From NCBI RefSeq assembly GCF_017377795.1, contig NZ_JAFRDR010000001.1:868001-932000 (forward strand): 64,000 bases of DNA. Direction: 5' to 3'. The notes below the pieces were generated by a model, which worked only from the letters and a program-made list of their open reading frames with translations, was not told the DNA's origin and did not search any database. A program made the position numbers and the translations under genes. Positions 1 to 64,000 of this stretch are shown one piece after another; the first letter of the stretch is position 1; every line of letters starts with the position of its first letter. Source of the DNA: Williamsia soli (GTDB taxonomy: Bacteria > Actinomycetota > Actinomycetes > Mycobacteriales > Mycobacteriaceae).

Positions 1-1060
1 CGCGTAGGTCGGTGTCGGGATTGATCGCGACGGCGGTGCCGACCAGCGACAGCATCGGGACGTCGTTGTGGGAGTCGGAGTAGGCGGTGCAGCGTTTGAG
101 ATTCAAGCCCTCACGGATCGCGAGTGATCGGACGGCGTGGGCCTTGCCGAGCCCGTGCAGGAGGTCGCCGACCAGTCGTCCGGTGAAAACCCCGTCGACG
201 CTCTCGGCGACCGTGCCCAGAGCGCCGGTCAGCCCGAGCCGCTCGGCGATGGTCTGGGCCAGTTCCACGGGCGTGGCGGTGACGAGCCACACCTGTTGGC
301 CGGCGTCGATGTGCATCTGGGCCAGTGCGGCGGTCCCTGGCCAGATCTTGTCGGCGATGAACTCGTCGTAGATCTCCTCGCCCACGCGGACCAGCTCCGC
401 GGTGGAGCGGCCCGCGATGAACGAAAGGGCCTTCTCCCGGCCTTGCGCGACGTCTTCGGAGTTCTCGCGTCCGGTGATCCGGAACTTCGCCTGCGCCCAG
501 ACGAACTCCATGATGTCGCGGTAGCTGAAGTAGTCCCGCGCGGCCAGACCTCGGGCGAAGTGGATCATCGACGACCCCTGGACCAGGGTGTTGTCGACGT
601 CGAAAAAGGCGGCAGCGGTGAGGTCGGGCGGTACGACGGTGGGGCGGCCGGGTTCGTCCACGTCGGCATCGCCCTGGTCCAGGCGCGGATCGATGAGGGT
701 GTCGCCGCCACCGGGCAGCGCACGCTCCCGGAGTTTCGCGTAGGCGGCGTGGGCGCTGGCCTCACCCGCAAGTGACTGACGGAGTTCCCCCGCGGACTGA
801 CGGAACCTGCCGACACGGCTGGTCAGGGGCGACAGTGGGCCGGATGCGGTCGCGGGCCGGGCTTCGGCTTCCTCGGCGTCGGCTTCCTCGTCGTCGAGGT
901 CGTCGCCGTCGAGGTCGTCATCATCTGGGGCGTCGTCATCGGGGGAATCGTCGTCGACGAGATCGTCATCGTCGAGCGCAGGATCAAACTGGTCTTCGGG
1001 TTCGTCGAGGCGGGATCGGTCTGCGTCACCGGCGTTGTCGTCGCCCGGAGTATTTGTCAC
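1..1060 (-). CDS. HAD-IB (SerB-like) phosphatase, C-terminus beyond window edge
   Basis: Haloacid-dehalogenase hydrolase of the SerB/HAD-IB kind. The family dephosphorylates small phosphomonoesters, but the substrate is not readable here. About 353 codons are visible. HAD motif I (DVDNT) lies near residue 154 and motif IV (SDSHNDVPM) near residue 329, so only the end is missing. GTG at 1060 is the preferred start because GGAGG (complement of 1069-1073) lies 8 nt upstream, while the ATG at 1066 would leave only 2 nt. The first ~95 residues are a run rich in Asp and Glu that the phosphatase core does not need. It is divergent from the glutaredoxin gene, as in the M. tuberculosis Rv0505c-Rv0508 region. 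Confidence 0.85.
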
Positions 1061-1147
1061 TCGCATCGCCTCCTGTGGGTCTCGTTCAGCGTAGTCGGTG
1101 CCCGGGCGATGATCGGAGGTCCCGCCGCGCGTGCGCCTGTGAGTCCC

Positions 1148-1235
1148 GCGGAGCGTGCCTGGCACCCACGTGGAGCGTGCCCGGCACCCACGCGGAGCGT
1201 GCCCGGCACCCACGCGGAGCGTGCCTGGCACACTG
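1148..1235. repeat. Four tandem 22-bp units, each with a GTGCC-N-GGCAC palindrome
   Basis: Four head-to-tail 22-bp units start at 1148, 1170, 1192 and 1214. Each carries the perfect palindrome GTGCC(T/C)GGCAC at the same phase, so the dyads recur every 22 bp, about two helical turns. The array fills most of the divergent region between the phosphatase and the glutaredoxin gene and ends a few bases before the glutaredoxin ribosome binding site. It could be an operator array or a variable tandem repeat; the sequence does not decide. Confidence 0.85.
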
Positions 1236-1243
1236 GGAGGGTG

Positions 1244-1498
1244 ATGATCACGTTGCTCACCAGGGCGGGGTGTACCGCCTGCGCGCGGGCCCGCGCCGAC
1301 CTCGACCCGCTCATCGCCGACTTCGCGGTCGAGTTCGAGGAAATCGACGTCGATGCCATCGCCGACACCGACCCGGGCGTGCGCGCCGAGTTCGGTGACC
1401 GGTTGCCGGTCATTCTCCTCGACGGTCGTGAGCACAGCTATTGGGATGTGGATATCCCCAGGTTGCGAGCCGATTTGCAGGCGTCATCTGGACAGTAG
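1244..1498 (+). CDS. Glutaredoxin-like (thioredoxin-fold) protein
   Basis: Small thioredoxin-fold redox protein of 84 residues starting [17 protein letters not shown], with a CTAC redox pair at residues 10-13 directly after the first strand, as in glutaredoxins of the Rv0508 type. A cis-proline segment (RLPVILLDG) follows near residue 53. ATG 1244 is chosen because GGAGG ends 3 nt upstream; the GTG at 1241 would sit on the ribosome binding site itself. It presumably reduces disulfides in the cytoplasm, but no partner is visible. Upstream is the 22-bp palindromic array; downstream is the Rex operator. Confidence 0.85.
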
Positions 1499-1532
1499 TC
1501 CAGACGGTTGATCAATTATCGGGGGGCCGAGT

Positions 1533-1550
1533 TTGTGAATCGATTCACAA
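1533..1550. promoter_or_regulatory. Rex operator (ROP) upstream of rex-hemA
   Basis: Perfect 18-bp palindrome TTGTGAATCGATTCACAA. It matches the established Rex operator pattern TTGTGAA-N4-TTCACAA exactly in both arms. It lies 113 bp before the rex start codon, so autoregulation of rex and NADH-dependent control of the downstream hem genes are expected, as known for the rex-hemACD operon of Streptomyces coelicolor. Confidence 0.92.
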
Positions 1551-1662
1551 GCGGTAACGTGATAGCGCGAGTCAGTGCGTTCGCGGTGCTTTTCGCAAGC
1601 ATCATGCCTGCTCCGCGACCCGCAGAAACCGGGGTCCGCAGAGCCGCGGACGGTGGCGCCCA

Positions 1663-2454
1663 ATGAGGAAGACGGTCGGCATGGGGAAGAGTCCTGCAGA
1701 TGCGGGAGACAAGGGGAACGCGGGTTCGGCCGGTGGCCCACAACCCGACATCCCGAGCGCTGCCGTTGCCCGGCTCGCCACCTACCTGCACGTGTTGCGT
1801 TCGATGAGCGAGACCGGCGCCATGGTCGTCTCGTCCGGACAACTCGCAGCGGCCGCAGGGGTGAACTCCGCAATACTTCGAAAAGACCTCTCCCACGTCG
1901 GTTCGGGTGGAGTGCGCGGCGTCGGATACGACGTCAGTCGCCTCGTCGCCCGCATCGCGTTGGCGCTCGGAGTCGAGCACAACCACAACGTGGTGCTCGC
2001 CGGCGCCGGCCATCTCGGCAAGGCCCTCATCAACCGCGTGGGTTTCGATCGTCGCGGTATCAAGATCGTCGCCATGGTCGAAGCCGACCCGCAGTTGGTC
2101 GGCACGTCCATCGCCGCGGCCGAAGGTGAACTCCGGGTCCGCGGCCTCGCCGAGATCCCGGCGATCTGTGCGGAACACCGCGTCGAGATCGCGGTGCTGG
2201 CGACATCGGACGAGCACGCCCAGATCACGTGCGACAGCTTCGTCGCCGCCGGTGTGCAGCAGATCCTCAATTTCACGTGCGTGGCACCCCGGGTGCCCGA
2301 GCACGTCTACGTCAGGCCAGTCGACTTCGCTCTGGAGTTGCAGGTGATGGCGTTCAACGCAGCGCGCAGGCATAGCGCGGAAGCTCAAGTTGTGCAGCGT
2401 AATTCGACCCCAGGTGGTCGGACGCAATCGAAACAAAGGTCGGTGGGCGTGTGA
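1663..2454 (+). CDS. rex: Redox-sensing transcriptional repressor Rex
   Basis: Rex repressor, which binds DNA when NADH is low and is released by NADH. The product is 263 residues: an N-terminal winged helix (about 30-105, with the recognition stretch [17 protein letters not shown]), then a Rossmann NAD(H) domain with GAGHLGKAL near residue 113, and a C-terminal domain-swap helix ([16 protein letters not shown]). The length is slightly above the usual 210-250 because of extra residues at both ends. ATG 1681 is an alternative start. Its stop overlaps the hemA start in GTGA, so the two are translationally linked. A perfect Rex operator precedes it. Confidence 0.95.
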
Positions 2455-3797
2455 GTATCTTCCTGTTCGGCATCTCGCACCGCAGCGCGCCGGTGCCGAT
2501 ACTCGAGCGGCTCGCCGTCACCGACACCGATCGTCCGAAGCTGATCGAGGATCTGCTCGACAGTCCGCAGATCAGCGAGGCGATGATCGTCTCCACCTGC
2601 AACCGCGTCGAGGTCTACGCCGTGGTCGACGCCTTCCACCCCGCGCTCGAGGCGGTGGGCGAGGTGATGGGCAGGCATTCGGGCATGACGGTCAACGAGA
2701 TGACCAAGTACGCCTATGTCCGGTACTCCGAGGCCGTGGTGGAGCATCTGTTCTCGGTCGCCGCAGGCCTGGACTCGATGGTTGTCGGCGAACAGCAGAT
2801 CCTGGGCCAGATCCGGTCGTCGTATGCCAGCGCTGATGCCAACCGCTCTGCTGGCCGGGTGCTGCACGAGTTGGCTCAGCAGGCGCTGCGGGTGGGCAAG
2901 CGGGTCCACAGCGAGACCGGTCTCGACCGCGCGGGCGCCTCGGTGGTGTCGGTGTCCCTCGAGCGCGCCAAGGGCGTCCTCGGCGGTGAGATCGGTTCGG
3001 CCGTCGTGTTCGGTGCGGGCGCCATGGGCGGACTCGCTGCCGCGCACCTCGCCAGGGCAGGTGTCACCGACCTCAGGGTGGTGAACCGGACGTTCGAGAA
3101 GGCGCAGCACCTCGCGGCCAATGTCACCAAGAATCACGGCGTGAACGCCCGCGCGGTCGAGATGGACGACCTGACGGACGCCCTCGCAGGCGCCGACGTC
3201 CTCGTCACCTGTACGGGCACCATCGGCACCGTGGTCGGCGTCGGCGAGGTGCATTCGGCACTCGCCCGGCGGACGGCCCCGGGCCCGCTGGTCATCTGCG
3301 ACCTCGGGTTGCCTCGCAACGTCGATCCTGCGGCCGGGCGGTTGCCGGATGTGCACATCATCGACATCGAGGGTCTGCGCGGCGATGAGGGCACCAAGGC
3401 GGCCGACGCCGACGAGGTCGCGGCGCGCGACATCGTCCTGGCAGAGCTCGCCGATTACCTCACGCACCAGCGCCAGGCCGAGGTGACGCCCACCGTGACG
3501 GCGCTCCGGCAACGGGCGGCCGAGGTGGTGCAGGCCGAGATGCTGCGTCTGGAGAGCCGGCTCCCCGGTCTCGACGACCCCCAGCGCGACGAGGTCGCCA
3601 AGACCGTGCGGCGCGTCGTCGACAAGCTGCTGCACGCGCCGACCGTGCGCGTGAAACAACTCGCCAGCACCCCGCAGGGCGATCATTATGCCGAGGCCCT
3701 GCGCGAACTCTTCGAACTCAAACCCGGTGCGGCGGAATCGGTTTCTGCGCCCGAGGTCGGTCTCGGCGAGACCGACACCCATGGAAAGGCCCGGTAG
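2451..3797 (+). CDS. hemA: Glutamyl-tRNA reductase
   Basis: First step of the C5 haem pathway: reduces glutamyl-tRNA(Glu) to glutamate-1-semialdehyde with NADPH. The product is 448 residues. The N-terminal catalytic domain has STCNRVEVY with the thioester cysteine at residue 50. The NADPH-binding domain has [13 protein letters not shown] near residue 190. The C-terminal helical dimerisation domain follows. It uses a GTG start overlapping the rex stop by 4 nt. HemL, which uses the product, is encoded 28 kb downstream at 31464. Control by Rex is expected through the shared transcript. Confidence 0.97.
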
Positions 3798-3803
3798 CAG
3801 CAA

Positions 3804-4739
3804 TTGAGTGAGTCCAGTCCGAATCCGATCCGGATCGGCACCCGTGGTTCTTTGCTGGCCACCACCCAGGCCGGCACCATCCGAGACGGTCTGATCGCGG
3901 CAGGCCATCCCGCTGAACTGGTCATCATCAAAACTGCCGGCGACCTGTCCGCGGCTCCGGTCCAGCAGATCGGGGTCGGTGTCTTCACGACCGCGATTCG
4001 CCAGGCGCTGACCAACCGCGAGGTCGACGTAGCGGTGCATTCGTACAAAGACCTGCCGACCGCACCCGAGCCAGGCCTCGAGATCGCCGCCATCCCGCCC
4101 CGTGAGGATCCACGCGACGCACTCGTCGCCGCGGGTGGAAAAGTGCTGGGTGAGCTGCTGCCGGGCGCCACGATCGGTACTTCCGCGCCGCGACGGGCAG
4201 CGCAGCTTAGAGCATTGGGTCTCGGTTTGGAAATCCGCCCCCTACGAGGCAACCTTGATTCTCGGTTGGGCAAAGTCGCCAGCGGGGAACTCGACGCGGT
4301 GGTAGTGGCCCGGGCCGGACTCGTACGAATCGGACGGACCGATGAGGTCACCGAAGCGTTGGATCCGGTTCAGATGCTACCGGCGCCTGCACAGGGCGCC
4401 TTGGCCGTGGAGTGCCGCGCAGACGATGCCCAACTGGTGAGCATTCTCGCCGAGTTGGACGATCCGTCCACCCGTGCGGCGATTGACGCCGAACGTGCGG
4501 TGCTTGCGGCCCTCGAGGCCGGATGCACGGCGCCGATCGGTGCTTTGGCCGAGGTGGTCGAGTCGATCGATGAGGACGGACGCGTTTTCACCGAGCTGTC
4601 GCTCCGCGCGACGGTCGTTGCCGAAGATGGTTCGGACGCGATCAAGGCCTCGGTGGTGGGTCCGACCGAACGAGCGACCGAACTCGGCCGAGAACTTGCC
4701 GCAGAACTGCTGGATCAGGGAGCAAAAGAGCTCCTCTAG
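3804..4739 (+). CDS. hemC: Porphobilinogen deaminase (hydroxymethylbilane synthase)
   Basis: Polymerises four porphobilinogen units to hydroxymethylbilane. The 311-residue product has the family opening [15 protein letters not shown]. It has the substrate-binding stretches [11 protein letters not shown] and [11 protein letters not shown]. The dipyrromethane cofactor cysteine is at about residue 241 in [13 protein letters not shown]. The start appears to be TTG at 3804, since no in-frame ATG or GTG fits. It follows hemA by 6 nt. Confidence 0.96.
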
Positions 4740-4784
4740 AGCCAGCGGGCCGAGCTACAGCCCCACGGGGCAGGAGTGCTGAGC

Positions 4785-6473
4785 ATGAGCCGTACCAAAA
4801 AGGCCGTTACCCCTGGTCGCATTCTCTTTGTCGGGGCAGGCCCCGGCGACCCGGGATTGTTGACCGTCCGCGCCCGCACCGCGATCGAGAACGCCGTCAC
4901 GGTGTTCATCGATCCCGACGTGCCGTCCGCGGTCGTCGACCAGATCGGTGTCAAACCCGGGCAACAGGCCGAGTCGAGGACCGGTTCCTCGCGGACTGTC
5001 AAACCGAGCAAACAAGACCCTAGCGCCGCGGCAGACGGCTCCGAGCATCAGGGTGGGGAACAAGACACCCCCGCCGCCGACGCCCCTGTTTCCGACGAGC
5101 CGCTGAGCAATGTGCGTCCGGCACTGGGCGATCCGAACGAGGTGGCCAAGACGCTGGTCGCGACCGCCCGCGAGGGTGAGGACGTGGTCCGGCTCGTCGC
5201 AGGCGACCCGTTGACCACCGATTCCGTCCTCGCCGAGGTCAACGCGGTCGCTCGCACGCAGGTGCAGTTCGAGGTCATCCCCGGACTGCCCGCCACGGCC
5301 GCTGTGCCGAGTTACGCGGGTATGCCGCTGGGTTCGGGGCACACCGAGGCAGATGTCCGCGGAGAGGTCGACTGGGCGGCTCTGGCCGCCGCGCCCGGAC
5401 CGCTCGTCCTGCACGCGACGTCGGGGCATCTGGCCGAGACCGCCAGCGCGCTGACCGAGCACGGGCTGGCCGCGCAGACGCCTGCCGCGATCACGGTCAA
5501 CGGCACCACCTGCCAGCAGCGCACCATCGAGGCGACGCTGGCCACCCTGAACGAGAGCGGCAGCGCCCTGACCGGGCCGCTGATCGTCACCATCGGCAAG
5601 GTCGTCACCCAGCGCGGCAAGCTGAGCTGGTGGGAATCACGCGCCCTGTACGGCTGGACGGTGCTGGTGCCGCGTACCAAGGATCAGGCCGGCGACATGT
5701 CTGACCGTCTCGTCACGCACGGCGCCATTCCGATGGAGGTTCCGACGATTGCTGTCGAGCCGCCCCGCAGCCCGGCGCAGATGGAACGCGCGGTCAAGGG
5801 TCTGGTCGACGGTCGCTACCAGTGGGTGGTGTTCACCTCCACCAACGCCGTCCGCGCGGTCTGGGACAAGTTCGCCGAGTTCGGTTTGGACGCACGGGCT
5901 TTCAGTGGCGTCAAGATCGCGTGCGTCGGTGAGGCCACCGCTGAGAAGGTCCGCGGATTCGGGATCAATCCCGAATTGCTGCCCTCGGGGGAGCAGTCCT
6001 CACTGGGACTGCTCGAGGATTTCCCGCCATACGACGACGTCTTCGACCCGGTGAACCGGATCCTGTTGCCGCGCGCCGACATCGCCACCGAGACCCTGTC
6101 CGAAGGCCTGCGCGGCCGCGGCTGGGAGATCGACGACGTCACCGCGTACCGCACGGTCCGCGCGGCTCCGCCGCCCGCCGAGACCCGCGAGATGATCAAG
6201 ACCGGTGGTTTCGACGCGGTCTGCTTCACCTCGAGCTCGACCGTCCGCAACCTGGTCGGCATCGCCGGCAAGCCGCATGCGCGCACGATCGTGGCCTGCA
6301 TCGGACCGAAGACCGCCGAAACCGCAACCGAGTTCGGCCTGCGGGTCGACGTGCGGCCGGAGAACGCGTCGGTGCCGGAACTGGTGGACGCGCTCGCCGA
6401 GCACGCCGCTCGGCTGCGCGCCGAAGGCGCACTGCCTCCGCCGCGTAAGAAGGCTCGTCGGTCGCGCTCGTAG
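4785..6473 (+). CDS. hemD: Fused uroporphyrinogen-III methylase-like / uroporphyrinogen-III synthase
   Basis: Two-domain protein of 562 residues. The C-terminal half (from about 275, after YGWTVLVPRTKD) is uroporphyrinogen-III synthase, which closes hydroxymethylbilane. The N-terminal half is a tetrapyrrole methylase fold with the SAM loop GAGPGDPGLLTVRA near residue 16. The usual GGDPF and PG-T/S-S motifs are altered (VAGDPLTTDS, IPGLPATAA), so methylase activity is uncertain. A low-complexity insertion of ~55 residues (about 58-112) interrupts it. ATG 4785 has AGGAG 8 nt upstream and is preferred to GTG 4776. The fused form is usual in mycobacteria and Streptomyces. Confidence 0.93.
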   Translation: MSRTKKAVTPGRILFVGAGPGDPGLLTVRARTAIENAVTVFIDPDVPSAVVDQIGVKPGQQAESRTGSSRTVKPSKQDPSAAADGSEHQGGEQDTPAADAPVSDEPLSNVRPALGDPNEVAKTLVATAREGEDVVRLVAGDPLTTDSVLAEVNAVARTQVQFEVIPGLPATAAVPSYAGMPLGSGHTEADVRGEVDWAALAAAPGPLVLHATSGHLAETASALTEHGLAAQTPAAITVNGTTCQQRTIEATLATLNESGSALTGPLIVTIGKVVTQRGKLSWWESRALYGWTVLVPRTKDQAGDMSDRLVTHGAIPMEVPTIAVEPPRSPAQMERAVKGLVDGRYQWVVFTSTNAVRAVWDKFAEFGLDARAFSGVKIACVGEATAEKVRGFGINPELLPSGEQSSLGLLEDFPPYDDVFDPVNRILLPRADIATETLSEGLRGRGWEIDDVTAYRTVRAAPPPAETREMIKTGGFDAVCFTSSSTVRNLVGIAGKPHARTIVACIGPKTAETATEFGLRVDVRPENASVPELVDALAEHAARLRAEGALPPPRKKARRSRS

Positions 6474-6482
6474 GCTGGCGGT

Positions 6483-7478
6483 ATGACCGCACCTCTCAAC
6501 CGTCCGCCGTTCGACCGTCCCAGGCGACTTCGCAGCACTCCGGCGATGCGTCGGCTGGTTGCCGAGACATCGCTGGAGCCGCGGCATCTGGTGTTGCCGA
6601 TGTTCGTCGCCGACGGCATCGACGAACCGCGTCCGATCAGCTCGATGCCCGGCGTCGTCCAGCACACGCGGGAGTCGTTGCGGCGTGCGGCGGGTGACGC
6701 TGTCACCGCAGGTGTCGGTGGCCTGATGCTGTTCGGTGTCCCGGCCGCCGCCGACAAGGACGCCGTCGGCAGTGCCGGTACCGATCCCGATGGGGTGCTC
6801 AACGCAGCTCTCCGGGATCTGCGCTCCGATCTCGGCGACTCCACGGTGATCATGGCCGACACCTGCCTCGACGAGTTCACCGATCACGGACACTGTGGTG
6901 TGCTGCGCGACGATGGCGTCGTCGACAACGATGCCACCCTGGAGCGCTACGCCGAGATGGCAGTGGTGCAGGCCCGGTCGGGGGCACACGTCGTCGGCCC
7001 CAGCGGGATGATGGACGCCCAGGTCGGGGTGATCCGCGCGGCTCTTGACGCCGCCGGGTTCTCGGACACCGCGATCCTCGCCTACACAGCCAAGTACTCC
7101 TCGGCCTTCTACGGCCCGTTCCGTGAGGCCGTCGGTTCGTCGCTGCGGGGTGATCGCAAGACGTATCAGCAGGATCCGGCCAATGCGCGTGAGTCCATGC
7201 GGGAGCTGGCCCTGGACCTCGCCGAGGGCGCCGACATGGTGATGGTCAAGCCGGCGATGTCGTATCTCGACGTGCTGAGCAAGGTCGCGGACGCGGCCGA
7301 TGTACCGGTTGCGGCCTATCAGATCTCGGGTGAGTACGCGATGATCACCGCCGCCGCCGAGCGTGGCTGGATCGATCGCGATGCGGCGATCCTCGAGTCC
7401 CTTCTCGGTATCCGCCGCGCCGGAGCTGACATCGTGCTCACATATTGGGCCCACGAGGTCGCAGCTGCGCTACATTGA
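6483..7478 (+). CDS. hemB: Delta-aminolevulinic acid dehydratase (porphobilinogen synthase)
   Basis: Condenses two 5-aminolevulinate molecules to porphobilinogen. The 331-residue product has the two Schiff-base lysine regions AYTAKYSSAFYGPFR and MVMVKPAMSYLDV. The metal-binding stretch reads DTCLDEFTDHGHCG: the outer two cysteines of the zinc site are present and the middle one is aspartate, a mixed zinc/magnesium pattern. It lies 9 nt after hemD and completes the cluster in the order rex-hemA-hemC-hemD-hemB. Confidence 0.96.
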   Translation: MTAPLNRPPFDRPRRLRSTPAMRRLVAETSLEPRHLVLPMFVADGIDEPRPISSMPGVVQHTRESLRRAAGDAVTAGVGGLMLFGVPAAADKDAVGSAGTDPDGVLNAALRDLRSDLGDSTVIMADTCLDEFTDHGHCGVLRDDGVVDNDATLERYAEMAVVQARSGAHVVGPSGMMDAQVGVIRAALDAAGFSDTAILAYTAKYSSAFYGPFREAVGSSLRGDRKTYQQDPANARESMRELALDLAEGADMVMVKPAMSYLDVLSKVADAADVPVAAYQISGEYAMITAAAERGWIDRDAAILESLLGIRRAGADIVLTYWAHEVAAALH

Positions 7479-7549
7479 ACGTCACAGATGATTGGTGATC
7501 GTTCATTGGTGGGGGCTGATGATGCGAATGGGGTGCTGGGGGAACTGCC

Positions 7550-8101
7550 GTGTCGGATGGATCGAATCGCGTCGAGCACGTCTTCTCACGCTCGATCAGG
7601 CGACGGTGGAGCGCGCAGGGTGACATCGCGACGCGAGATGACCTGTACCGCTTCGTGAAACAGCTGCGCGACGACGGTATTCCGGTGGAGGCGTCGGCGG
7701 CGGTCCTGGAGTTCGATGCGGCAGATTTCCGGCGGTGGCTGGCCGGGGATCAGCCGGTCCGGGTCTTCGAGGCAGAGACCGCGGCGCGCGTGGAGCGTTC
7801 CCGCCAGCAGCTGAGCGGCTCGGAGACACGGCTGCGCGGAGCCGGACGCCGACCCGTGGAGCCTGTCGAAGACTGTGACAGTTTGATGCGTGCTTTTGAG
7901 AGTACGGTCCGCCTCCGCGCCCGGGAACTGGTCGCCGATCCGCCCCTGCATCAGTCCGGTTGGTTCCCCCTGATGCGGCTGCTGGCAGGCGAAGGGGTGC
8001 CCGTCGAGGTCAGTGCGACGATTCTCGGGGTCGATGTGGTGGCCTACCGGGACTGGATCTGCGACCACCGGATGCAGATCGACTCGTCGAGGGATCGGTA
8101 G
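7550..8101 (+). CDS. Hypothetical protein with an internal duplication
   Basis: Unrecognised 183-residue soluble protein with a GTG start. It contains two copies of a ~35-residue unit: GIPVEASAAVLEFDAADFRR (near residue 44) and GVPVEVSATILGVDVVAYRD (near residue 150). Each is preceded by a helix (LYRFVKQLRDD; FPLMRLLAGE), so each half looks like a small HTH-like or coiled module. The linker is rich in Arg and Ser. It follows hemB by 71 nt on the same strand. No function is proposed. Confidence 0.7.
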   Translation: MSDGSNRVEHVFSRSIRRRWSAQGDIATRDDLYRFVKQLRDDGIPVEASAAVLEFDAADFRRWLAGDQPVRVFEAETAARVERSRQQLSGSETRLRGAGRRPVEPVEDCDSLMRAFESTVRLRARELVADPPLHQSGWFPLMRLLAGEGVPVEVSATILGVDVVAYRDWICDHRMQIDSSRDR

Positions 8102-8179
8102 TCGGGTCGGACGTCGATGGCCGGCCGAACGCCGGGAGACAACTCAAGGCGTCGGGCCGGAGCCACTAGGCTGGTGCCC

Positions 8180-8905
8180 ATGTCCGTGACCCCGCAGCAG
8201 CCAGAGCGGCCGCCGCTCGCCAGTTCTCTCGCGATCGCCACCGAACTGTGGGTCCTGGTGACCATCGCGCAGATCGTGGCCGTGTGCGGTCAGTTCACGA
8301 TGGCCTCCGATCAGATCGATCAGGTCCGCGATGACATGGCGCGTCAAGGTCAACCGGTCTCCTACGGTCTCGTCGTCACGATGGTGATCGTGATCTCGAT
8401 CGTGATGATCGGCGGCATCTGCGGGACGTTGACCTGGTTCGCGCGTTCGGGACGGAACTGGGCCCGGCTCGGCCTCGGGTTCCTCAGCTTCTACCTGGTG
8501 GTGCAGACCGTCTACGCCTTCTTCGTCGCAGGGGCAGACCACTGGACGATGATCCCGACGGTGATCGGTGGCGTGGGGGCACTGGGCGCGGGGGTGTTGC
8601 TCCTGCACCGCGACTCCGATCAGTACTGCAAGGACATGGCTGCGTGGCGGGCAGAGAAGAAACGGCCGACGTCGACGTACCCGCCCGGCGGATATCCCCC
8701 AGTCGGCGGATATCCCCCGGTGGGCGGTTATCCCCCGCCGGGGCAGTATCCAGGTCAGAACCCGGGGCAGTATCCGGGTGCCGGACAACACCCGCAGTAT
8801 CCGCAGTACGGTCAGCCCGGGTATCCGCCGCAGCAGTATCAGCCGCCGGGTCCCCAGAACTCCCAGCAGTCCCAGAATGAGCCCGACACAGGAGAACGCA
8901 AGTGA
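8180..8905 (+). CDS. Four-helix membrane protein with Pro/Gly/Tyr-rich C-terminal tail
   Basis: Predicted integral membrane protein of 241 residues. Four hydrophobic segments lie at about 20-40, 70-90, 105-125 and 130-150. A cytoplasmic-type tail of ~80 residues follows, built from repeats such as GGYPPVGGYPPPGQYPG. Such tails are common in actinobacterial membrane proteins of unknown role. ATG 8180 is chosen because an AGG sequence lies 9 nt upstream and the residues before it look untranslated. It overlaps the next gene by 4 nt (GTGA), so the three membrane genes 8180-9848 form one operon. Confidence 0.78.
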   Translation: MSVTPQQPERPPLASSLAIATELWVLVTIAQIVAVCGQFTMASDQIDQVRDDMARQGQPVSYGLVVTMVIVISIVMIGGICGTLTWFARSGRNWARLGLGFLSFYLVVQTVYAFFVAGADHWTMIPTVIGGVGALGAGVLLLHRDSDQYCKDMAAWRAEKKRPTSTYPPGGYPPVGGYPPVGGYPPPGQYPGQNPGQYPGAGQHPQYPQYGQPGYPPQQYQPPGPQNSQQSQNEPDTGERK

Positions 8906-9297
8906 GCGCTACGCCCGTCGATCCGGCGGTCCCGCCGAAGCTGGTCACCAGGGCCTATTGGCTGTGGATGGCCGCAGGCGTGCTGCTGGCCCTCTACGGC
9001 GTGGCCATCATCATCGTGAGTCTGGTCGCGAATGGCGCAGGGTTCGTCATATTCGGGGTGTTCTTCGCGGCCATCGGTGCTGGTCTGATCGTGCTCGCGC
9101 GAAAGGCCTTCCCCGGTGACCCACGCTGGCGGTCGGCGTTGGCCGTCTTCACCCTGGTGCTGGTCGCGCTCGGAGTGCTGGCATCGCTGCTGGTGGCCCA
9201 GGTCGCCGCGGCGCCGCTGCTGTTCAGTCTTTGTGCATTGGTCGGGTCGATGATGGCTTACCGACCCTCGGCGGATCCGTGGTTCGCCGAGAAATGA
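8902..9297 (+). CDS. Small membrane protein
   Basis: 131 residues with four hydrophobic segments (about 17-40, 45-63, 75-98 and 100-115), short loops and no extracytoplasmic domain. The family is not recognised. The GTG start overlaps the previous stop by 4 nt and the stop overlaps the next start by 4 nt (ATGA), so it is translated as part of a three-gene membrane cluster. Confidence 0.75.
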   Translation: MSATPVDPAVPPKLVTRAYWLWMAAGVLLALYGVAIIIVSLVANGAGFVIFGVFFAAIGAGLIVLARKAFPGDPRWRSALAVFTLVLVALGVLASLLVAQVAAAPLLFSLCALVGSMMAYRPSADPWFAEK

Positions 9298-9848
9298 GCG
9301 AGGAGTACCCGGACGACGATGACGTCGTCGCCGACGACGAGAGTGTGGACGAGGGCGAGGTCCTCTACGCAGAGTCGGGTGGCGCGTGGTGGGTGGTCGC
9401 TATCGGTCCAGTGCTGTGTCTGATCGTGCTGATCACCGAAATCATCGGCGGCGGCAGGCTGCATTGGCCTGCCCTGCTCGTGTTCGCCCTCGTCATCGGC
9501 GGTTTTTCACTGGTGCAGGTCTACGCGGCCAGAACCCACGTGAGCATGATGCTGACCGAGCGGTCGCTGCGGCAGGGCGCGCAGACCATTCTGCTCGACG
9601 AGATCGCCGAGATCTTTCCCGAGAACAACAGCCCCGAACCCCAGAAGTGGGAGAGCGCGCCCGCGCTCGGTGAACTGTCGGCGGTACCCCGTCGTCGTAA
9701 AGGCGTCGGGATCAAGATGACCAACGGGAAGCTGGCTCAGGCCTGGGCCCGGGACGTGTCCGTGTTCCGGTCAGAACTCGTGCAGGCCCAGCAGGCTGTC
9801 GCGCTGGGTCTGGGGCCCAAGCGCAAACCGCGACCCGACGACGACTGA
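9294..9848 (+). CDS. Membrane protein with C-terminal cytoplasmic domain
   Basis: 184 residues: an acidic N-terminus (EEYPDDDDVVADDES), two hydrophobic helices (about 34-52 and 58-76), then a cytoplasmic part containing RSLRQGAQTILLDEIAEIFP and a C-terminal basic stretch. This layout resembles small PH-like membrane proteins of actinobacteria, but the family is not certain. ATG 9294 overlaps the upstream stop (ATGA). Last gene of the leftward-to-rightward run before the palindrome at 9852. Confidence 0.75.
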   Translation: MSEEYPDDDDVVADDESVDEGEVLYAESGGAWWVVAIGPVLCLIVLITEIIGGGRLHWPALLVFALVIGGFSLVQVYAARTHVSMMLTERSLRQGAQTILLDEIAEIFPENNSPEPQKWESAPALGELSAVPRRRKGVGIKMTNGKLAQAWARDVSVFRSELVQAQQAVALGLGPKRKPRPDDD

Positions 9849-9851
9849 CAA

Positions 9852-9919
9852 CAAAAGCACACTGTTCAGCCATTTGCACACGTTGCAACATGTGCTTTTG
9901 ACTGAACAATGTGCTTTTG
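9852..9919. repeat. Nested inverted repeat between convergent genes
   Basis: Outer arms of 18 bp, 9852-9869 (CAAAAGCACACTGTTCAG) and 9902-9919, are complementary at 17 of 18 positions. The loop is itself nearly palindromic around GTTGCAAC, so a cruciform with a long second stem is possible. It occupies the whole 82-bp gap between two convergent genes and probably ends transcription from both sides. It has no T-run typical of an intrinsic terminator. Confidence 0.8.
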
Positions 9920-9930
9920 CGTTGGTGAGA

Positions 9931-11946
9931 CTACTGCGCTTCCTGGTCCCCAACCATGACCGTCTTCAGCAACTCCTCGGGCACTGCAAAGGCGTCGACG
10001 AGGGTGCGGGCATGTGGCCGCAGGTCGCGGCACAGTTCGTTCACGCCGCGGCGGATGGCCTTGGCGCGTTCCACCGAGATGTGCCGGTGCATCAGGAACC
10101 AGTCGAGGTCGTCGTCGAGCGCCGAGTAGACGAACAGGTCGCACACCTTGCCCAGCAACTCGGTCCCGGCCTTGCTGTCGCACCGGTCGATCGCGTCGAC
10201 GAACGCCTCGAGGACCACGCGTTCGGTGTGGGCTGTTCCGACCTTGAGCAGGTGATCTTGGGCGCCGTTGAAGATCTCGAACGGATCGTTGTCGTTCTCG
10301 GTGGCGCGCCGCAGCCGGTTGGCGCACGTCCGCAGCAGATGGTCCTCTCGGTTGCGGAAGAGCCGGATCTGCGTGCCGCGGTTCGTGAGTTCGGACTCTT
10401 CGGGATCCTCGTCGGAGCCGTCGAGCAGCGTCTGCACGACCTGGCGGGCGGCAGACTTCTCGAGGATGACGTCGCGGGCCATCCCGGCGATGAACCGGGC
10501 CCAGCCGACCGTGTTGAGACCGCGGACATCTTGCGCGTACGCCGACAGGAGCTCTTTCGCCACGAGCTGGGTCAGGACGGTGTTGTCGCCTTCGAACGTG
10601 GTGAACACATCGATGTCACCGCGCATGATCGAGAGCTGGTTCTCGTCGAGATATCCGGCTCCGCCGCACGCTTCGCGACACACGTTGATCGTGTTGGACG
10701 CGTGCCAGGTGGTCATCGCCTTCAATCCGGCTGCGGCGCTCTCGAGTTGACGCTGACGATCTTCGTCGAGGTCCTCCGCGGACTGGAGTTCATGCAGTTC
10801 CTCGATGATCTCGTTCTGCGCGAAGGTCAGCGCGTAGGACTTCGCGATGAGGGGCAGCAGTTTTCGCTGGTGACCCAGGTAGTCCATGATGGTGATCTCG
10901 TCGTCGGAGTCGGGGGACTCGAACTGCTTGCGCGCCAGCCCGTATCGGGTGGCGATCGTCAGGGCCTTGCGGCCTGCGGCGCCCGCCGTGGCGGCGACAC
11001 TGACGCGGCCTCGGATGAGGGTGCCGAGCATGGTGAAGAAGCGGCGGTTCTCGTTGTCGATAGGTGAGCTGTAGGTGCCGTCTTCCGCGACATCGGCGTA
11101 GCGGTTGAGCAGGTTCTCCCGCGGGATCCGGACGTGATCGAATTCGATACGCCCGTTGTCGACTCCGGCCAGACCACCCTTGTATCCGTCGTCGCTCGTG
11201 GTGACGCCGGGCAGGTCGTTGCCCTCGTCGTCACGCAGCGGCACGACGAAACAGTGGACGCCGCGACTCGTGGGCTCCTCTCCGGGGCCTGCGGTGACCA
11301 ACTGCGCGAACACCGCGGCAACCTTGGCGTGCTGCGCAGCGCCTCCGATGTAGTCCTTGCGGGCGAGATGGGATTCGGAGTGGATGACGAACTCGCCGGT
11401 CGCCGCATCGTACGTGCCGGTGGTCTGTAAGGCCTGCACGTTGGAGCCGTGGCCGGTCTCGGTCATCGCGAAACAGCCGAGTAGATCGAGATTGATGAGC
11501 CCGGGCACCAGCGTCTCGTGGTGTCGGGCAGTACCGAGATTCTCGACGGCACCGCCGAACAGTCCCCACTGCACGCCCGCCTTGACCATCAGGGACAGAT
11601 CCGCGTAGCCGAGGAGCTCGATGGCGCTGATCGATGCGCCGATGTCGCCCGTGCCACCGTGCTTTTCCAAGAAGCCGGACCGCGGGAACCCGTGCGAGGT
11701 CAGCTCTTTCATGAGCTCCAGCATGCGGGCACGTGCCTCGTCCAGCGTCCGGGACGGATCAGGGAGGTACTCGGCGTGGTTCAGCTGCCCGCGTACCGTC
11801 TCACGGGTGGTGCGCCAGCGGCCGTCGAGGGCAATCCGCAGATTGTCGATCAGCAGCTCGAGATCGTCGTCAGGCGTCGCACTCGACAGGGCATCTGGTT
11901 CACCGGGAGCGGGCAGATCCGCGGAACTGGCTTCGATGGCAGTCAT
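9931..11946 (-). CDS. Acyl-CoA oxidase/dehydrogenase family protein
   Basis: Flavoprotein of 671 residues, the size of acyl-CoA oxidases rather than ~380-residue dehydrogenases. It introduces the 2,3 double bond in acyl-CoA during beta-oxidation; whether the electron acceptor is O2 or ETF cannot be read. Visible motifs are CFAMTETGHGSNVQAL (FAD/substrate loop), EACGGAGYLDENQL and TTFEGDNTVLTQLVAKEL, whose glutamate is the usual catalytic base of the ACOX group. ATG 11946 is chosen because the residues before it have no family similarity. It is monocistronic and convergent with the membrane operon. Confidence 0.88.
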   Translation of the reverse strand: MTAIEASSADLPAPGEPDALSSATPDDDLELLIDNLRIALDGRWRTTRETVRGQLNHAEYLPDPSRTLDEARARMLELMKELTSHGFPRSGFLEKHGGTGDIGASISAIELLGYADLSLMVKAGVQWGLFGGAVENLGTARHHETLVPGLINLDLLGCFAMTETGHGSNVQALQTTGTYDAATGEFVIHSESHLARKDYIGGAAQHAKVAAVFAQLVTAGPGEEPTSRGVHCFVVPLRDDEGNDLPGVTTSDDGYKGGLAGVDNGRIEFDHVRIPRENLLNRYADVAEDGTYSSPIDNENRRFFTMLGTLIRGRVSVAATAGAAGRKALTIATRYGLARKQFESPDSDDEITIMDYLGHQRKLLPLIAKSYALTFAQNEIIEELHELQSAEDLDEDRQRQLESAAAGLKAMTTWHASNTINVCREACGGAGYLDENQLSIMRGDIDVFTTFEGDNTVLTQLVAKELLSAYAQDVRGLNTVGWARFIAGMARDVILEKSAARQVVQTLLDGSDEDPEESELTNRGTQIRLFRNREDHLLRTCANRLRRATENDNDPFEIFNGAQDHLLKVGTAHTERVVLEAFVDAIDRCDSKAGTELLGKVCDLFVYSALDDDLDWFLMHRHISVERAKAIRRGVNELCRDLRPHARTLVDAFAVPEELLKTVMVGDQEAQ

Positions 11947-12060
11947 GATTCGAGAATACCCAGCGCTTCGCGCTGCAACCCCGGATACGTGTAGATACGC
12001 GTCACACTCAGTAGGTCGGGTTACGGCAATGGCTGACGCCCATGGTGACAACTCGTCCGG

Positions 12061-13044
12061 TCACGTCGAGGCGGGTGCACCGATTGTGATCGCGTCGAGG
12101 CGTTCGCCGATGAATTCGCCCGAGACGACAGGCGGTCGACCGGCTTCGACGCCGACCGGGGGCTGCAGCGGGACGACCTCCGCGTCGTGGTTGAGCTCAT
12201 AGAAGAAGATCAAGGAGACGAGGTCTTCATCAGGAGCCTGGGACGGCGGTGGTAGGACCCGATGTCGACCCGCACGCCAGCGGCCGGCAGTCCAGTACTC
12301 GAGCAGATCACCGATGTTGATGGTCAGCGCAGCGGGGTCGTACGGCGCGTCGGCCCAGCCCCCCTCGTCGCTGTGGACCTGGAGTCCGCCGGCACCGGGT
12401 TCGCGGTCGAGTACCGTGACCGTGCCGAAGTCGGTGTGCGGCCCGATCCGGAACTGGCCGTCCTCGACCGGACCGGTCTGGGTCAATGCCGGATAATGAT
12501 TGATGTTCGACGTCCACGTCGCATTGTCGGCAAGTCCCAGAAAGGGATTGGCCGAATCGGTCAGTCCGAGGGACGCCGACATCAGCGCAAGGAGGTCGTC
12601 GGAGAGCGACTTCATCTGGCGGCAGTATTCGATGAACAGGTCGCGCAGCGCCGGCACCTCCGCCGGCCACACGTCGGGCGGGAACCACAGGGCGTCCACG
12701 ACGGGGTCGCCGACGGGTGTCTGGGCGCCGCAGTTGTACGTCTCTTTGAGATCGGGTGGGGTCTCGGTTCCCTCGGAATAGCCGTTGGCCTCCATCCCCG
12801 GGCCGATCCAGCCGCGGCCGCCGACGGCCACCGCGTACTTGTCCTTCACTTCCGTTGGTAGCGCGAAGAACTCGCGTGCAGCGGCGCGCAGGGCGCGGGG
12901 GAGTTCGGGATCGATGCCGTGGCCGGTGACCAGCAGGAACCCGGCCTTCTGCAAGCTCTCGTCGACGGCAGCACAGAGTGCCGTGGCCGCATCGCCACCG
13001 GCGCGCCACTGCGAGATGTCCACAGTCAGAACAGGACTGCTCAT
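12061..13044 (-). CDS. Isopenicillin-N-synthase-like Fe(II)/2-oxoglutarate dioxygenase
   Basis: 327-residue non-haem iron oxygenase of the isopenicillin N synthase family, starting with the DIOX_N-type region GFLLVTGHGIDPEL. The iron site is H-x-D in GPHTDFGTVTVL (about residue 200) and the distal His in GRHRVLPPP, followed by an arginine suited to bind 2-oxoglutarate. The substrate is unknown. Its start overlaps the stop of the deaminase gene (ATGA), so both are co-transcribed. With the NCS1 permease and PucR regulator nearby, a role in nucleobase or amine oxidation is an inference only. Confidence 0.85.
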   Translation of the reverse strand: MSSPVLTVDISQWRAGGDAATALCAAVDESLQKAGFLLVTGHGIDPELPRALRAAAREFFALPTEVKDKYAVAVGGRGWIGPGMEANGYSEGTETPPDLKETYNCGAQTPVGDPVVDALWFPPDVWPAEVPALRDLFIEYCRQMKSLSDDLLALMSASLGLTDSANPFLGLADNATWTSNINHYPALTQTGPVEDGQFRIGPHTDFGTVTVLDREPGAGGLQVHSDEGGWADAPYDPAALTINIGDLLEYWTAGRWRAGRHRVLPPPSQAPDEDLVSLIFFYELNHDAEVVPLQPPVGVEAGRPPVVSGEFIGERLDAITIGAPAST

Positions 13045-13535
13045 TCTGCCACCGCCTGGTCGAACTCCGACTCTGCGGCGACACCGATGTCCTCATTCCA
13101 CAGGCGGGGATTGAGGTCGATGAACGAGGACATCATCGAGATGCAGCGCGGGTCGTTCAGCACGGTCACCGAGACGCCCAGGTCGCTGAGCCAGTTCTCG
13201 CCGCCCTGGAAGGTGGTGTTCTCGCCGACGATCACGGAGCCGATGTTGAACTGCCGGATCAGTCCGCTGCAGTACCAGCACGGCGCCAGGGTGGTGACCA
13301 TGATCGTCGATCGATAGTCGGTCTGGCGGCCGGCGTTGCGGAAAGCGTCTGTTTCACCGTGGACCGACGGATCGTCGTTCTGGACCCGGCGGTTGTGGCC
13401 ACGGCCGAGGAGCGTGCCGTCCGAGGCGAACAGGGCTGCCCCGATCGGGATACCGCCCTCAGCGAGGCTTTGTTGAGCCTCGGCGTACGCGATCTCGAGG
13501 AGCGTGGTCGGTGGCACATCGGTGGATGTCGTCAT
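13041..13535 (-). CDS. Cytosine-deaminase-like nucleoside/nucleobase deaminase
   Basis: Zinc deaminase of 164 residues, the size of the yeast-type cytosine deaminase and tRNA adenosine deaminase superfamily. The zinc motifs are HGETDAFRNAG (His and catalytic Glu near residue 60) and APCWYCSGLI (two Cys near residue 87). ATG 13535 begins MTTSTDVPPTT; upstream in-frame sequence is intergenic. First gene of a two-gene operon with the dioxygenase and divergent from a PucR regulator. Cytosine or a related base is the likely substrate, but creatinine- or guanine-type activity is not excluded. Confidence 0.82.
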   Translation of the reverse strand: MTTSTDVPPTTLLEIAYAEAQQSLAEGGIPIGAALFASDGTLLGRGHNRRVQNDDPSVHGETDAFRNAGRQTDYRSTIMVTTLAPCWYCSGLIRQFNIGSVIVGENTTFQGGENWLSDLGVSVTVLNDPRCISMMSSFIDLNPRLWNEDIGVAAESEFDQAVAE

Positions 13536-13643
13536 GCCCACAACGGTGCCCGTCTCGCGGACATGCGGCAACTGACATAGTGTCGCGGGGCAACCGGAAT
13601 CCGGCGTGCAATTCGTCGGGCAATCGTAGGAGGGCCGTCGCCA

Positions 13644-15170
13644 GTGGTGCTGACTTTGCGTGACGTGCTGGATCGGCATCTCACGGCGGCCGACCCGCAG
13701 GTGCTCAGCGGACACGATGGCCTCGACAACGAGGTCCGTTGGGTGCATTCCAGCGAGATCTTCGAGATCGGCCCGCTTCTCTCTGGTGGGGAGTTGCTGC
13801 TGACAACGGGTCTCGGGCTCGCAGGGGTTGATTCCGGGACGCGCCGGCATTACATCCGCGAACTCGCCCAGCGTGGTGTCGCGGGGGTGGCCGTGGAGTT
13901 GGGTCGTACCTTCGACCAGGCGCCCGGCGAGATGGTGCGAGAGGCGTCGTCTGCGCGATTCCCGTTCATCGTGCTGCGTAAGGTGGTTCCGTTCATCGAC
14001 CTGTGCCGGGCGGCGAACACCGATCTGGTGTCGCGGGAGGTCGGCGCCCTGCGCAGACGGAGCGAGCTCGATGCCGCGCTACATGCCGAGATGGCGGCCG
14101 GTACCGGGGCACCCGCGATACTCAAATGTATTGCGGCTGCTGTGGGTTGCCCGCTGGTGCTGTTGGGCAGGGGCAATGCGCTGATGGCTGCCGAGGGCCT
14201 CGACGACGATCACTCGGCGTGGCAGGCGGTGGATGCACAAGCGGCATCGGTGCCTGTCGGGATGCGCGGTGAAGTGATCGCGACCCTGGTCGCCGGTCCG
14301 GGTTCGCCGCTCGATGCCGATGACCTGCTGACGTTGCTCGAGGTCGGGGCGGGCCCGCTCGGTGTCACGCTGTCGTTGACCCGCGAGCTCGCCGGATTGC
14401 CACATCGCGCGGCGTCGTCGTTGGTGTCAGATCTGTTGGAGCGCCGTATCGATCGCCGATCAGATCTGGTGATGCGTCTGGGTGCGGCTGGATTTCGACC
14501 GGCCCGAACTTCGCAGATCGTTCCGGTGGCCGTCGACGTCCCGACGCCGCGGATGGCCTCTCGGATCACCGCGTCTGTAGTGAAAAACCTTGCTGCGCAT
14601 TCCATGCACGCGCAGGTCCACGCGACGTCGTACGCATTGATCTCGACGGGCAGGCCCGGTCACGACGATGTGACCGTGATCGCCGATGCGTATCGGGAGT
14701 TCGCTGACGAGGCGACGGTTGTCGTCGGCGACCCGGTACAGATCGATGCGCAGGAGTTGTCGACGTCGCTGCTGCGGGTGAGGCATGCGCTGTCGTTGGC
14801 GGTGGCGGATCGACGTGTCGCTGCCGGGTCGGCTGACGCGGTGACGTCGACACGCGCGCTGGCCGCGGATCTCGCGATGGAGACGCTCGACGCCGCAGTG
14901 CGCGCCGACCTGGTGGCCGCCATCGCTCCGGTCATCACCTGGGATGCCGAACACGGCTCGGAGCTGACCCGCACACTCGAGGTGCATCTGCGGCACGGAT
15001 GCAGTGCCACCCGATCGGCCGCGACGCTGAACATCGGCCGGCAGAGCCTCTATCAGCGTCTGGAACGGATCCGTGGGCTGATCGGGTTCGACTTCGCCGC
15101 TGCTCAGACCTACCCGGGACTGTTGCTGGCCCTGTGCGCACATCGCGCACAGGGCCGCAGCGGAGAATGA
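13644..15170 (+). CDS. PucR-family transcriptional regulator
   Basis: 508-residue regulator with the PucR N-terminal sensor (LTLRDVLDRHLTAADPQVLS to about residue 130, including GGELLLTTGLGLAG). A GGDEF-like central part follows, and then the C-terminal PucR HTH (TRSAATLNIGRQSLYQRLER). The family controls purine, amine and amino-acid catabolic genes. The GTG start at 13644 follows GGAGGG by 11 nt. It is divergent from the deaminase/dioxygenase pair and next to the NCS1 permease, which converges on it with 3 nt between stops. These are its likely targets. Confidence 0.88.
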   Translation: MVLTLRDVLDRHLTAADPQVLSGHDGLDNEVRWVHSSEIFEIGPLLSGGELLLTTGLGLAGVDSGTRRHYIRELAQRGVAGVAVELGRTFDQAPGEMVREASSARFPFIVLRKVVPFIDLCRAANTDLVSREVGALRRRSELDAALHAEMAAGTGAPAILKCIAAAVGCPLVLLGRGNALMAAEGLDDDHSAWQAVDAQAASVPVGMRGEVIATLVAGPGSPLDADDLLTLLEVGAGPLGVTLSLTRELAGLPHRAASSLVSDLLERRIDRRSDLVMRLGAAGFRPARTSQIVPVAVDVPTPRMASRITASVVKNLAAHSMHAQVHATSYALISTGRPGHDDVTVIADAYREFADEATVVVGDPVQIDAQELSTSLLRVRHALSLAVADRRVAAGSADAVTSTRALAADLAMETLDAAVRADLVAAIAPVITWDAEHGSELTRTLEVHLRHGCSATRSAATLNIGRQSLYQRLERIRGLIGFDFAAAQTYPGLLLALCAHRAQGRSGE

Positions 15171-15173
15171 GGA

Positions 15174-16607
15174 TCAGATCTGCGAGTACTCCCTGTTCAA
15201 CTTGTTGCGGGACAACAGGATGTACCCCCCGAACGCGATGAGGAAGCCGATGAAGAAGGCGATGTCGCCGAGCTCGGGGACGGCTTCGGCCACCCACCCC
15301 ACATAGCGCTCCTGGTTGGCGAACAACGCGACCGAGACGACGAGTGCGATGACGAACGAGAGCAGCCCACCCCAGTTGGTGTACTTGGTGTCGTAGAGCA
15401 GATCCGCAACCGGACGTCCGCGCCGGAGTAGTTGGTCGGCCAGGACGATGCCGAGCCACGGACCGATCCAGTAGGCGACGATCAGCAGGAACGTCTCGTA
15501 GTTGGCGGCCGCGTCGGCCAGTGCCCACCAGGCCACCAGGAACCCGACGACGCCGAAGACCGCGGTGACCACCGCGCGCTGGATGCCGACCGACATCTTG
15601 AAGCCCATGGTCACGAAAGCCATTGCGCCCGAATACAGATTGATGGCGTTGGCAGCGACCGCGCCGATGGCGATCGCGAGCAGGGTCAGGTCGGCGACCC
15701 ACGACGGCAGGGATCCGGTGAATGCGTCGGTGGGGCTGAGGTCGGCGTCGGCGCCGATGGTGACCGACGCCGCGCCGATCGCCATCAGCGCGGTGGTCGA
15801 CACGAACAGGCCGGAGGAGGCGAAGAACCCCGTCTGGAACTTCGACACGTTCACAGGCAGGTACCGGGTGTAGTCCGCAGCATAGGGCGTCCACGCGGCG
15901 GTGTAGCCGAATGCTGCACCGAGGGTGAGCAAAAAGCCGCCCAGACCGGCTCCGCCGTCGGCTGCGGCCATCCCGAGGTCGGCATCACGGAAGATGAACA
16001 CGCCGGCCAGCACGAACACCACAGCCAGCACGGGTGCGGCGAGCCGTTCGAAGCCCTGGACCAGGTTGTGGCCACAGAACGCGAAGGCGGTCTGCGCGAG
16101 CACGATGATGATCAGCGCGAGTACCGACGGCAGTCCGAACAGGGTGTTGAGCGCCAGTGCGCCGCTGACGCTGTTGGTGGCGAACCAGCCGACACCACAC
16201 ATCACCGTCATGAAGGCGGCCGGAAGGATGTTGCCGCGGTACCCGAAACCGAGGCGGCCCAGCACCATCTGCGGCACCCCGTGCAGCGGTCCGCGAGCGG
16301 ACAGCACGTAGTGTGCGAGCGCTCCGAGCAGATTGCCGATCGCCATCGCGGCGATGGCCTGCCAGAAGCTCAGGCCGAAATACAGGACCGCGATGATCCC
16401 TAGGAAGATCGTCGCGAACTCGAGGTTGGGGGCGGTCCAGGTCCAGAACAGCCCGCGGGGTTTGCCGTGCCGGGCTTCGGGTGGGATGAACTCGTTACCG
16501 CCCGGCTCCACTGCGAGGACTTTGTCGCCGTAATTGCCCAGTGCTGCCTCCGGGGCGTCCGGCGATGCGGTGCCGTCCGGGGTCGTGCGGGGAGTCGTCG
16601 ATGTCAT
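15174..16607 (-). CDS. NCS1-family (cytosine/purine/hydantoin) permease
   Basis: Twelve-helix transporter of 477 residues of the nucleobase:cation symporter-1 family, with the family-typical amphipathic start, WTAPNLEFATIFLG near residue 60, and GRLGFGYRGN near residue 115. It should import a nucleobase, hydantoin or similar solute in the cytoplasmic membrane. ATG 16607 is chosen; upstream codons fall in repeat-type sequence. It is last on the minus-strand run but separated from agmatine deiminase by 139 bp holding a palindromic repeat, so it may be transcribed separately. Confidence 0.9.
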   Translation of the reverse strand: MTSTTPRTTPDGTASPDAPEAALGNYGDKVLAVEPGGNEFIPPEARHGKPRGLFWTWTAPNLEFATIFLGIIAVLYFGLSFWQAIAAMAIGNLLGALAHYVLSARGPLHGVPQMVLGRLGFGYRGNILPAAFMTVMCGVGWFATNSVSGALALNTLFGLPSVLALIIIVLAQTAFAFCGHNLVQGFERLAAPVLAVVFVLAGVFIFRDADLGMAAADGGAGLGGFLLTLGAAFGYTAAWTPYAADYTRYLPVNVSKFQTGFFASSGLFVSTTALMAIGAASVTIGADADLSPTDAFTGSLPSWVADLTLLAIAIGAVAANAINLYSGAMAFVTMGFKMSVGIQRAVVTAVFGVVGFLVAWWALADAAANYETFLLIVAYWIGPWLGIVLADQLLRRGRPVADLLYDTKYTNWGGLLSFVIALVVSVALFANQERYVGWVAEAVPELGDIAFFIGFLIAFGGYILLSRNKLNREYSQI

Positions 16608-16688
16608 GGCGCAACGGTCCCTTGTCGCAGGCGCCCGGGGCAACTGACAGATCGTCTGCTGCGAGAGACCTCCGACGCGTCGTTCTGT

Positions 16689-16753
16689 CCGAAAGTGGTG
16701 GGTTCTGGCGACGGCGACCTGGGCGTTTGGTCGCCAGCACCCACCATCATCGG
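16689..16753. repeat. Palindromic repeat, family B (copy 1)
   Basis: Hairpin of about 65 bp. The left arm CCGAAAGTGGTGGGTTCTGG matches the complement of the right arm ending at 16753 (CCGATGATGGTGGGTGCTGG) at most positions. The loop contains CCTGGGCGTTTGG, the hallmark of the family. The right arm includes the last bases and stop codon of the agmatine deiminase gene. Other copies lie at 31343, 44116, 45116 and 46283. Confidence 0.8.
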
Positions 16754-17760
16754 GCGGTGGGTTGGTTCTGGGTGATGCAGTGGATGCCGCCCCCGCGTTC
16801 GAACAGGGGGCGCGCGTCCACGGCCGTCACGGTGCGGCCGGGGTAGACCTCGGCGAGGATTGCCGCGGCCCGCGCATCGTTGGGGTCGTCGTAGCTGCAG
16901 GCGATGACACCGTCGTTGACCACGAGGTGGTTGATGTAGCTGTAGTCGACGGGACCTTCGTCGTCGGTCAGCACGGTGGGTGCGGGGACCCCGATGATCT
17001 CCCAGTCCGGTTCGGCGTCGGCGAGGAGCGCCTTGATCCGGGCGCTGACCGCGAAGTCGGGGTGATCAGGATTCTGCTGATCGTGCACCAGCACCACCCC
17101 CGGGGACGCCATCGCGGCGACGATGTCGACGTGCCCGCGAGTACCGAACTTCTCGTTGTCGCGAGTCAGGCCGTGCGGCAGCCAGATTGCCCGCTCGGCG
17201 CCGATGGTGCGCGCCAACTCGGCTTCGACCTGGGCCTTGGTCCAGTCTGAGTTTCGTCCTTCGCCGAGTTGCACCGACTCGGTGACCAGTACGGCGCCTG
17301 CGCCGTCGACCTGGATGCCGCCGCCCTCGTTGATCATCGGCGACTCGATCAGTTCGGCTCCGGACAGCTCGGCGATCAGCTTCCCGATGTGCTGGTCCTT
17401 GTCCCATCGCGCCCACGATGCGGCACCCCAGCCGTTGAAGATCCAGTCGACGGCGCCGAGGCGGCCGTCCTCGCCGAGCACGAAGGTCGGCCCGATGTCA
17501 CGGGCCCAGGCATCGTTCAATGGCGCTTCGACGATCTCGATGTCGGCCGAAAGATACTGGCGTGCGGTCGAGATCTCTTCGGGGTCGACGATCATGGTGA
17601 CCGGTTCGAAGTCGAGCACGGCGTGTGCGACGGCTGCCCACGTCGCTCGTGCCTCGTCGCGCGCGGCGGCGGTGTCGCCGAGGGAATACCCCTCTACGGG
17701 GTAGGCCATCCAGATCTTGTCCTGCGGTGCGCCCTCGGCGGGCATCGTCCAGTTGCTCAT
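16747..17760 (-). CDS. aguA: Agmatine deiminase family protein
   Basis: Guanidino-modifying enzyme of 337 residues that hydrolyses agmatine to N-carbamoylputrescine and ammonia. Family features are NDAWARDIGPTFVLGEDG (about residue 82), the His region GTRGHVDIVA, and the catalytic cysteine at about residue 328 in GGGIHCITQNQP. Its ATG overlaps the stop of the semialdehyde dehydrogenase (4 nt), so it is the fifth gene of the amine operon. No N-carbamoylputrescine amidase (aguB) is present in the window, so the step to putrescine must be encoded elsewhere. Confidence 0.92.
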   Translation of the reverse strand: MSNWTMPAEGAPQDKIWMAYPVEGYSLGDTAAARDEARATWAAVAHAVLDFEPVTMIVDPEEISTARQYLSADIEIVEAPLNDAWARDIGPTFVLGEDGRLGAVDWIFNGWGAASWARWDKDQHIGKLIAELSGAELIESPMINEGGGIQVDGAGAVLVTESVQLGEGRNSDWTKAQVEAELARTIGAERAIWLPHGLTRDNEKFGTRGHVDIVAAMASPGVVLVHDQQNPDHPDFAVSARIKALLADAEPDWEIIGVPAPTVLTDDEGPVDYSYINHLVVNDGVIACSYDDPNDARAAAILAEVYPGRTVTAVDARPLFERGGGIHCITQNQPTAR

Positions 17761-19235
17761 GTCAGGGCGATGTATTTCGTGGTGAGATATTCGTAGATGC
17801 CTTCGGAGCCGCCTTCGCGGCCGATGCCCGATTGCTTGACGCCACCGAACGGCGCCGCGACATCGGAGATGACACCGCGGTTGATACCCACCATCCCGGA
17901 TTCGATCTTGTCGGCGACTCGCAGTGCCCGATCGAGGTCCTGAGTGTAAAGGTAAGCGGCCAAACCGTATTCGGTCGCGTTCGCGGCAGCGATTGCCTCG
18001 TCCTCGGAGGCGAAGGTGCTGATCACAGCGACGGGGCCGAAGATCTCATTGCAGACGATCTCGGCGTCGGACGGAACCTGATCGAGAACGGTGGCGGGGT
18101 AGAAGCAGCCCGCGTCGTCGGCGGGGTCGGCGCCGAGGCGAACACGCGCGCCGTCGGCAACCGCCTTCGACACCGCCTTCGCGATCGACGTCTGTTGCTT
18201 GACGCTGACCATGGGCCCGAGCGTGGTGTCGGAGTCGTACCCGCGGCCGAGCACCATGGCCTTCATCTTCTCGGTGAGCGCGGCGGTGAACTCCTCGGCG
18301 ACACCTTCTTGCACCAGAAAGCGATTGGCCGCAGTGCACGCTTCCCCACCGTTCCGGGTCTTCGCCGCGAAGGCACCTTCGACGGCCTTGTCGACGTCTG
18401 CGTCGTCGAACACCAGGAACGGGGCATTGCCGCCGAGTTCCATCGACGTGCGCTGGACGTTTTCGGCCGCCTGACCGATCAGCGTGCGGCCGACGGGTGT
18501 CGACCCGGTGAAGCTGATCTTGCGGACGCGTGGGTCAGCGATCAGCGGGGTGCTGACCTCGGAGGATTTGCTGGTCGGCAGCACCGAGAGCACGCCTGCC
18601 GGCAATCCGGCCTCGCCGAACAGCTTTGCCAGGTAGAGCATGGTCAGCGGCGTCTCGTGCGCGGGTTTGACGATGATCGTGCAACCTGCCGCCAGCGCGG
18701 GGCCGATCTTGCGGGTTCCCATGGCCAGCGGGAAGTTCCACGGCGTGATGGCGAAGGCCACCCCGACCGGGGCATGCGTGACCATGATGCGGCCGGTACC
18801 ACCCGGTGACTTCGTGAAGCGGCCCGCAACCCGTACCGCCTCTTCGGCGAACCAGCGCAAGAACTCACCGCCGTAGTTGATCTCCGCGACCGAGTCGGGC
18901 AGGGCCTTGCCCATCTCGAGCGTCATGATCATCGCCATGTCGTCGGCGTGCTCGCGGATGAGCTCGAAGGTGCCCCGCAAGATCTCCGATCGGGCCCTTG
19001 GTGCGGTGTCTGCCCATTCGTCAGCCACGGCGAGAGCGCTCTCGAGTGCGGTGTTCGCGTCGTCCGGCGTTGCGTCGGCGATGTGCAGCAGCGACGTGCC
19101 GGTCGCCGGATCGTCCACCGAGAAGGTCTCTGTGGAAGACGCCGCCACGGAGTCCCCGTTGATCCACAGCCCGGTGGGCACCGTCGCCAGCAGGTCACGA
19201 TACTGCGCGATCGGGTCAGTGGAGGTGTCAGTCAT
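17757..19235 (-). CDS. gabD: NAD(P)-dependent succinate-semialdehyde dehydrogenase
   Basis: Aldehyde dehydrogenase of 492 residues of the GabD type: oxidises succinate semialdehyde to succinate. Visible are TPWNFPLAMGTRKIGPALA, the general base in MELGGNAPFLV (about residue 265), and the catalytic cysteine at about 300 in NGGEACTAANRF. ATG 19235 is supported by AAAGGAC 7 nt upstream, inside the 3' end of the amine oxidase gene, so the two genes overlap by 8 nt. Last enzyme of the amine-to-succinate route; the adjacent transaminase supplies its substrate. Confidence 0.92.
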   Translation of the reverse strand: MTDTSTDPIAQYRDLLATVPTGLWINGDSVAASSTETFSVDDPATGTSLLHIADATPDDANTALESALAVADEWADTAPRARSEILRGTFELIREHADDMAMIMTLEMGKALPDSVAEINYGGEFLRWFAEEAVRVAGRFTKSPGGTGRIMVTHAPVGVAFAITPWNFPLAMGTRKIGPALAAGCTIIVKPAHETPLTMLYLAKLFGEAGLPAGVLSVLPTSKSSEVSTPLIADPRVRKISFTGSTPVGRTLIGQAAENVQRTSMELGGNAPFLVFDDADVDKAVEGAFAAKTRNGGEACTAANRFLVQEGVAEEFTAALTEKMKAMVLGRGYDSDTTLGPMVSVKQQTSIAKAVSKAVADGARVRLGADPADDAGCFYPATVLDQVPSDAEIVCNEIFGPVAVISTFASEDEAIAAANATEYGLAAYLYTQDLDRALRVADKIESGMVGINRGVISDVAAPFGGVKQSGIGREGGSEGIYEYLTTKYIALT

Positions 19236-21237
19236 GGCAGTGTCCTTTCGGATCAGGAGTGTCGTGCCCGGTTGAACCGGAATCATCGTGCCCGGTTGAA
19301 CCGGAATCGTCGTAATGGCAGTGAGAACTCGGGCTCGGTGCCACGTCGAGGGAGGGGTTGCGGTCGAAGAATCCGAAAGGCTTGAGCCAGAACGACACGG
19401 TGTCGGCAGGCATGATGGGCCAGTCCTCGGGGCGGGTGATGTGGTGGACGCCAAAGGTGTACCAGACGACGACATCGGTGTTGTCGATGCTGCGGTTGGC
19501 TTTCGTCCACTCGCCGAGCCCCGTGTCGACCGATGACTGGTTGACGAACTCACCTGCCGGCCAGCGTTCGTCGGGACTGTTCGGCGTGACCCAGACGGTG
19601 TGCCCGATCACCTGTGCGCGCTGGAAGATCGGCGAGGCAGGGTCGAACATGGACGGGATGGCATCACCGGGAACGAGTTTGTAGGACGGGTTGGTACCCA
19701 GACCATTGGTGGTGTTGGTGTTGACCACCTTCCAGGCCCGCTGGGTGGCCCAGTTCATGTCCTGCTTGCCTTCTTCTTCGGTGCGCAGAGGAGTGTTGCG
19801 CTGCACGAGGGACAGACCGTAAGGGTTGTTCGGTCCCATGGGCTCGATCTCGGTCTCGCTGGCGTACACGGTGTTCTGGGTGCCGTCGACGTCGAGATCG
19901 AGGCGGGCGACCAGGAAGTGTTGGTGGTAGGGGGCATACGTGCGTTCGTCGACCAGCGTTCCGTGAGGGTGGGTGCCGCCCGGCGCAAACGGGGTGGTCA
20001 CCATGATGCCGGTGGCCCGGACCTCGCATTCGATGTTGCCGTCCTGGTAGAAGCGCCAGTAGACGAGGTATTCGTAGTTCGCGACGGTGACGTGGAACGA
20101 GACCGTGAGGCGGCGCATCCGGCGCACCTCGGCGCCGGCGTCGTGGTCGACATGCTTCCACAGGACCGCGTTGTCCTCCTCGTGGATGCAGATGGCGTTG
20201 GTGATCGTGTAGGGCTCGCCCTTGCTGTTGTGGAGCACGGCATCGAGGTAGCGGATCTCGCCGAGGCAATCGCAGCCGAGTTCCAGCGAGGTGGTCATGA
20301 AACCCAGACCCCACTCGCCGATGTCGAATGCAGTTCTGCGGTAGTGGTCTTCGCAGTGATCGCGGTAGGGGACCATCATCTCTGCGAACGACAATTTGTG
20401 CGCGACCGAACGCTCGCGACCGTCGTCGTTGTAGCTGATGGTGTGCAGGGTCATGCCCTCGCGGTGATTGAAACCAACCCGCAGTGACCAATTCTGCCAG
20501 GTCAGTTTGTTGCCTTCGAGGGTGAATGACGGTCCCTCAGGCTGGGTGATCTCCAACGGTTTCAGCGGTTCCCGGCGGGAGGCGTTGCGGATCCGTTCAG
20601 GGATGCGGGCCGGTACGTATTCGCCCATCACCTCCGGGGGTTCGACGCCACCGGTGTCCTCGATCTCGAGCAGTTCCATCGTGTTCAGGTCGATCACACA
20701 GTGCAGTCCGCTGACCGGATGCGCATAGGGATTGGCGCCCGCCTCGCCCTTGACCCAGGTGTCCGACCAGCCGATGCGCCGGTCGCGGTACTTCTCCGGT
20801 GCCACCGCATCGCCGTAGGTCCAGGTGTCCATGAACACCAGTTCGAGGTCGGTTATGCCGCGTTTGGCCAGGGCCGCAATCACATCGGGGTGCCCACGCA
20901 GCACCTCATCGCATTCCTCGAACTCGTCGACCGTGAAGTTCGCCTGCACGCCGGGGATGTGATCGAAGGACTCGACGGTGTCCTCCGACAGCGACACCAC
21001 CGCCTTGTAGGTGGCGTTACGACTGGAGTCGAGGCAGGTGACGACGCCGCGGCGAGGTGGCTCGACGCCACCTGCGGCGTAGTCGGCCAGTTCGGCCTTG
21101 CTCGGCTCGAGCAGCTCGATGGAGTTGAATCGCCACCCCTCGCCGACCCCGTGATCACGCAGCATCAGCGCTGCGGTGGCCCGGAACTCGTCGGCGGAGA
21201 AGGGATCGAGGGGATGGAACGTCGATGCAGTGGTCAC
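19228..21237 (-). CDS. Copper-containing primary-amine oxidase
   Basis: Topaquinone amine oxidase of 669 residues, oxidising primary amines to aldehyde, ammonia and H2O2. The topaquinone tyrosine is Y388 in VANYEYLVYWR. The base region is FDIGEWGLGFMTTSLELG, and copper ligands include the HxH of PYHQHFLVARLDLDVDG. No signal peptide is seen, so it is probably cytoplasmic. The C-terminus has a His/Asp/Ser tail with an eight-residue unit (DDSGSTGH) repeated twice from a 24-bp DNA duplication at 19262-19309, ending GHCHD. It lies 10 nt after the transaminase and overlaps the downstream dehydrogenase. Confidence 0.94.
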   Translation of the reverse strand: MTTASTFHPLDPFSADEFRATAALMLRDHGVGEGWRFNSIELLEPSKAELADYAAGGVEPPRRGVVTCLDSSRNATYKAVVSLSEDTVESFDHIPGVQANFTVDEFEECDEVLRGHPDVIAALAKRGITDLELVFMDTWTYGDAVAPEKYRDRRIGWSDTWVKGEAGANPYAHPVSGLHCVIDLNTMELLEIEDTGGVEPPEVMGEYVPARIPERIRNASRREPLKPLEITQPEGPSFTLEGNKLTWQNWSLRVGFNHREGMTLHTISYNDDGRERSVAHKLSFAEMMVPYRDHCEDHYRRTAFDIGEWGLGFMTTSLELGCDCLGEIRYLDAVLHNSKGEPYTITNAICIHEEDNAVLWKHVDHDAGAEVRRMRRLTVSFHVTVANYEYLVYWRFYQDGNIECEVRATGIMVTTPFAPGGTHPHGTLVDERTYAPYHQHFLVARLDLDVDGTQNTVYASETEIEPMGPNNPYGLSLVQRNTPLRTEEEGKQDMNWATQRAWKVVNTNTTNGLGTNPSYKLVPGDAIPSMFDPASPIFQRAQVIGHTVWVTPNSPDERWPAGEFVNQSSVDTGLGEWTKANRSIDNTDVVVWYTFGVHHITRPEDWPIMPADTVSFWLKPFGFFDRNPSLDVAPSPSSHCHYDDSGSTGHDDSGSTGHDTPDPKGHCHD

Positions 21238-21247
21238 GCGTGGTCTC

Positions 21248-22597
21248 CTACCGGCCGGTGAGATCGTTCAGGGCGTTCTCGAGTACGTCGAGGCCGTCGT
21301 TCAACAGGGCGTCGTCGATCACCAGCGGCGGCAGCAGTCGGATGACGTTGCCGTACGTCCCGCAGGACAGCAGCACCAGACCTTGGGTCAGGCACGCGGC
21401 GACCAGAGCCTTGGTGAGCTCCGGATTCGGTTCTGTGCCGCCGGGTTTGACGAGTTCGATGGCGAGCATCGCGCCCCTGCCGCGGACCTCACCGATCTCC
21501 GGCGTCACCGACGCCATCGCGCGGAGGCGGCCCCCGGCGAGCTCTTCGATGTGGCGGGCGCGGGCGGGCAGATCGAGTTCGGTCATCACGTCCATGGCGG
21601 CGAGAGCGGCGGCACAGGCCACCGGGTTGCCACCGTAGGTCCCACCGAGTCCACCGGCGTGCACGGCGTCGAGCAGGTCCGCACGACCGGTCAGGGCAGA
21701 CAGCGGCATCCCGCCGGCGATGCCCTTGGCCATGGTCACCAGATCGGGCACGATGCCCTCGTGGTCGCTGGCGAACCAGGCGCCCGTGCGGGCGAAACCG
21801 CTCTGAACCTCGTCCGCGATGAACACGATTCCGTTGGCTCGCGCCCAACCAGCAAGTGCCATCAGGAATCCCGGCGCGGGGACGATGAAGCCGCCCTCGC
21901 CCTGGATTGGCTCGATGATGATCGCCGCGAGCTGGTCGCCGCCGATCTGCTTGTCCATCATCGAGATCGCGCGCTTGGCCGCTTCGGCACCGTCGAGTCC
22001 GTCGCGATAGGGATACGACATCGGGATCCGATAGACCTCCGGCGCGAACGGGCCGAAACCATACTTGTACGGCATCGTTTTCGCGGTCAGCGCCATCGTC
22101 AGGTTGGTGCGACCGTGATAGGCGTGATCGAACGCCACCACCGCGTCGCGGCCGGTGGCCAAGCGCGCCACCTTGATCGCGTTCTCCACGGCCTCGGCGC
22201 CCGAGTTGAACAGCACCGTGCGCTTCTGATGGTCGCCAGGTGTCAGATGGTTGAGTCTTTCCGCGACTGCGACGTATCCCTCGTAGGGAGTGACCATGAA
22301 GCAGGTGTGGGTGAAGTGGCTCGCCTGCTCGGCGACAGCGGCGGCCACGGCGGCGTTGCCCGCTCCCACCGTCGTCACCGCGATGCCTGATCCGAAGTCG
22401 ATCAACGAGTTGCCATCGACGTCGACGATGACTCCACCGTCGGCGTCTGCGGCGTAGACCGGGACACTCGACCCGACTCCGCCGGCGACGGCCATCGCTC
22501 GACGGCCCTGCAACTCTGAGGATTTCGGACCGGGTAGGGCCGTGACCAGGTTTCGCTGCTGAGGCAGCCGGTACTGGGGCGCTGTCACGGCGGTCAT
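21248..22597 (-). CDS. gabT: 4-Aminobutyrate--2-oxoglutarate transaminase
   Basis: Class III PLP aminotransferase of 449 residues converting GABA to succinate semialdehyde. It has VLFNSGAEAVENAIKVAR, AFDHAYHGRTNLTMALT, the cofactor aspartate in FIADEVQSGFARTG, and the Schiff-base lysine at about residue 291 in VTMAKGIAGGMPLSA. ATG 22597 overlaps the upstream dehydrogenase stop by 4 nt (ATGA). The position between an aminobutyraldehyde dehydrogenase and a succinate semialdehyde dehydrogenase supports GABA as substrate over ornithine or beta-alanine. Confidence 0.93.
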   Translation of the reverse strand: MTAVTAPQYRLPQQRNLVTALPGPKSSELQGRRAMAVAGGVGSSVPVYAADADGGVIVDVDGNSLIDFGSGIAVTTVGAGNAAVAAAVAEQASHFTHTCFMVTPYEGYVAVAERLNHLTPGDHQKRTVLFNSGAEAVENAIKVARLATGRDAVVAFDHAYHGRTNLTMALTAKTMPYKYGFGPFAPEVYRIPMSYPYRDGLDGAEAAKRAISMMDKQIGGDQLAAIIIEPIQGEGGFIVPAPGFLMALAGWARANGIVFIADEVQSGFARTGAWFASDHEGIVPDLVTMAKGIAGGMPLSALTGRADLLDAVHAGGLGGTYGGNPVACAAALAAMDVMTELDLPARARHIEELAGGRLRAMASVTPEIGEVRGRGAMLAIELVKPGGTEPNPELTKALVAACLTQGLVLLSCGTYGNVIRLLPPLVIDDALLNDGLDVLENALNDLTGR

Positions 22598-23994
22598 TCG
22601 ATCGAGCTCATGACGTGCTTGATGCGGGTGTAGTCCTCGACGCCGTACGACGAGAGGTCCTTGCCGTAGCCCGAGTTCTTGAAGCCGCCGTGGGGCATCT
22701 CTGCGACCAGCGGGATGTGGCAGTTGACCCACACGCAACCGAAGTCGAGGCCCGCGGTCATCCGGCCGACGGTGCCGTTGTCTGTCGTCCACACGCTGGA
22801 GGCCAGGCCGTAACTGACATCGTTCGAGAACTCCAGTGCCTGCGCCTCGTCGTCGAACGCCTGCACCGTGACGACGGGCCCGAAGGTCTCGTCCTGCACC
22901 AGCGAGTCGCTTTGACGGACCCCGGTGATCACGGTCGGTTCGACGTAGAACCCCTTGTCGCCCTTACGCTTGCCGCCGGTCACCACCGTGGCGTGGGATG
23001 GTACCGAGTCGAGGATCGAGGTCACCTTGGTGAAGTGGTTGATGTTGTTGAGCGGCGGCACGGTGGTGTCCTTGGCCTTCTCGATCAGGGCGTCGACGAA
23101 CTTGTCGTGGATCGAGGAATGCACGAGGATCCGGGTGACCGCAGTGCAGTCCTGACCCGCGTTGAAGAACGACGCGTCGCCGATGCCGTCGACGGCCTTG
23201 TCCAGGTCGGCGTCGGCGAACACCACTGCGGGCGCCTTGCCGCCGAGTTCGAGGTGGGCGCGCTTGAGGTTCTGCGCCGCCGACACGGCCACCGCGATCC
23301 CTGCGCGTACCGAGCCGGTGATCGACACCATGCTCGGCGTCTTGTGTCCGACGAGGGCCGCTCCGGTAGCGCCGTTACCGAGCACCACGTTCAGGACGCC
23401 GTCGGGCAGGATGCTCTTGGAGATCTCCGCGAGCACGAGCGTCGATTCCGGGGTGGTGTCCGACGGTTTGAGGACGACGGTGTTGCCCGCGGCGATGGCG
23501 GGGCCGATCTTCCACAGCGCCATCATCAAGGGGTAGTTCCACGGCGTCACCTGAGCGACGACACCGACCGGCTCACGCCGGACGTACGAGGTGAAACCCT
23601 CCATGTACTCGCCGACCGACTTGCCCTCGAGCAGGCGGGCGGCACCCGCGAAGAAGCGGATCTGGTCGGCGCCGACGGTGACCTCCTCGTCGGCGATCTG
23701 ATCGTCCGGCTGGCCGGTGTTGCGAGCCTGCGCCGCGACCAACTTGTCCGAGCTCGCCTCGATGGCGTCGGCGAGCTTCAGCAGCGCCGTCTGCCGTGTC
23801 TTCGGCGTCGTCTTGCCCCAGGTCTCGAATGCCTTCGCGGCGGCGGACATGGCGGCGTCGACATCGGCGTCCGACGAGATGGGTGAGGTGCCCACCACCG
23901 ATTCGTCGGTGGGGTTGATGAGGTCCAACGTCTCCGTGCCGGTGGACGCCACGAACTCTCCGTTGATGTAGTTCTTCAAGATCTGATTGGCCAT
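22594..23994 (-). CDS. Gamma-aminobutyraldehyde dehydrogenase
   Basis: Aldehyde dehydrogenase of 466 residues of the aminobutyraldehyde group; oxidises 4-aminobutanal to GABA with NAD. Motifs are QVTPWNYPLMMALWKIGPA, the general base in LELGGKAPAVVF (about 249) and the catalytic cysteine at about 283 in NAGQDCTAVTR. First gene of the minus-strand amine operon, divergent from a PucR regulator with a 187-bp gap that should hold both promoters. Its expected substrate is the product of the copper amine oxidase acting on putrescine. Confidence 0.9.
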   Translation of the reverse strand: MANQILKNYINGEFVASTGTETLDLINPTDESVVGTSPISSDADVDAAMSAAAKAFETWGKTTPKTRQTALLKLADAIEASSDKLVAAQARNTGQPDDQIADEEVTVGADQIRFFAGAARLLEGKSVGEYMEGFTSYVRREPVGVVAQVTPWNYPLMMALWKIGPAIAAGNTVVLKPSDTTPESTLVLAEISKSILPDGVLNVVLGNGATGAALVGHKTPSMVSITGSVRAGIAVAVSAAQNLKRAHLELGGKAPAVVFADADLDKAVDGIGDASFFNAGQDCTAVTRILVHSSIHDKFVDALIEKAKDTTVPPLNNINHFTKVTSILDSVPSHATVVTGGKRKGDKGFYVEPTVITGVRQSDSLVQDETFGPVVTVQAFDDEAQALEFSNDVSYGLASSVWTTDNGTVGRMTAGLDFGCVWVNCHIPLVAEMPHGGFKNSGYGKDLSSYGVEDYTRIKHVMSSIE

Positions 23995-24181
23995 AACACC
24001 AGGTCACTCTCGGTTGGGGGCGGTTAGTGGCAAGCGATGGTCTCAGTCTTCGCCGACGAGCCCGTGTGCGGACCTGACAGAACGTCCAGTGATGCCGCTC
24101 AGGCACTACTATTTGTCCAATGCGAACCAAGTCTGTGCAGGTATACGCCGCCGTGAATGGGCTCAGCAAAGTCGCGATGCC

Positions 24182-25681
24182 GTGACGACCACGGTGCGCT
24201 GGCTGCTGGCCCAGCGCGATCTGCAGCTGACCCTCCTCGGCGGCGCAGCCGGTCAGGATCGCGACATCGACTGCGCTCTCAGTTCAGAGCTGCCGGCGCC
24301 GCACGAGTGGCTGGCAGGCGGGGAACTGTTACTCACCACCGGGTTGCGTCTCCCGGAGTCGACGCGGGATCGGCGCACCTATCTGACGCGCCTTGATGAG
24401 ACCCGGATCGCCGGCGTCGGGTTCGGTGTCGGCCTGGGGTTCGACGACGTCCCCGAGGATCTCGTCGAGATCGCCAACGATCTCGGATTGCCGCTGATCA
24501 AGGTGCCCCTGCCGGTGCCGTTCTCGGCGATCGCTCGCACTGTGCTCGACCGCATCGCTGCGCAGCGGTTCGACCAGTTCGTGCGGGCGTCGCATACCCA
24601 GCCACGGATCACCCGGGCGGTGATCGCAGGCGGGATGCCGGCTGTCGTGCGCGAACTCGCCGACGCGATCGAGCAGACTGTCGTGCTGCTCGACCGCGAA
24701 CAGCAGGTGGTCAGTGCGCGACCGCAGGCCGTGTCCGCCGACGAGCTGGCAACGGTGCGCGCCCAGATCAGCCGTGATCCCGCCGCATCGAGCGGCGTCA
24801 CGATGACCGACGAGCACGTGATCACGGTGCAGCGAATCAGTGTGTCCGGCAATGTCTTCGGTCATCTGGTCGTGCTCGGAGATACCCCGCTCGGCGACCT
24901 CGAACGGGTGCTGGTGGGTCATGCCACGTCGCTGCTCAGTCTCGAACAAGCGAAGCCGGGGCAGGTCCTGCGCGATCAGCAGGCGCTGCACGCCGACGCG
25001 CTGACGATGGCCATGGCCGGCCCGCCTCCTGCCGCGGCCCGCAACATCGTCTTGCGAGCCGCAGACCGCGAGGGTCGGGTTCGGGCCGCCGTCGTCCAGT
25101 ACTCCGGTGTCGGCGGTGCCCAGCGGGCCGCGGCGTCCATCGCCGTCGAACTCCAATCGCGTTGGCGTCCGGTCTTTGTCGAGCAGAGTGGTAGCGAGGT
25201 GGTCGTCTTGTTGCGGGGGGAGGACCAGCGCGGGTTCGCCGAATCGGTGCTCGGCATGGTGGGGGTCCAGGGGGCGCGAGGCGGTCTCGGGACCGTGGCG
25301 TCGGTCGACGAGATCGCCGACTCCGTGCGGCAAGCCCGGCTCAGCTGCGTGGTCGCGGCGGAAGGCGAGGTGGTCGATCTGCTTGCGCAGGGGTCGGTGC
25401 TGTCCCTCGAACCGGTTCGTCGGGCCTTCAGCGGTGCCCACGACACTGTCCTCGGGCCGCTACTCGAGTACGACCGCACCCACGAGGGTGGTCTCGTCGC
25501 GACCCTGCGCGGTTACCTGCTGGCCAATGGCCACTGGGAGACCGCCGCTGCGACGGTAGGGGTGCATCGGCACACGCTGCGCAACCGGGTCGACCGCATC
25601 GAGGGTTTGCTTCGGGTTGACCTGACCGATGCCCGTACCCGAGCCGAGCTGTTGCTGATCATCCTCGCCGACCCTCGTTGA
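24182..25681 (+). CDS. PucR-family regulator, likely controller of the amine operon
   Basis: 499-residue PucR regulator: N-terminal sensor VRWLLAQRDLQLTLLGG with WLAGGELLLTTGLRLPES near residue 45, a variable central part, and the C-terminal HTH GHWETAAATVGVHRHTLRNR. GTG 24182 is preferred since family members begin just before this VRWLL segment; sequence upstream is promoter-like and contains the divergent gene's leader. It is divergent from the aminobutyraldehyde dehydrogenase, so it is probably the local regulator of the amine operon; the ligand is unknown. Confidence 0.86.
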   Translation: MTTTVRWLLAQRDLQLTLLGGAAGQDRDIDCALSSELPAPHEWLAGGELLLTTGLRLPESTRDRRTYLTRLDETRIAGVGFGVGLGFDDVPEDLVEIANDLGLPLIKVPLPVPFSAIARTVLDRIAAQRFDQFVRASHTQPRITRAVIAGGMPAVVRELADAIEQTVVLLDREQQVVSARPQAVSADELATVRAQISRDPAASSGVTMTDEHVITVQRISVSGNVFGHLVVLGDTPLGDLERVLVGHATSLLSLEQAKPGQVLRDQQALHADALTMAMAGPPPAAARNIVLRAADREGRVRAAVVQYSGVGGAQRAAASIAVELQSRWRPVFVEQSGSEVVVLLRGEDQRGFAESVLGMVGVQGARGGLGTVASVDEIADSVRQARLSCVVAAEGEVVDLLAQGSVLSLEPVRRAFSGAHDTVLGPLLEYDRTHEGGLVATLRGYLLANGHWETAAATVGVHRHTLRNRVDRIEGLLRVDLTDARTRAELLLIILADPR

Positions 25682-25730
25682 CCTACTGACCGGTCGGAGG
25701 CGGGTGGTTCGGGACGACATTCACTGCCGA

Positions 25731-25825
25731 AGTCGGAGGTAGTCACAGTTCCTCCGACTGTCGTCAGGTCCTCCGGTTGCAGTCGGAGGATGTGGCTGGT
25801 GTCGGAGGAAGTATCGAATCCTCCG
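25731..25825. repeat. Three consecutive short hairpins built from CGGAGG/CCTCCG
   Basis: Between two convergent genes lie three inverted repeats in a row. AGTCGGAGG (25731-25739) pairs with CCTCCGACT (25751-25759). TCCTCCG (25769-25775) pairs with CGGAGGA (25784-25790). CGGAGGA (25803-25809) pairs with TCCTCCG (25819-25825), followed by GGTTTT. The last could act as a terminator for the PucR gene; the repetition suggests a small palindromic repeat family. Confidence 0.7.
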
Positions 25826-25904
25826 GTTTTGGCAGTGTCTCTCGAGCCCTAGACGCGTTGTCCCGGATGCCCGGTGGGCGCGGTGCCAGTCACAAGGTTG
25901 GTAA

Positions 25905-26678
25905 TCACAAGCCCACGCCGGGCCAGCCAGGGGACGGCGGCAACGGTGGAACTGGTTCGGCACGTGGATACGGTTCTGCTGGAAGAGTTGGTAGTCCTGT
26001 GAGATCGTGGTCGCATTGCTGGCTGAGGGATGGCTGGCCGTCAATATCGTCCGCGAAAAGGTCGAATACGGTCACTTTCCAATCGCCGAAGACGTCCGTT
26101 GTGGGTGCCCGAAATCGTCCGCGCTCACCTTCGGGCGGCGGCGAGCCGCCGGTCTCGAATGCGATGAGCACTGGTTGAGGTGCCCAGGCTCCGTGTTCCC
26201 ACCCCTCTTTCTGCCGAATGCTTGCTTCGCCATAGCGGCACAGTGTGATTCGAGTGGAATTACTGCCTGATTGGCGACGGAGCAGGCGGTAATAGACTGT
26301 GCTCTTGAACGTCAGTGCCAATTGGTCGAGCTTGAGCATCATGTCGATGTTGGGCGGGGATGCGTCTGCGAAACCGGGATAGCCCCATTCGGTGCCGATC
26401 CCGTCGCGTGCCAACTCGTAGGATTCGACGCAGGCACGTACGAAGGTTCCTTCTGGGCTCAGTGGGTCGAACTCCGGGGTGGTTATCCATCGGAATGAGA
26501 GATCGATCCCACGTGGCTGCCTGTGCTCGGCTGGGCTGAGCATAGTGGGTGGGCTCGGTATCACTGCTGAACCGCAGGCTGTCAGCGTCAGAACGATGAG
26601 AAGACTCAACGCTCGCAGCGTTGGGGTTCTGGTAACCGACTTAGTCACGGCGCTACGCGCATGAGACTGGTAGTTCAC
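25905..26678 (-). CDS. Predicted lipoprotein, paralogue 1 of 3
   Basis: About 257 residues with a lipoprotein signal (ALSLLIVLTLTAC, lipobox LTAC). The mature part shares a plan with the next two genes: LSFRWITTPEFDPLSPEGTF, then a VESYELARDG...WGYPGF block, LCRYGEA, then DVFGDWKVTVFDL and a C-terminal VPPLPPSPGWPG. GTG 26678 overlaps the upstream stop in GTGA and is preferred; ATG 26696 is an alternative. No known family. Base composition is visibly lower in GC than the flanking genes. Possible role as an immunity or surface partner of the large WXG-like protein is inference from position. Confidence 0.8.
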   Translation of the reverse strand: MNYQSHARSAVTKSVTRTPTLRALSLLIVLTLTACGSAVIPSPPTMLSPAEHRQPRGIDLSFRWITTPEFDPLSPEGTFVRACVESYELARDGIGTEWGYPGFADASPPNIDMMLKLDQLALTFKSTVYYRLLRRQSGSNSTRITLCRYGEASIRQKEGWEHGAWAPQPVLIAFETGGSPPPEGERGRFRAPTTDVFGDWKVTVFDLFADDIDGQPSLSQQCDHDLTGLPTLPAEPYPRAEPVPPLPPSPGWPGVGL

Positions 26679-27436
26679 AAGCTTGCGTCCGGCCATCCGG
26701 GGGATGGTGGGAGAGGTGGAACAGGTTCTGATCGCTGTGCAGGTTCGGTGGGAAGAGGTGGAATGCCGGATAGAGTGGCGGCGCAGAGTGAATAGTCCGG
26801 CGTCTTGCCAATATGGGGGTCGGTCGGAACGAAATCGATCTCGGTAACCTTCCAGTCGCCGAATACGTTTGTGACAGGTGCGCGTCGGGGCCCGCGTTGA
26901 TGGGCTGGCGGTTGCGCACCAGTCGTGTTTACGTTCAGCAAAACTGGACGTGGAGGCCAGTCGTCGAACGTCGAACCGTTGCCTTCTGGGAAGGTCGCGT
27001 ATCCGTACCGGCAGAGGGTGATTTTCATCGACGAGACTTCATATTTGCGGTGGAGGAGTCGATAGAAGAAGGTCCCTGTGAATCGGAGGCCGAGATCGTC
27101 GTTCGCGAGCACTGAATCGATGTCGGGAGGAGATGCTGCCGCGAAACCGGGGTAGCCCCAGGTAGTGTCTTGACCGTTACGCGCGTGCTCGTACGATTCG
27201 ACGTAGGCTCGTACAAACAAGCCCTCGGGACTCATCAGGTCGAAGTCGGGGGTTGGTAGCCATTGGAAAGTGGTGTTGATCCCAATGGGCTGCGACTGTT
27301 CGGGCGGTGTCTGCGTTCTGGACGCGTCTAGCGATCTGGGAGCAGCTGTACTGCAGGCAGCCAGGACGAATGCAACTGAAATTATTGCCAGACTTGGCCC
27401 CACCGAACGCGATCTGCCCACCCTCATTCGCTTCAT
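26675..27436 (-). CDS. Predicted lipoprotein, paralogue 2 of 3
   Basis: 253 residues with signal SLAIISVAFVLAACS (lipobox LAAC). It shares with its neighbours NTTFQWLPTPDFDLMSPEG, YVESYEHARNGQDTTWGYPG, ITLCRYGYA, NVFGDWKVTEIDFVP and VPPLPPSPGWP. ATG 27436 is used (ATG 27427 also possible); the reading frame stays open upstream for 122 codons without similarity to the paralogues. Sampled 27001-27060 is 52% GC, well below the flanking hem genes. It overlaps paralogue 1 by 4 nt. Confidence 0.8.
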   Translation of the reverse strand: MKRMRVGRSRSVGPSLAIISVAFVLAACSTAAPRSLDASRTQTPPEQSQPIGINTTFQWLPTPDFDLMSPEGLFVRAYVESYEHARNGQDTTWGYPGFAAASPPDIDSVLANDDLGLRFTGTFFYRLLHRKYEVSSMKITLCRYGYATFPEGNGSTFDDWPPRPVLLNVNTTGAQPPAHQRGPRRAPVTNVFGDWKVTEIDFVPTDPHIGKTPDYSLCAATLSGIPPLPTEPAQRSEPVPPLPPSPGWPDASL

Positions 27437-27687
27437 GTTTCGAAAATTGCTATCGACATTCTCGCCGACCCATTGACCTGTTCTGCTCAATCCAACTGCA
27501 ATTATGGGTGGACGACGCGAAACGGTTGGGCGAACGTGGAAGTCGTTAATTCTGCCGTCCGGGCCATTAATCCGCAGATTGTCAAAGTACAACATAGGGT
27601 CTTGCGAACGTACTGCTCTTGACGGCGATTGGTCCCGCATATCTCTGCGCGGCAACAATATGTTCATGGATGGTGAGACTTGGTGGT
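27437..27687. other. 251-bp gap between lipoprotein paralogues
   Basis: Lower-GC stretch with no recognisable gene. On the minus strand the frame of paralogue 2 remains open through it, but the encoded residues (for example LYFDNLRINGPDGRIND) resemble nothing in the paralogues. It may be the remnant of a lost gene or the promoter region for paralogues 2 and 1. Confidence 0.5.
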
Positions 27688-28488
27688 TCATAGTCCTGTG
27701 CCTGGCCAGCCCGGCGACGGTGGCAACGGTGCAATCGGGTGGTCCTGATAGGTGTGCTTGAGGGCGGGGAGGCGCGGGATACCGGTGAGGTCGGTTTCGC
27801 ACGACGCGTAGTCAGGTGTGTCTCCACCGATCGGGTCTCGGGGGACAAAGTTGAACTCGGTAACATTCCAGTTGCCGAAGACGTTCGAGCCAGGCGCTTT
27901 GTGGGATCCGCGCTGCCCGACGGGCGGCGGGGGGCCATTGGTTGCGAATGAGACGAGGAGTGGGTGTGGGTTGAACGAACGCACCCCCCACTGCGGCCCC
28001 GCCGTAGAAGCGGTCTCTTGCGGCCGGGTGCCGTAGGACCAGTCCCCGGTGGAAGAAGCATAGCCATATCGGCAGAGTGTGAGGGTGACGACGTTGCCGT
28101 GCATTTCGCGGCGGAGTGTTCGATAGAAGAGGGTTCCGGTGAACTTGAGGTTGGACGATTGGCGCTGGATCAGCCAGCTGATGTCCGGTAAAGATGCTGC
28201 TATAAAGCCCGGATAGCCCCAGGCGATGCTGCCTCCGTCGCGGGCAAGTTCGTGCGATTCGATGTAGGCGCGCACGAAGGTGCCCTCAGCGCTCATCGGG
28301 TCGAAAGTGGCTGTTGGGATCCATTGGAAAGTGATGTCGAAACCGGGAGGCTGTTCTGGGTGGCTGAATGGGGACGATCGGACCGGAGGCCCGGGTTCTT
28401 CAGAGCAACAGGCGGTCGAGAATATCGAAATGATGACCGCGAGGAGCAAGAGAGCCTGTCGTCGCTGACCGCGCATTTTCGCTACCAT
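27688..28488 (-). CDS. Predicted lipoprotein, paralogue 3 of 3
   Basis: 266 residues. The signal ALLLLAVIISIFSTACC has a less perfect lipobox with two adjacent cysteines. The mature region repeats the shared plan: ITFQWIPTATFDPMSAEGTF, YIESHELARDG, WGYPGF, LTLCRYGYA, NVFGNWNVTEFNFVPRDP and APLPPSPGWPGTGL. ATG 28488 overlaps the end of the large WXG-like gene by 7 nt, so it is translated directly after it; ATG 28476 is an alternative. It has an extra ~20-residue insertion (TRPQETASTAGPQWG) not in the other two. Confidence 0.8.
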   Translation of the reverse strand: MVAKMRGQRRQALLLLAVIISIFSTACCSEEPGPPVRSSPFSHPEQPPGFDITFQWIPTATFDPMSAEGTFVRAYIESHELARDGGSIAWGYPGFIAASLPDISWLIQRQSSNLKFTGTLFYRTLRREMHGNVVTLTLCRYGYASSTGDWSYGTRPQETASTAGPQWGVRSFNPHPLLVSFATNGPPPPVGQRGSHKAPGSNVFGNWNVTEFNFVPRDPIGGDTPDYASCETDLTGIPRLPALKHTYQDHPIAPLPPSPGWPGTGL

Positions 28489-30893
28489 TCTTTTGGCTCC
28501 AGGCCGTTCGATCGAGCCTGCTCGAACTGTAGAAGGGAAAGCCCGAGGACCGCCGTCGTATCCTGCTCGAAGATCAAAGAGTCCTTGCCTTCGAGGTTTA
28601 TCGTGCCATCCGTTCCGAAGTACGAAGCCAACCCAGGGTGTGAACGAATGTCCGGGTTGTGAACGGCATACCTGTTCAGTATGTCGACATACCGGTCCGT
28701 CGTCGTTGTCGAGCTGTCGAGCTGTGCCTTTATCAGGTCGAAGCTTTTGTCTGCGCCGATCTTGCTGACGTCAGGCGGATCGCCGATGGCCTCGAGTTTC
28801 ACCCAAGGTGCGGCAGTGTCCATCACGGCTTTCGCTACAGCAGCCATTGGAATGGAGCCGACAACTGCTTTTCCGGAGTCGAACAATCCGCCCTTGTTGG
28901 CGTAGTCGACAGTCGCAGCGTACCTTTCGCCAGCCGCGTCCTCTGCTTTCTGCGCTTCGAGTCCCGAGTACATCGCGCCTTCGATACGCCCTGCCACTGC
29001 ACCGAGGTTGCTCTGACTCAAGTCTTCACCAAAGGTCGATTCCGCGTAGCTGATGGTCTGGGCGGCAGCAGTATTGAATGTACGACCAGCGTCTGCGTCC
29101 GTGTCCATCACCTGGAACAGTTTTGACATCTGGTCGGCGTGCTCAAACACGTCCGCTCCATTTGTTGTGAACAGCCCGTCGGGTGCGCCGGCCAAATCAC
29201 CGATCTGAGGAGCGATCGCATCAGCCAGGGTGCGAGTCAGCTCAGGGTTCACCTCACCCAGGGCCGCGGTCCCGATGACCTCCACCAGGGAGTCCCTGTT
29301 CTCCGCGATTACTCTGGCGAGTTCACTGCCGGATTCACCGGCCCGCCAGGACTCCGCGACGGTATTCGCCGTGGAACCTTCGGGTGCGGCGGCGGAATCG
29401 CCGATCCACTTGAAAAGATTGTTGGGTCCGGAGTCTTCGCCGCCGGCCCCATCCGCCCAATCAAAGGTCATAAGATTGGCCATAGCCTTGCTCGCGTTGT
29501 AATCGCTAGTTGTACCGTCAATGTTGATGGTGTCCGGCATGGCGGATGTGACCCCAGGTCCTCCGCTGCGGCCAGTCATCAGGGCATCATGCACTGCGAT
29601 GTGGTCGTTACCGGCGACGGAGGTAGTCTTCGTCAGCACGTCCTGCACGTCTGCAAAGCTGGTGAAGTCTCTGCCGGTTCCGTACAGACCAGCCGGATTG
29701 TCTGCGGCACCGGCTATTTCGCTACTGCGAACAATGAGTGCGCGGTCGATATCGCTGCCGAGCTGCACGTTGGGGTCCCCGTGGCCAAGGACGTCCGCAA
29801 TTGTCTCGAGTTTGGTCAGTGTGGGAAAGTCGCGCGCCTGGAATGAAGTTGTGCTTGTTCCTGCATGCTGAGTGATCAGGGTGCTCCGAACCGGGTTCTG
29901 CGTCAACGGATCCCGAATAGCACTGGGCACCTGCGTCAGCCCGCCACGAATGTAGGAGGGCGGCGCAGGCTGACCGGTGACGTTGCTGACGATCGGACCG
30001 AACCAGTTGTCCACCCGTTGATCCGTCCGCACATGGGGGTTCGACAGCAGCTGTAGCCCGTCGGCCAGTGCGGCTTTCATCGCCGGATCATTGCCGCCAA
30101 AGGCGGTGAACCCCTCCAGTCCTTGCTTGTTCAGCTCACCGTAGAAGCCCTGTAGGTACTCGAATTGGCCTTTGGTGATCACCGCATCATTGCCCTGGAT
30201 CAAGGCATCTCGCTGCTCGAGGGAGAGGTCCGTCGCGGCCTCGAACCTGGCCTTCTGTTGCGGGGTGGCGGTGCCGCCTGCGATTGCCGCGACATCGCGT
30301 GCCGCCTGCTGCCTCGACATCCCCGCGGTGAGCGGAGCATTGACTTCGGCATTGCTGAACGCGTCGGCCAACGCCGTCGCACCGGCCTGATCGTCGATGC
30401 CCATCTGATCGGCGAGGGCCTGCAGCGAAATCGTCGAATTGATGGCGTCGTTGACTCGCCGGTCACGCTCGGCGATCAGTTTGTTGTACTCGGCGCTGCC
30501 CTGCTCGGCTGCTGCAATGGCGCCCGCGTAGTTTCGCGTCTCGTGGACGGACCAGTCGTCGTCGACGCGGAAATCGTCTTGCTCGAGACCATCGACGCGC
30601 GACAACGCGGTGGATCGGTTCGGTGAGATCGCGTTGGCGGTGTTGTTCAAGATGTTGCCGGCGCGGTCGATGTCGGAGCCGAGTTTGTTGATCTCCGCCT
30701 GGTCGGACAATGCACGTTCCTCACAGGCACGCTGCGATTCACCGACCCATTTCCCGGCCGCGTCCTGTGCGGCGTCGAGCATCGTCTGCGTCTGGGTCCG
30801 CAGATCGGACGCACCGTCGATGAGGCCGGCAGCCTGTGTCCGCAGCGCCGACAGGTTCCATCCGGTCACGGTGGACTTGGAGGGACGCCCCAT
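28482..30893 (-). CDS. Large WXG100-like / TPR-region protein, candidate type VII substrate
   Basis: 803-residue, Ala-rich, mostly helical protein without signal peptide. The N-terminus (about 1-95) looks like a WXG100/LXG-type helical hairpin: GWNLSALRTQAAGL, then KWVGESQRACEERA at the turn, then a second helix. The rest matches my memory of the actinobacterial 'TPR repeat region-containing' family, but no catalytic motif is seen. ATG 30893 overlaps the EspC-like stop in ATGA; the lipoprotein gene follows with a 7-nt overlap. Context suggests export by a type VII system with the small upstream protein as partner. Toxin or scaffold function is unproven. Confidence 0.75.
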   Translation of the reverse strand: MGRPSKSTVTGWNLSALRTQAAGLIDGASDLRTQTQTMLDAAQDAAGKWVGESQRACEERALSDQAEINKLGSDIDRAGNILNNTANAISPNRSTALSRVDGLEQDDFRVDDDWSVHETRNYAGAIAAAEQGSAEYNKLIAERDRRVNDAINSTISLQALADQMGIDDQAGATALADAFSNAEVNAPLTAGMSRQQAARDVAAIAGGTATPQQKARFEAATDLSLEQRDALIQGNDAVITKGQFEYLQGFYGELNKQGLEGFTAFGGNDPAMKAALADGLQLLSNPHVRTDQRVDNWFGPIVSNVTGQPAPPSYIRGGLTQVPSAIRDPLTQNPVRSTLITQHAGTSTTSFQARDFPTLTKLETIADVLGHGDPNVQLGSDIDRALIVRSSEIAGAADNPAGLYGTGRDFTSFADVQDVLTKTTSVAGNDHIAVHDALMTGRSGGPGVTSAMPDTINIDGTTSDYNASKAMANLMTFDWADGAGGEDSGPNNLFKWIGDSAAAPEGSTANTVAESWRAGESGSELARVIAENRDSLVEVIGTAALGEVNPELTRTLADAIAPQIGDLAGAPDGLFTTNGADVFEHADQMSKLFQVMDTDADAGRTFNTAAAQTISYAESTFGEDLSQSNLGAVAGRIEGAMYSGLEAQKAEDAAGERYAATVDYANKGGLFDSGKAVVGSIPMAAVAKAVMDTAAPWVKLEAIGDPPDVSKIGADKSFDLIKAQLDSSTTTTDRYVDILNRYAVHNPDIRSHPGLASYFGTDGTINLEGKDSLIFEQDTTAVLGLSLLQFEQARSNGLEPKEW

Positions 30894-31198
30894 CAGAAGT
30901 CGCCCAACGCGCGGAACCCGCTCGCCGACTCCTCCTCGGTATCGATCAGGTCGATGCCGGTATCCGTGCAAGCATTGCCGATCTGCTCGACGCGGCCCGC
31001 AGCCCTGCTCAACAAGTCGACCAAGAGATCGTCTTTACCCGCGCACGCGCCCGCGAGGGCCGACCCGGTCATCGCGCTCGCCACTGCTGCAAACCCGGGT
31101 GCCACCGTGATCCCTCGGACCTCACCGGCGATGGTGGTCATCTTGGTGCCGACCCCGTGAATGGTGTCGACCTCGTCAACCGCGAACAGTTCCCCCAC
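30893..31198 (-). CDS. EspC-like ESX secretion-associated protein
   Basis: Small helical protein of 101 residues, the usual EspC-family length (~100): GELFAVDEVDTIHGVGTKM, then two long Ala/Gly helices and the C-terminus DTEEESASGFRALGDF. In mycobacteria such proteins partner larger EspA- or PE-like proteins during ESX export. GTG 31198, with a GGGGGG stretch 6 nt upstream, is chosen; GTG 31228 would add 10 residues. Its stop overlaps the start of the large WXG-like gene, which is the likely partner. Confidence 0.7.
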   Translation of the reverse strand: MGELFAVDEVDTIHGVGTKMTTIAGEVRGITVAPGFAAVASAMTGSALAGACAGKDDLLVDLLSRAAGRVEQIGNACTDTGIDLIDTEEESASGFRALGDF

Positions 31199-31274
31199 AA
31201 CAAGCCCCCCGGCCTCGATTGTCTGCACGGATCGTAATTCATGCCGCCCACGAACGTGTTGCCGGCGACCCCCG

Positions 31275-31334
31275 CCCACCCGTTTTCGCGTGCCCCACTC
31301 GAAATTACTGGTGGGCGGCGCAAAAACGGGTGGG
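31275..31334. repeat. Palindromic repeat, family A (copy 1)
   Basis: Exactly 60 bp from CCCACCCG (31275-31282) to CGGGTGGG (31327-31334). The left arm CCCACCCGTTTTCGCG pairs with GCAAAAACGGGTGGG on the right. An inner stem CCCAC/GTGGG surrounds a short variable loop. It lies between the EspC-like gene and hemL. Three further copies of the same length lie at 52527, 53629 and 53738. Confidence 0.85.
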
Positions 31335-31342
31335 TGAAGGCG

Positions 31343-31407
31343 GCGATGACGGGTGGTTCTGGCGACCCCCACCTGGGAAAACGTTCGCCAGAAGGGCACA
31401 TCATCGG
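31343..31407. repeat. Palindromic repeat, family B (copy 2)
   Basis: About 65 bp, 8 bp after the family A copy. The left arm CGATGACGGGTGGTTCTGGC pairs imperfectly with the complement of GCCAGAAGGGCACATCATCG on the right; the loop has ACCTGGGAAAACG. This is the only place in the window where families A and B abut. It lies upstream of hemL and may influence its transcription. Confidence 0.75.
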
Positions 31408-31463
31408 AAGGGCGGGGGTTGCATGGGACGGGTCACATCGCAGCGTTTGCCACACTGGAGGTC

Positions 31464-32780
31464 GTGTCGTATGCCACCGATCGTTCAGCGCAACTCTTCG
31501 AGCGCGCCTCCCGCGCCATTCCAGGCGGCGTCAACTCGCCCGTTCGAGCCTTCAGTGCCGTCGGAGGGACCCCACGGTTCATCTCCAGCGCCTCGGGTTA
31601 CCGCCTGAACGACGCCGATGGCAACAGCTACGTCGACCTCGTCTCCAGCTGGGGGCCGATGATCCTGGGCCATGCCCACCCCGCGATCGTCGAGGCGGTA
31701 CAGCAGGCCGCGACCACGGGTCTGTCGTTCGGTGCACCGACCGAGGCAGAGATCGACCTCGCCGAGGAGATCATCAAGCGCGTCGACCCGGTGGAGCAGG
31801 TTCGGCTGGTCAACTCTGGAACCGAGGCGACGATGTCGGCGGTCCGACTCGCGCGTGGATTCACCGGCCGCACGAAGATCATCAAGTTCTCCGGCTGCTA
31901 CCACGGCCACGTCGACGCCCTGCTCGCCGACGCGGGCTCCGGCGTCGCCACGCTGGGCCTGCCGACCTCGCCCGGCGTCACCGGCGCCCAGGCCCAGGAC
32001 ACCATCGTCCTGCCGTACAACGACCTCGATGCCGTCCGTGAGACGTTTGCGACCTACCCCGGTGAGATCGCCGCGATCATCACCGAGGCCGCCGCGGGCA
32101 ACATGGGCGCGATTGCCCCGCGCGACGGCTTCAACCAGGGCCTCAGAGACATCACGTCCAAAGACGGCGCACTTCTGATCATCGACGAGGTGATGACCGG
32201 CTTCCGCGTGAGCAAGGCGGGCTGGTTCGGACTCGAGGGTGTCGCGGGCGACCTCTACACCTTCGGCAAGGTGATGAGCGGTGGCCTGCCTGCCGCTGCG
32301 TTCGGTGGCCGCGCCGACATCATGGCCTACCTCGCTCCGGCCGGTCCGGTCTACCAAGCAGGCACCCTGTCCGGAAACCCCGTTGCGGTCGCCGCCGGAC
32401 TGGCGACCCTGCGACACGCCGACGACGCCGTCTACGCCGCGCTCGACGCCAATTCCAAGCAACTGGGCGACCTCATCGGCAAGGCTTTGACGGCCGAGGG
32501 CGTCGGCCACCGGGTGCAGTACGCCGGGAACCTCGTCAGCGTGTTCTTCACAACTGACCCGAGCACGCCCATCACCGACTACGCGGGCGTCAAAAACTCC
32601 GAGACCTGGCGTTTTGCGCCGTTCTTCCATGCCCTGCTCGACGCGGGGGTCTACCCGCCGCCGAGCGCCTTCGAGGCTTGGTTTGTATCCGCGGCGCTGG
32701 ACAGGGATGCTTTCGGTGTCATCGCCGATGCACTTCCGGCGGCTGCGACCGCAGCTGCACGTGCTCGGAAGGAGAATTGA
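31464..32780 (+). CDS. hemL: Glutamate-1-semialdehyde 2,1-aminomutase
   Basis: Second step of the C5 haem pathway: PLP-dependent conversion of glutamate-1-semialdehyde to 5-aminolevulinate. 438 residues, opening with [15 protein letters not shown], then [34 protein letters not shown] and the cofactor lysine at about residue 269 in [20 protein letters not shown] 31464 is chosen because GGAGG lies just before it; sequence upstream is repeat. It heads the block hemL-phosphatase-ccs genes, matching Rv0524-Rv0529 order. Confidence 0.95.
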
Positions 32781-33412
32781 TGCAGCAGCGCACCATCGTG
32801 CACATGATGCGGCACGGGGAAGTACACAACCCCGACGGCATCCTCTACGGTCGCCTTCCGGGTTTCCACCTGTCCGACCTCGGTGCCGCGCAGGCCCAGA
32901 AGGTCGCCGACGCGCTCGCCGATCACGACATCACCCACGTCTTCGCCTCACCGCTGCAGCGCGCCCAGGAGACGGCGACCCCGGTCGCGACGTCCCACGG
33001 ACTCGAGATCATCACCGACGACGGGCTCATCGAGGCCGACAACACCTTCGAAGGACTCCGGGTCTCGGTCGGCGATGGCGCTCTGCGACGGCCCAGGCAC
33101 TGGGCCAAGCTCCGCGACCCGTTCACCCCGAGCTGGGGCGAGCCGTACATCCAATTGGCCCATCGCATGCTGGCAGTGGCCAACAAGGCCCGCGAAGAGG
33201 CCAAGGGTCACGAGGCGATCTGCGTGAGCCACCAGTTGCCTGTCTACACACTGCGCAGATTCCTTGAAGGACAACGTCTCTGGCACGATCCGCGTAAGCG
33301 GCAATGCTCGCTCGCCTCGTTGACGAGCCTGTTGTACGACGGAGATGCACTGGTCGACATCGTGTACTCCGAACCGGCCGGTGCCTCGGATCCGCTCGCC
33401 ACGGGAGCCTGA
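32780..33412 (+). CDS. Histidine phosphatase (phosphoglycerate-mutase-like) family protein
   Basis: 210-residue phosphatase-fold protein with the RHG motif in VHMMRHGEVHNPDG near residue 11 and a second catalytic His in CVSHQLPVYTLRR near residue 150. The substrate is unknown. The start overlaps the hemL stop by one base (TGATG) and GGAGAA lies 5 nt upstream. Equivalent to Rv0525, which sits in the same position between hemL and the thioredoxin-like gene. Confidence 0.9.
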   Translation: MQQRTIVHMMRHGEVHNPDGILYGRLPGFHLSDLGAAQAQKVADALADHDITHVFASPLQRAQETATPVATSHGLEIITDDGLIEADNTFEGLRVSVGDGALRRPRHWAKLRDPFTPSWGEPYIQLAHRMLAVANKAREEAKGHEAICVSHQLPVYTLRRFLEGQRLWHDPRKRQCSLASLTSLLYDGDALVDIVYSEPAGASDPLATGA

Positions 33413-33449
33413 GGGAGCCCGGTAGATTCTGATGGAGCAGTAGATCTTG

Positions 33450-34085
33450 ATGGAGTCCGGCCGTGAGCGCAGTGGTACGCGCATGTTGGCCCCTTTGGGT
33501 TGGCGACTGTGTTGGTTGATCGTCCTCGCCGTCGCCACGCTCGTCGTGATGACCGCGTGCAGCACAGGTGACGACGCTGTGCGACAGGGCGATACGTTCG
33601 AGTTCGTCTCGCCGGGCGGCAAGACCGTGATCTTCTACGATCCGCCTGCCGAGCGCGGCACCGTGTCGAACATCTCGGGGCCGGATCTGCTCGACGACAG
33701 CAAGACGATCAGCCTCGACGACTTCGCCGGTCAAGTGGTCGTGATCAACGTATGGGGGTCGTGGTGTGGGCCTTGCCGGGGTGAGGCAGAAGCACTCGAA
33801 GAGGTCTACGCCAACACGAAGGACTCCGGGGTCGCGTTCCTGGGAATCGATTTCCGTGATCGCCAGGACTCGGCCCGCGACTTCGTCGAAGACCGTCAGG
33901 TCACCTACCCGTCGATCTTCGACTATCCGGGACGCACACTGGCCAAGCTGACGACCCCGACCTCGGTGGTTCCCACCACGCTGGTCCTCGACCGCGACCA
34001 TCGGGCCGCAGCAGTGTTCCTCAAGGCGATCACTGCCGAAGAGTTGCAGCCGGTTGTCGAGCGGATCGCCGCCGAGAAGAGCTGA
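33450..34085 (+). CDS. ResA/TlpA-type thioredoxin-like lipoprotein
   Basis: 211 residues. It has a signal peptide with lipobox (LVVMTACS), then a thioredoxin fold with the redox site WCGPC near residue 107 and the cis-proline stretch [13 protein letters not shown]. Predicted extracytoplasmic reductant for apocytochrome c haem-binding cysteines, receiving electrons through CcdA encoded next. Start choice is between ATG 33450 and ATG 33483; the first is kept. An 18-bp direct repeat (33422, 33440) covers the leader and start. Equivalent to Rv0526. Confidence 0.9.
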
Positions 34086-34090
34086 TTGCG

Positions 34091-34900
34091 GTGATTTCGG
34101 CGACGACGAACCTGGCGGGTGTGGGAGAGAGCTTCTCCGACACCGTTTCCAGCGGTCCGCTGTTGCTCGCCCTGGGTGCCTGCATGCTCGCCGGTCTGGT
34201 GTCGTTCGCCTCACCGTGCGTGGTCCCGCTGGTGCCCGGATATCTGTCGTATCTCGCCGGATTGGTCGGTGCGGAGGCGCCTGCCACCTCGGCGCAGGAA
34301 TCGCGAAAGGCCGGCAGGCTCAGGGTCACCGGTGCGGCGTTGCTGTTCGTGCTCGGGTTCACGGTCGTCTTCGTACTGGCGACCGCGTCGGTGTTCGGTA
34401 TCACCACCACGTTCATCCTCAATCGTGAACTGCTGCAACGGGTCGGCGGAGTGATCACGATCATCATGGGTCTGGTTTTCATCGGACTCATCCCGATCCT
34501 GCAACGCGACGCCAGGTTCCATCCTCGGCTGGTGTCGAATCTTGTCGGTGCGCCGATGCTCGGCGCGGTCTTCGCCCTCGGGTGGACGCCGTGCCTGGGT
34601 CCGACGCTCGCCGCGGTCATCACCACCGCCAGCGGAACCGAGGGCGCCACCGCGGCCCGCGGGGTGACGCTGATCATCTTCTACTGCCTCGGCCTGGGGT
34701 TGCCGTTCGTGCTGCTCGCCTTCGGTTCGGCCTGGGCTCTGCGGGCCGTGGGCTGGATGCGGAACCACGCCCGGGCCATCCAGATCTTCGGAGGTGTACT
34801 ACTGGTTGTCGTGGGAGTGGCACTGGTGACCGGACTGTGGGATCAGTTCATCGTCTGGGTCCGCGACGCGTTCGTCACCGACACGGTGTTGCCGATATGA
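34091..34900 (+). CDS. ccdA: Cytochrome c biogenesis protein CcdA
   Basis: Six-helix membrane protein of 269 residues that passes electrons from cytoplasmic thioredoxin across the membrane. The two conserved cysteines are in [14 protein letters not shown] (about residue 43) and [13 protein letters not shown] (about residue 164). GTG start 5 nt after the thioredoxin-like gene; stop overlaps resB start in ATGA. Part of the system II (Ccs/Res) cytochrome c assembly operon. Confidence 0.95.
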
Positions 34901-36648
34901 CGGCCACCGCGACTCGCTCGCCGCAGCCGGGCAAGCTCCCGCGGCCCAACCCGATCAAGCGATACGTCCTCTGGCCTGCACGTAACCTGTGGCGCTCGCT
35001 GACATCCATGCGCACGGCGCTCGCGCTGCTGTTCTTGCTCGCCTTGGCGGCCGTGCCCGGCGCGCTGCTCCCACAGCGATCGCTGAACGAGACCAAGACC
35101 GAGCAGTACATCGCCGATCACGGTGTCGTCGGAGAGTTCTTCGACAAGATCGGCATGTACGAGGTCTTCTCCAGCATCTGGTTCACCGCCATCTATGCGC
35201 TGTTGTTCATCTCACTCGTCGGCTGCCTGACGCCGCGCATGATCGAGCACGCGAAGTCCCTACGCGCTCGACCCGTGCCCGCCCCGCGCAACCTGGCGCG
35301 CCTGCCGCGCCACGAGAGCCACGAGATCGATGGCACCCCCGATGAGATCGCCGCCAAGATCAACGGCGGGCTGCGCGGCTGGCGCAAGACCACCCGCACC
35401 GTCGAACGCAAGCAGGCCGACGGCACCGTGGTCACGGTCGTCGAGGTCTCCGCCGAAAAGGGATACCTGCGCGAATTCGGCAACCTGGTGTTCCACTTCG
35501 CGTTGCTCGCACTGCTCGTCGCAATAGCGGCCGGCAAGATGTTCGGCTACGAGGGCACCCGAATCCTGGTGGCGGACGGTCAGGAAGGCCTCTGCAACAC
35601 CTCGACCGCGGTGTACGACTCGTTCCGGGCAGGCAACCTCGTCGACGGCACCAACCTCAACGAGTTCTGCATGCAGATCGACTCGTTCGACGCCGACTTC
35701 CTGCCCAGCGGCCAGCCCGACATGTACAGCGCGAAGATCCGCTACCAGGTCGGCGAAGACATCGACAACAACGAGTGGCAAGAGAGCGATGTCCAGGTGA
35801 ATCATCCGCTGCGCATCGCGGGTGACCGGATCTACCTGCTGGGCAACGGTTTCGCACCGACGTTCACGGTCACGTTCCCGAACGGGGAGACCCGGACCCA
35901 GACCGTGCCCTTCCAGCCCAACGAACTGCAGACGATGATGTCGAGCGGCGCCGCCCGCTTCGACACCCCTGCCGGGCTCTATCCGAACGAGGACGAGCGC
36001 CGCAAGCATCAGATCGCCCTAGAGGGTCTTTTCGCGCCGACCGCGGTGTTCCACGGCGGGCTGATGACGTCGTCGTTCCCGCTGCCGGAGAATCCCGCCG
36101 TCGCGATCGACGTCTACCAGGGCGACACCGGCCTCGACACCGGCCGGCCACAGAACGTCTTCAGTCTCGACGTCAACTTGATCAATCAGGGTCGACTCCT
36201 CAAGAAAGAGCGCGTCAACCTGCAGCAAGGTGAGCAGACGCGACTGGAAGACGGCACCACGGTGCAGTTCGACGGGTACCAGCGGTGGGTCTCGCTTCAG
36301 GTGTCGCACGACCCGGCGCAGAACTGGGTGCTGGTGTCGGCAATTGCGATGCTGGCCGGTCTGCTGGTCTCGTTGCTGATCAAACGGCGTCGCGTCTGGG
36401 CCAGGATCACGCCTCTGACCGAATCGCGGTCCGGGGATGCCGCGCCGCGGGCCCCGACGTCTGCGGAGGAACCGGCTTCTCACGGCCTGGTCGATCCCTC
36501 TACTCTGGGTGTGCGACGGTCTGTAGTAGAGATGGCTGGACTCGCCCGCACCGACCAGGCCGGCTGGGGTGAGGGGTTTCCCGACATGGTGGCCGATCTA
36601 CTGGGCCTCGAGCGCACGAAGACCCCGAGCGGCACGAACACGAAGTGA
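34897..36648 (+). CDS. resB: Cytochrome c biogenesis protein ResB
   Basis: 583-residue membrane protein, partner of CcsA in haem delivery and ligation to apocytochrome c. Hydrophobic segments are near 40-58, 95-113, 205-222 and 478-496, with a large extracytoplasmic domain between the last two, as usual for ResB/Ccs1. The C-terminal ~85 residues are soluble and variable. ATG 34897 overlaps the ccdA stop. Confidence 0.93.
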
Positions 36649-36688
36649 GTGAGGACGCACGAGATGAATGACTGGGAGAAGGTGACCG

Positions 36689-37660
36689 ATGGACGTCGAT
36701 GAGACCCTGTCCCGGTATTCGGATCTGTGTTTCGGCACAGCGCTGACCGTCTACGTGCTGGCGATGGTCATGTTCCTGGCTGCGCTCGCGAGCAAGCGGC
36801 AGGTCGTCGAGAAGGCCGACCAACTCGTCGCCGCGGGTGGCCCCGCGCCGGTGATGACCGACGACGTCCGGACCCCGGGCAAGCTCGAGTCTTCCGGCAA
36901 GGCACCACTCGGCGACCGCCTTGCGAAGATGGCCTACGGCGTCGTCCTGCTTGCCACGGTGTTGCAGATCAGCTCGATCGCGTTGCGCGGCTTCGCAACC
37001 GGGCGCGCTCCGTGGGGCAACATGTACGAGTTCGTCTCGATCGCGTGCGCCGCGGGTATGGTGGCCGCCCTGGTGGTCTTGCGCAAGCGGGAATACCGCC
37101 CGCTGCTCGGTTTCGTGTTGCTGCCCGTGGTGGTGCTGCTGTTCGTCGCCGGCACCTACCTCTATACGAACGCGGCACCGGTGGTCCCGGCGTTGAAGTC
37201 GTACTGGCTGGCGATCCACGTCTCGATCGTCGCGGTCGGCTCCGGGGTGTTTCTCGTCTCCGGCGTGGCGAGCATCCTCTACCTGCTCAAACTGAAGTAC
37301 CCGAACCCCAGTGACAAGTTCTGGGGCCGGGTACTGCAACGGGTCCCGTCGGCGCAGACCCTCGATCGGTTGGCCTACAAGACCGTGGTGTTCGCGTTCC
37401 CGCTGTTCGGCCTCGGCGTCATCTGCGGTGCCATCTGGGCCGAAGCCGCGTGGGGCCGATTCTGGGGTTGGGATCCCAAGGAGACGGTGTCGTTCATCGC
37501 CTGGGTGATCTACGCCGCATACCTGCACGCCCGTGCGACCGCCGGATGGCGGAACACGGCCGCGGCATGGATCAACATCGCCGGTTTCGTGGCGATGTTG
37601 TTCAACCTGTTCATCATCAACCTGGTGGTGTCCGGCCTGCACTCGTACGCCGGACTGTGA
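36689..37660 (+). CDS. ccsB: Cytochrome c assembly protein CcsA/CcsB
   Basis: 323-residue haem-handling membrane protein with eight predicted helices. The tryptophan-rich WWD-type motif is WGRFWGWDPKETVSF near residue 252, with conserved His residues near 178 and 286 positioned as external haem ligands. The segment 47-75 is a hydrophilic loop typical of the actinobacterial form. It lies 40 nt after resB and completes the cytochrome c maturation set. Confidence 0.94.
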   Translation: MDVDETLSRYSDLCFGTALTVYVLAMVMFLAALASKRQVVEKADQLVAAGGPAPVMTDDVRTPGKLESSGKAPLGDRLAKMAYGVVLLATVLQISSIALRGFATGRAPWGNMYEFVSIACAAGMVAALVVLRKREYRPLLGFVLLPVVVLLFVAGTYLYTNAAPVVPALKSYWLAIHVSIVAVGSGVFLVSGVASILYLLKLKYPNPSDKFWGRVLQRVPSAQTLDRLAYKTVVFAFPLFGLGVICGAIWAEAAWGRFWGWDPKETVSFIAWVIYAAYLHARATAGWRNTAAAWINIAGFVAMLFNLFIINLVVSGLHSYAGL

Positions 37661-37672
37661 GCTCGACGGGCT

Positions 37673-38095
37673 CTACGACAACCGGTCGTTCTGCTGCTTC
37701 TTGACGACCTTGAGAAGTTCGATCACCACGTCGAGGGTGTCGGTCGAGATCGCTTCGTGCCGGAACGCGGCGAGGTGGGCGCCGGTCTCGGCTGCCATCT
37801 GTACGTACTCGCGTTGCTGCTCGACCCTCTTGAGATCCTCGTCCGGGTCGGTGAGGAAGTAGGTCACGCTGATCTCGAACGCGCGGGAGATCGCTTCGAC
37901 GGTCCGGAACGACGGCGTCTTCGCCTTCCCGGTGCGCAACTGCGAGATGTAGGCGTCGCTCAGCGTGTATCCGAGCTGGTTGGCCTTCAGCGCAATTTTC
38001 TTGCCGGTGTAGGGGATTCCGTTTTCGTCGCGAACTGTGTTGAACAGTTCGTTCAGGTGGTCGGCAAAGCTTTTTCCGTCGTGTACAGCAGCCAC
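37673..38095 (-). CDS. EspR-like XRE-family DNA-binding protein
   Basis: 140 residues. Opens FADHLNELFNTV, followed by an HTH with LSDAYISQLRTGKAKTPSF and an EISVTYFL segment, the layout of the mycobacterial nucleoid-associated regulator EspR, and a C-terminal helical dimer region. GTG 38095 is chosen because GGGAG lies 9 nt upstream; upstream codons give no family similarity. Convergent with ccsA (12 nt between stops). Two palindromes lie 66-118 bp before the start, which suggests autoregulation. Confidence 0.83.
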   Translation of the reverse strand: MAAVHDGKSFADHLNELFNTVRDENGIPYTGKKIALKANQLGYTLSDAYISQLRTGKAKTPSFRTVEAISRAFEISVTYFLTDPDEDLKRVEQQREYVQMAAETGAHLAAFRHEAISTDTLDVVIELLKVVKKQQNDRLS

Positions 38096-38160
38096 TTCTC
38101 TAACTCCCAGACCTCTGATTTGACTGCGGCGGTGTGCCACGGTCGAAGTAGATTGAGACT

Positions 38161-38213
38161 CTACCTTTAAAGGTAGCAAAGTGGCTACCGGGATGACCCA
38201 ACTTATGTTGGGT
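38161..38213. promoter_or_regulatory. Two palindromes upstream of the EspR-like gene
   Basis: CTACCTTTAAAGGTAG (38161-38176) is a perfect 16-bp palindrome; a second CTACC half-type follows at 38184-38189 (GGCTACC). ACCCAAC-TTAT-GTTGGGT (38196-38213) is a perfect 7+7 inverted repeat. Both sit in the promoter region of the minus-strand EspR-like gene, at -66 to -118 from its start codon, and are AT-rich against the background. Likely operator or nucleoid-protein sites. Confidence 0.65.
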
Positions 38214-38314
38214 TGTCAAAGTTAATCCGAAGTCGGCTTATAGTGAACTTTTTTGGCAAACTCGCCCGCCGAACATTGGACGTCGGGTCAGGGTTATCTG
38301 GACGGTTGTGCAGG

Positions 38315-38560
38315 TCAGTCGGTAGAACTGGGTCGATCGTCACCGTCTGCCCGATATTTTGGATCTTTATCGCGTGCCTTGCGGTCCAGGTCATTGAGAA
38401 ATTCGAGATCGTCATCCGGACCAACCGGTCCACGAGGCATCTGGCGACGCGTCGGACGGGTTTCACCCTCGCCGCGCCCTGCCACGGCGTCTGGGCCGAA
38501 AGCGCGCCAGGCCAGGTACGTCAGTGCCAACAGACCGATGATGGCAAGCAGGTAGATCAT
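38315..38560 (-). CDS. Small single-pass membrane protein
   Basis: 81 residues: one N-terminal hydrophobic helix (IYLLAIIGLLALTYLAWRAF) followed by a charged, disordered tail ending in DRKARDKDPKYRADGDDRP. ATG 38560 has GGAGGT 7 nt upstream, strong support for translation. Similar short proteins are common near these genes in Mycobacteriales. Function unknown. Confidence 0.75.
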   Translation of the reverse strand: MIYLLAIIGLLALTYLAWRAFGPDAVAGRGEGETRPTRRQMPRGPVGPDDDLEFLNDLDRKARDKDPKYRADGDDRPSSTD

Positions 38561-38624
38561 TGCGGCACCTCCAGAATCAAAGCCGACAAACCCAGGCTAC
38601 GGGAGCCGACGAGAGCACATACGC

Positions 38625-38659
38625 GAGCACGCCGACCGCGATGTGCGGTCGGCGTGCTC
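38625..38659. terminator. Strong hairpin after the bldC-like gene
   Basis: Perfect 15-bp stem: GAGCACGCCGACCGC (38625-38639) pairs with 38645-38659, five-base loop. It lies 45 bp past the stop of the minus-strand bldC-like gene. No T-run follows on either strand, as is usual for actinobacterial terminators. Confidence 0.75.
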
Positions 38660-38703
38660 GGTGCCAGAAAAGCGGCGCTCGATGGGTGAGAGAAGGTGCG
38701 TTC

Positions 38704-39012
38704 TCAGGCCCCGTGCGCGGGGGTGCGGCGATTGAGTAGTTCGACGACGTCGGCTTCGCGGAAGCGACGGTGACCGCCGGGCGTACGGATGGCGCCGAGC
38801 AGGCCGGAGCTGGCCCAGCGTGCGACGGTCTTCGGATTCACGTTGAACATGGCGGCGACCTGGCCAGGCGTCAGGGTGTGCTGGCTCGCTGTCTGCGGAC
38901 TGAGGGTCTGGGAACTGAGCGTCTGAGGGCTCAGCGTCTGAGGGCTCAGTGGTGAGGCGCCGGGGGCGCCGGCGCTGGGAATTCTCGGTCCAAGGGGGCT
39001 TGCAAAGGTCAT
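38704..39012 (-). CDS. bldC: BldC-like MerR-type DNA-binding protein with repeated N-terminus
   Basis: 102 residues. The C-terminal ~60 residues match BldC: LTPGQVAAMFNVNPKTVARW and IRTPGGHRRFREADVVELL. BldC is a small MerR-like protein controlling development and many promoters in Streptomyces. Here it has an extra N-terminus containing four copies of a five-residue unit (SPQTL-type), encoded by four 15-bp repeats at 38891-38950. ATG 39012 has AGGAG 5 nt upstream. Confidence 0.88.
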   Translation of the reverse strand: MTFASPLGPRIPSAGAPGASPLSPQTLSPQTLSSQTLSPQTASQHTLTPGQVAAMFNVNPKTVARWASSGLLGAIRTPGGHRRFREADVVELLNRRTPAHGA

Positions 39013-39276
39013 CGCTGCTCCTATCGAGTCTGGCCTTTCGTGCTGCGCCGTGACACCTGACGGCGTCCGTCGATGGCGCATCGTGTTGCGTGCCGCTCCT
39101 GCAGGGCTGCGGGAGACCGCGACTCATGGTTACACCCAAATGCCCAGGTATTCGAATAGTTAGCTGTTCGTAAAGGGATTGCAAAGGCGGACGTTTCGGG
39201 CTCTCCCCGTGGTCGAAGTAAGGTCATGGGCGTGAGCGGACACGAGGTCGGTCCCTCGAGGCATGAGTGAGAAGGC

Positions 39277-39705
39277 ATGAACCCAGAAGGCGTGAATCCG
39301 GAAGGCGAGAAACCAGTGGCCAAGAAATCATCGGCGAAGAAGCAGGCTCCGGCGGCGCCTGTCGCGCCGTCACCGGGAGCCGGCCGTCGACTCGCGGCGG
39401 ACTTGGCGTTGTTCACAGGAGCGCGGATCGCTCTGGTCATAGCCCTGGCGGCCGGCATCTACCTGCTCGGGAAGGTCGTGGGCATCGATGTGCCGGTCCT
39501 CGTCGCCGCATTCTTCGCGGTGATCATCGCGCTGCCTCTGGGGATGGTGCTCTTCAAAGGCCTGCGTGATCGCGTGAACCTCGGCATCGCCACCGTGGAC
39601 GCCGGCCGCAAGGCGCAGCGCGAGAACCTCACCGCGCGGTTGCGCGGACAGGACTCATCCACGCCCGAGGGCAACGACGAGACCAAGGGTTCTGGCAAGT
39701 CATGA
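39277..39705 (+). CDS. DUF4229-type membrane protein
   Basis: 142 residues: basic, Ala/Pro-rich N-terminus, then [20 protein letters not shown] and a second helix ([20 protein letters not shown]), then [20 protein letters not shown] and a charged tail. This two-helix arrangement fits DUF4229. Function unknown. Its stop overlaps the cysK2 start (ATGA). The 264 bp upstream hold no gene; they contain the promoter regions of this gene and of bldC, which are divergent. Confidence 0.78.
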
Positions 39706-40859
39706 CAGCCAGGGGCGGGCCGGTGGACACAGCAGGAGCACCTCGCACACTCGATGTGGATCACCGGTTCGACCGCGGCTGGGTGGACAACGCGGTCCGC
39801 CTGATCGACGCCGACGCCACCCGAAGCGCAGATACGCATCTGTTGCGGTACCCACTGCCCGACTGGTCGCGGTGGGACACCGACGCGGGCGAGACCGGCA
39901 TCTCGCTGTACTTGAAAGACGAGAGCACCCACATCACGGGATCGCTCAAACATCGCCTCGCGCGGTCCCTGTTCCTCTACGCCCTGTGCAACGGCTGGAT
40001 TCTGAAGGGGACCACGGTCATCGAGGCCTCGTCGGGGTCGACCGCGGTGTCCGAGGCGTACTTCGCCCAGTTGATCGGGGTGCCGTTCATCGCTGTGATG
40101 CCGCGAACCACGTCGCCGGCGAAAATAGCGCTGATCGAGCGTCGCGGCGGTCGCTGCCACTTCGTCGACCGCTCGGACGAGGTGTACTCGGAGGCTCAGC
40201 GGCTCGCCGACGAAACGGGCGGGCACTTCATCGACCAGTTCACGATGGCCGAACGGGCCACCGACTGGCGCGGCAACAACAACATCGCCGAATCGATCTT
40301 CACGCAGCTCGCACAGGAGGAGTTCCCGGTGCCCACCTGGGTCGTCGTCGGTGCGGGCACCGGTGGCACCTCCGCGACGATCGGGCGTTTCATCCGATAC
40401 CGCAGGCACGAGACCTGGCTGTGCGTGGTCGACCCGGAGAATTCGGCTTTCTTCCCGGCCTACCGGGACGGAGATCCCGATGCCGGTTCGGACACGGGGT
40501 CACGTATCGAGGGCATCGGCAGGCCGCGCGTCGAACCATCCTTCATCTCGCAGGTCATCGACCGCATGATGTCGGTCCCCGACGACGCCAGTATTGCGAC
40601 CGCGCGCCGGGCCGGCGAGACCCTCGGCAGACGGGTCGGCGGCTCAACAGGCACCAACCTGTGGGGCGCGCTGCGGCTGATCGCCGAGATGCGGGCGCAG
40701 CGTCGACCGGGCAGTGTTGTCACACTGTTGTGCGACGGCGGCGATCGCTACTCCGGAACGTATTACAACGATGAGTGGGTCGCCGGTAAAGGCCTGGACC
40801 TCGGTCGTGCAGAGGGGATGCTGGATGAGTTCTTCACCACCGGAGAGTGGAGTGAGTGA
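39702..40859 (+). CDS. cysK2: CysK2-type S-sulfocysteine synthase (PLP enzyme)
   Basis: 385-residue fold-type II PLP enzyme close to M. tuberculosis CysK2, which makes S-sulfocysteine from O-phosphoserine and thiosulfate. Signature stretches are [31 protein letters not shown] with the cofactor lysine at residue 83, [35 protein letters not shown] and [15 protein letters not shown]. The substrate loop [10 protein letters not shown] follows. Probably acts in redox signalling or sulfur assimilation. Overlaps DUF4229 by 4 nt and the ABC ATPase gene by 8 nt. Confidence 0.9.
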
Positions 40860-41571
40860 ACAGGCGCAGACCGTCGGGGCGCACGCGGCCGGCGCCGGTC
40901 CCATGGTCGAGGCGGTCGATCTGGTGCGCGGGTACCAGATGGGCGAGCAGCGCGTCCGCGCGCTCGACGGCCTGAACCTGACGCTGCAGGCCCGGCAGTT
41001 CGTCTCGATCGTCGGACCGTCCGGGGCGGGTAAGAGCACGCTGCTGCACGTGCTCGGTGCGCTCGACGTGCCGGATTCGGGCTCCATCGTCGTAGACGGA
41101 CTCGACCTCGGGTCGCTGTCCGAAGAGCAGCAGTCCGAGTTCCGCCGACATCGGGTCGGATTCATCTTCCAGTTCTTCAACCTGATCCCCACCATGTCGG
41201 CGTGGGAGAACGTGGCCCTGCCGCGATTGCTGGACGGAAAGTCGTTGCGGTCGGCCAAATCCGAGGCCATCGCACTGCTCGATCGGGTGGGGCTGGGCGA
41301 CCGGGAGAAACACCGTCCGTCGGAGCTGTCCGGTGGACAGATGCAGCGGGTGGCGATTGCCCGCTCACTGATCATGAGTCCGCGGATCGTGCTCGCCGAC
41401 GAACCGACCGGCAACCTCGATTCCCATACGGGCGAATCGATCCTGGAGCTGTTGACCGAGGTGAGCCGCGAAGGCGACGGCAGGCTCGTGGTGATGGTCA
41501 CGCACGACAACAAGGCGGCCGCACACGCCGATCGGACGATCACCGTGCGGGACGGGAAGATCGAGGAGTGA
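40852..41571 (+). CDS. MacB/LolD-type ABC transporter ATPase
   Basis: 239-residue nucleotide-binding protein with Walker [10 protein letters not shown] (about residue 57), [19 protein letters not shown], signature [15 protein letters not shown], Walker [12 protein letters not shown] and H-loop MVTHDN. The FxFNL motif and size are those of the MacB/LolD/FtsE exporter ATPases. GTG 40852 has GGAG 6 nt upstream and overlaps the end of cysK2; an ATG at 40825 would give nine more residues. Partner permease follows. Confidence 0.9.
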
Positions 41572-44108
41572 ACCTGCCACGGCCACTGGGATCGCTCGGT
41601 GCGGGGTTCACCAGGATCAGGCTCGTCAACATCCGCGAACTGCTCGGTCATCGTCTGCGGGTCACCACCTCGCTGCTCGTCGTGGTCGTCTCTTCTGCGC
41701 TGCTGGTGGCGGTGCTGGGCACCTACGGCTCGCTGACGTCGTCGGTGCAGAAGCTCAGCGCGACCATCTCCGGTACGGCCGACCTCGAGATCGCCGGCAT
41801 CGTCGACTCCGGGGTCAGCGACGAGCTGCTGGGCGAGATCCGTCGGGACGTCCCTGCGGCGAGAAGCGTTGTGCCGCTGATCAACAGCCCCGTATTCGTC
41901 GACGGTGAGCGAACCACGGTGCTCGGCAGCGACAACAACATCACCGCCATCAGCGGCGGCCTGCGCGATGCGGTGTCGGAGGCGGCGGGCGGCGAAGGGG
42001 CCGATCTCACCACGCTGATGTCGGGCATCAGTGTCGGCAAGGCCACCGGATTGCAAAAGGGGCAACAGGTTTCGATCAACGGGGTCGATACCACGGTCAC
42101 CATGGTGATCGACGCCCCTGAGGCAGACACCATCAATGGTGGCCGGTTCATCTTCGCCTACCTCGGATTGGCGCAGGAATTGACCGCCCACGAGGGCAGC
42201 GTCGACTCGATCCTGGTGACCAAAGAACCCGGGACCACCACCGACCAGTTGCGGGAGCAGCTGAACTCTGTGGTCGATGGCCGCGCCGTCGTCGTCAATC
42301 CCGATTTTCGGGCCAAACAAGCGGAGACCGCGAGCTCGGTGACGCGGAACTCGACGTTGCTGGTCTCGCTCATCTCCCTGGTCATCGCAGGGTTCCTGGT
42401 GTTCAACACCATGAACATGGCCGTGGCATCGCGGCGGTCGTCCATCGCGATGATCCGCGCGCTCGGTGGCAGACGCGGTCCGCTGGTCGCCGATCTGATC
42501 GGGGAGGCCGCGTTGTTCGGTCTGGTGGGTGGCCTGATCGGGGTGCCCGTGGGCGTCCTGGCGGGCCGCTGGGCGATCGGGCAGCTACCGGACGCCTTGT
42601 CGTCGTACGGCGCCACGGTCGAGTTCGCACTGCCGGTCTATGCCGCCCCTGCCGCGGTCATCGCGTGCGTGCTGGCCTGTTGCGGCGCGAGCGTGCTGGC
42701 CGCTCGGTCGGTGTTCACGGTGTCGCCGATCGAGGCGATGTCCAGTAGCGCGGCCGCCGACGCGCGGCCGGGGCGCGGGGTCGCGGTGAAGGTCTGCGCG
42801 GTCCTGGGTATCGCGCTGATCGTCCTCGGCTGGATCATGGCGAACACGATCAAGGGGCAGGTCGTCGCGACCGCCGGCATCGTGTTCTGTATCGGCATGC
42901 TGCTGGTCGCCTTTGCCATCACGAAACCTCTAGTCGCCGCAGTCAGTGCATTGGCCGGCCGGCTCGGTGGGCCCGGCACCCTCAGCGCCGTCAACACCGA
43001 ACGGGCGCCGCGTCGGGCGTGGGCGACCCTGATGACGGTTGCCGTCGCGATCACGGTGGGACTGTGCACCTCTGGTGTCATGAACAACCTGGTGTCGTCG
43101 ATCACCGCTTCGTTGGACGGGCTCGCCGACACCGACTTCTACGTGTCGTCGCAGGAGAAGTCGTCGATACCCGACGGCCCGATCATCGATCCGGCGGTCA
43201 CGGCCGCGGTTGCTCGGGTACCCGGGGTCGAGCGGGTGGTCGGCGGACAGTGGGCATCGATCAACGTCGGTGAGTCCCGGGTGATGTTCCAGGGCTTGAG
43301 TCCCGGTACCACGGCACCGTTCATCCGTAAGGGCTCACCGGAAGTGATCGATGAAGTGCTCGCCGGTCGCGGCATCATCATGTCGCGAACCCTGGCGAGC
43401 AACCTCGGGGTCACCACCGGTGACGACGTCGAGATCGCCTCTCCCACCGGCTATCACACGCTGCCCGTGCTGCAGCTGGTCGACTACGTCACCGTCAACT
43501 CCGGCACCGCCGCGATCTCCCACGAGCTGCTGTCGGAGTGGTTCAACCGGCCGGGCGACACCTACTTACAGGTGACGGCAGCGCCTGGCGTCGACAAGGA
43601 GCAGCTGCGGGGCGCACTCGAAGCGGCCGCCGCGGGGGCCACGACGATGCCCATCAACGTGTACACCGGCCAGGAGGGCCTCGACGCCACCAAGGCATCG
43701 GTCGAACAGTCCGGTGCGTTCGCCATCGCCATTCAGTGGATCGTCGCGGTGGTCGCGGCCATTGCCCTGCTGAACACGTTGCTGCTGTCGGTGATCGAGC
43801 GCAAACGCGAGTTGGGTGTGCTGCGCGCGATGGGGGCGTCGCGAAAGTTCGTGCAGCGGATGGTGCTTGCGGAAGCGGCGGCGGTGGCTGCGATCGGGTC
43901 TCTGCTCGGGGTCGTGATGGGCACGGGGCTGCACATCGTCGGCAACAAGATCCTCACGCAGACCACGTCGGTGCAGGTGCAGTATTCGCCGCAACTGGTG
44001 ATCGGTCTGTATGTCGTCACAGCTTTTGCCCTCTGTTTCGCCGGAGCCTTCTTCCCCGCCGCCCGCGCCGGCCGGATGAACATCAGCGAAGCAATCCTCA
44101 CCGAGTAA
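41568..44108 (+). CDS. FtsX/MacB-type ABC transporter permease
   Basis: 846-residue permease with two FtsX-like repeats: helix, large extracytoplasmic loop and three helices (MASRRSSIAMIRALGG-type segment near residue 285 and IERKRELGVLRAMGASRKF near residue 745). GTG 41568 overlaps the ATPase stop. It likely exports a lipid, peptide or releases a lipoprotein. No periplasmic adaptor gene is adjacent, which is normal for actinobacteria. Confidence 0.9.
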   Translation: MNLPRPLGSLGAGFTRIRLVNIRELLGHRLRVTTSLLVVVVSSALLVAVLGTYGSLTSSVQKLSATISGTADLEIAGIVDSGVSDELLGEIRRDVPAARSVVPLINSPVFVDGERTTVLGSDNNITAISGGLRDAVSEAAGGEGADLTTLMSGISVGKATGLQKGQQVSINGVDTTVTMVIDAPEADTINGGRFIFAYLGLAQELTAHEGSVDSILVTKEPGTTTDQLREQLNSVVDGRAVVVNPDFRAKQAETASSVTRNSTLLVSLISLVIAGFLVFNTMNMAVASRRSSIAMIRALGGRRGPLVADLIGEAALFGLVGGLIGVPVGVLAGRWAIGQLPDALSSYGATVEFALPVYAAPAAVIACVLACCGASVLAARSVFTVSPIEAMSSSAAADARPGRGVAVKVCAVLGIALIVLGWIMANTIKGQVVATAGIVFCIGMLLVAFAITKPLVAAVSALAGRLGGPGTLSAVNTERAPRRAWATLMTVAVAITVGLCTSGVMNNLVSSITASLDGLADTDFYVSSQEKSSIPDGPIIDPAVTAAVARVPGVERVVGGQWASINVGESRVMFQGLSPGTTAPFIRKGSPEVIDEVLAGRGIIMSRTLASNLGVTTGDDVEIASPTGYHTLPVLQLVDYVTVNSGTAAISHELLSEWFNRPGDTYLQVTAAPGVDKEQLRGALEAAAAGATTMPINVYTGQEGLDATKASVEQSGAFAIAIQWIVAVVAAIALLNTLLLSVIERKRELGVLRAMGASRKFVQRMVLAEAAAVAAIGSLLGVVMGTGLHIVGNKILTQTTSVQVQYSPQLVIGLYVVTAFALCFAGAFFPAARAGRMNISEAILTE

Positions 44109-44115
44109 TCCCGAT

Positions 44116-44186
44116 CCCCCGAAAGTGGGCCCTTTTGGTGAACGAAACCCCAGGTCGGCTCCGCCAGAACAGCACATCTTCGGGGG
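44116..44186. repeat. Palindromic repeat, family B (copy 3), 5' flank of DUF559-type gene 1
   Basis: Left arm from CCCCCGAAAGTGGGCCCTTT (44116) pairs imperfectly with the segment ending TCTTCGGGGG (44186); the loop holds AAACCCCAGG, the complement of the family hallmark. It lies between the ABC permease stop and the DUF559-type gene. Confidence 0.8.
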
Positions 44187-44192
44187 TCGGGG

Positions 44193-44202
44193 CTGTGGAT
44201 AA
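44193..44202 (-). promoter_or_regulatory. DnaA-box-like motif upstream of DUF559-type gene 1
   Basis: CTGTGGATAA, the complement of TTATCCACAG; the core TTATCCACA equals the classical DnaA-box consensus. It ends 50 bp before the start codon at 44253. The same motif ends 51 bp before the starts of the other two DUF559-type genes. Confidence 0.6.
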
Positions 44203-44252
44203 CCCGATTATCGCTGGCCTGTCGTCTTCGGCGGTCCGGTCAGAATCGCCCT

Positions 44253-45122
44253 ATGGGGGATTTTCCGACGGGTCCGTTGCGGGTGGAAATGTTGTTGGCG
44301 ATCATGTCGCGCTATCAGTTGCGCGAGAACTACCGTCTGCTTTTTCGCGGCGTATGGGTTCGAAAGGACCAGATAGTCGACTTCACGATGTCGAGCTACG
44401 CGGCCGGCCTGGCGTACCCGGGCAGCGACGTCAACTTGCCTGGGATCCTCTGCGGGTGGTCAGCTGCTGACCTCTGGGGTAACGCGTACCGTCCGGCCGA
44501 TGCACTTCCCGAGGTCATCGTCCCCATTGATGGACGACGGTTCCGTGGAGTGACTGTGAGGCGGGTGCAACTCGAAGCGGACGAGTACACGGTGCTCGGC
44601 GACTCACTCGTGACGACTCTTCCGCGAACCGCGATCGACCTCGGGCGCTTCAATTCTCGAGATGACGCAGTGTCCGCCCTCGACTCGATGATCCGCGCAC
44701 ACCCCTCTCTCGTCGATGATGTCGAGCGCGTGCTGAAGCGGTGGGAACGGCACTGGGGGATCGGTAAAGCTATCACCGCGCTGAAACTCGCAGATCCGCT
44801 GTCGGAATCTCCGTGGGAGACACGGGTGAGGTTGATCCTCGTCGACGAGGACTTTCATGGATTTACCCTGCAGTACGAGGTGATGTGCGGTAGATATCGG
44901 CTTGACGCGGCATGGCCGCATCTCAAGGTGGCTGTCGAATACGACGGAGAGCACCATCGATCTGCCCAGCAGCATGCCCGTGACCTCGAACGCTGGAATC
45001 GCTTGCGCGCTGAGGGCTGGGTCGTGGTCACGGTGACCGCCTCGAATATCCGACGAGGGCGCGACGAGTTCGTTGCTCAACTGCGTCGAGAACTGCTACT
45101 TCGCGGCTGGCTACCCCGATGA
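44253..45122 (+). CDS. DUF559-type (PD-(D/E)XK-like) protein with AbiEi-like N-terminus, gene 1
   Basis: 289 residues. The N-terminal part (about 10-130) resembles AbiEi-type antitoxin/HTH regions (RENYRLLFRGVWV, TLPRTAIDLGRF). The C-terminal part (about 185-285) is a Vsr/DUF559-like nuclease fold: ESPWETRVRLILVDE, YRLDAAWPHLKVAVEYDGE and ERWNRLRAEGWVVVTVT. The D...EYDG residues are placed like the acidic catalytic set of this fold. Starts MGDFP, like gene 3. Its last codons and stop (CCCCGATGA) are part of a family B palindrome. Biological role unknown. Confidence 0.82.
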   Translation: MGDFPTGPLRVEMLLAIMSRYQLRENYRLLFRGVWVRKDQIVDFTMSSYAAGLAYPGSDVNLPGILCGWSAADLWGNAYRPADALPEVIVPIDGRRFRGVTVRRVQLEADEYTVLGDSLVTTLPRTAIDLGRFNSRDDAVSALDSMIRAHPSLVDDVERVLKRWERHWGIGKAITALKLADPLSESPWETRVRLILVDEDFHGFTLQYEVMCGRYRLDAAWPHLKVAVEYDGEHHRSAQQHARDLERWNRLRAEGWVVVTVTASNIRRGRDEFVAQLRRELLLRGWLPR

Positions 45123-45182
45123 TGGGTTGTTGGCGTCGTCGACCTGGGGTTTTGTTCGCCAAAAGGGCCCACTTTCGGAGGG
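45116..45182. repeat. Palindromic repeat, family B (copy 4), 3' flank of DUF559-type gene 1
   Basis: The left arm CCCGATGATGGGTTGTTGGC begins inside the last codons of the DUF559-type gene. The right arm (GCCAAAAGGGCCCACTTTCGG region, ending 45182 at CGGAG) pairs with it imperfectly. The loop CCTGGGGTTTTG is the family hallmark. Confidence 0.8.
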
Positions 45183-45194
45183 CGGGGGATAGCT

Positions 45195-45239
45195 GTGTCA
45201 ATAAATGTTGACAGGGAATCGGTGTCAGGGTAACTTGAC
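45195..45239 (+). promoter_or_regulatory. Promoter with two overlapping 18-bp inverted repeats
   Basis: -35 TTGACA (45207-45212) and -10 TAACTT (45230-45235) are separated by 17 bp, so transcription should start close to 45242, next to the GTG at 45244 (leaderless or nearly so). TGTCAA-N6-TTGACA (45195-45212) covers the -35, and TGTCA-N8-TGACA (45222-45239) covers the -10. The paired dyads, 27 bp apart, look like an operator for the HTH protein encoded next. Confidence 0.75.
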
Positions 45240-45243
45240 AATC

Positions 45244-45459
45244 GTGCAAGACGAACAGAACGACATCACCACCGCAGTTGCAGATCGGGATCCGGCGAAG
45301 GGGCTGGCCGCGGTCAGGGCGCTGCGAACACTGGCGGACCGTCTCGAAGACGTGCAGGTCGCACATGCCCGACAACAGGGTTGGAGCTGGCAGGCCATCG
45401 CCGACGTCCTCCAGGTGAGTCGACAAGCCGTGCACCAAAAGCATTCACGCGGCGAGTAA
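45244..45459 (+). CDS. Small HTH DNA-binding protein
   Basis: 71 residues: an acidic N-terminal helix (AAVRALRTLADRLEDVQ) and a C-terminal helix-turn-helix, WSWQAIADVLQVSRQAVHQK. GTG 45244 is chosen from the promoter position; no good ribosome binding site is visible, fitting leaderless translation. It is followed 33 nt later by the Clp-N protein gene, a pairing seen in other actinobacteria. Probably a local autoregulator. Confidence 0.78.
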   Translation: MQDEQNDITTAVADRDPAKGLAAVRALRTLADRLEDVQVAHARQQGWSWQAIADVLQVSRQAVHQKHSRGE

Positions 45460-45492
45460 CAACCCGCCGCTCATACACGGAAGCGGGACAAC

Positions 45493-46278
45493 ATGTTTCA
45501 CCAGTTCACTCGCGAAAACAGGATGACCCTGGTTTTCGCTTATCAGGAGGCAGCCGACCTCGGACACACCACTCTCGGCAACGATCACCTCATCCTCGGC
45601 ATGCTCTGCAACGCCAGGACTTCGGTGTTCAACACACTCGGTGAGCAGGGCTTGACCCTGGCTCAGGCCCGCGAGGTGGTGCGCAAGTATCACGACTCTC
45701 ACGAGGTCGATCCGGATAAAGAACAGGTCGCCGAAGACAAGGACGCGCTGGCGGCCATCGGTATCGACCTCGACAAGGTTCGGGAGGCGGTGAAATCCGC
45801 ATTCGGCGAGGACATAACGGACAACTGGGGCAAACGCCGCGGTGGCCGGGGTGGACTCGGACGAGGTGGTCCGGGTGGCCGCGGCGGACCGGAGGGTCGT
45901 GGCGATCGTGGCCACCGGCACGGGGGCCCGCGTGGTCGCCGGGGCGAGGGGCCATGGGAACGACCGTCCGGTGACGGACCGTGGGAACGGCCCGAGGGCG
46001 ACGACGGTGCTCCGTGGGAGCGCGGCGGACCCTGGGAAGGCGGCCGTGGCCGCCGTGGACCGCGGGGTGGCGTACGTCGGCCTCGGTTCTCCAAGGACGC
46101 GAAGACCGCGATCTCGCATGCGGCGCTCATCGCCCGCGATGCCGATCGCGAACTGATTGCCGAGGACGTCCTTCTCGGAATCCTCACGACCGGCGATGCC
46201 GCCTCCAAGGCACTCATCGAATCGGTGACCACCGCCGAGGCGATCCGGGACGCCGTGCAGCGGGCCGAGGCCCAGTAG
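45493..46278 (+). CDS. Clp N-terminal-domain protein with a Gly/Arg-rich linker
   Basis: 261 residues without an AAA+ module. Clp-N repeat 1 covers about 1-70 (MTLVFAYQEAADLGHTTLGN); repeat 2 covers about 198-257 (FSKDAKTAISHAALIARDAD). Between them lies a ~85-residue linker rich in Gly and Arg, with three GPWERP-like units. Stand-alone Clp-N proteins probably act as adaptors or substrate recognisers for Clp proteases. Co-transcribed with the HTH gene just upstream. Confidence 0.85.
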   Translation: MFHQFTRENRMTLVFAYQEAADLGHTTLGNDHLILGMLCNARTSVFNTLGEQGLTLAQAREVVRKYHDSHEVDPDKEQVAEDKDALAAIGIDLDKVREAVKSAFGEDITDNWGKRRGGRGGLGRGGPGGRGGPEGRGDRGHRHGGPRGRRGEGPWERPSGDGPWERPEGDDGAPWERGGPWEGGRGRRGPRGGVRRPRFSKDAKTAISHAALIARDADRELIAEDVLLGILTTGDAASKALIESVTTAEAIRDAVQRAEAQ

Positions 46279-46282
46279 CCCT

Positions 46283-46347
46283 CCGAAGATGGGTCCTTTT
46301 GGCGAACAAACGCCCAGGCGAGCAACGCCAAAAGGGCCCACTATCGG
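46283..46347. repeat. Palindromic repeat, family B (copy 5), bidirectional terminator position
   Basis: The arms CCGAAGATGGGTCCTTTTGG and its partner ending 46347 (complement CCGATAGTGGGCCCTTTTGG) match at most positions; the loop is CAAACGCCCAGGCGAGC. The best-paired family B copy. It fills the gap between the convergent Clp-N gene (stop 46278) and menA (stop 46349). Confidence 0.82.
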
Positions 46348-46348
46348 G

Positions 46349-47218
46349 CTAGGCCAGGAGTAGGCCGACCGCGGTGCCGATGGACCACAGGAGCATCGCG
46401 AGGCCGGTCAGGGCGAGGGCGGGAATCAATGCCGGACCGCCGGCACCACCCCGCACCGGCGCGTTGGCCTTGAACGCCAGCGGCGCCGCCACCAGACCGA
46501 GCAGCGCCCACGGCGTCGCGGCGATCAACACCAGTGACACGACCGATGGAACGATGACGAGGACCGCATGCAGAGTTCGGGTTTGCTTGTCGCCCAGTCG
46601 AACTGCCAGGGTGATCTTGCCCGACTCGGTGTCGGTGGGAATGTCGCGCAGATTGTTGGCGACCAGAACTGCGCTGGAGTACGAGCCGACGGCCACCGCG
46701 GACAGCAGCCCGACCCAGTCGATGGTCTCGGCCTGGACGAACTGCGTACCGCACACCGCGACCAATCCGAAGAACACGAACACCGCGACCTCACCGAAGC
46801 CGCTGTAACCGTACGGGTTACGGCCCCCGGTGTAGAACCAGGCCGCGGCGATGCACCCGAGCCCCACCAGGATCAGCCACCAGGCACTCGTCACCGCGAG
46901 AGCCAGGCCGGCGATCCCGGCGACGGCGAAGGCGGCAATCGCCGCGGTCTTCACCGACTGCGGGGTCGCGACCTTCGACCCCACGAGCCGCATGGGGCCG
47001 ACGCGGTCGTCGTCGGTGCCGCGGATGCCGTCGGAGTAGTCGTTGGCGAAGTTCACACCGATGATCAGCGCCACCGACACCACCAGCGCCAACACCGCCT
47101 TCCACAAGACGATGTCGCCGAGCCAGCCGGCGGCGCCGGTGCCGGCGATGACGGGTGCGATCGCGTTCGGATAGGTACGAGGACGCGACCCTTCGAACCA
47201 CTGCGCTGCGGAAGCCAT
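46349..47218 (-). CDS. menA: 1,4-dihydroxy-2-naphthoate polyprenyltransferase
   Basis: 289-residue membrane prenyltransferase that attaches the isoprenoid tail to 1,4-dihydroxy-2-naphthoate in menaquinone synthesis. The first Asp-rich motif is [16 protein letters not shown] (about residue 57) and the second is [14 protein letters not shown] (about residue 185); nine helices are predicted. ATG 47218 has AAGGA 7 nt upstream. Menaquinone partner gene menE lies at 57379. Divergent from the SARP-type regulator. Confidence 0.95.
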
Positions 47219-47324
47219 GTCAGTATCCTTCCGCACGTGCCTCCGGCGCCTGATCGCCGCACCCGATAGTGTGTAGAGACCATCCCCTGACCTGCAGAAA
47301 CCACTCAACAGCAGCGAGGACGCC

Positions 47325-50300
47325 GTGCCCGTTCAAGTAGCGCCGATCGTCGGACTACTCGGACCGGTGTCGATTGTGGACCGAAACGGGCAAATGCGAC
47401 CCGTCCCCGGAATCCGCGCCCGGCGTCTGCTGGCCCTCCTCGCACTCACGCCCGGGAGCCAGCGCTCGCAGTCGACGCTGATCGACGGCGTCTGGGGTGA
47501 CGACCTCCCGCGATCCCCGCAGTCGGCGCTACACACCCAGATCTCGCGGCTGCGGCCCCTGCTGCCCGACGGCGCGATCGAAGCCGGCCCCCTGGGGTAC
47601 CGGTTGACGCTGCCCGCGGACGCCATCGACGTATTCGCAGCGCAATCCCTGCTCGCCGAGGGGTCGGGCGAGTCCTTGAATGCGGCGTCGGGGCTGTGGC
47701 GCGGAGAGCCCGGTGACGATCTCGGCGACGACGATCTCGCCCGGACCGTTCGGCAGACCGCAGCCCGCGTCGCCGGCGACCTCGACGACCATCGGTCACG
47801 AAAAGCATTGGCCGACGGTGATTTCGAAACGGCGCGGGCACTGGCCCAGGCGCGCTGTGACGCCGATCCGCTGGACGAGGCGGCGCACGCCACGCTGATC
47901 CGTGCGCTGTCGCAGCTGGGACGCGGCGGGGAGGCCCTGGCGGTCTTCGCGCGACTGCGTCGGACGTTGTCGTCCGAACTCGGTGCCGACCCCGGTCCCG
48001 AACTGCTCGAACTCCACCAAGAAGTGCTCGATCAGAAGGGGCCGATCAGATCGGCGTCACGTCCGACGGTCAAAGCCATCGGGTTGTCATCCGAACCCAA
48101 CGCCCTCCTCGGCCGCGACATCGACGTCCAGAACGTGTGTGATCTGCTCAAGAAGTCCCGGGTGGTCACGGTGCAGGGGCCGGGCGGCGCCGGAAAGACT
48201 CGTATTGCCAATCGAATCGGTCATCTGGTCGCCGATGAGGCTGTACAGGTTTATTTCGTCGAACTCGCGTCGGTCCGAGGTGACGACGACGTACTGGCGG
48301 CGGTTGCGGCGACGCTCGGGGTCGGCGAGTCGGAAGTCTCTGCGGGCGGTCGGCCGAAGGCGGTCTATTCCGACCTGCGTACGCGTCTGGCCGACGCGCT
48401 CATCGGCGACACCCTCGTGATCCTCGACAACTGCGAGCACGTCATCGACGCCGCGGCAGCCCTGACGGCCGACTTGATCGCCGCCGTCGACACCGTGCGC
48501 GTGCTGACGACGAGTCGTTCGCCGCTGGCGCTCACCGCGGAAGCCGTGTACGAGTTGCCTCCGCTGCGTATCGACGAAACTGGCTCGGCGGCAACAGATC
48601 TCTTCGAGTCCAGAGCGCACGCCATCCGCCCTGGCGCGGTCACCGAAACCGCGCTGGTCGCGAGGCTCTGCCGGTCGCTCGACGGGCTGCCGCTGGCCAT
48701 CGAACTCGCGGCCGCGCGGGTGCGCACCCTGAGTGTCCAGGAGATCTACGACGGACTCAGCGCCCGGTTCACCCTGTTGCGGGGAGGCGGCCGGTCGTCG
48801 CCGACGCGACACCGCACGTTGCACGCGGTGATCGAGTGGAGCTGGGCGTTGCTGGACGAACCTGCTCAGGTGGCCCTGCAGCAGCTGTGCCGCTTTCCTG
48901 GCGGGTTCTCCCGCGAGGCCGCGGCGGCGGTGACGGGCCTGTCGGGCCCGGAACTCGACGACAACCTCGAGGCCTTGGTCAACCAGTCGCTGCTCAGCGT
49001 GGTCGAATCGGGAACTGTCCGCTACCGCATGCTCGAGACCGTTCGTGAGTTCGGCGAGGAAAAGCTCACTGCCGCAGGGATGAGCAGCGTCATCGATGCG
49101 GCGATGACCCGCTGGGCCACCGACCATGCGCTCACTCTCCTGTCGCCGTTCCTCACCGGTCGGCAGGCGCTCGCGATGTCGGCGCTCGCCGCTGACAGCG
49201 ATAATTTCGTATGGGTCTTGCGGCGGTCCCTCGATCCCGATCCGACGCGTCGTCCGGACGGCTGGGCCCAGGCGGCGGTCACGATCTTCGCTGCGGTGGC
49301 GGGGTTCTGGGCGGTGCGGGGACTGCACGCGGAGGTGGCGGCCTGGGGTCCGCGCCTGGTGAATGCTCTACACGATGCGCCCGAAGCCGCTGCCGGGACA
49401 GATGATTCGGAGCGTGAGATCTGGCAGATGTCCTACGTGTTCGCCGGCTCACACATGTTGTTAGATCCGCACGATCTCCGGGCACTGGCGCGTGCGCGGA
49501 TACGACTACGGACTCTGTACCGCAGCGACCGTTACCTCGACAAGCCCATGGACTTCGTGTCGTCGATTGCGCTGAGCCGCAGTTCGATTGCGGCGATGCG
49601 CGTGCTCGTTGCCGGGCGCGGGAGCGACAGTGCGCTGGTCCGCGCTGTCGCGGTGACGCTGAGCTCGAACATGCGGGAAAACCTGGGGGATCTCGATGGC
49701 GCCATGCGCGACGCGCAGACAACGTACGAGCTGGCGAAAGAACGTGGTGACGAATGGTCGATGGCAGTCGCGCAGATCGAGATCGGCAGCATTCTGGGGC
49801 AAGCCGCCGACTACTTCAACGCCTCTCGTCACTACCGAGAAGCAGTGCAGACGCTCGCCGGCATCGGTGCCGACCAGGACAGCCGGCAGACGATGGGATA
49901 CGTGGTGGGTGCGCTCATCGGCGACGGTCACATCGAGGAGGCCCGACGCACGTTTTTCGACTTCGCCCGGGGGTGGCGTCCGAGTGACCCCGACCCGCGC
50001 GAGCAACCGGAGATCACGTCCGGAATAATGCTGTGCGCAGCAGAATTGGCGCATGCCGAGGGTGATACCCATCTCGAGGTGGAGCTGTTCACCCGGGCTG
50101 CGAACTATCTGATCGCCGAACTGTCGTTCCCGCGGCAAGACCCGTCGGGTTGTCTGGCGCTCTGCGCGGCGCTCGCCGGATTGGTTCGGGTCGACCATGT
50201 GGACGTCGTGGCCCCACTCGTCGACAGATTGTTGGCATACCTCGACTACATGTTCGGCAAAGCCCAGGCCGCCGACATCCCGCAGGCCGGCTCGATGTCG

Positions 50301-50558
50301 TTGTGCCTGGGAGCCCTACTGTGTCTGCGCCAACCCGGTTCGGAGGACGGCGCACGTCTGCTCCTGCTGTCTCGCCGCCTCCGGGGTCGCCGCGATTACC
50401 CGGCGTTGCGCGACCTCGACCGCGACGCCGCGGTACTGTCGGGCCTGCCGGAGCCGGCCTGGGAACGTATCGAATCCGAGGTCGCGAATCACTCCCGAGG
50501 TCAAGCCGCCCGGGACCTGGTCGAGATCGTGAACAGATCAGTGCGCGAACACTTCTGA
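47325..50558 (+). CDS. SARP/AfsR-type regulator with NB-ARC ATPase
   Basis: 1077-residue regulator. An OmpR-like winged helix (about 5-95) and bacterial transcriptional activator domain (about 95-240) are typical of SARPs. An NB-ARC-type ATPase follows with P-loop [14 protein letters not shown] near residue 286 and [20 protein letters not shown] as Walker B. The C-terminal half is helical, TPR-like. Such large regulators control secondary metabolism or export genes. GTG 47325 start. Convergent with drr-type exporter genes across a strong terminator, so not obviously their operon partner. Confidence 0.88.
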
Positions 50559-50566
50559 AGAACACG

Positions 50567-50595
50567 ATCCCCGGCCAGATGATCTGGCCGGGGAT
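50567..50595. terminator. Bidirectional hairpin between regulator and exporter genes
   Basis: ATCCCCGGCCAGAT (50567-50580) and ATCTGGCCGGGGAT (50582-50595) are perfectly complementary. It fills the 52-bp gap between two convergent genes and is GC-rich with only short T/A flanks, so it is best read as a shared intrinsic-like terminator. Confidence 0.85.
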
Positions 50596-50610
50596 TGCAC
50601 CTGTCCGGGT

Positions 50611-51435
50611 TCAGGCGTTGCGCATGTACGACTTCACCGTCAGTGGCGCGAAGATCGCGATGATGACCGCGGCGCCGACCACGGACCAGAGCACGTGGAC
50701 ACCGACATGCCCGTTGCTGGTGAGTTCGCGAACGGCGGTCACCAGGTGCGAGACCGGGTTGACCTTGACAAAGGCCTGCATCCAGCCGGGCATCGTGCCC
50801 GGTGGGACAAAGGCGTTCGACATGAAGGTCAGCGGGAACAGGATGAGCATCGAAACTCCCTGCACAGCAGAAGCTTTCTTCATCAGCGTACCCATGAGCG
50901 CGAAGATCCACGACACGGCGAAGCTGCACACGATCACGAGCAGTGTGGCGCCGATGACGCCGAGCGGATCCGGTCGCCAGCCCATGGCGATGCCGACGAC
51001 GAACGTGATGGTCGTGGCGATGAGATACCGGACGACGTCGGCGAGAAGTGCACCGGCCAGGGGACTGATCCGGGCAATGGGCAGTGATCGGAAGCGGTCG
51101 AAGACGCCCTTGTCCATGTCTTCCCGGAGCTGGGTGCCCGTCACGATGCTGGTGACGATGACCGTCTGGACCAGGATGCCGGGAATGATGATCGGCAGGT
51201 AGTCGTGGATGTTGCCCGCGATGGCGCCACCGAAGATGTAGGTGAACATCAGGGTGAAGATGATCGGTTGCAGGACGACGTCGAACAGCTGCTCGGGGTT
51301 GTGGCGAATCTTGAGCAGTCCGCGGTAGCCCATGGTGAACGATTGCGCGACCGCGTCGCGCACGCTGACGCTGCGCACGGGTGGGGTGAAGTCGGTGGGG
51401 ACGGTGGTGATGGGTTTGTCGATGACTGTGGTCAT
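50611..51435 (-). CDS. Drr/ABC-2-type exporter permease
   Basis: 274-residue six-helix permease of the daunorubicin-resistance DrrB/ABC-2 group: MGYRGLLKIRHNPEQLFD, GILVQTVIVTSIVTGTQLRE and PLTFMSNAFVPPGTMPGWMQ segments. ATG 51435 overlaps the ATPase stop by 4 nt. With the ATPase it should export a hydrophobic compound or a lipid; the substrate is unknown. Confidence 0.9.
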   Translation of the reverse strand: MTTVIDKPITTVPTDFTPPVRSVSVRDAVAQSFTMGYRGLLKIRHNPEQLFDVVLQPIIFTLMFTYIFGGAIAGNIHDYLPIIIPGILVQTVIVTSIVTGTQLREDMDKGVFDRFRSLPIARISPLAGALLADVVRYLIATTITFVVGIAMGWRPDPLGVIGATLLVIVCSFAVSWIFALMGTLMKKASAVQGVSMLILFPLTFMSNAFVPPGTMPGWMQAFVKVNPVSHLVTAVRELTSNGHVGVHVLWSVVGAAVIIAIFAPLTVKSYMRNA

Positions 51436-52418
51436 GCGGCTTGCTCCTCGGGACTGGTCTCTGCGACGGGTTTGCCGGTGATGGTGAGGAAGACCTCGTC
51501 GAGACTGGGTTTCTGGACGTTCATGCCCTCGATCTCGATGCCCTGGTCGCGCAGCGCGATCAGGATGTCGGGCAGCAGATCGGGGCGGAGCATCGGCGCG
51601 GTGATCCGCCCTGCCTCCGCGCTGTGTGCGGCGGGTTCGGACAGGATCCGTTCGATGACCGCGGCGGCAGCCGGTGCTTGCGACTTGTCGGCCGGGGTGA
51701 TCTGCAGGGTGGACGAGCCGACGGAGTTCTTGAGTTCGTCGGCAGTTCCGTCGGCGATGACACGGCCGTGGTCGATGACCGCGATGCGGTCGGCGAGTTG
51801 GTCGGCCTCGTCGAGATACTGGGTGGTCAGCAGCACGGTGCTGCCGCCGGCGACGAGGCGCCGGATGGTGTCCCACATCTGCGAGCGGGTCCGGGGGTCG
51901 AGACCGGTGGTCGGCTCGTCCAGGAACAGCAGCGGCGGTGTGGCGATCAGGCTGGCCGCGAGGTCGAGTCGCCGGCGCATACCGCCGGAGAACTGTTTGA
52001 GTGGTCTCTTGGCGGCCTCGGCGAGTCCGAACTCCTCGAGGAGCTCGGTGGATCGGATGCGTGCGTCGCGGCGGGACTTGCCCAGCAGGCGGGCGAAGAC
52101 GATCAGATTCTCGGTCGCCGAGAGATCTTCGTCGACGGATGCATACTGGCCGGTCACCCCGACCATCGACCGCACCGCGACCGAGTCGGTGGTCACGTCG
52201 TACCCGAAGATCTTCGCCGTGCCGGCGTCGGGTTTGAGGAGCGTGGCCAGCATTTGCACGGTTGTCGTCTTGCCCGCGCCGTTGGGTCCGAGGACGCCGT
52301 AGACCGATCCGGTGGGTACCACCAGGTCGACGCCGTCGACGGCTTTGGTGGAGCCGAAGTGTTTGACCAATCCGCGAGCCTCGATGGCCGGCGCATCGGT
52401 GTGCAGTGGTGTGTTCAT
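51432..52418 (-). CDS. Drr-type ABC exporter ATPase
   Basis: 328 residues: Walker A GPNGAGKTTTVQML (about 45), QYASVDEDLSATENL, signature FSGGMRRRLDLAASL (about 144), Walker B LLFLDEPTTGLDPRTR and a C-terminal DrrA-type extension (DEVFLTITGKPVAETS). The LSGGQ motif has the usual DrrA form FSGGMRRR. ATG 52418. First gene of the two-gene exporter operon. Confidence 0.92.
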   Translation of the reverse strand: MNTPLHTDAPAIEARGLVKHFGSTKAVDGVDLVVPTGSVYGVLGPNGAGKTTTVQMLATLLKPDAGTAKIFGYDVTTDSVAVRSMVGVTGQYASVDEDLSATENLIVFARLLGKSRRDARIRSTELLEEFGLAEAAKRPLKQFSGGMRRRLDLAASLIATPPLLFLDEPTTGLDPRTRSQMWDTIRRLVAGGSTVLLTTQYLDEADQLADRIAVIDHGRVIADGTADELKNSVGSSTLQITPADKSQAPAAAAVIERILSEPAAHSAEAGRITAPMLRPDLLPDILIALRDQGIEIEGMNVQKPSLDEVFLTITGKPVAETSPEEQAA

Positions 52419-52526
52419 GGAACACAGAGTGCGGGGCCGTGCTGTCGTGCGGCTGACAGTTGCTGTCGTGAGCTGTCAGGGCCTCGGTGTCGGCCTGTGC
52501 CTTGCCGGATGACCCGTGGCCCATCA

Positions 52527-52586
52527 CCCACCCGAATTTGCGTGGCCCACCGAAAATTTTCGGTGGAGGACGCAAAAACGGGTGGG
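52527..52586. repeat. Palindromic repeat, family A (copy 2), 5' flank of DUF559-type gene 2
   Basis: 60 bp from CCCACCCG to CGGGTGGG. The inner stem is the perfect 20-bp palindrome CCACCGAAAATTTTCGGTGG (52547-52566). Outer arms have AATTTGCG on the left and CGCAAAAACG on the right. It lies between the exporter ATPase start and the DUF559-type gene. Confidence 0.87.
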
Positions 52587-52637
52587 GGGGGAGGCGAGGA
52601 AATCCTGATGCAGCGGGGTTATCAACAACCCCCGGAT

Positions 52638-52647
52638 TTATCCACAG
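52638..52647 (+). promoter_or_regulatory. DnaA-box-like motif upstream of DUF559-type gene 2
   Basis: TTATCCACAG, ending exactly 51 bp before the start codon at 52699. It is followed by GAAGGGTCCGC, nearly shared with gene 3 (CTGGGTCCGC). Confidence 0.6.
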
Positions 52648-52698
52648 GAAGGGTCCGCGAACCCGTGTGCTGTCGGAGCACGATCTCAATGTCGGGGC

Positions 52699-53613
52699 AT
52701 GACATTTTACGAAACCGGCCGGCTCCTACGCAGGGCTGAACTCCTTGCCGCAGGCACGCTCAATGATCAAACTGTCCGCACCGGGCTGAAGTCCGGTGCA
52801 CTGGAGAGGCGCTGCGCGGGTGTCTACGTGCCACCCAGCGACGATTTGTCGAAAGACGACGTCTACCTCGAACGGGTGCACGCGCGAGCGGGCAAGTCGA
52901 GGGTTCGCGTCATCAGTCACGATTCGGCAGCGGCGGTGCACAACCTGGCGTTGCTCGACCAGGACTACCAGCGCGTGCACCTGACCGATCGCCGAGGTGG
53001 GCGAATCACGCATGACCTGCATCTTCACGAGGCCGAGTTCGAGGCGGGGGACATCACCGTCGTCGAGGGACACCGGGTCACATCGATCGCGCGCACGTTG
53101 GCAGACGTTGCCAGAGAGGGCACCTTTTTCGAGGCGTTGGCGGTGTGTGATTCCGGCCTGCGGAGCGGACTGCCCCAGTCGGGTCTGGACGAGATGGCGG
53201 ACCGCTTTCGAGGATTTGTCGGAGGGGCGACGCTGCGCGATGCGGTGTCGCTCGCGGACGGGCAGGCCGCCAATCCGGGAGAGTCACTCAGCCGCGGCCT
53301 GATGCGAAGCTTCCCCGAGGTTCCGACACCCAGGTTGCAGCATCCGTTCTACGACGACGAGGGCCTGATCGGGTACGGCGACTTCGATTGGGACGGCAGA
53401 GTCGTAGGCGAGTTCGACGGGTTGCACAAGTACCGCAAGTATCTGCAACCGGGTGAGTCGATCGAGGACGCGGTCATCCGTGAAAAACGTCGAGAAGACC
53501 GACTGCGGGCCCTGGGGATCCACGTCGTCCGTTGGACGTGGAAAGACCTGCAGGACGCGGTGCGGTTCCGGGCGCTGCTCGCAAAAGGGCTGCGGATGGC
53601 AGGCATGTTGTGA
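52699..53613 (+). CDS. DUF559-type (PD-(D/E)XK-like) protein with AbiEi-like N-terminus, gene 2
   Basis: 304 residues. The N-terminal AbiEi-like half has TVRTGLKSGALERRCAGVYV and later VTSIARTLADVAREGTFFEA. The C-terminal nuclease-like part (about 195-300) has ESLSRGLMRSFPE, YGDFDWDGRVVGEFDGLHKY, IREKRREDRLRALGIHVVRW. This is the intact form of the gene 3 type: 40-50% of the C-terminal residues are the same by eye. The stop codon is 15 bp from a family A palindrome. Confidence 0.82.
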   Translation: MTFYETGRLLRRAELLAAGTLNDQTVRTGLKSGALERRCAGVYVPPSDDLSKDDVYLERVHARAGKSRVRVISHDSAAAVHNLALLDQDYQRVHLTDRRGGRITHDLHLHEAEFEAGDITVVEGHRVTSIARTLADVAREGTFFEALAVCDSGLRSGLPQSGLDEMADRFRGFVGGATLRDAVSLADGQAANPGESLSRGLMRSFPEVPTPRLQHPFYDDEGLIGYGDFDWDGRVVGEFDGLHKYRKYLQPGESIEDAVIREKRREDRLRALGIHVVRWTWKDLQDAVRFRALLAKGLRMAGML

Positions 53614-53628
53614 TCGACCCCCCCACCA

Positions 53629-53688
53629 CCCACCCGAATTCGTGCCGCCCACCTGTTGGTTCGAGTGGACGATGCAAAAACGGGTGGG
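53629..53688. repeat. Palindromic repeat, family A (copy 3), 3' flank of DUF559-type gene 2
   Basis: 60 bp, CCCACCCGAATTCGTGCC on the left and GATGCAAAAACGGGTGGG on the right. Begins 15 bp after the gene 2 stop. The inner stem is weaker than in other copies. Confidence 0.85.
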
Positions 53689-53737
53689 GGAGGGTCATGG
53701 GTCTCCCACAGCTGCTCAGGGGTTTGCCAGCTCCTCA

Positions 53738-53797
53738 CCCACCCGAATTCGCGCCGCCCACCGGCAGTATCCGGTGGGCGACGCAAAAACGGGTGGG
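53738..53797. repeat. Palindromic repeat, family A (copy 4)
   Basis: 60 bp, same orientation as the other three. The left arm is CCCACCCGAATTCGCGCCG and the inner stem CCCACCGG/CCGGTGGG. With copy 3 it forms a direct pair 109 bp apart. Confidence 0.85.
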
Positions 53798-53892
53798 CGG
53801 AGCCATCCGTTCAACCACCAGCAATCCCGCTAGTCCATCAGCCACTGCAATACCGGTACCCCTCAACACCGGTGTTGCACGCAACTCAGGAG

Positions 53893-54153
53893 CTAGAGCT
53901 CGTCCAGATCGACATGGCCGTCTTGCAATGCCCGGGCGAGCAGGGCGGCTTTGGTGTTCGCGGGCCGGCCGATCGCCGCGTACTTAAGCCGAATTCGGTT
54001 GACATGGGTGCTGACTGTGGCCGCGGTGATGAACAGCGCGGTAGCGACGTCCGACTTCGAATCGCGCATGACCCATTCGCGCAGGATCTGGATCTCCCGA
54101 GCGGTGAGAGTGGGCGCCGGCAACGGCTCAGAACTATTGAAAGCGCATGTCAT
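53893..54153 (-). CDS. LuxR-type HTH protein without receiver domain
   Basis: 86 residues: short N-terminus and a LuxR/FixJ HTH, LTAREIQILREWVMRDSKSD and VSTHVNRIRLKYAAIGRPA. It resembles the C-terminal HTH of the response regulator at 56539 (the RIRxKYAxxGRPA segment is shared) but has no receiver domain. Fourth gene of the locus in transcription order, 65 nt after the previous one. Probably derives from duplication of the regulator/kinase pair. Confidence 0.75.
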   Translation of the reverse strand: MTCAFNSSEPLPAPTLTAREIQILREWVMRDSKSDVATALFITAATVSTHVNRIRLKYAAIGRPANTKAALLARALQDGHVDLDEL

Positions 54154-54218
54154 TTGATTCGGGCAACTCCTACACAGGCCAACGTTTTGTCGGCCGCGTC
54201 GTGACCGGACGCTTAAAA

Positions 54219-55361
54219 CTACACTTCGCGATCACTTGTCAGGTAGACATCGTTTGTGGTGACACCAGTATCGGGGTCACGGTTAGCAGGCATAATTAAA
54301 TGCGGGGTGTTGCGCCCGGGATGTTCGGCGTCCGAGTATCTTTCGACCAAACCCTTCTTCTCGATCCGTATTCTCTCGGTCCCTGAGCTGCCACTCCGAT
54401 AAACGGTCACCACGTGATCTCGGCCCGCCGGGAGCACCCGAACACGCACGTGCCCATCGCGCGCGTCCTGCAGCGCTGCCGTCACCACCACGTGCACCCA
54501 GTTGCGCATTTCCTCGTAGGTGAAGTCCAGGCCGCCGTCGTCGATCAACGTCACCTCGACCCCGCGAGCGCGCGCCGCCCGTGCCGCTGCGGCGGTCACC
54601 GGGCTCACCAACGCCGCTGCCCGGAGCTGATCGCGCAGATGCGCTTCCAACAGTTCGCAGGCCTGCCGTTCAGCCGCTGTCAGCGGCTCCCCGGTCGCGA
54701 TGCGCAGGAGCAGTGGCCGCGCCAGCTCGTCGAGCTCGGCCAGCCGAGCATTGCGCTCCTGACCTGCAGCAAGGATCATCGACGCGTCAGCTGCACGCTG
54801 TCTGGCCTGGGCACGGAACAGTAGGATTGAACGCGTCGTCTTACGAATGGCAAGCGCAATCAGGGTCACGGCGAGCAACGCACCGGCGTTGTACAGCGGA
54901 ACCTGCGCGCCCGCCCAGATGCCCTGGTCGGTGGCCGCCGCCCACCAGGCGTGGACGGCGACGGACGCGGCAACGCTCAGCCAGGCGAGCAGAATGCGGC
55001 CCCGCAAACACATGAAGACATAGATCAGGGTGGCGTAGCCCGAGATCCAGACCTGGTTCGACGTGGCCAGTGGCACCGGCACCACCGACAGCAGGATGGC
55101 AGCGGATACGGGGGGCGCCAGAGCCATCAGGATCGCGGGCGCCAGCGGCAGTGGATCGTTCGGCACCGCCACCAGGGCAATCGTTGCGGTGGCCATGATC
55201 AGGACGACGATCACCACCGGCCACAGCGGGGAGATCCCCTCGACGCTCATCGCCGCACCGAACGCCATGGCGACGACGACCGCGCCGATGATCACGCGGG
55301 TCGCAACAGTGCGCAGCCCCAAGATGTCCCTGACGTCCGCCGGGTCAGAGAATTGCGTCAC
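54219..55361 (-). CDS. Membrane protein related to sensor kinases, degenerate catalytic domain
   Basis: 380 residues: six or seven hydrophobic segments in the first ~180 residues, a coiled linker (about 185-225), then a C-terminal part placed like a DHp/HATPase module. The ATP-binding N- and G-boxes seen in the neighbouring kinase are missing (only DDGGLDFTYEEMRNWVHVVV), so kinase activity is unlikely. It overlaps the kinase stop by 4 nt. Likely a signal-receiving partner or pseudokinase. Confidence 0.7.
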   Translation of the reverse strand: MTQFSDPADVRDILGLRTVATRVIIGAVVVAMAFGAAMSVEGISPLWPVVIVVLIMATATIALVAVPNDPLPLAPAILMALAPPVSAAILLSVVPVPLATSNQVWISGYATLIYVFMCLRGRILLAWLSVAASVAVHAWWAAATDQGIWAGAQVPLYNAGALLAVTLIALAIRKTTRSILLFRAQARQRAADASMILAAGQERNARLAELDELARPLLLRIATGEPLTAAERQACELLEAHLRDQLRAAALVSPVTAAAARAARARGVEVTLIDDGGLDFTYEEMRNWVHVVVTAALQDARDGHVRVRVLPAGRDHVVTVYRSGSSGTERIRIEKKGLVERYSDAEHPGRNTPHLIMPANRDPDTGVTTNDVYLTSDREV

Positions 55362-56572
55362 GGTCGCTTCCAGCTCAGAGACACCGTGGTACCCGCGCCC
55401 GGTGAAGAAGTGATTTCAGCCTTGCCGCCCGGCAGCTGATCCATTCGGCCGCGGATGCTGACGGCCAGTCCGAGGCGGTTTCCGGGTACGGTCCGCGGGT
55501 TGAAGCCGACCCCGTCGTCGGATACCGACACCTGCAGGACGTCGTTGTCGGCAGCGACGTTCACCGTCCGGCGGGCATCGGGACCGGCGTGCCGAACACT
55601 GTTGCGCAGGGCTTCGGCGGCGGCGGCGGACATCGTACGGACGACCTCACCCGGGTATCGCTGGCTGCCCAGATCAGGAGCAATGGACGCGTGGACGCGG
55701 ACGGCGTCATCGATTTCTCCTGTCGCGCCCCGGAACTCGGCCAGCGCAGCCTCCAGGCCGAACTCGGTCGCTCCTCTGGCGCCGGACTCGAGGACGTCGA
55801 GTTTGTCCACGGTCTCGACGGCTTGGCGGACGAGCGCTTCGGACATCGGCAGTCGGGCGGCAGCGAGCAGGGTCGACATCACTCCGTCGTGTGTCAGTGC
55901 GTCGAATCGAGACCGTTCACTCGCCCGGGCGACCGAGGCCGCGGCCTCCGCTGCGGCTTGCACAGACCGCTTGCGGGTGGCATCGAGGATGCGACCGGAT
56001 CGCATCGCGGCCACCACGACTGCGTAGGGCATCGCCGTGAGGCAGAAACTCCAGGCGATCTCGGTCATCACGGCGCTGTCGTACGCCGGTGTCCGCACCG
56101 CTTCGTTGACGAACTGGACGGAGATGACCACGTAGACGAGGTACGGCAATGACCATCGCATCCGCCAGATCAACCCGGCTGCGGCGGCGACGAATCCGTT
56201 GAACTGGGTGAACCACATCCCGTGGCCGGCATCGAGCTGATCGCCGTTCCACACCAACGGCCACGTCGCGATCGTCAGGGCGTAGCCGATGACGAGGACG
56301 GTTGCCGCCCACCGGACCCACTCGATGTCCGGACGCCGGAACGACGTGGCGAACATGACCGCGGCCGAGCCATAGATGGACAGCACCGAGGCGGCGGTCC
56401 ACCAGACCGGGACGACATCGGTGGACATCGCTATCGCTCCCGACAGGCCGACCGCGCTCAGCAGATACGCGACCGCAAGGTAGCGGCAGAACTGTCGAAA
56501 GATGTTGTCGGCTGCGCTGCCGTCGGGAGAATTGGCTCTCAGCGCCGGAACAACCGCGGTATCGGCAGCCAT
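55358..56572 (-). CDS. Sensor histidine kinase
   Basis: 404 residues. Six membrane segments in the first ~190 residues. A HisKA_3-like region contains RFDALTHDGVMSTLLAAAR (candidate phospho-His in HDG). The HATPase has AEALRNSVRHAG (N-box), VSDDGVGFNP (G1) and GLAVSIRGR (G2). It overlaps the response regulator by 34 nt. A LuxR-family system of unknown signal. Confidence 0.86.
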   Translation of the reverse strand: MAADTAVVPALRANSPDGSAADNIFRQFCRYLAVAYLLSAVGLSGAIAMSTDVVPVWWTAASVLSIYGSAAVMFATSFRRPDIEWVRWAATVLVIGYALTIATWPLVWNGDQLDAGHGMWFTQFNGFVAAAAGLIWRMRWSLPYLVYVVISVQFVNEAVRTPAYDSAVMTEIAWSFCLTAMPYAVVVAAMRSGRILDATRKRSVQAAAEAAASVARASERSRFDALTHDGVMSTLLAAARLPMSEALVRQAVETVDKLDVLESGARGATEFGLEAALAEFRGATGEIDDAVRVHASIAPDLGSQRYPGEVVRTMSAAAAEALRNSVRHAGPDARRTVNVAADNDVLQVSVSDDGVGFNPRTVPGNRLGLAVSIRGRMDQLPGGKAEITSSPGAGTTVSLSWKRP

Positions 56573-57207
56573 CCATCCTCCAGGGCGCGTTTGTAGAGTT
56601 CGGTTTTGGTCGGGGCAGGGCGGCCGGCGTCGGCGTACTTACGGCGTATCCGGGCGAGGTAGGCATTCACGGTCTCTGTGGACAGGCCGGTGATCTGACC
56701 GACCCGGGCCGCCTGCTCGCCGGAGGCGTACAGCTCGAGGATTTCGCGCTGACGCGGGCTCAGGGCAACCGCCGCGATGTCGGGATCACCATCGATCGCG
56801 GCAGCCCAGTCCATGGTGGCGACCGTGTCACCGTCGGCGGCCCGTCGGATGGCCTCGACCAATTCGGTGTTGCGCGCGGACTTTCGGACAATTCCCTGCA
56901 CGCCTGCACTGAGTGCGGAACGAACGAGGTCAGGGTAGTCGGCGGTGGTGAACACCAACACCTTGATCCCCAGCGCGTGCAGCTGTTCGGCGTTGGCCTT
57001 CGGGGAGGAACCGTCTTCCAGTCTGAGGTCGAGCACGACCAGGTCGATGTCCGTGGTGATCGCGAGTAACGCGTCGACGGTGGACGCCCCTGCGACCAGG
57101 GCCAGCCCCTCGGCTTCGTCGATGATCGCTTCGATTCCTTTGAGCTGGGATTCGAAGTCCTCGACCACACCGATTCTGAATAGACCTCCCGCAGCGCCGT
57201 CGGTCAT
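56539..57207 (-). CDS. LuxR/NarL-family response regulator
   Basis: 222 residues from ATG 57207. Receiver domain with phospho-Asp in LVVLDLRLED and the lysine in GIVRKSARNTE; C-terminal HTH SPRQREILELYASGEQAARV and VNAYLARIRRKYADAGRPAP. First gene in the transcription order of the four-gene two-component locus. The ATG at 57240 is a second possible start. Confidence 0.88.
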   Translation of the reverse strand: MTDGAAGGLFRIGVVEDFESQLKGIEAIIDEAEGLALVAGASTVDALLAITTDIDLVVLDLRLEDGSSPKANAEQLHALGIKVLVFTTADYPDLVRSALSAGVQGIVRKSARNTELVEAIRRAADGDTVATMDWAAAIDGDPDIAAVALSPRQREILELYASGEQAARVGQITGLSTETVNAYLARIRRKYADAGRPAPTKTELYKRALEDGWLPIPRLFRR

Positions 57208-57378
57208 CGCTCCGCCTGTGGCTGGACGGTCATCGGGCATTCCACCTCGTAATCCTGACGTGAACAGCAGACAATGCGCCTGTGAACCTCAATACATGAG
57301 CAATTCTTGATCGCGTACCCAGTTCAGAGTGTTACGGCCGCGGGCAGAATCAGCGAAGATTCGGGACGGGAACGACTC

Positions 57379-58524
57379 TCAGCTCAGCAGCGCGCGCAGC
57401 GCTGCCCGATCGACCTTGCCCGGGCCGCGGCGGGGGAGTTCGTCGACGAAAAAGACATCACGGGGCACTGCTGTGCGATCGAGTGTGCGGGCAACGGACG
57501 CCTGGACCGACTCGGTGGTCGGATTCGCGCCGGGCGACGCGACCACTGCGGCCACCACCTTGTCTCCGAGACGCTCATCGGGCAGCCCGAACACCGCACA
57601 GTCACCGATCGCAGGGTCGCGCAGGATCGCGGCCTCCACCACTTGCGGCACGATGGTCAGCCCACCGGAGCTGATCGCCTCGTCGGTTCGCCCGACGATG
57701 GTGAGGACGCCGTCCGCCAACTCTCCGAGGTCGTCGGTGCGAAACCACCCGGGCTCGGCGAAGGCGGGGTGATCGGGGCGGCCCCGGTACCCGGAGGCGA
57801 CCATCGGACCCCCGAGCACCACCCGTCCAGGATGGCCACCGTCGATCCTGATCCGCGTACCGGGCAACGGAACCCCGTCGTACACGCAGCCGCCGCACGT
57901 CTCGCTCATCCCATACGTTCCGACGATGGGAATGCCTGCAGCAGTGGCTCTCTCGCGTAATCGGAGTGGGGTCGCGGCGCCGCCGACCAAGACGGCGTCG
58001 ACCTCCCGGAGAGCGCCGATGGCCCCCGGATGGTCAAGCACCTTCACCAGTTGGGTCGGGACCAGCGAGGTGTAGCGCCGGGTCGACGTCATCGACTCCA
58101 GCGCGCGGACCAGGTCAGCGGGGTCGAAACCGCCGGAGACGTCGATGGTGGTGGGCTCGACACCGGCGCGCAGACTGCGCAGCAAGACCTGCAGCCCGGC
58201 GATGTGGTGCGGGGGGAGGGCCAGCAGCCAGCCCCCGAGGCCACCGAGGTGCGCGTGGGTGGCGTCGATCGACGCGGTCACCGACGCCGTCGAATGCTGT
58301 GCGCCCTTAGGTGTTCCGGTGGTTCCCGACGTCGCGATCACCAGCGCGATGTCGCGTTCGATGGGTTCGCCTATCCCAAGTGCACCGCTCAGCCTGGCGG
58401 TCTCGGCCGGATCCGACAGGGGCACCGGCGCAAAGCTCCCCGAGCCGTCGAGCAGCTGGTGCAGTGCCCCCAGGTCAGGCGCCCCGGCCGACAGGGGGAG
58501 TGGTTGCAGCGTTCTGCCGCTCAC
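57379..58524 (-). CDS. menE: o-Succinylbenzoate--CoA ligase
   Basis: 381-residue ANL-superfamily ligase, the short actinobacterial form, making o-succinylbenzoyl-CoA in menaquinone synthesis. Visible are the P-loop ATSGTTGTPKGA, PPHHIAGLQVLLR, GTYGMSETCGGCVYDG, FRTDDLGEL and the C-terminal lysine in RGPGKVDRAALRAL. Overlaps the DUF3349 gene by 4 nt. Same neighbour order as Rv0542c-Rv0545c. Confidence 0.94.
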   Translation of the reverse strand: MSGRTLQPLPLSAGAPDLGALHQLLDGSGSFAPVPLSDPAETARLSGALGIGEPIERDIALVIATSGTTGTPKGAQHSTASVTASIDATHAHLGGLGGWLLALPPHHIAGLQVLLRSLRAGVEPTTIDVSGGFDPADLVRALESMTSTRRYTSLVPTQLVKVLDHPGAIGALREVDAVLVGGAATPLRLRERATAAGIPIVGTYGMSETCGGCVYDGVPLPGTRIRIDGGHPGRVVLGGPMVASGYRGRPDHPAFAEPGWFRTDDLGELADGVLTIVGRTDEAISSGGLTIVPQVVEAAILRDPAIGDCAVFGLPDERLGDKVVAAVVASPGANPTTESVQASVARTLDRTAVPRDVFFVDELPRRGPGKVDRAALRALLS

Positions 58525-58877
58525 TCCGGTGCTTCTGCCGGCGGGCTCTCCGGGGGCGGGTCGAGGGGGTTGGGGTCGAAGGGCCAGCCTTTGGCCTCCA
58601 GATGCTTACGGATCCGCGAGACGTCGGCTTCGAATGGCAGCTCGTCGGTCACCTTCGTGATCAGGACGCCCGCGTCGATGGAGGTGATGGGTTCGGGGCC
58701 GTCGTCGGTCACCTGGCCACTGTGGATCAGCTGCCGGGAGACGGACTTGACCTCTTCCTCGGACAGCTGCCTACGCAGGAGCGCGACCAGCGGCACGTAA
58801 TCGCCGGACGGCACCCCGTTCGGATATCCCTCGCGCAACCAGTTCACGACTCTCATCAGGAATTGTGGACGGTCCAT
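58521..58877 (-). CDS. DUF3349 family protein
   Basis: 118 residues, FLMRVVNWLREGYPNGVPSG at the start and VTDELPFEADVSRIRKHLEA further on; Pro-rich C-terminus (LDPPPESPPAEAPE). Family known from Rv0543c; function unknown. ATG 58877 has GAAGG 8 nt upstream. Overlaps menE in ATGA. Confidence 0.87.
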   Translation of the reverse strand: MDRPQFLMRVVNWLREGYPNGVPSGDYVPLVALLRRQLSEEEVKSVSRQLIHSGQVTDDGPEPITSIDAGVLITKVTDELPFEADVSRIRKHLEAKGWPFDPNPLDPPPESPPAEAPE

Positions 58878-58961
58878 TTTCACGCCCTTCCAACTATGAG
58901 GCGTCATCGATCAGCCGCTTCCAGACCAAATCGAGTTCTACGATGATACTGCGGTCGGTGT

Positions 58962-59240
58962 TCAGCTCTCGACAAAGGGGAACAGGTCGACACCGAAGTA
59001 GTAGTCGATGGTGCCGCGCGTGATCCACAGGATGCCGATCACGATGACAGCCGCGATGATCGCGAACAGCAGGTACGCAATACCTTTGAGTACCGGGTTC
59101 GGTGCGGTGACGGTGCCGTCCGTGGCCTCGCCTGAACCGGCCGAGTGCAGCCGGATGCCGATGGCGAAGATCGCGGGAAGTCCGGCGCCGAGGAGCAGGC
59201 CGACTACGAGAACTTTGAAGATCGCTTCGACGGTCTCCAT
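58962..59240 (-). CDS. Small membrane protein (Rv0544c position)
   Basis: 92 residues with two hydrophobic helices (about 5-28 and 50-75) and a short polar loop. Sits 3 nt after pitA in transcription order, the position of the Rv0544c membrane protein. It may belong to the phosphate transporter operon; role unknown. Confidence 0.78.
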   Translation of the reverse strand: METVEAIFKVLVVGLLLGAGLPAIFAIGIRLHSAGSGEATDGTVTAPNPVLKGIAYLLFAIIAAVIVIGILWITRGTIDYYFGVDLFPFVES

Positions 59241-59243
59241 GGG

Positions 59244-60476
59244 TCAGACCCCTTCTTTTTCTTTGTACGCGGCGGAGACGTCGGCGGGGATGACGCTTCC
59301 GGTGGCTTCGTCCCAGTCGGCGTTGACGTTGTTGCTGTCGACCTTCTGCAGCTGGGCGCGGTAATACATGAAGCCTGACGCGGCGAGCAGGATCAAGAAG
59401 ATGATGATGGCGCCGGCAGCTCCGCCGGTGAGGTTGGCGATGAAGAACGACAGTGCACCCACGAGGGCGGCGGCCGGGAGTGTGAAGACCCACGCGGTGG
59501 CCATCCGTCCGGCGACCGACCAGCGGACGGTTGCCCCCTTCTTGCCGACGCCCGATCCGAGGATCGAGCCGGTGGCGACCTGGGTGGTCGACAGAGCCAT
59601 GCCGGCCGCGCTCGAGGTCAGGATGATCGCGGCGGACGACGCTTCGGCGGCCATACCCTGCGGGGACTCGATCTCCACGAGTCCCTTGCCGAGTGTGCGG
59701 ATGATGCGCCAGCCGCCGAGGTAGGTGCCGAGGGCGATCGCGCCGGCGCAGCTGAAGACGATCCAGAACGGCAGGCCATGCTCGACGCTGCCTGCGCTGA
59801 GGTGCCCGCTGGCGATCATCGCCATCGCGATCACGCCCATCGTCTTCTGGGCGTCACCGGTCCCATGGGCGAGCGCGACCAGCGACGCCGATGCGATCTG
59901 GCCGACCCGGAAGCCTTGTGCCTTCTTGTTTTCGGCGACCTTCTTCGTCAGCGCATAGATGATGTACGTACCGGTGGCCGCCACGATGCAGGCGATGATC
60001 GGGGCCATCAGGCCGGGGATCAGGATCTTCTTGGTGAGCCCTTCCCAGTTGACACCGGAGGTGCCCAGGGCGGCGATGCCCGCGCCGATGAGGCCGCCGA
60101 AGAGCGCGTGAGAGGAACTCGAGGGCAGACCGAACAGCCAGGTGAAGAGGTTCCAGAGGATGCCGCCCACGAGGCCGGCGAAGATGATGATCATCGCCTT
60201 CTGGGCGTCGAGGCCACCGATGAGGCTGCCCGCCTCATCGCCCGAGGTCTGCTGGATCTTCAGCACGTCCTTCGTGATGGTCGCTGCGACCTCCACCGAA
60301 AGGAACGCTCCGACAAGGTTCAGAAGTGCCGCGATGGTGACCGCGGTCTTGGGCTTGAGGGCGCCGGTCGCGATGGACGTCGCCATTGCATTTCCGGTGT
60401 CGTGAAAGCCATTTGTGAAGTCAAATCCCAGTGCCGTGATGACCAGCAGCACGAGAATCAACATTTCTGCGCTCAT
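59244..60476 (-). CDS. pitA: PitA-type inorganic phosphate transporter
   Basis: 410-residue Pit family carrier with the duplicated signature: GFDFTNGFHDTGNAMATSIA in the N-terminal half and ALAHGTGDAQKTMGV in the second half. Imports metal-phosphate by proton symport. ATG 60476 is chosen because the upstream in-frame residues look untranslated. A PHO-box-like direct repeat lies about 95 bp upstream. Confidence 0.95.
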   Translation of the reverse strand: MSAEMLILVLLVITALGFDFTNGFHDTGNAMATSIATGALKPKTAVTIAALLNLVGAFLSVEVAATITKDVLKIQQTSGDEAGSLIGGLDAQKAMIIIFAGLVGGILWNLFTWLFGLPSSSSHALFGGLIGAGIAALGTSGVNWEGLTKKILIPGLMAPIIACIVAATGTYIIYALTKKVAENKKAQGFRVGQIASASLVALAHGTGDAQKTMGVIAMAMIASGHLSAGSVEHGLPFWIVFSCAGAIALGTYLGGWRIIRTLGKGLVEIESPQGMAAEASSAAIILTSSAAGMALSTTQVATGSILGSGVGKKGATVRWSVAGRMATAWVFTLPAAALVGALSFFIANLTGGAAGAIIIFLILLAASGFMYYRAQLQKVDSNNVNADWDEATGSVIPADVSAAYKEKEGV

Positions 60477-60570
60477 GAGTAAGATTCTGAGCGTCACCTG
60501 AGGATCCGTCCAAACGGACATAGTGCAAATCGCCAATGTGACCTGGCGTTTTCCGCGCAGAGTCGGGGCT

Positions 60571-60592
60571 GTTCATCAACTGTTCATTTAGC
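60571..60592. promoter_or_regulatory. PHO-box-like 11-bp direct repeat
   Basis: GTTCATCAACT followed directly by GTTCATTTAGC: two 11-bp units sharing GTTCAT, the layout of PhoP/RegX3 PHO boxes in actinobacteria. It lies midway (about 95 bp from each start) between pitA and the divergent F420-type gene. Suggests phosphate control of pitA. Based on pattern only. Confidence 0.55.
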
Positions 60593-60686
60593 GTCCGCTG
60601 ATCAGCCACGCGGGCGAAGCTGCTTTGACTGCCATATGAAACACTTTGCATACACGATCGCAGTGACGCGAACCTCTGGAGGACAC

Positions 60687-61739
60687 ATGAAAATCGGCAT
60701 GGCCATCAACTACGCGGGCGATTTCGCGGAGACGATCAACAACCTCGTCGATTTCGAAAATGTTGGGCTCGACCGCATCACGGTGCCCGAGGCATACAGC
60801 TTCGACGCCGTGAGTCAGCTCGGATACATCGCCGCCAAGACCTCCACGTTGGAGCTGGCGACCGGCATCCTGCCGATGTACTCGCGCACGCCGACCAATC
60901 TCGCGATGACCGCCGCCGGACTCGACTACATTTCCGGCGGCCGCTTCGTGCTGGGCATCGGCGCGTCGGGACCGCAGGTGATCGAAGGGTTCCACGGTGT
61001 GAAATACGATGCGCCGGTCGGCCGCGCTCGCGAGAACGCCGAGATCTGCCGCATGGTGTGGCGACGGGAGCGCACCGATTACCAGGGCAAGTACTACAAA
61101 CTGCCGTTCACCAAGGAAGACGGCGGCACCGGACTGGGCAAGCCGCTCAAGATCATCAATCACCCGGTGCGCGAGCGTATCCCGATGCTCTTGGCCGCCA
61201 TCGGCCCGAAGAACGTCGAGCTCGCCGCCGAACTATTCGAGGAGTGGCAGCCCATCCTCTTCCATCCCGAGCACCTGGCGACCGCGTTCGGCGAGGCCCT
61301 GGACAAGGGCAACGCGAAGCGTGATCCGTCGCTCGGCACGCTGGGGATCTCCGTGCACGCCACGACGCTCATCTCCGACGACAAGGACGAGCAGCGCAAC
61401 GCGCTGAACCTGGTCAAGCACCACGCTGCGCTCTACATCGGCGGTATGGGTGCCCGCGGCAAGAACTTCTACAACGATCTCGCCGTCCGCTACGGCTACG
61501 AGGAAGCTGCCAAGAAGGTCCAGGACCTCTACCTCGACGGCCAGAAGGCCGAAGCCGCCGAAGCGATCCCGGACGAACTCGCCGCGGGTATGTCCCTGAT
61601 CGGCTCGAAGAGCTACGTCGCCGAACGCCTCACCGCGTTCAAGGACGTCGGCCTGAGCACCCTCCTCGTCGCCTCGGCAGCTCAGGGCCATGACGCCCAG
61701 GTCGACCAGATCCGACAGCTGAAAGAGCTCGTCGCGTAA
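60687..61739 (+). CDS. LLM-class F420-dependent oxidoreductase
   Basis: 350-residue luciferase-like protein: MKIGMAINYAGDFAETINNL, then AAKTSTLELATGILPMYSRT, and the ISGGRFVLGIGASGPQVIEG loop typical of F420-dependent members. The substrate is unknown. ATG 60687 has GGAGG 4 nt upstream. Divergent from pitA. Confidence 0.9.
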   Translation: MKIGMAINYAGDFAETINNLVDFENVGLDRITVPEAYSFDAVSQLGYIAAKTSTLELATGILPMYSRTPTNLAMTAAGLDYISGGRFVLGIGASGPQVIEGFHGVKYDAPVGRARENAEICRMVWRRERTDYQGKYYKLPFTKEDGGTGLGKPLKIINHPVRERIPMLLAAIGPKNVELAAELFEEWQPILFHPEHLATAFGEALDKGNAKRDPSLGTLGISVHATTLISDDKDEQRNALNLVKHHAALYIGGMGARGKNFYNDLAVRYGYEEAAKKVQDLYLDGQKAEAAEAIPDELAAGMSLIGSKSYVAERLTAFKDVGLSTLLVASAAQGHDAQVDQIRQLKELVA

Positions 61740-61751
61740 GCCTTCTGCTCA

Positions 61752-61811
61752 CGCTCGCAAAACTTGGTCCCGCTCACTCCACGGAGTGAGCGGGACCAAG
61801 TTTTGCGAGCG
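61752..61811. repeat. Palindromic repeat, family C, perfect 29-bp stem; 5' flank of DUF559-type gene 3
   Basis: The left arm 61752-61780 and right arm 61783-61811 are perfectly complementary over 29 bp with a two-base centre (AC). The arm begins CGCTCGCAAAACTTGG. Total 60 bp, the same length as family A. It begins 12 bp after the F420-type gene stop. Confidence 0.95.
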
Positions 61812-61812
61812 C

Positions 61813-61841
61813 TTGTCCACAGTTCCCTCGTCTGTCCACAG
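61813..61841 (+). promoter_or_regulatory. Two DnaA-box-like motifs upstream of DUF559-type gene 3
   Basis: TTGTCCACAG (61813-61822) and CTGTCCACAG (61832-61841). TTGTCCACA is the mycobacterial DnaA-box consensus. The second ends 51 bp before ATG 61893 and is followed by CTGGGTCCGC, nearly the same as upstream of gene 2. Likely part of the gene's promoter or regulatory region. Confidence 0.6.
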
Positions 61842-61892
61842 CTGGGTCCGCTGCGGGGATGGTTGGGGCACGGTGTCGGCCAAGATCGAGCC

Positions 61893-63119
61893 ATGGGGGG
61901 ATTTCCTGAGGACAGTGACGGTTTGGTGTGGCGCGAAGCGGTGTTGGCGCAGGGGCACACCGACGACGTGATCAAGCGTGCGATCGCGGACAAGAGATTG
62001 CTCCGGATCTGGCCGGGCGTCTATGCGGTGGCGTCTCGGGAGCGGAACATCGACCAGCTTCGGAGGCTTCGCGTCATCGCGGCCGTACGCAGCTGCGATG
62101 AACCAATGGTCGCCAGTCACCAGTCGGCAGCGCTGTTGCACCATCTGCCGTTGCTGAAGCCCGGGTACGCCAAAGTGCATCTGACCACCGGTCGCGACGG
62201 CGGTGGACGCATCGAGAAGCGACGTCACCTGCACACCGGAGCTCTCGGCGCCGACGATGTGATCCGGTCTGGTCAAGTGTTCGTGACCTCGATTGCGCGC
62301 ACTGCCGTCGATTGTGCGCGGGCTGGGTCGTTCGAGGAAGGGGTCGTGGCGTTCGACGGTGCACTGCGGATGGGTGCCGACCGAGCGGAGATGATGACTC
62401 AGCTCGAGCAGATCCGCGGCAGTCGGGGGGTCTCGCGAGCGCTACGCGCGCTCGACGTCTCGGATGCATTGTCGGAGAGTGTCGGCGAATCGTGGAGTCG
62501 GGCGCAGATGATCGCCTGCCCTGACATCCGAAAGCCGGGCTTGCAGCGCACGTTTTATGACTCGGACGGACGTTTCGTCGCGCGAGTCGACTTCGAGTGG
62601 GAGGGCCGGCTGGTCGCGGAGTTCGACGGCATCGTGAAGTACGGGGCGGGGTCGATGTTGCCGGGACAGACGCCGAACGACGTCGTCATTGCCGAGAAGA
62701 TTCGAGAGGATCGGCTACGATCCCGCTCGGTCTACGGAGTGAGCGGGACAGAGTTCTGCGAGCGGGAGCTACTCGAACTGGGATTTGTACATCACCGCGT
62801 ACCGCCCTTCGCGGGCCAGGAGTTCGGTGTGGGTGCCCTGTTCGGTGACGACGCCGTCTTCGACGACGGCGATGGAGTCGGCCTCGCGGATGGTCGAGAG
62901 GCGATGGGCGACAACGATCGTGGTCGTGCGTTTCTTCAGCGTCTCCAGGGCCCGGGCGATGAGCAGTTCGGTGCGGGAGTCGACGGCGCTGGTCGCCTCG
63001 TCGAGGACCAGGATGCGGGGATGCGCGACCATGGCGCGCGCGATGGTGATGAGCTGCATCTGACCCTCGCTGAGCGTGGTCCCGCCGTCGCCGATGACGG
63101 TGTCGAAACCGTCGGGTAG
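61893..63119 (+). CDS. DUF559-type protein, gene 3, 3' part replaced by a repeat fragment
   Basis: Homologous part 61893 to about 62722. The N-terminal AbiEi-like half (RAIADKRLLRIWPGVYAVAS; VTSIARTAVDCARAG) and nuclease-like region (RVDFEWEGRLVAEFDGIVKY, EKIREDRLR) match gene 2. Gene 2 continues with ALGIHVVRWTWKDL, but here the frame enters a family C half-palindrome (from 62721, giving SRSVYGVSGTEFCER). It then continues about 115 codons antisense to the ABC exporter gene to a stop at 63119. The C-terminus is thus probably a decay product and the true functional end uncertain. Starts MGGFP like gene 1. Confidence 0.65.
   Translation: MGGFPEDSDGLVWREAVLAQGHTDDVIKRAIADKRLLRIWPGVYAVASRERNIDQLRRLRVIAAVRSCDEPMVASHQSAALLHHLPLLKPGYAKVHLTTGRDGGGRIEKRRHLHTGALGADDVIRSGQVFVTSIARTAVDCARAGSFEEGVVAFDGALRMGADRAEMMTQLEQIRGSRGVSRALRALDVSDALSESVGESWSRAQMIACPDIRKPGLQRTFYDSDGRFVARVDFEWEGRLVAEFDGIVKYGAGSMLPGQTPNDVVIAEKIREDRLRSRSVYGVSGTEFCERELLELGFVHHRVPPFAGQEFGVGALFGDDAVFDDGDGVGLADGREAMGDNDRGRAFLQRLQGPGDEQFGAGVDGAGRLVEDQDAGMRDHGARDGDELHLTLAERGPAVADDGVETVG
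62721..62765. repeat. Family C repeat fragment inside DUF559-type gene 3
   Basis: TCCCGCTC (62721-62728) pairs with GAGCGGGA (62741-62748), and the right half (ACGGAGTGAGCGGGACAGAG, continuing to TGCGAGCG near 62765) resembles the family C right arm. The left outer arm is missing. It lies at the end of the DUF559-type homology and 4 bp before the ABC exporter stop codon. Confidence 0.8.
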
Positions 63120-64000
63120 TGCCTCGGTCATCTGCAACACATGGCTGTCGCGGGCCGCGGCCTCGATGTCGGCGCGGGTCGCCGCGGGATGCCCGAACGC
63201 GATGTTCTCGGCGATCGTCCCGGTGAACAGCCATCGGTCCTGGGTGACGATCGCGGCCTGATTCCGGACGAGGGCCCGGGGTCCGGATTCGATGCCGTCA
63301 CCGTCGACCCGGATGGTCCCGGACGACGGATCGTAAAGCCGCAACAGCAGATTGGTGAGGGTCGTCTTGCCGGCGCCTGTGGGTCCGACCACCGCGACGG
63401 TGGAACCGGCGTCGACATGGAGCGTCAGGTCGTTGATGACATCGACGTACTTCGCAGCGTCGTCGGTGCTCTTGCGGTAACCGAAACGCACACTGTCGAA
63501 GTCGACGGCAGGCGGGAAGGAATGACGACCGAACGTTGCCGGTACGGGCTCGTCGACGGCGGGGCGATCCTCGATGGGCTCTTCGAGCAGTGATCGGATC
63601 CGGCCGAGTGACACCAATCCCGACTGCAATTGGCTCATCATCGCGGTGAGGTCGTTGACGGGCTGGCTGAACATCCGGGAGAACGAGACGAACGCCTGAA
63701 CCTGGCCGACCGTCAGGGATCCGGCGATCACCTGCAACGCCCCGACGATGGCCACGGTCAGATAGCTGAACGCGGTGATCGCCTGCAGGACAGGTGAGAT
63801 CGATCCGGCGTAGGACTGCGCCGCCCGCGACGAGCGCGCGAGTTCGGTCGTGATCTCCTCGAACTCCGCACGCGCCCGGGCCTGAGCCCCGTATACCCGC
63901 AGTGTGTGGAGCTGTGCGTAGCTCTCGTCGATCCGCGACGTCAGGGTTTCGGTGGCGGCCCACTGGCTTTGGAAGTGTGGGCGCGCACGTTTGGCGATCA
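62769..64000 (-). CDS. ABC exporter (fused membrane and ATPase domains), N-terminus beyond window edge
   Basis: About 410 C-terminal residues of an ABC half-transporter. The end of the membrane domain is followed by ATPase motifs: GPTGAGKTTLTNLLLRLYD (Walker A), DRWLFTGTIAENIAFG (Q-loop region), LSEGQMQLITIARAM (signature with Ser-Glu variant), ILVLDEATSAVD (Walker B) and AHRLSTIREAD. The LSEGQ variant fits many heterodimeric actinobacterial exporters. The reading frame is open to the right window edge. Confidence 0.9.
   Translation of the reverse strand, partial: IAKRARPHFQSQWAATETLTSRIDESYAQLHTLRVYGAQARARAEFEEITTELARSSRAAQSYAGSISPVLQAITAFSYLTVAIVGALQVIAGSLTVGQVQAFVSFSRMFSQPVNDLTAMMSQLQSGLVSLGRIRSLLEEPIEDRPAVDEPVPATFGRHSFPPAVDFDSVRFGYRKSTDDAAKYVDVINDLTLHVDAGSTVAVVGPTGAGKTTLTNLLLRLYDPSSGTIRVDGDGIESGPRALVRNQAAIVTQDRWLFTGTIAENIAFGHPAATRADIEAAARDSHVLQMTEALPDGFDTVIGDGGTTLSEGQMQLITIARAMVAHPRILVLDEATSAVDSRTELLIARALETLKKRTTTIVVAHRLSTIREADSIAVVEDGVVTEQGTHTELLAREGRYAVMYKSQFE

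Follow-up and report, generated by a model that had tools for sequence, protein, structure and literature searches.

Why should three related genes each lie between copies of a palindrome of their own? The question is raised by 64,000 nucleotides of Williamsia soli DNA, the whole stretch analysed here and hereafter called the window. An earlier note had proposed that each gene type in it is paired with one palindrome family, as REP elements are with RAYT transposases. The three genes were found at the starts given there, with AbiEi-like N-termini and Vsr/DUF559-like C-termini, and sequence comparison aligned them with one another over their length. The third gene and its half-copy palindrome are present, but the gene is a damaged copy that has lost its C-terminal end. 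Palindromes of families A, B and C were likewise located where they had been noted, those at 53629-53688 and 44116-44186 being weaker copies. The genes and the palindromes around them are as follows.

44253-45122, + strand: gene 1, AbiEi-like N-terminal part and DUF559/MTES_1575 nuclease domain (DUF559 match 7.4e-8, over the family cut-off)
52699-53613, + strand: gene 2, AbiEi-like part (about 1-190) and Vsr/EDxHD-fold nuclease (about 192-303)
61893-62720 (end about 62720), + strand: gene 3, protein type as genes 1 and 2, C-terminal end lost; frame open to 63119
44116-44186, + strand: imperfect family B palindrome on the upstream side of gene 1 (score 11)
45116-45182, - strand: family B palindrome downstream of gene 1, overlapping the stop codon, opposite in orientation to the upstream copy
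52527-52586, + strand: family A palindrome upstream of gene 2 (83% paired)
53629-53688, + strand: weaker family A palindrome downstream of gene 2 (score 10), aligning with other A copies
53738-53797, + strand: second family A palindrome downstream of gene 2 (85% paired)
61752-61811: family C palindrome upstream of gene 3 (29 of 29 pairs)
62721-62765: family C remnant downstream of gene 3, centre and right arm

The proteins of genes 1 to 3 combine an AbiEi-type DNA-binding part with a nuclease of the Vsr/EDxHD fold. PADLOC AbiEi models matched the N-terminal part of up to eight of nine members (best 4.1e-17) and Pfam AbiEi_4 matched three of the nine, with E values up to 0.1. No fold is claimed for the first 141 residues because the structure model there has mostly pLDDT < 50. 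The nuclease domain has the Vsr-like catalytic fold by which EDxHD homing endonuclease genes are recognised; Foldseek by itself gave no E below 0.001, and a profile search of solved-structure sequences returned a chance hit only. Conserved in this domain are E201, D235, E-x-D-G at 245-248 (L043 numbering) and K251, possible counterparts of the EDxHD catalytic motif. In the alignment E-x-D-G stands where a catalytic lysine would usually be, so nuclease activity is an assumption from the fold. Similarity of gene 3 to gene 2 gives out about 34 residues before gene 2 ends, and the reading frame of gene 3 continues into what is left of the family C palindrome behind it, its centre and right arm.

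Lone copies of A and B, also mentioned in the earlier note, do occur elsewhere in the window, and palindromes of two further families stand besides them.

9852-9919: lone family D palindrome (cognate gene elsewhere, at G000:C11:520758-521690)
16689-16753: lone family B-like palindrome
25749-25810: lone TCCTCCGACT-family palindrome (gene type in G002, G003, G004, G005 and G008; none seen in the window genome)
31275-31334: lone family A palindrome, missing at the corresponding place in G006
31344-31406: lone family B palindrome, which G006 has too
46283-46347: lone family B palindrome

At a score of at least 13 the window holds 12 palindromes, some of which look like in-gene chance hits, versus 6 over five second-order Markov shuffles together; at a score of at least 16 it holds 7, one of them a tandem-repeat array (1152-1234), versus 0. 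A chance origin of the palindromes is ruled out by these shuffles and by the control windows described below. Taken alone, the B palindrome at 44116-44186 is within chance (43 palindromes of score 11 or more in the five shuffles); it aligns with other family B copies. Rfam found no RNA family in the whole window.

Nine genomes of the genus Williamsia were compared, the window genome being G000, and 70 gene places of the AbiEi plus Vsr/EDxHD type were found. With 10 low-scoring places left out, 44 of 57 testable core places have a palindrome just upstream and/or downstream (26 with a strong palindrome on both sides, 13 with none), as have 25 of 29 loci in other genera, versus 1-2% of control windows; a few of the adjoining palindromes counted, such as the one upstream of L067, are plain terminators or repeat arrays. 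In many actinobacteria, small genes for a DNA-binding protein with a homing-endonuclease-like nuclease sit between private palindrome copies. Palindrome sequence tracks protein clade, as the note had expected: similarity of the palindromes follows that of the proteins (Mantel r 0.52, with none of 999 permutations as high), the own partner ranking fifth or lower in 7 of 43 cases. Comparison also shows that most palindromes are built alike, each arm carrying a short motif twice at a spacing of 19-20 bp; the 113 palindromes scoring at least 13 measure 46-101 bp. Many families of one layout but different sequences coexist in one genome. The pattern is larger than noted, and the reading given in the note is partly supported, with the pairing upheld and the spreading, cutting or silencing of palindromes a candidate activity.

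In the three families counted, A, D and F, the comparison finds abundant copies solely where the genome has the cognate gene, and in this respect the likeness to REP/RAYT holds up. Family D occurs in G000, G002, G006 and G007, and family F also in G001; as these genomes may be one clade, shared descent explains part of the D and F pairing, and only family A among the three cuts across that possible clade. The cassettes mostly keep the same chromosomal place across the genus, comparison showing some reversed in place, and at least 12 groups of sites carry one. That whole cassettes hop often is not supported, since cassette flanks are common to several species. A 1.1-kb insertion in G007 (L080) was rejected as a cassette and holds a monooxygenase-like frame. 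At two filled/empty pairs no clear target-site duplication was seen and the flanks differ; one of the pairs is probably a loss in G006, because G007 has the copy.

The leaders of the three genes contain octamers that resemble DnaA boxes.

44194-44201, - strand: DnaA-box-like TATCCACA in the gene 1 leader (L003)
52639-52646, + strand: DnaA-box-like TATCCACA in the gene 2 leader (L001)
61814-61821, + strand: DnaA-box-like TGTCCACA, leading member of a pair spaced by 19 bp (L069)
61833-61840, + strand: DnaA-box-like TGTCCACA, second of the pair (L069)

The motif TRTCCACA was present in 52 of 97 leaders versus 6 of 2755 control windows. In the proposed order, each cassette begins with a palindrome and a leader of roughly 100 bp that frequently has DnaA-box-like sites, followed by the gene and another palindrome.

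What becomes of the palindromes when the gene is lost can be followed in G006, a close relative of G000 that has lost the gene-2 cassette. At none of 15 places where G000 has a family A palindrome does G006 have an intact one, and at 7 of these the palindrome is still present in G007, a more distant relative with the gene. For family D, whose gene G006 has retained, the palindrome is intact at 5 of 6 places, the other copy being only a half, broken at the centre. An assembly artefact was rejected, as D and F patterns are abundant in G006 (33 and 39 hits). Absence of A by descent instead of loss was rejected too, as 4 of 5 core segments (the exception being 54300-57100) and both family A flanks tested place G006 nearer to G000 than they place G007. 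Family A at the places checked predates the split of G000 and G007, and the change seen is loss in G006, i.e. in one lineage. The comparison shows a concerted loss of palindromes in this one lineage, and links the gene to their retention. Together with the private palindromes around the genes, the disappearance of the scattered copies from G006 points to an undescribed gene-and-repeat partnership, like REP/RAYT in other bacteria but unrelated to it.

The rule has exceptions, with at least one other palindrome kept in two genomes that lack its gene: G000 and G006 have a TCCTCCGACT palindrome at corresponding places. For another lone palindrome in G006, the cognate gene type was not seen by eye among the G006 matches. 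G001 has A and F genes but scarcely any lone copies, if any at all: its cassette accounts for all four F hits, and of the six A hits no more than four lie elsewhere.

We tentatively favour, at somewhat less than even confidence, a reading drawn from sequence comparison in which the genes are single-gene cassettes whose protein binds its own palindromes and cuts at or beside them, and repair spreads or keeps them. The AbiEi-like part would bind its palindrome as double-stranded DNA through the four motif copies, two per arm, and the Vsr/EDxHD-type domain would then cut at or beside the palindrome sites. Repair of the cuts may copy palindromes to intergenic places or keep them there, and a vertically inherited gene could in this way maintain a private palindrome population, as RAYTs do with REPINs, through an unrelated enzyme. 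A bolder proposal, which we regard as rather doubtful, would make these genes phylum-wide 'palindrome writers', in which an AbiEi-aimed nuclease of homing-endonuclease type with DnaA-linked expression copies a four-site palindrome to intergenic places and restores it after loss, without a transposase, gene and palindromes coevolving as a selfish or mutualistic unit.

The protein might instead be a domesticated DNA-binding factor, a host regulator or chromosome organiser, with lone palindromes as working sites (terminators or insulators) that are removed once the gene is lost; we give this a little over one chance in four. Lone palindromes are often at 3' ends: 49 of 49 rows lie outside composition-filtered reading frames, and of 29 with both neighbours read, 17 are flanked by converging genes and 1 by diverging genes. 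The constant place of the cassettes over the genus fits such a role, as does the binding of inverted repeats by AbiEi-family antitoxins, four in the case of Rv2827c (PMC7319586). Against it stand the many families of one layout but different sequence per genome, the conserved nuclease residues, and the near-whole removal of palindromes at most places, which is cleaner than for merely disused sites.

It seems unlikely that the protein is a shield, guarding deletion-prone palindromes of 60-80 bp against hairpin nucleases or slippage, so that they are passively lost without the gene, their spread having had another cause. The losses in G006 are near-exact or leave one half or a terminal stub, and breaks at the palindrome centre were seen three times (gene 3, an A pair in G006 and the family D copy in G006). 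A shield, however, leaves the conserved nuclease domain and the origin of the copies unexplained, and B, D and F palindromes persist in G006, as does one TCCTCCGACT palindrome without its gene.

A defence or self-marking nuclease, with the palindromes as labels of own DNA or as a means of directing the enzyme to invaders, is very improbable. The N-terminal part does match models of the PADLOC defence library, but these are antitoxin models; no toxin family, no adjacent nucleotidyltransferase toxin AbiEii and no partner methyltransferase was found among the seven proteins neighbouring the window genes (two of which matched no family), and one query each matched three plasmid records, all Tsukamurella, and no phage record. 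Hardly credible is an ordinary gene whose upstream palindrome is simply its operator and whose downstream one is simply its terminator: promoter repeats do serve AbiEi proteins in autoregulation (PMC7319586), but the identical palindrome family stands on both sides and at many other places, and nine related DUF559 genes of the same genomes have no palindrome over threshold in fixed windows, one of them (L103) showing a score-13 palindrome over its stop codon in a wider scan. Equally remote is that a RAYT or insertion sequence moves the palindromes and the nuclease genes merely adjoin; the palindromes do resemble REP elements, but their clades match those of the proteins, and the Y1 (RAYT-type) domain PF01797, the one transposase family searched there, occurs in 0 of the 9 genomes, the control being positive in 5 of 14 known genomes.

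A description of the gene-palindrome pairing was not found in the open-licence PMC literature searched. If the favoured reading is true, a single genome would have many orthogonal protein-palindrome pairs, a natural library of DNA-recognition specificities, and proteins annotated 'AbiEi family antitoxin' or 'DUF559' would gain a likely role.

Among known systems, double-hairpin elements of fungal mitochondria are mobile palindromes near endonuclease genes, with enzymes and genomes other than here. Iteron replicons replicate autonomously with direct repeats and DnaA boxes beside an initiator gene; the cassettes show the arm motif at a lag of 19-20 and TRTCCACA in many of their leaders. The cassettes differ from Vsr endonucleases and DUF559 proteins in their fused AbiEi-like part and private palindromes; the nine DUF559 relatives of these genomes have no palindrome over threshold. 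EDxHD homing endonucleases (I-Bth0305I) share the Vsr-like catalytic fold, whereas the cassettes lack a single allelic target and add the AbiEi-like part and flanking and dispersed palindromes. Type IV toxin-antitoxin AbiE (AbiEi; Rv2827c) shares the N-terminal part but differs in the nuclease fused here, in the toxin families missing among the seven neighbours and in the palindromes on both sides and dispersed. Unlike insertion sequences or MITEs, cassette members have no transposase domain (Pfam and NCBIfam matches of nine members). Closest are the REPtrons (RAYT with REP/REPIN), in which the gene is likewise flanked by its own palindromes and copies are dispersed. The cassettes resemble REPtrons further in having repeat-specific gene types within one genome (PMC3733652), in that repeats are commoner in genomes with the gene, and in that the genes make no copies of their own (PMC8049555). 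REPtrons differ in their Y1 transposase and in REPs of 20-40 bp, shorter than the cassette palindromes with their regularly spaced arm motif; if the reading is true, REP-like palindromes would gain a second, unrelated kind of partner enzyme that tracks its own palindromes, an AbiEi reader joined to a Vsr/homing-type nuclease.

Genes combining an AbiEi-like N-terminal part with a Vsr/EDxHD-fold (DUF559-type) nuclease domain gave 74 profile matches at 1e-10 across nine Williamsia genomes (G000, that of W. soli, and G001–G008); G000 itself has 12 homologues. Joining three broken genes and removing one 61-residue fragment left 70 gene places. The palindrome scan revealed a common plan in most of them, in which an upstream palindrome ends mostly 80–115 bp before the first matched codon and a downstream palindrome begins mostly 0–15 bp past the stop codon. 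Flanks were counted in fixed windows at a palindrome score of at least 13; ten low-scoring hits were set aside, yielding a core set of 60 places, and places cut by contig ends were removed from the denominators. Core genus places had a palindrome upstream in 33/58, downstream in 37/59, on either side in 44/57 and on both sides in 26/57 cases. The corresponding values were 19/29, 22/29, 25/29 and 16/29 for loci from other genera of the same order, these being the best-scoring ones returned and not a random draw. The threshold was reached by 32/1422 and 12/1422 control windows from the same loci. A few of the counted upstream palindromes are terminators or repeat arrays. Nine of the ten set-aside places had no palindrome over threshold in the fixed windows; among the set-aside hits, L103 has a score-13 palindrome across its stop codon in the wider scan and L010 has palindromes on both sides.

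Matches were found in 211 of 298 genomes in an order-wide search at 1e-30 and in 32 of 296 in a phylum-wide search. The 27 new phylum loci had palindromes scoring at least 13 on both sides in 17 cases, on one side in 6 and on neither in 4, in a tally that covers roughly 500 bp before and 400 bp after the gene, includes some short terminator-like hairpins and has its control windows in the genus and order loci. Palindromes flank the gene on both sides at four loci (L255, L261, L262, L263) of g2, a genus of the same family, whose listed genomes have 2–7 matches each among the scored matches, at most 7 being scored per genome.

Across 113 flanking palindromes, agreement within arms at a spacing of 19 bp was 0.50, compared with 0.28 ± 0.008 in shuffled arms (z = 26.6). 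The genus set peaked at lag 19 (0.61; next 0.31) and the order set at lag 20 (0.49; next 0.38). With ties shared, 74.5 of the 113 palindromes had their best agreement at lag 19 and 20.8 at lag 20; in the phylum set lag 19 was best, alone or tied, at some loci and not at others. Most palindromes are thus built of four copies of one short, family-specific motif, two forward and two reversed. AbiEi-family antitoxins bind inverted repeats, and Rv2827c binds four of them (PMC7319586). The four-motif layout is that of a multi-site DNA-binding target, and binding is predicted here as well.

Between upstream palindrome and gene, 52/97 leaders contain TRTCCACA, compared with 6/2755 control windows. We take this sequence to be the DnaA-box core. 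It occurred in 44/58 core genus leaders, 8/29 order leaders and 0/10 set-aside places, and 23 of the 61 boxes are followed 19 bp downstream by another (at least 6/8 letters). DUF559 relatives in the same genomes (L097–L103, L011, L012) had neither such leader sites nor a palindrome over threshold in the fixed windows. A link of the leader sites to replication is possible.

Left and right palindromes of one locus had a median similarity of 0.79 (n = 43), and the value between loci was 0.57 (1806 pairs); the own partner ranked first in 27/43 cases and fifth or lower in 7/43. Over 70 cassettes (palindrome, leader, gene, palindrome), palindrome similarity correlated with protein similarity (Mantel r 0.52; 0/999 permutations as high), with r 0.54 for the N-terminal and 0.43 for the C-terminal part. 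Part of this correlation comes from the common descent of genes and their flanks.

Sorting by common flanks gave 12 sites, each with 3 to 9 cassettes, the set-aside hits L010 and L103 included; two further groups consist wholly of set-aside hits. Both orientations were present at 5/12 sites, among them that of gene 3, whose cassette is reversed in G002, G003, G004, G005, G006 and G008. Recombination between the flanking palindromes would fit this pattern, although replacement instead of inversion could account for cases where the proteins are only 44–60% alike. One site holds a K-type cassette in G000 and an H-type cassette in G006. At one chromosomal place (L010, L048, L049, L056, L067, L074, L075, L078) cassette types differ by species and both orientations occur.

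Dispersed copies were counted as pattern hits per genome, where one palindrome can yield two hits. Family A, the partner of gene 2, had 36 hits (29 places) in G000, 45 in G007 and 6 in G001, the three genomes that have the gene; genomes without it had 4 (G006), 1 (G002) and, in the remaining four, 2, 1, 3 and 1, and the reversed-pattern control gave 0–2. Family D had 28, 33, 16 and 18 hits in four genomes with its gene and 0, 1, 0, 0 and 0 in five without; family F had 19, 39, 27, 34 and 4 in five genomes with the gene and none in the other four. Genomes carrying D or F may form one clade, and only family A cuts across that grouping. All four F hits of G001 belong to the cassette itself, and G001 shows that a gene may be present with few or no lone copies. 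One palindrome whose position is common to G000 and G006, both without that gene type, is an exception to the gene-copy rule:

Window 25749–25810: TCCTCCGACT-type palindrome, common to G006

At 6 of the 55 loci chosen for lone copies the central region lacked a palindrome, which left 49 rows, with one palindrome entered twice and with L226, which probably belongs to a contig-split cassette. All 49 fall outside composition-filtered reading frames in a crude test, and none has TRTCCACA within 150 bp. Neighbouring genes converge in 17 rows, are in tandem in 11 and diverge in 1, the remaining 20 having no assigned orientation.

G000, G007 and G001 carry the gene-2 cassette at one common place, where G006 and G002 lack it. 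G000 is closer to G006 than to G007 in 4/5 core segments and at both family A flanks compared. At window positions 54300–57100 the G006–G000 difference is 0.27, compared with 0.03–0.08 in the other compared segments, which suggests local replacement. In this comparison of one loss event in one lineage, G006 had no intact family A palindrome at 15/15 readable places where G000 has one (11 with both flanks and four from other compared stretches; a further place, with one flank only, is left out of the 15). G007 also has the palindrome at 7 of the 15, so its absence from G006 is most simply read as a loss there; in two further G000–G007 comparisons it was not confirmed in G007. Several losses are near-precise, one leaves a half palindrome ending at the palindrome centre, and two others retain short stubs of the ends; L019 carries a family B palindrome in place of the lost one. 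One intact family A copy is kept elsewhere in G006. Family D served as the control, its gene being kept in G006, and was intact at 5/6 readable G000 places; at the sixth, G006 has the left arm only, ending at the centre.

Half-palindromes broken at or near the centre
L185:1495–1530: family D, one half left
L122 (A pair): family A, one half left
Window 62721–62765: family C, one half left

Other palindromes and insertions
L246:217–299: palindrome ATGGCCCTGAAAACCGG..., 75–83 bp class, without known partner gene
L249:1340–1420: palindrome TCGCCCTGACATCGTCCCC..., same class, without known partner gene
L249:7215–7289: palindrome CCCTGAGATCGTCCCC..., same class, without known partner gene
L237:13023–13097: 75-bp palindrome CACCACATTCAGCC... 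in G006, clean empty site in G000, no known partner gene
Window 1152–1234 and G000:C19 near 629701: GAGCGTGCC-type repeats
L080:737–1853: 1.1-kb insertion in G007 with a frame judged by eye to be monooxygenase-like; G001 and G002 lack the insertion

Two of the three palindromes of the 75–83 bp class have G006 counterparts, and one occurrence of the GAGCGTGCC-type repeats forms an insertion of 117 bp when compared with G006.

Titles and abstract starts in the open-access library searched yielded no description of DUF559/AbiEi genes with palindromes. The nine Williamsia genomes contain no Y1 transposase domain, so the cassettes are not REPtrons (RAYT genes with REP/REPIN palindromes), and the likeness in behaviour stays. 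The best-supported reading, along the lines of the earlier note, is a partnership that resembles RAYT/REPIN but has an unrelated enzyme: compared with REPtrons as described in PMC3733652 and PMC8049555, the cassettes are alike in behaviour and unlike in enzyme.
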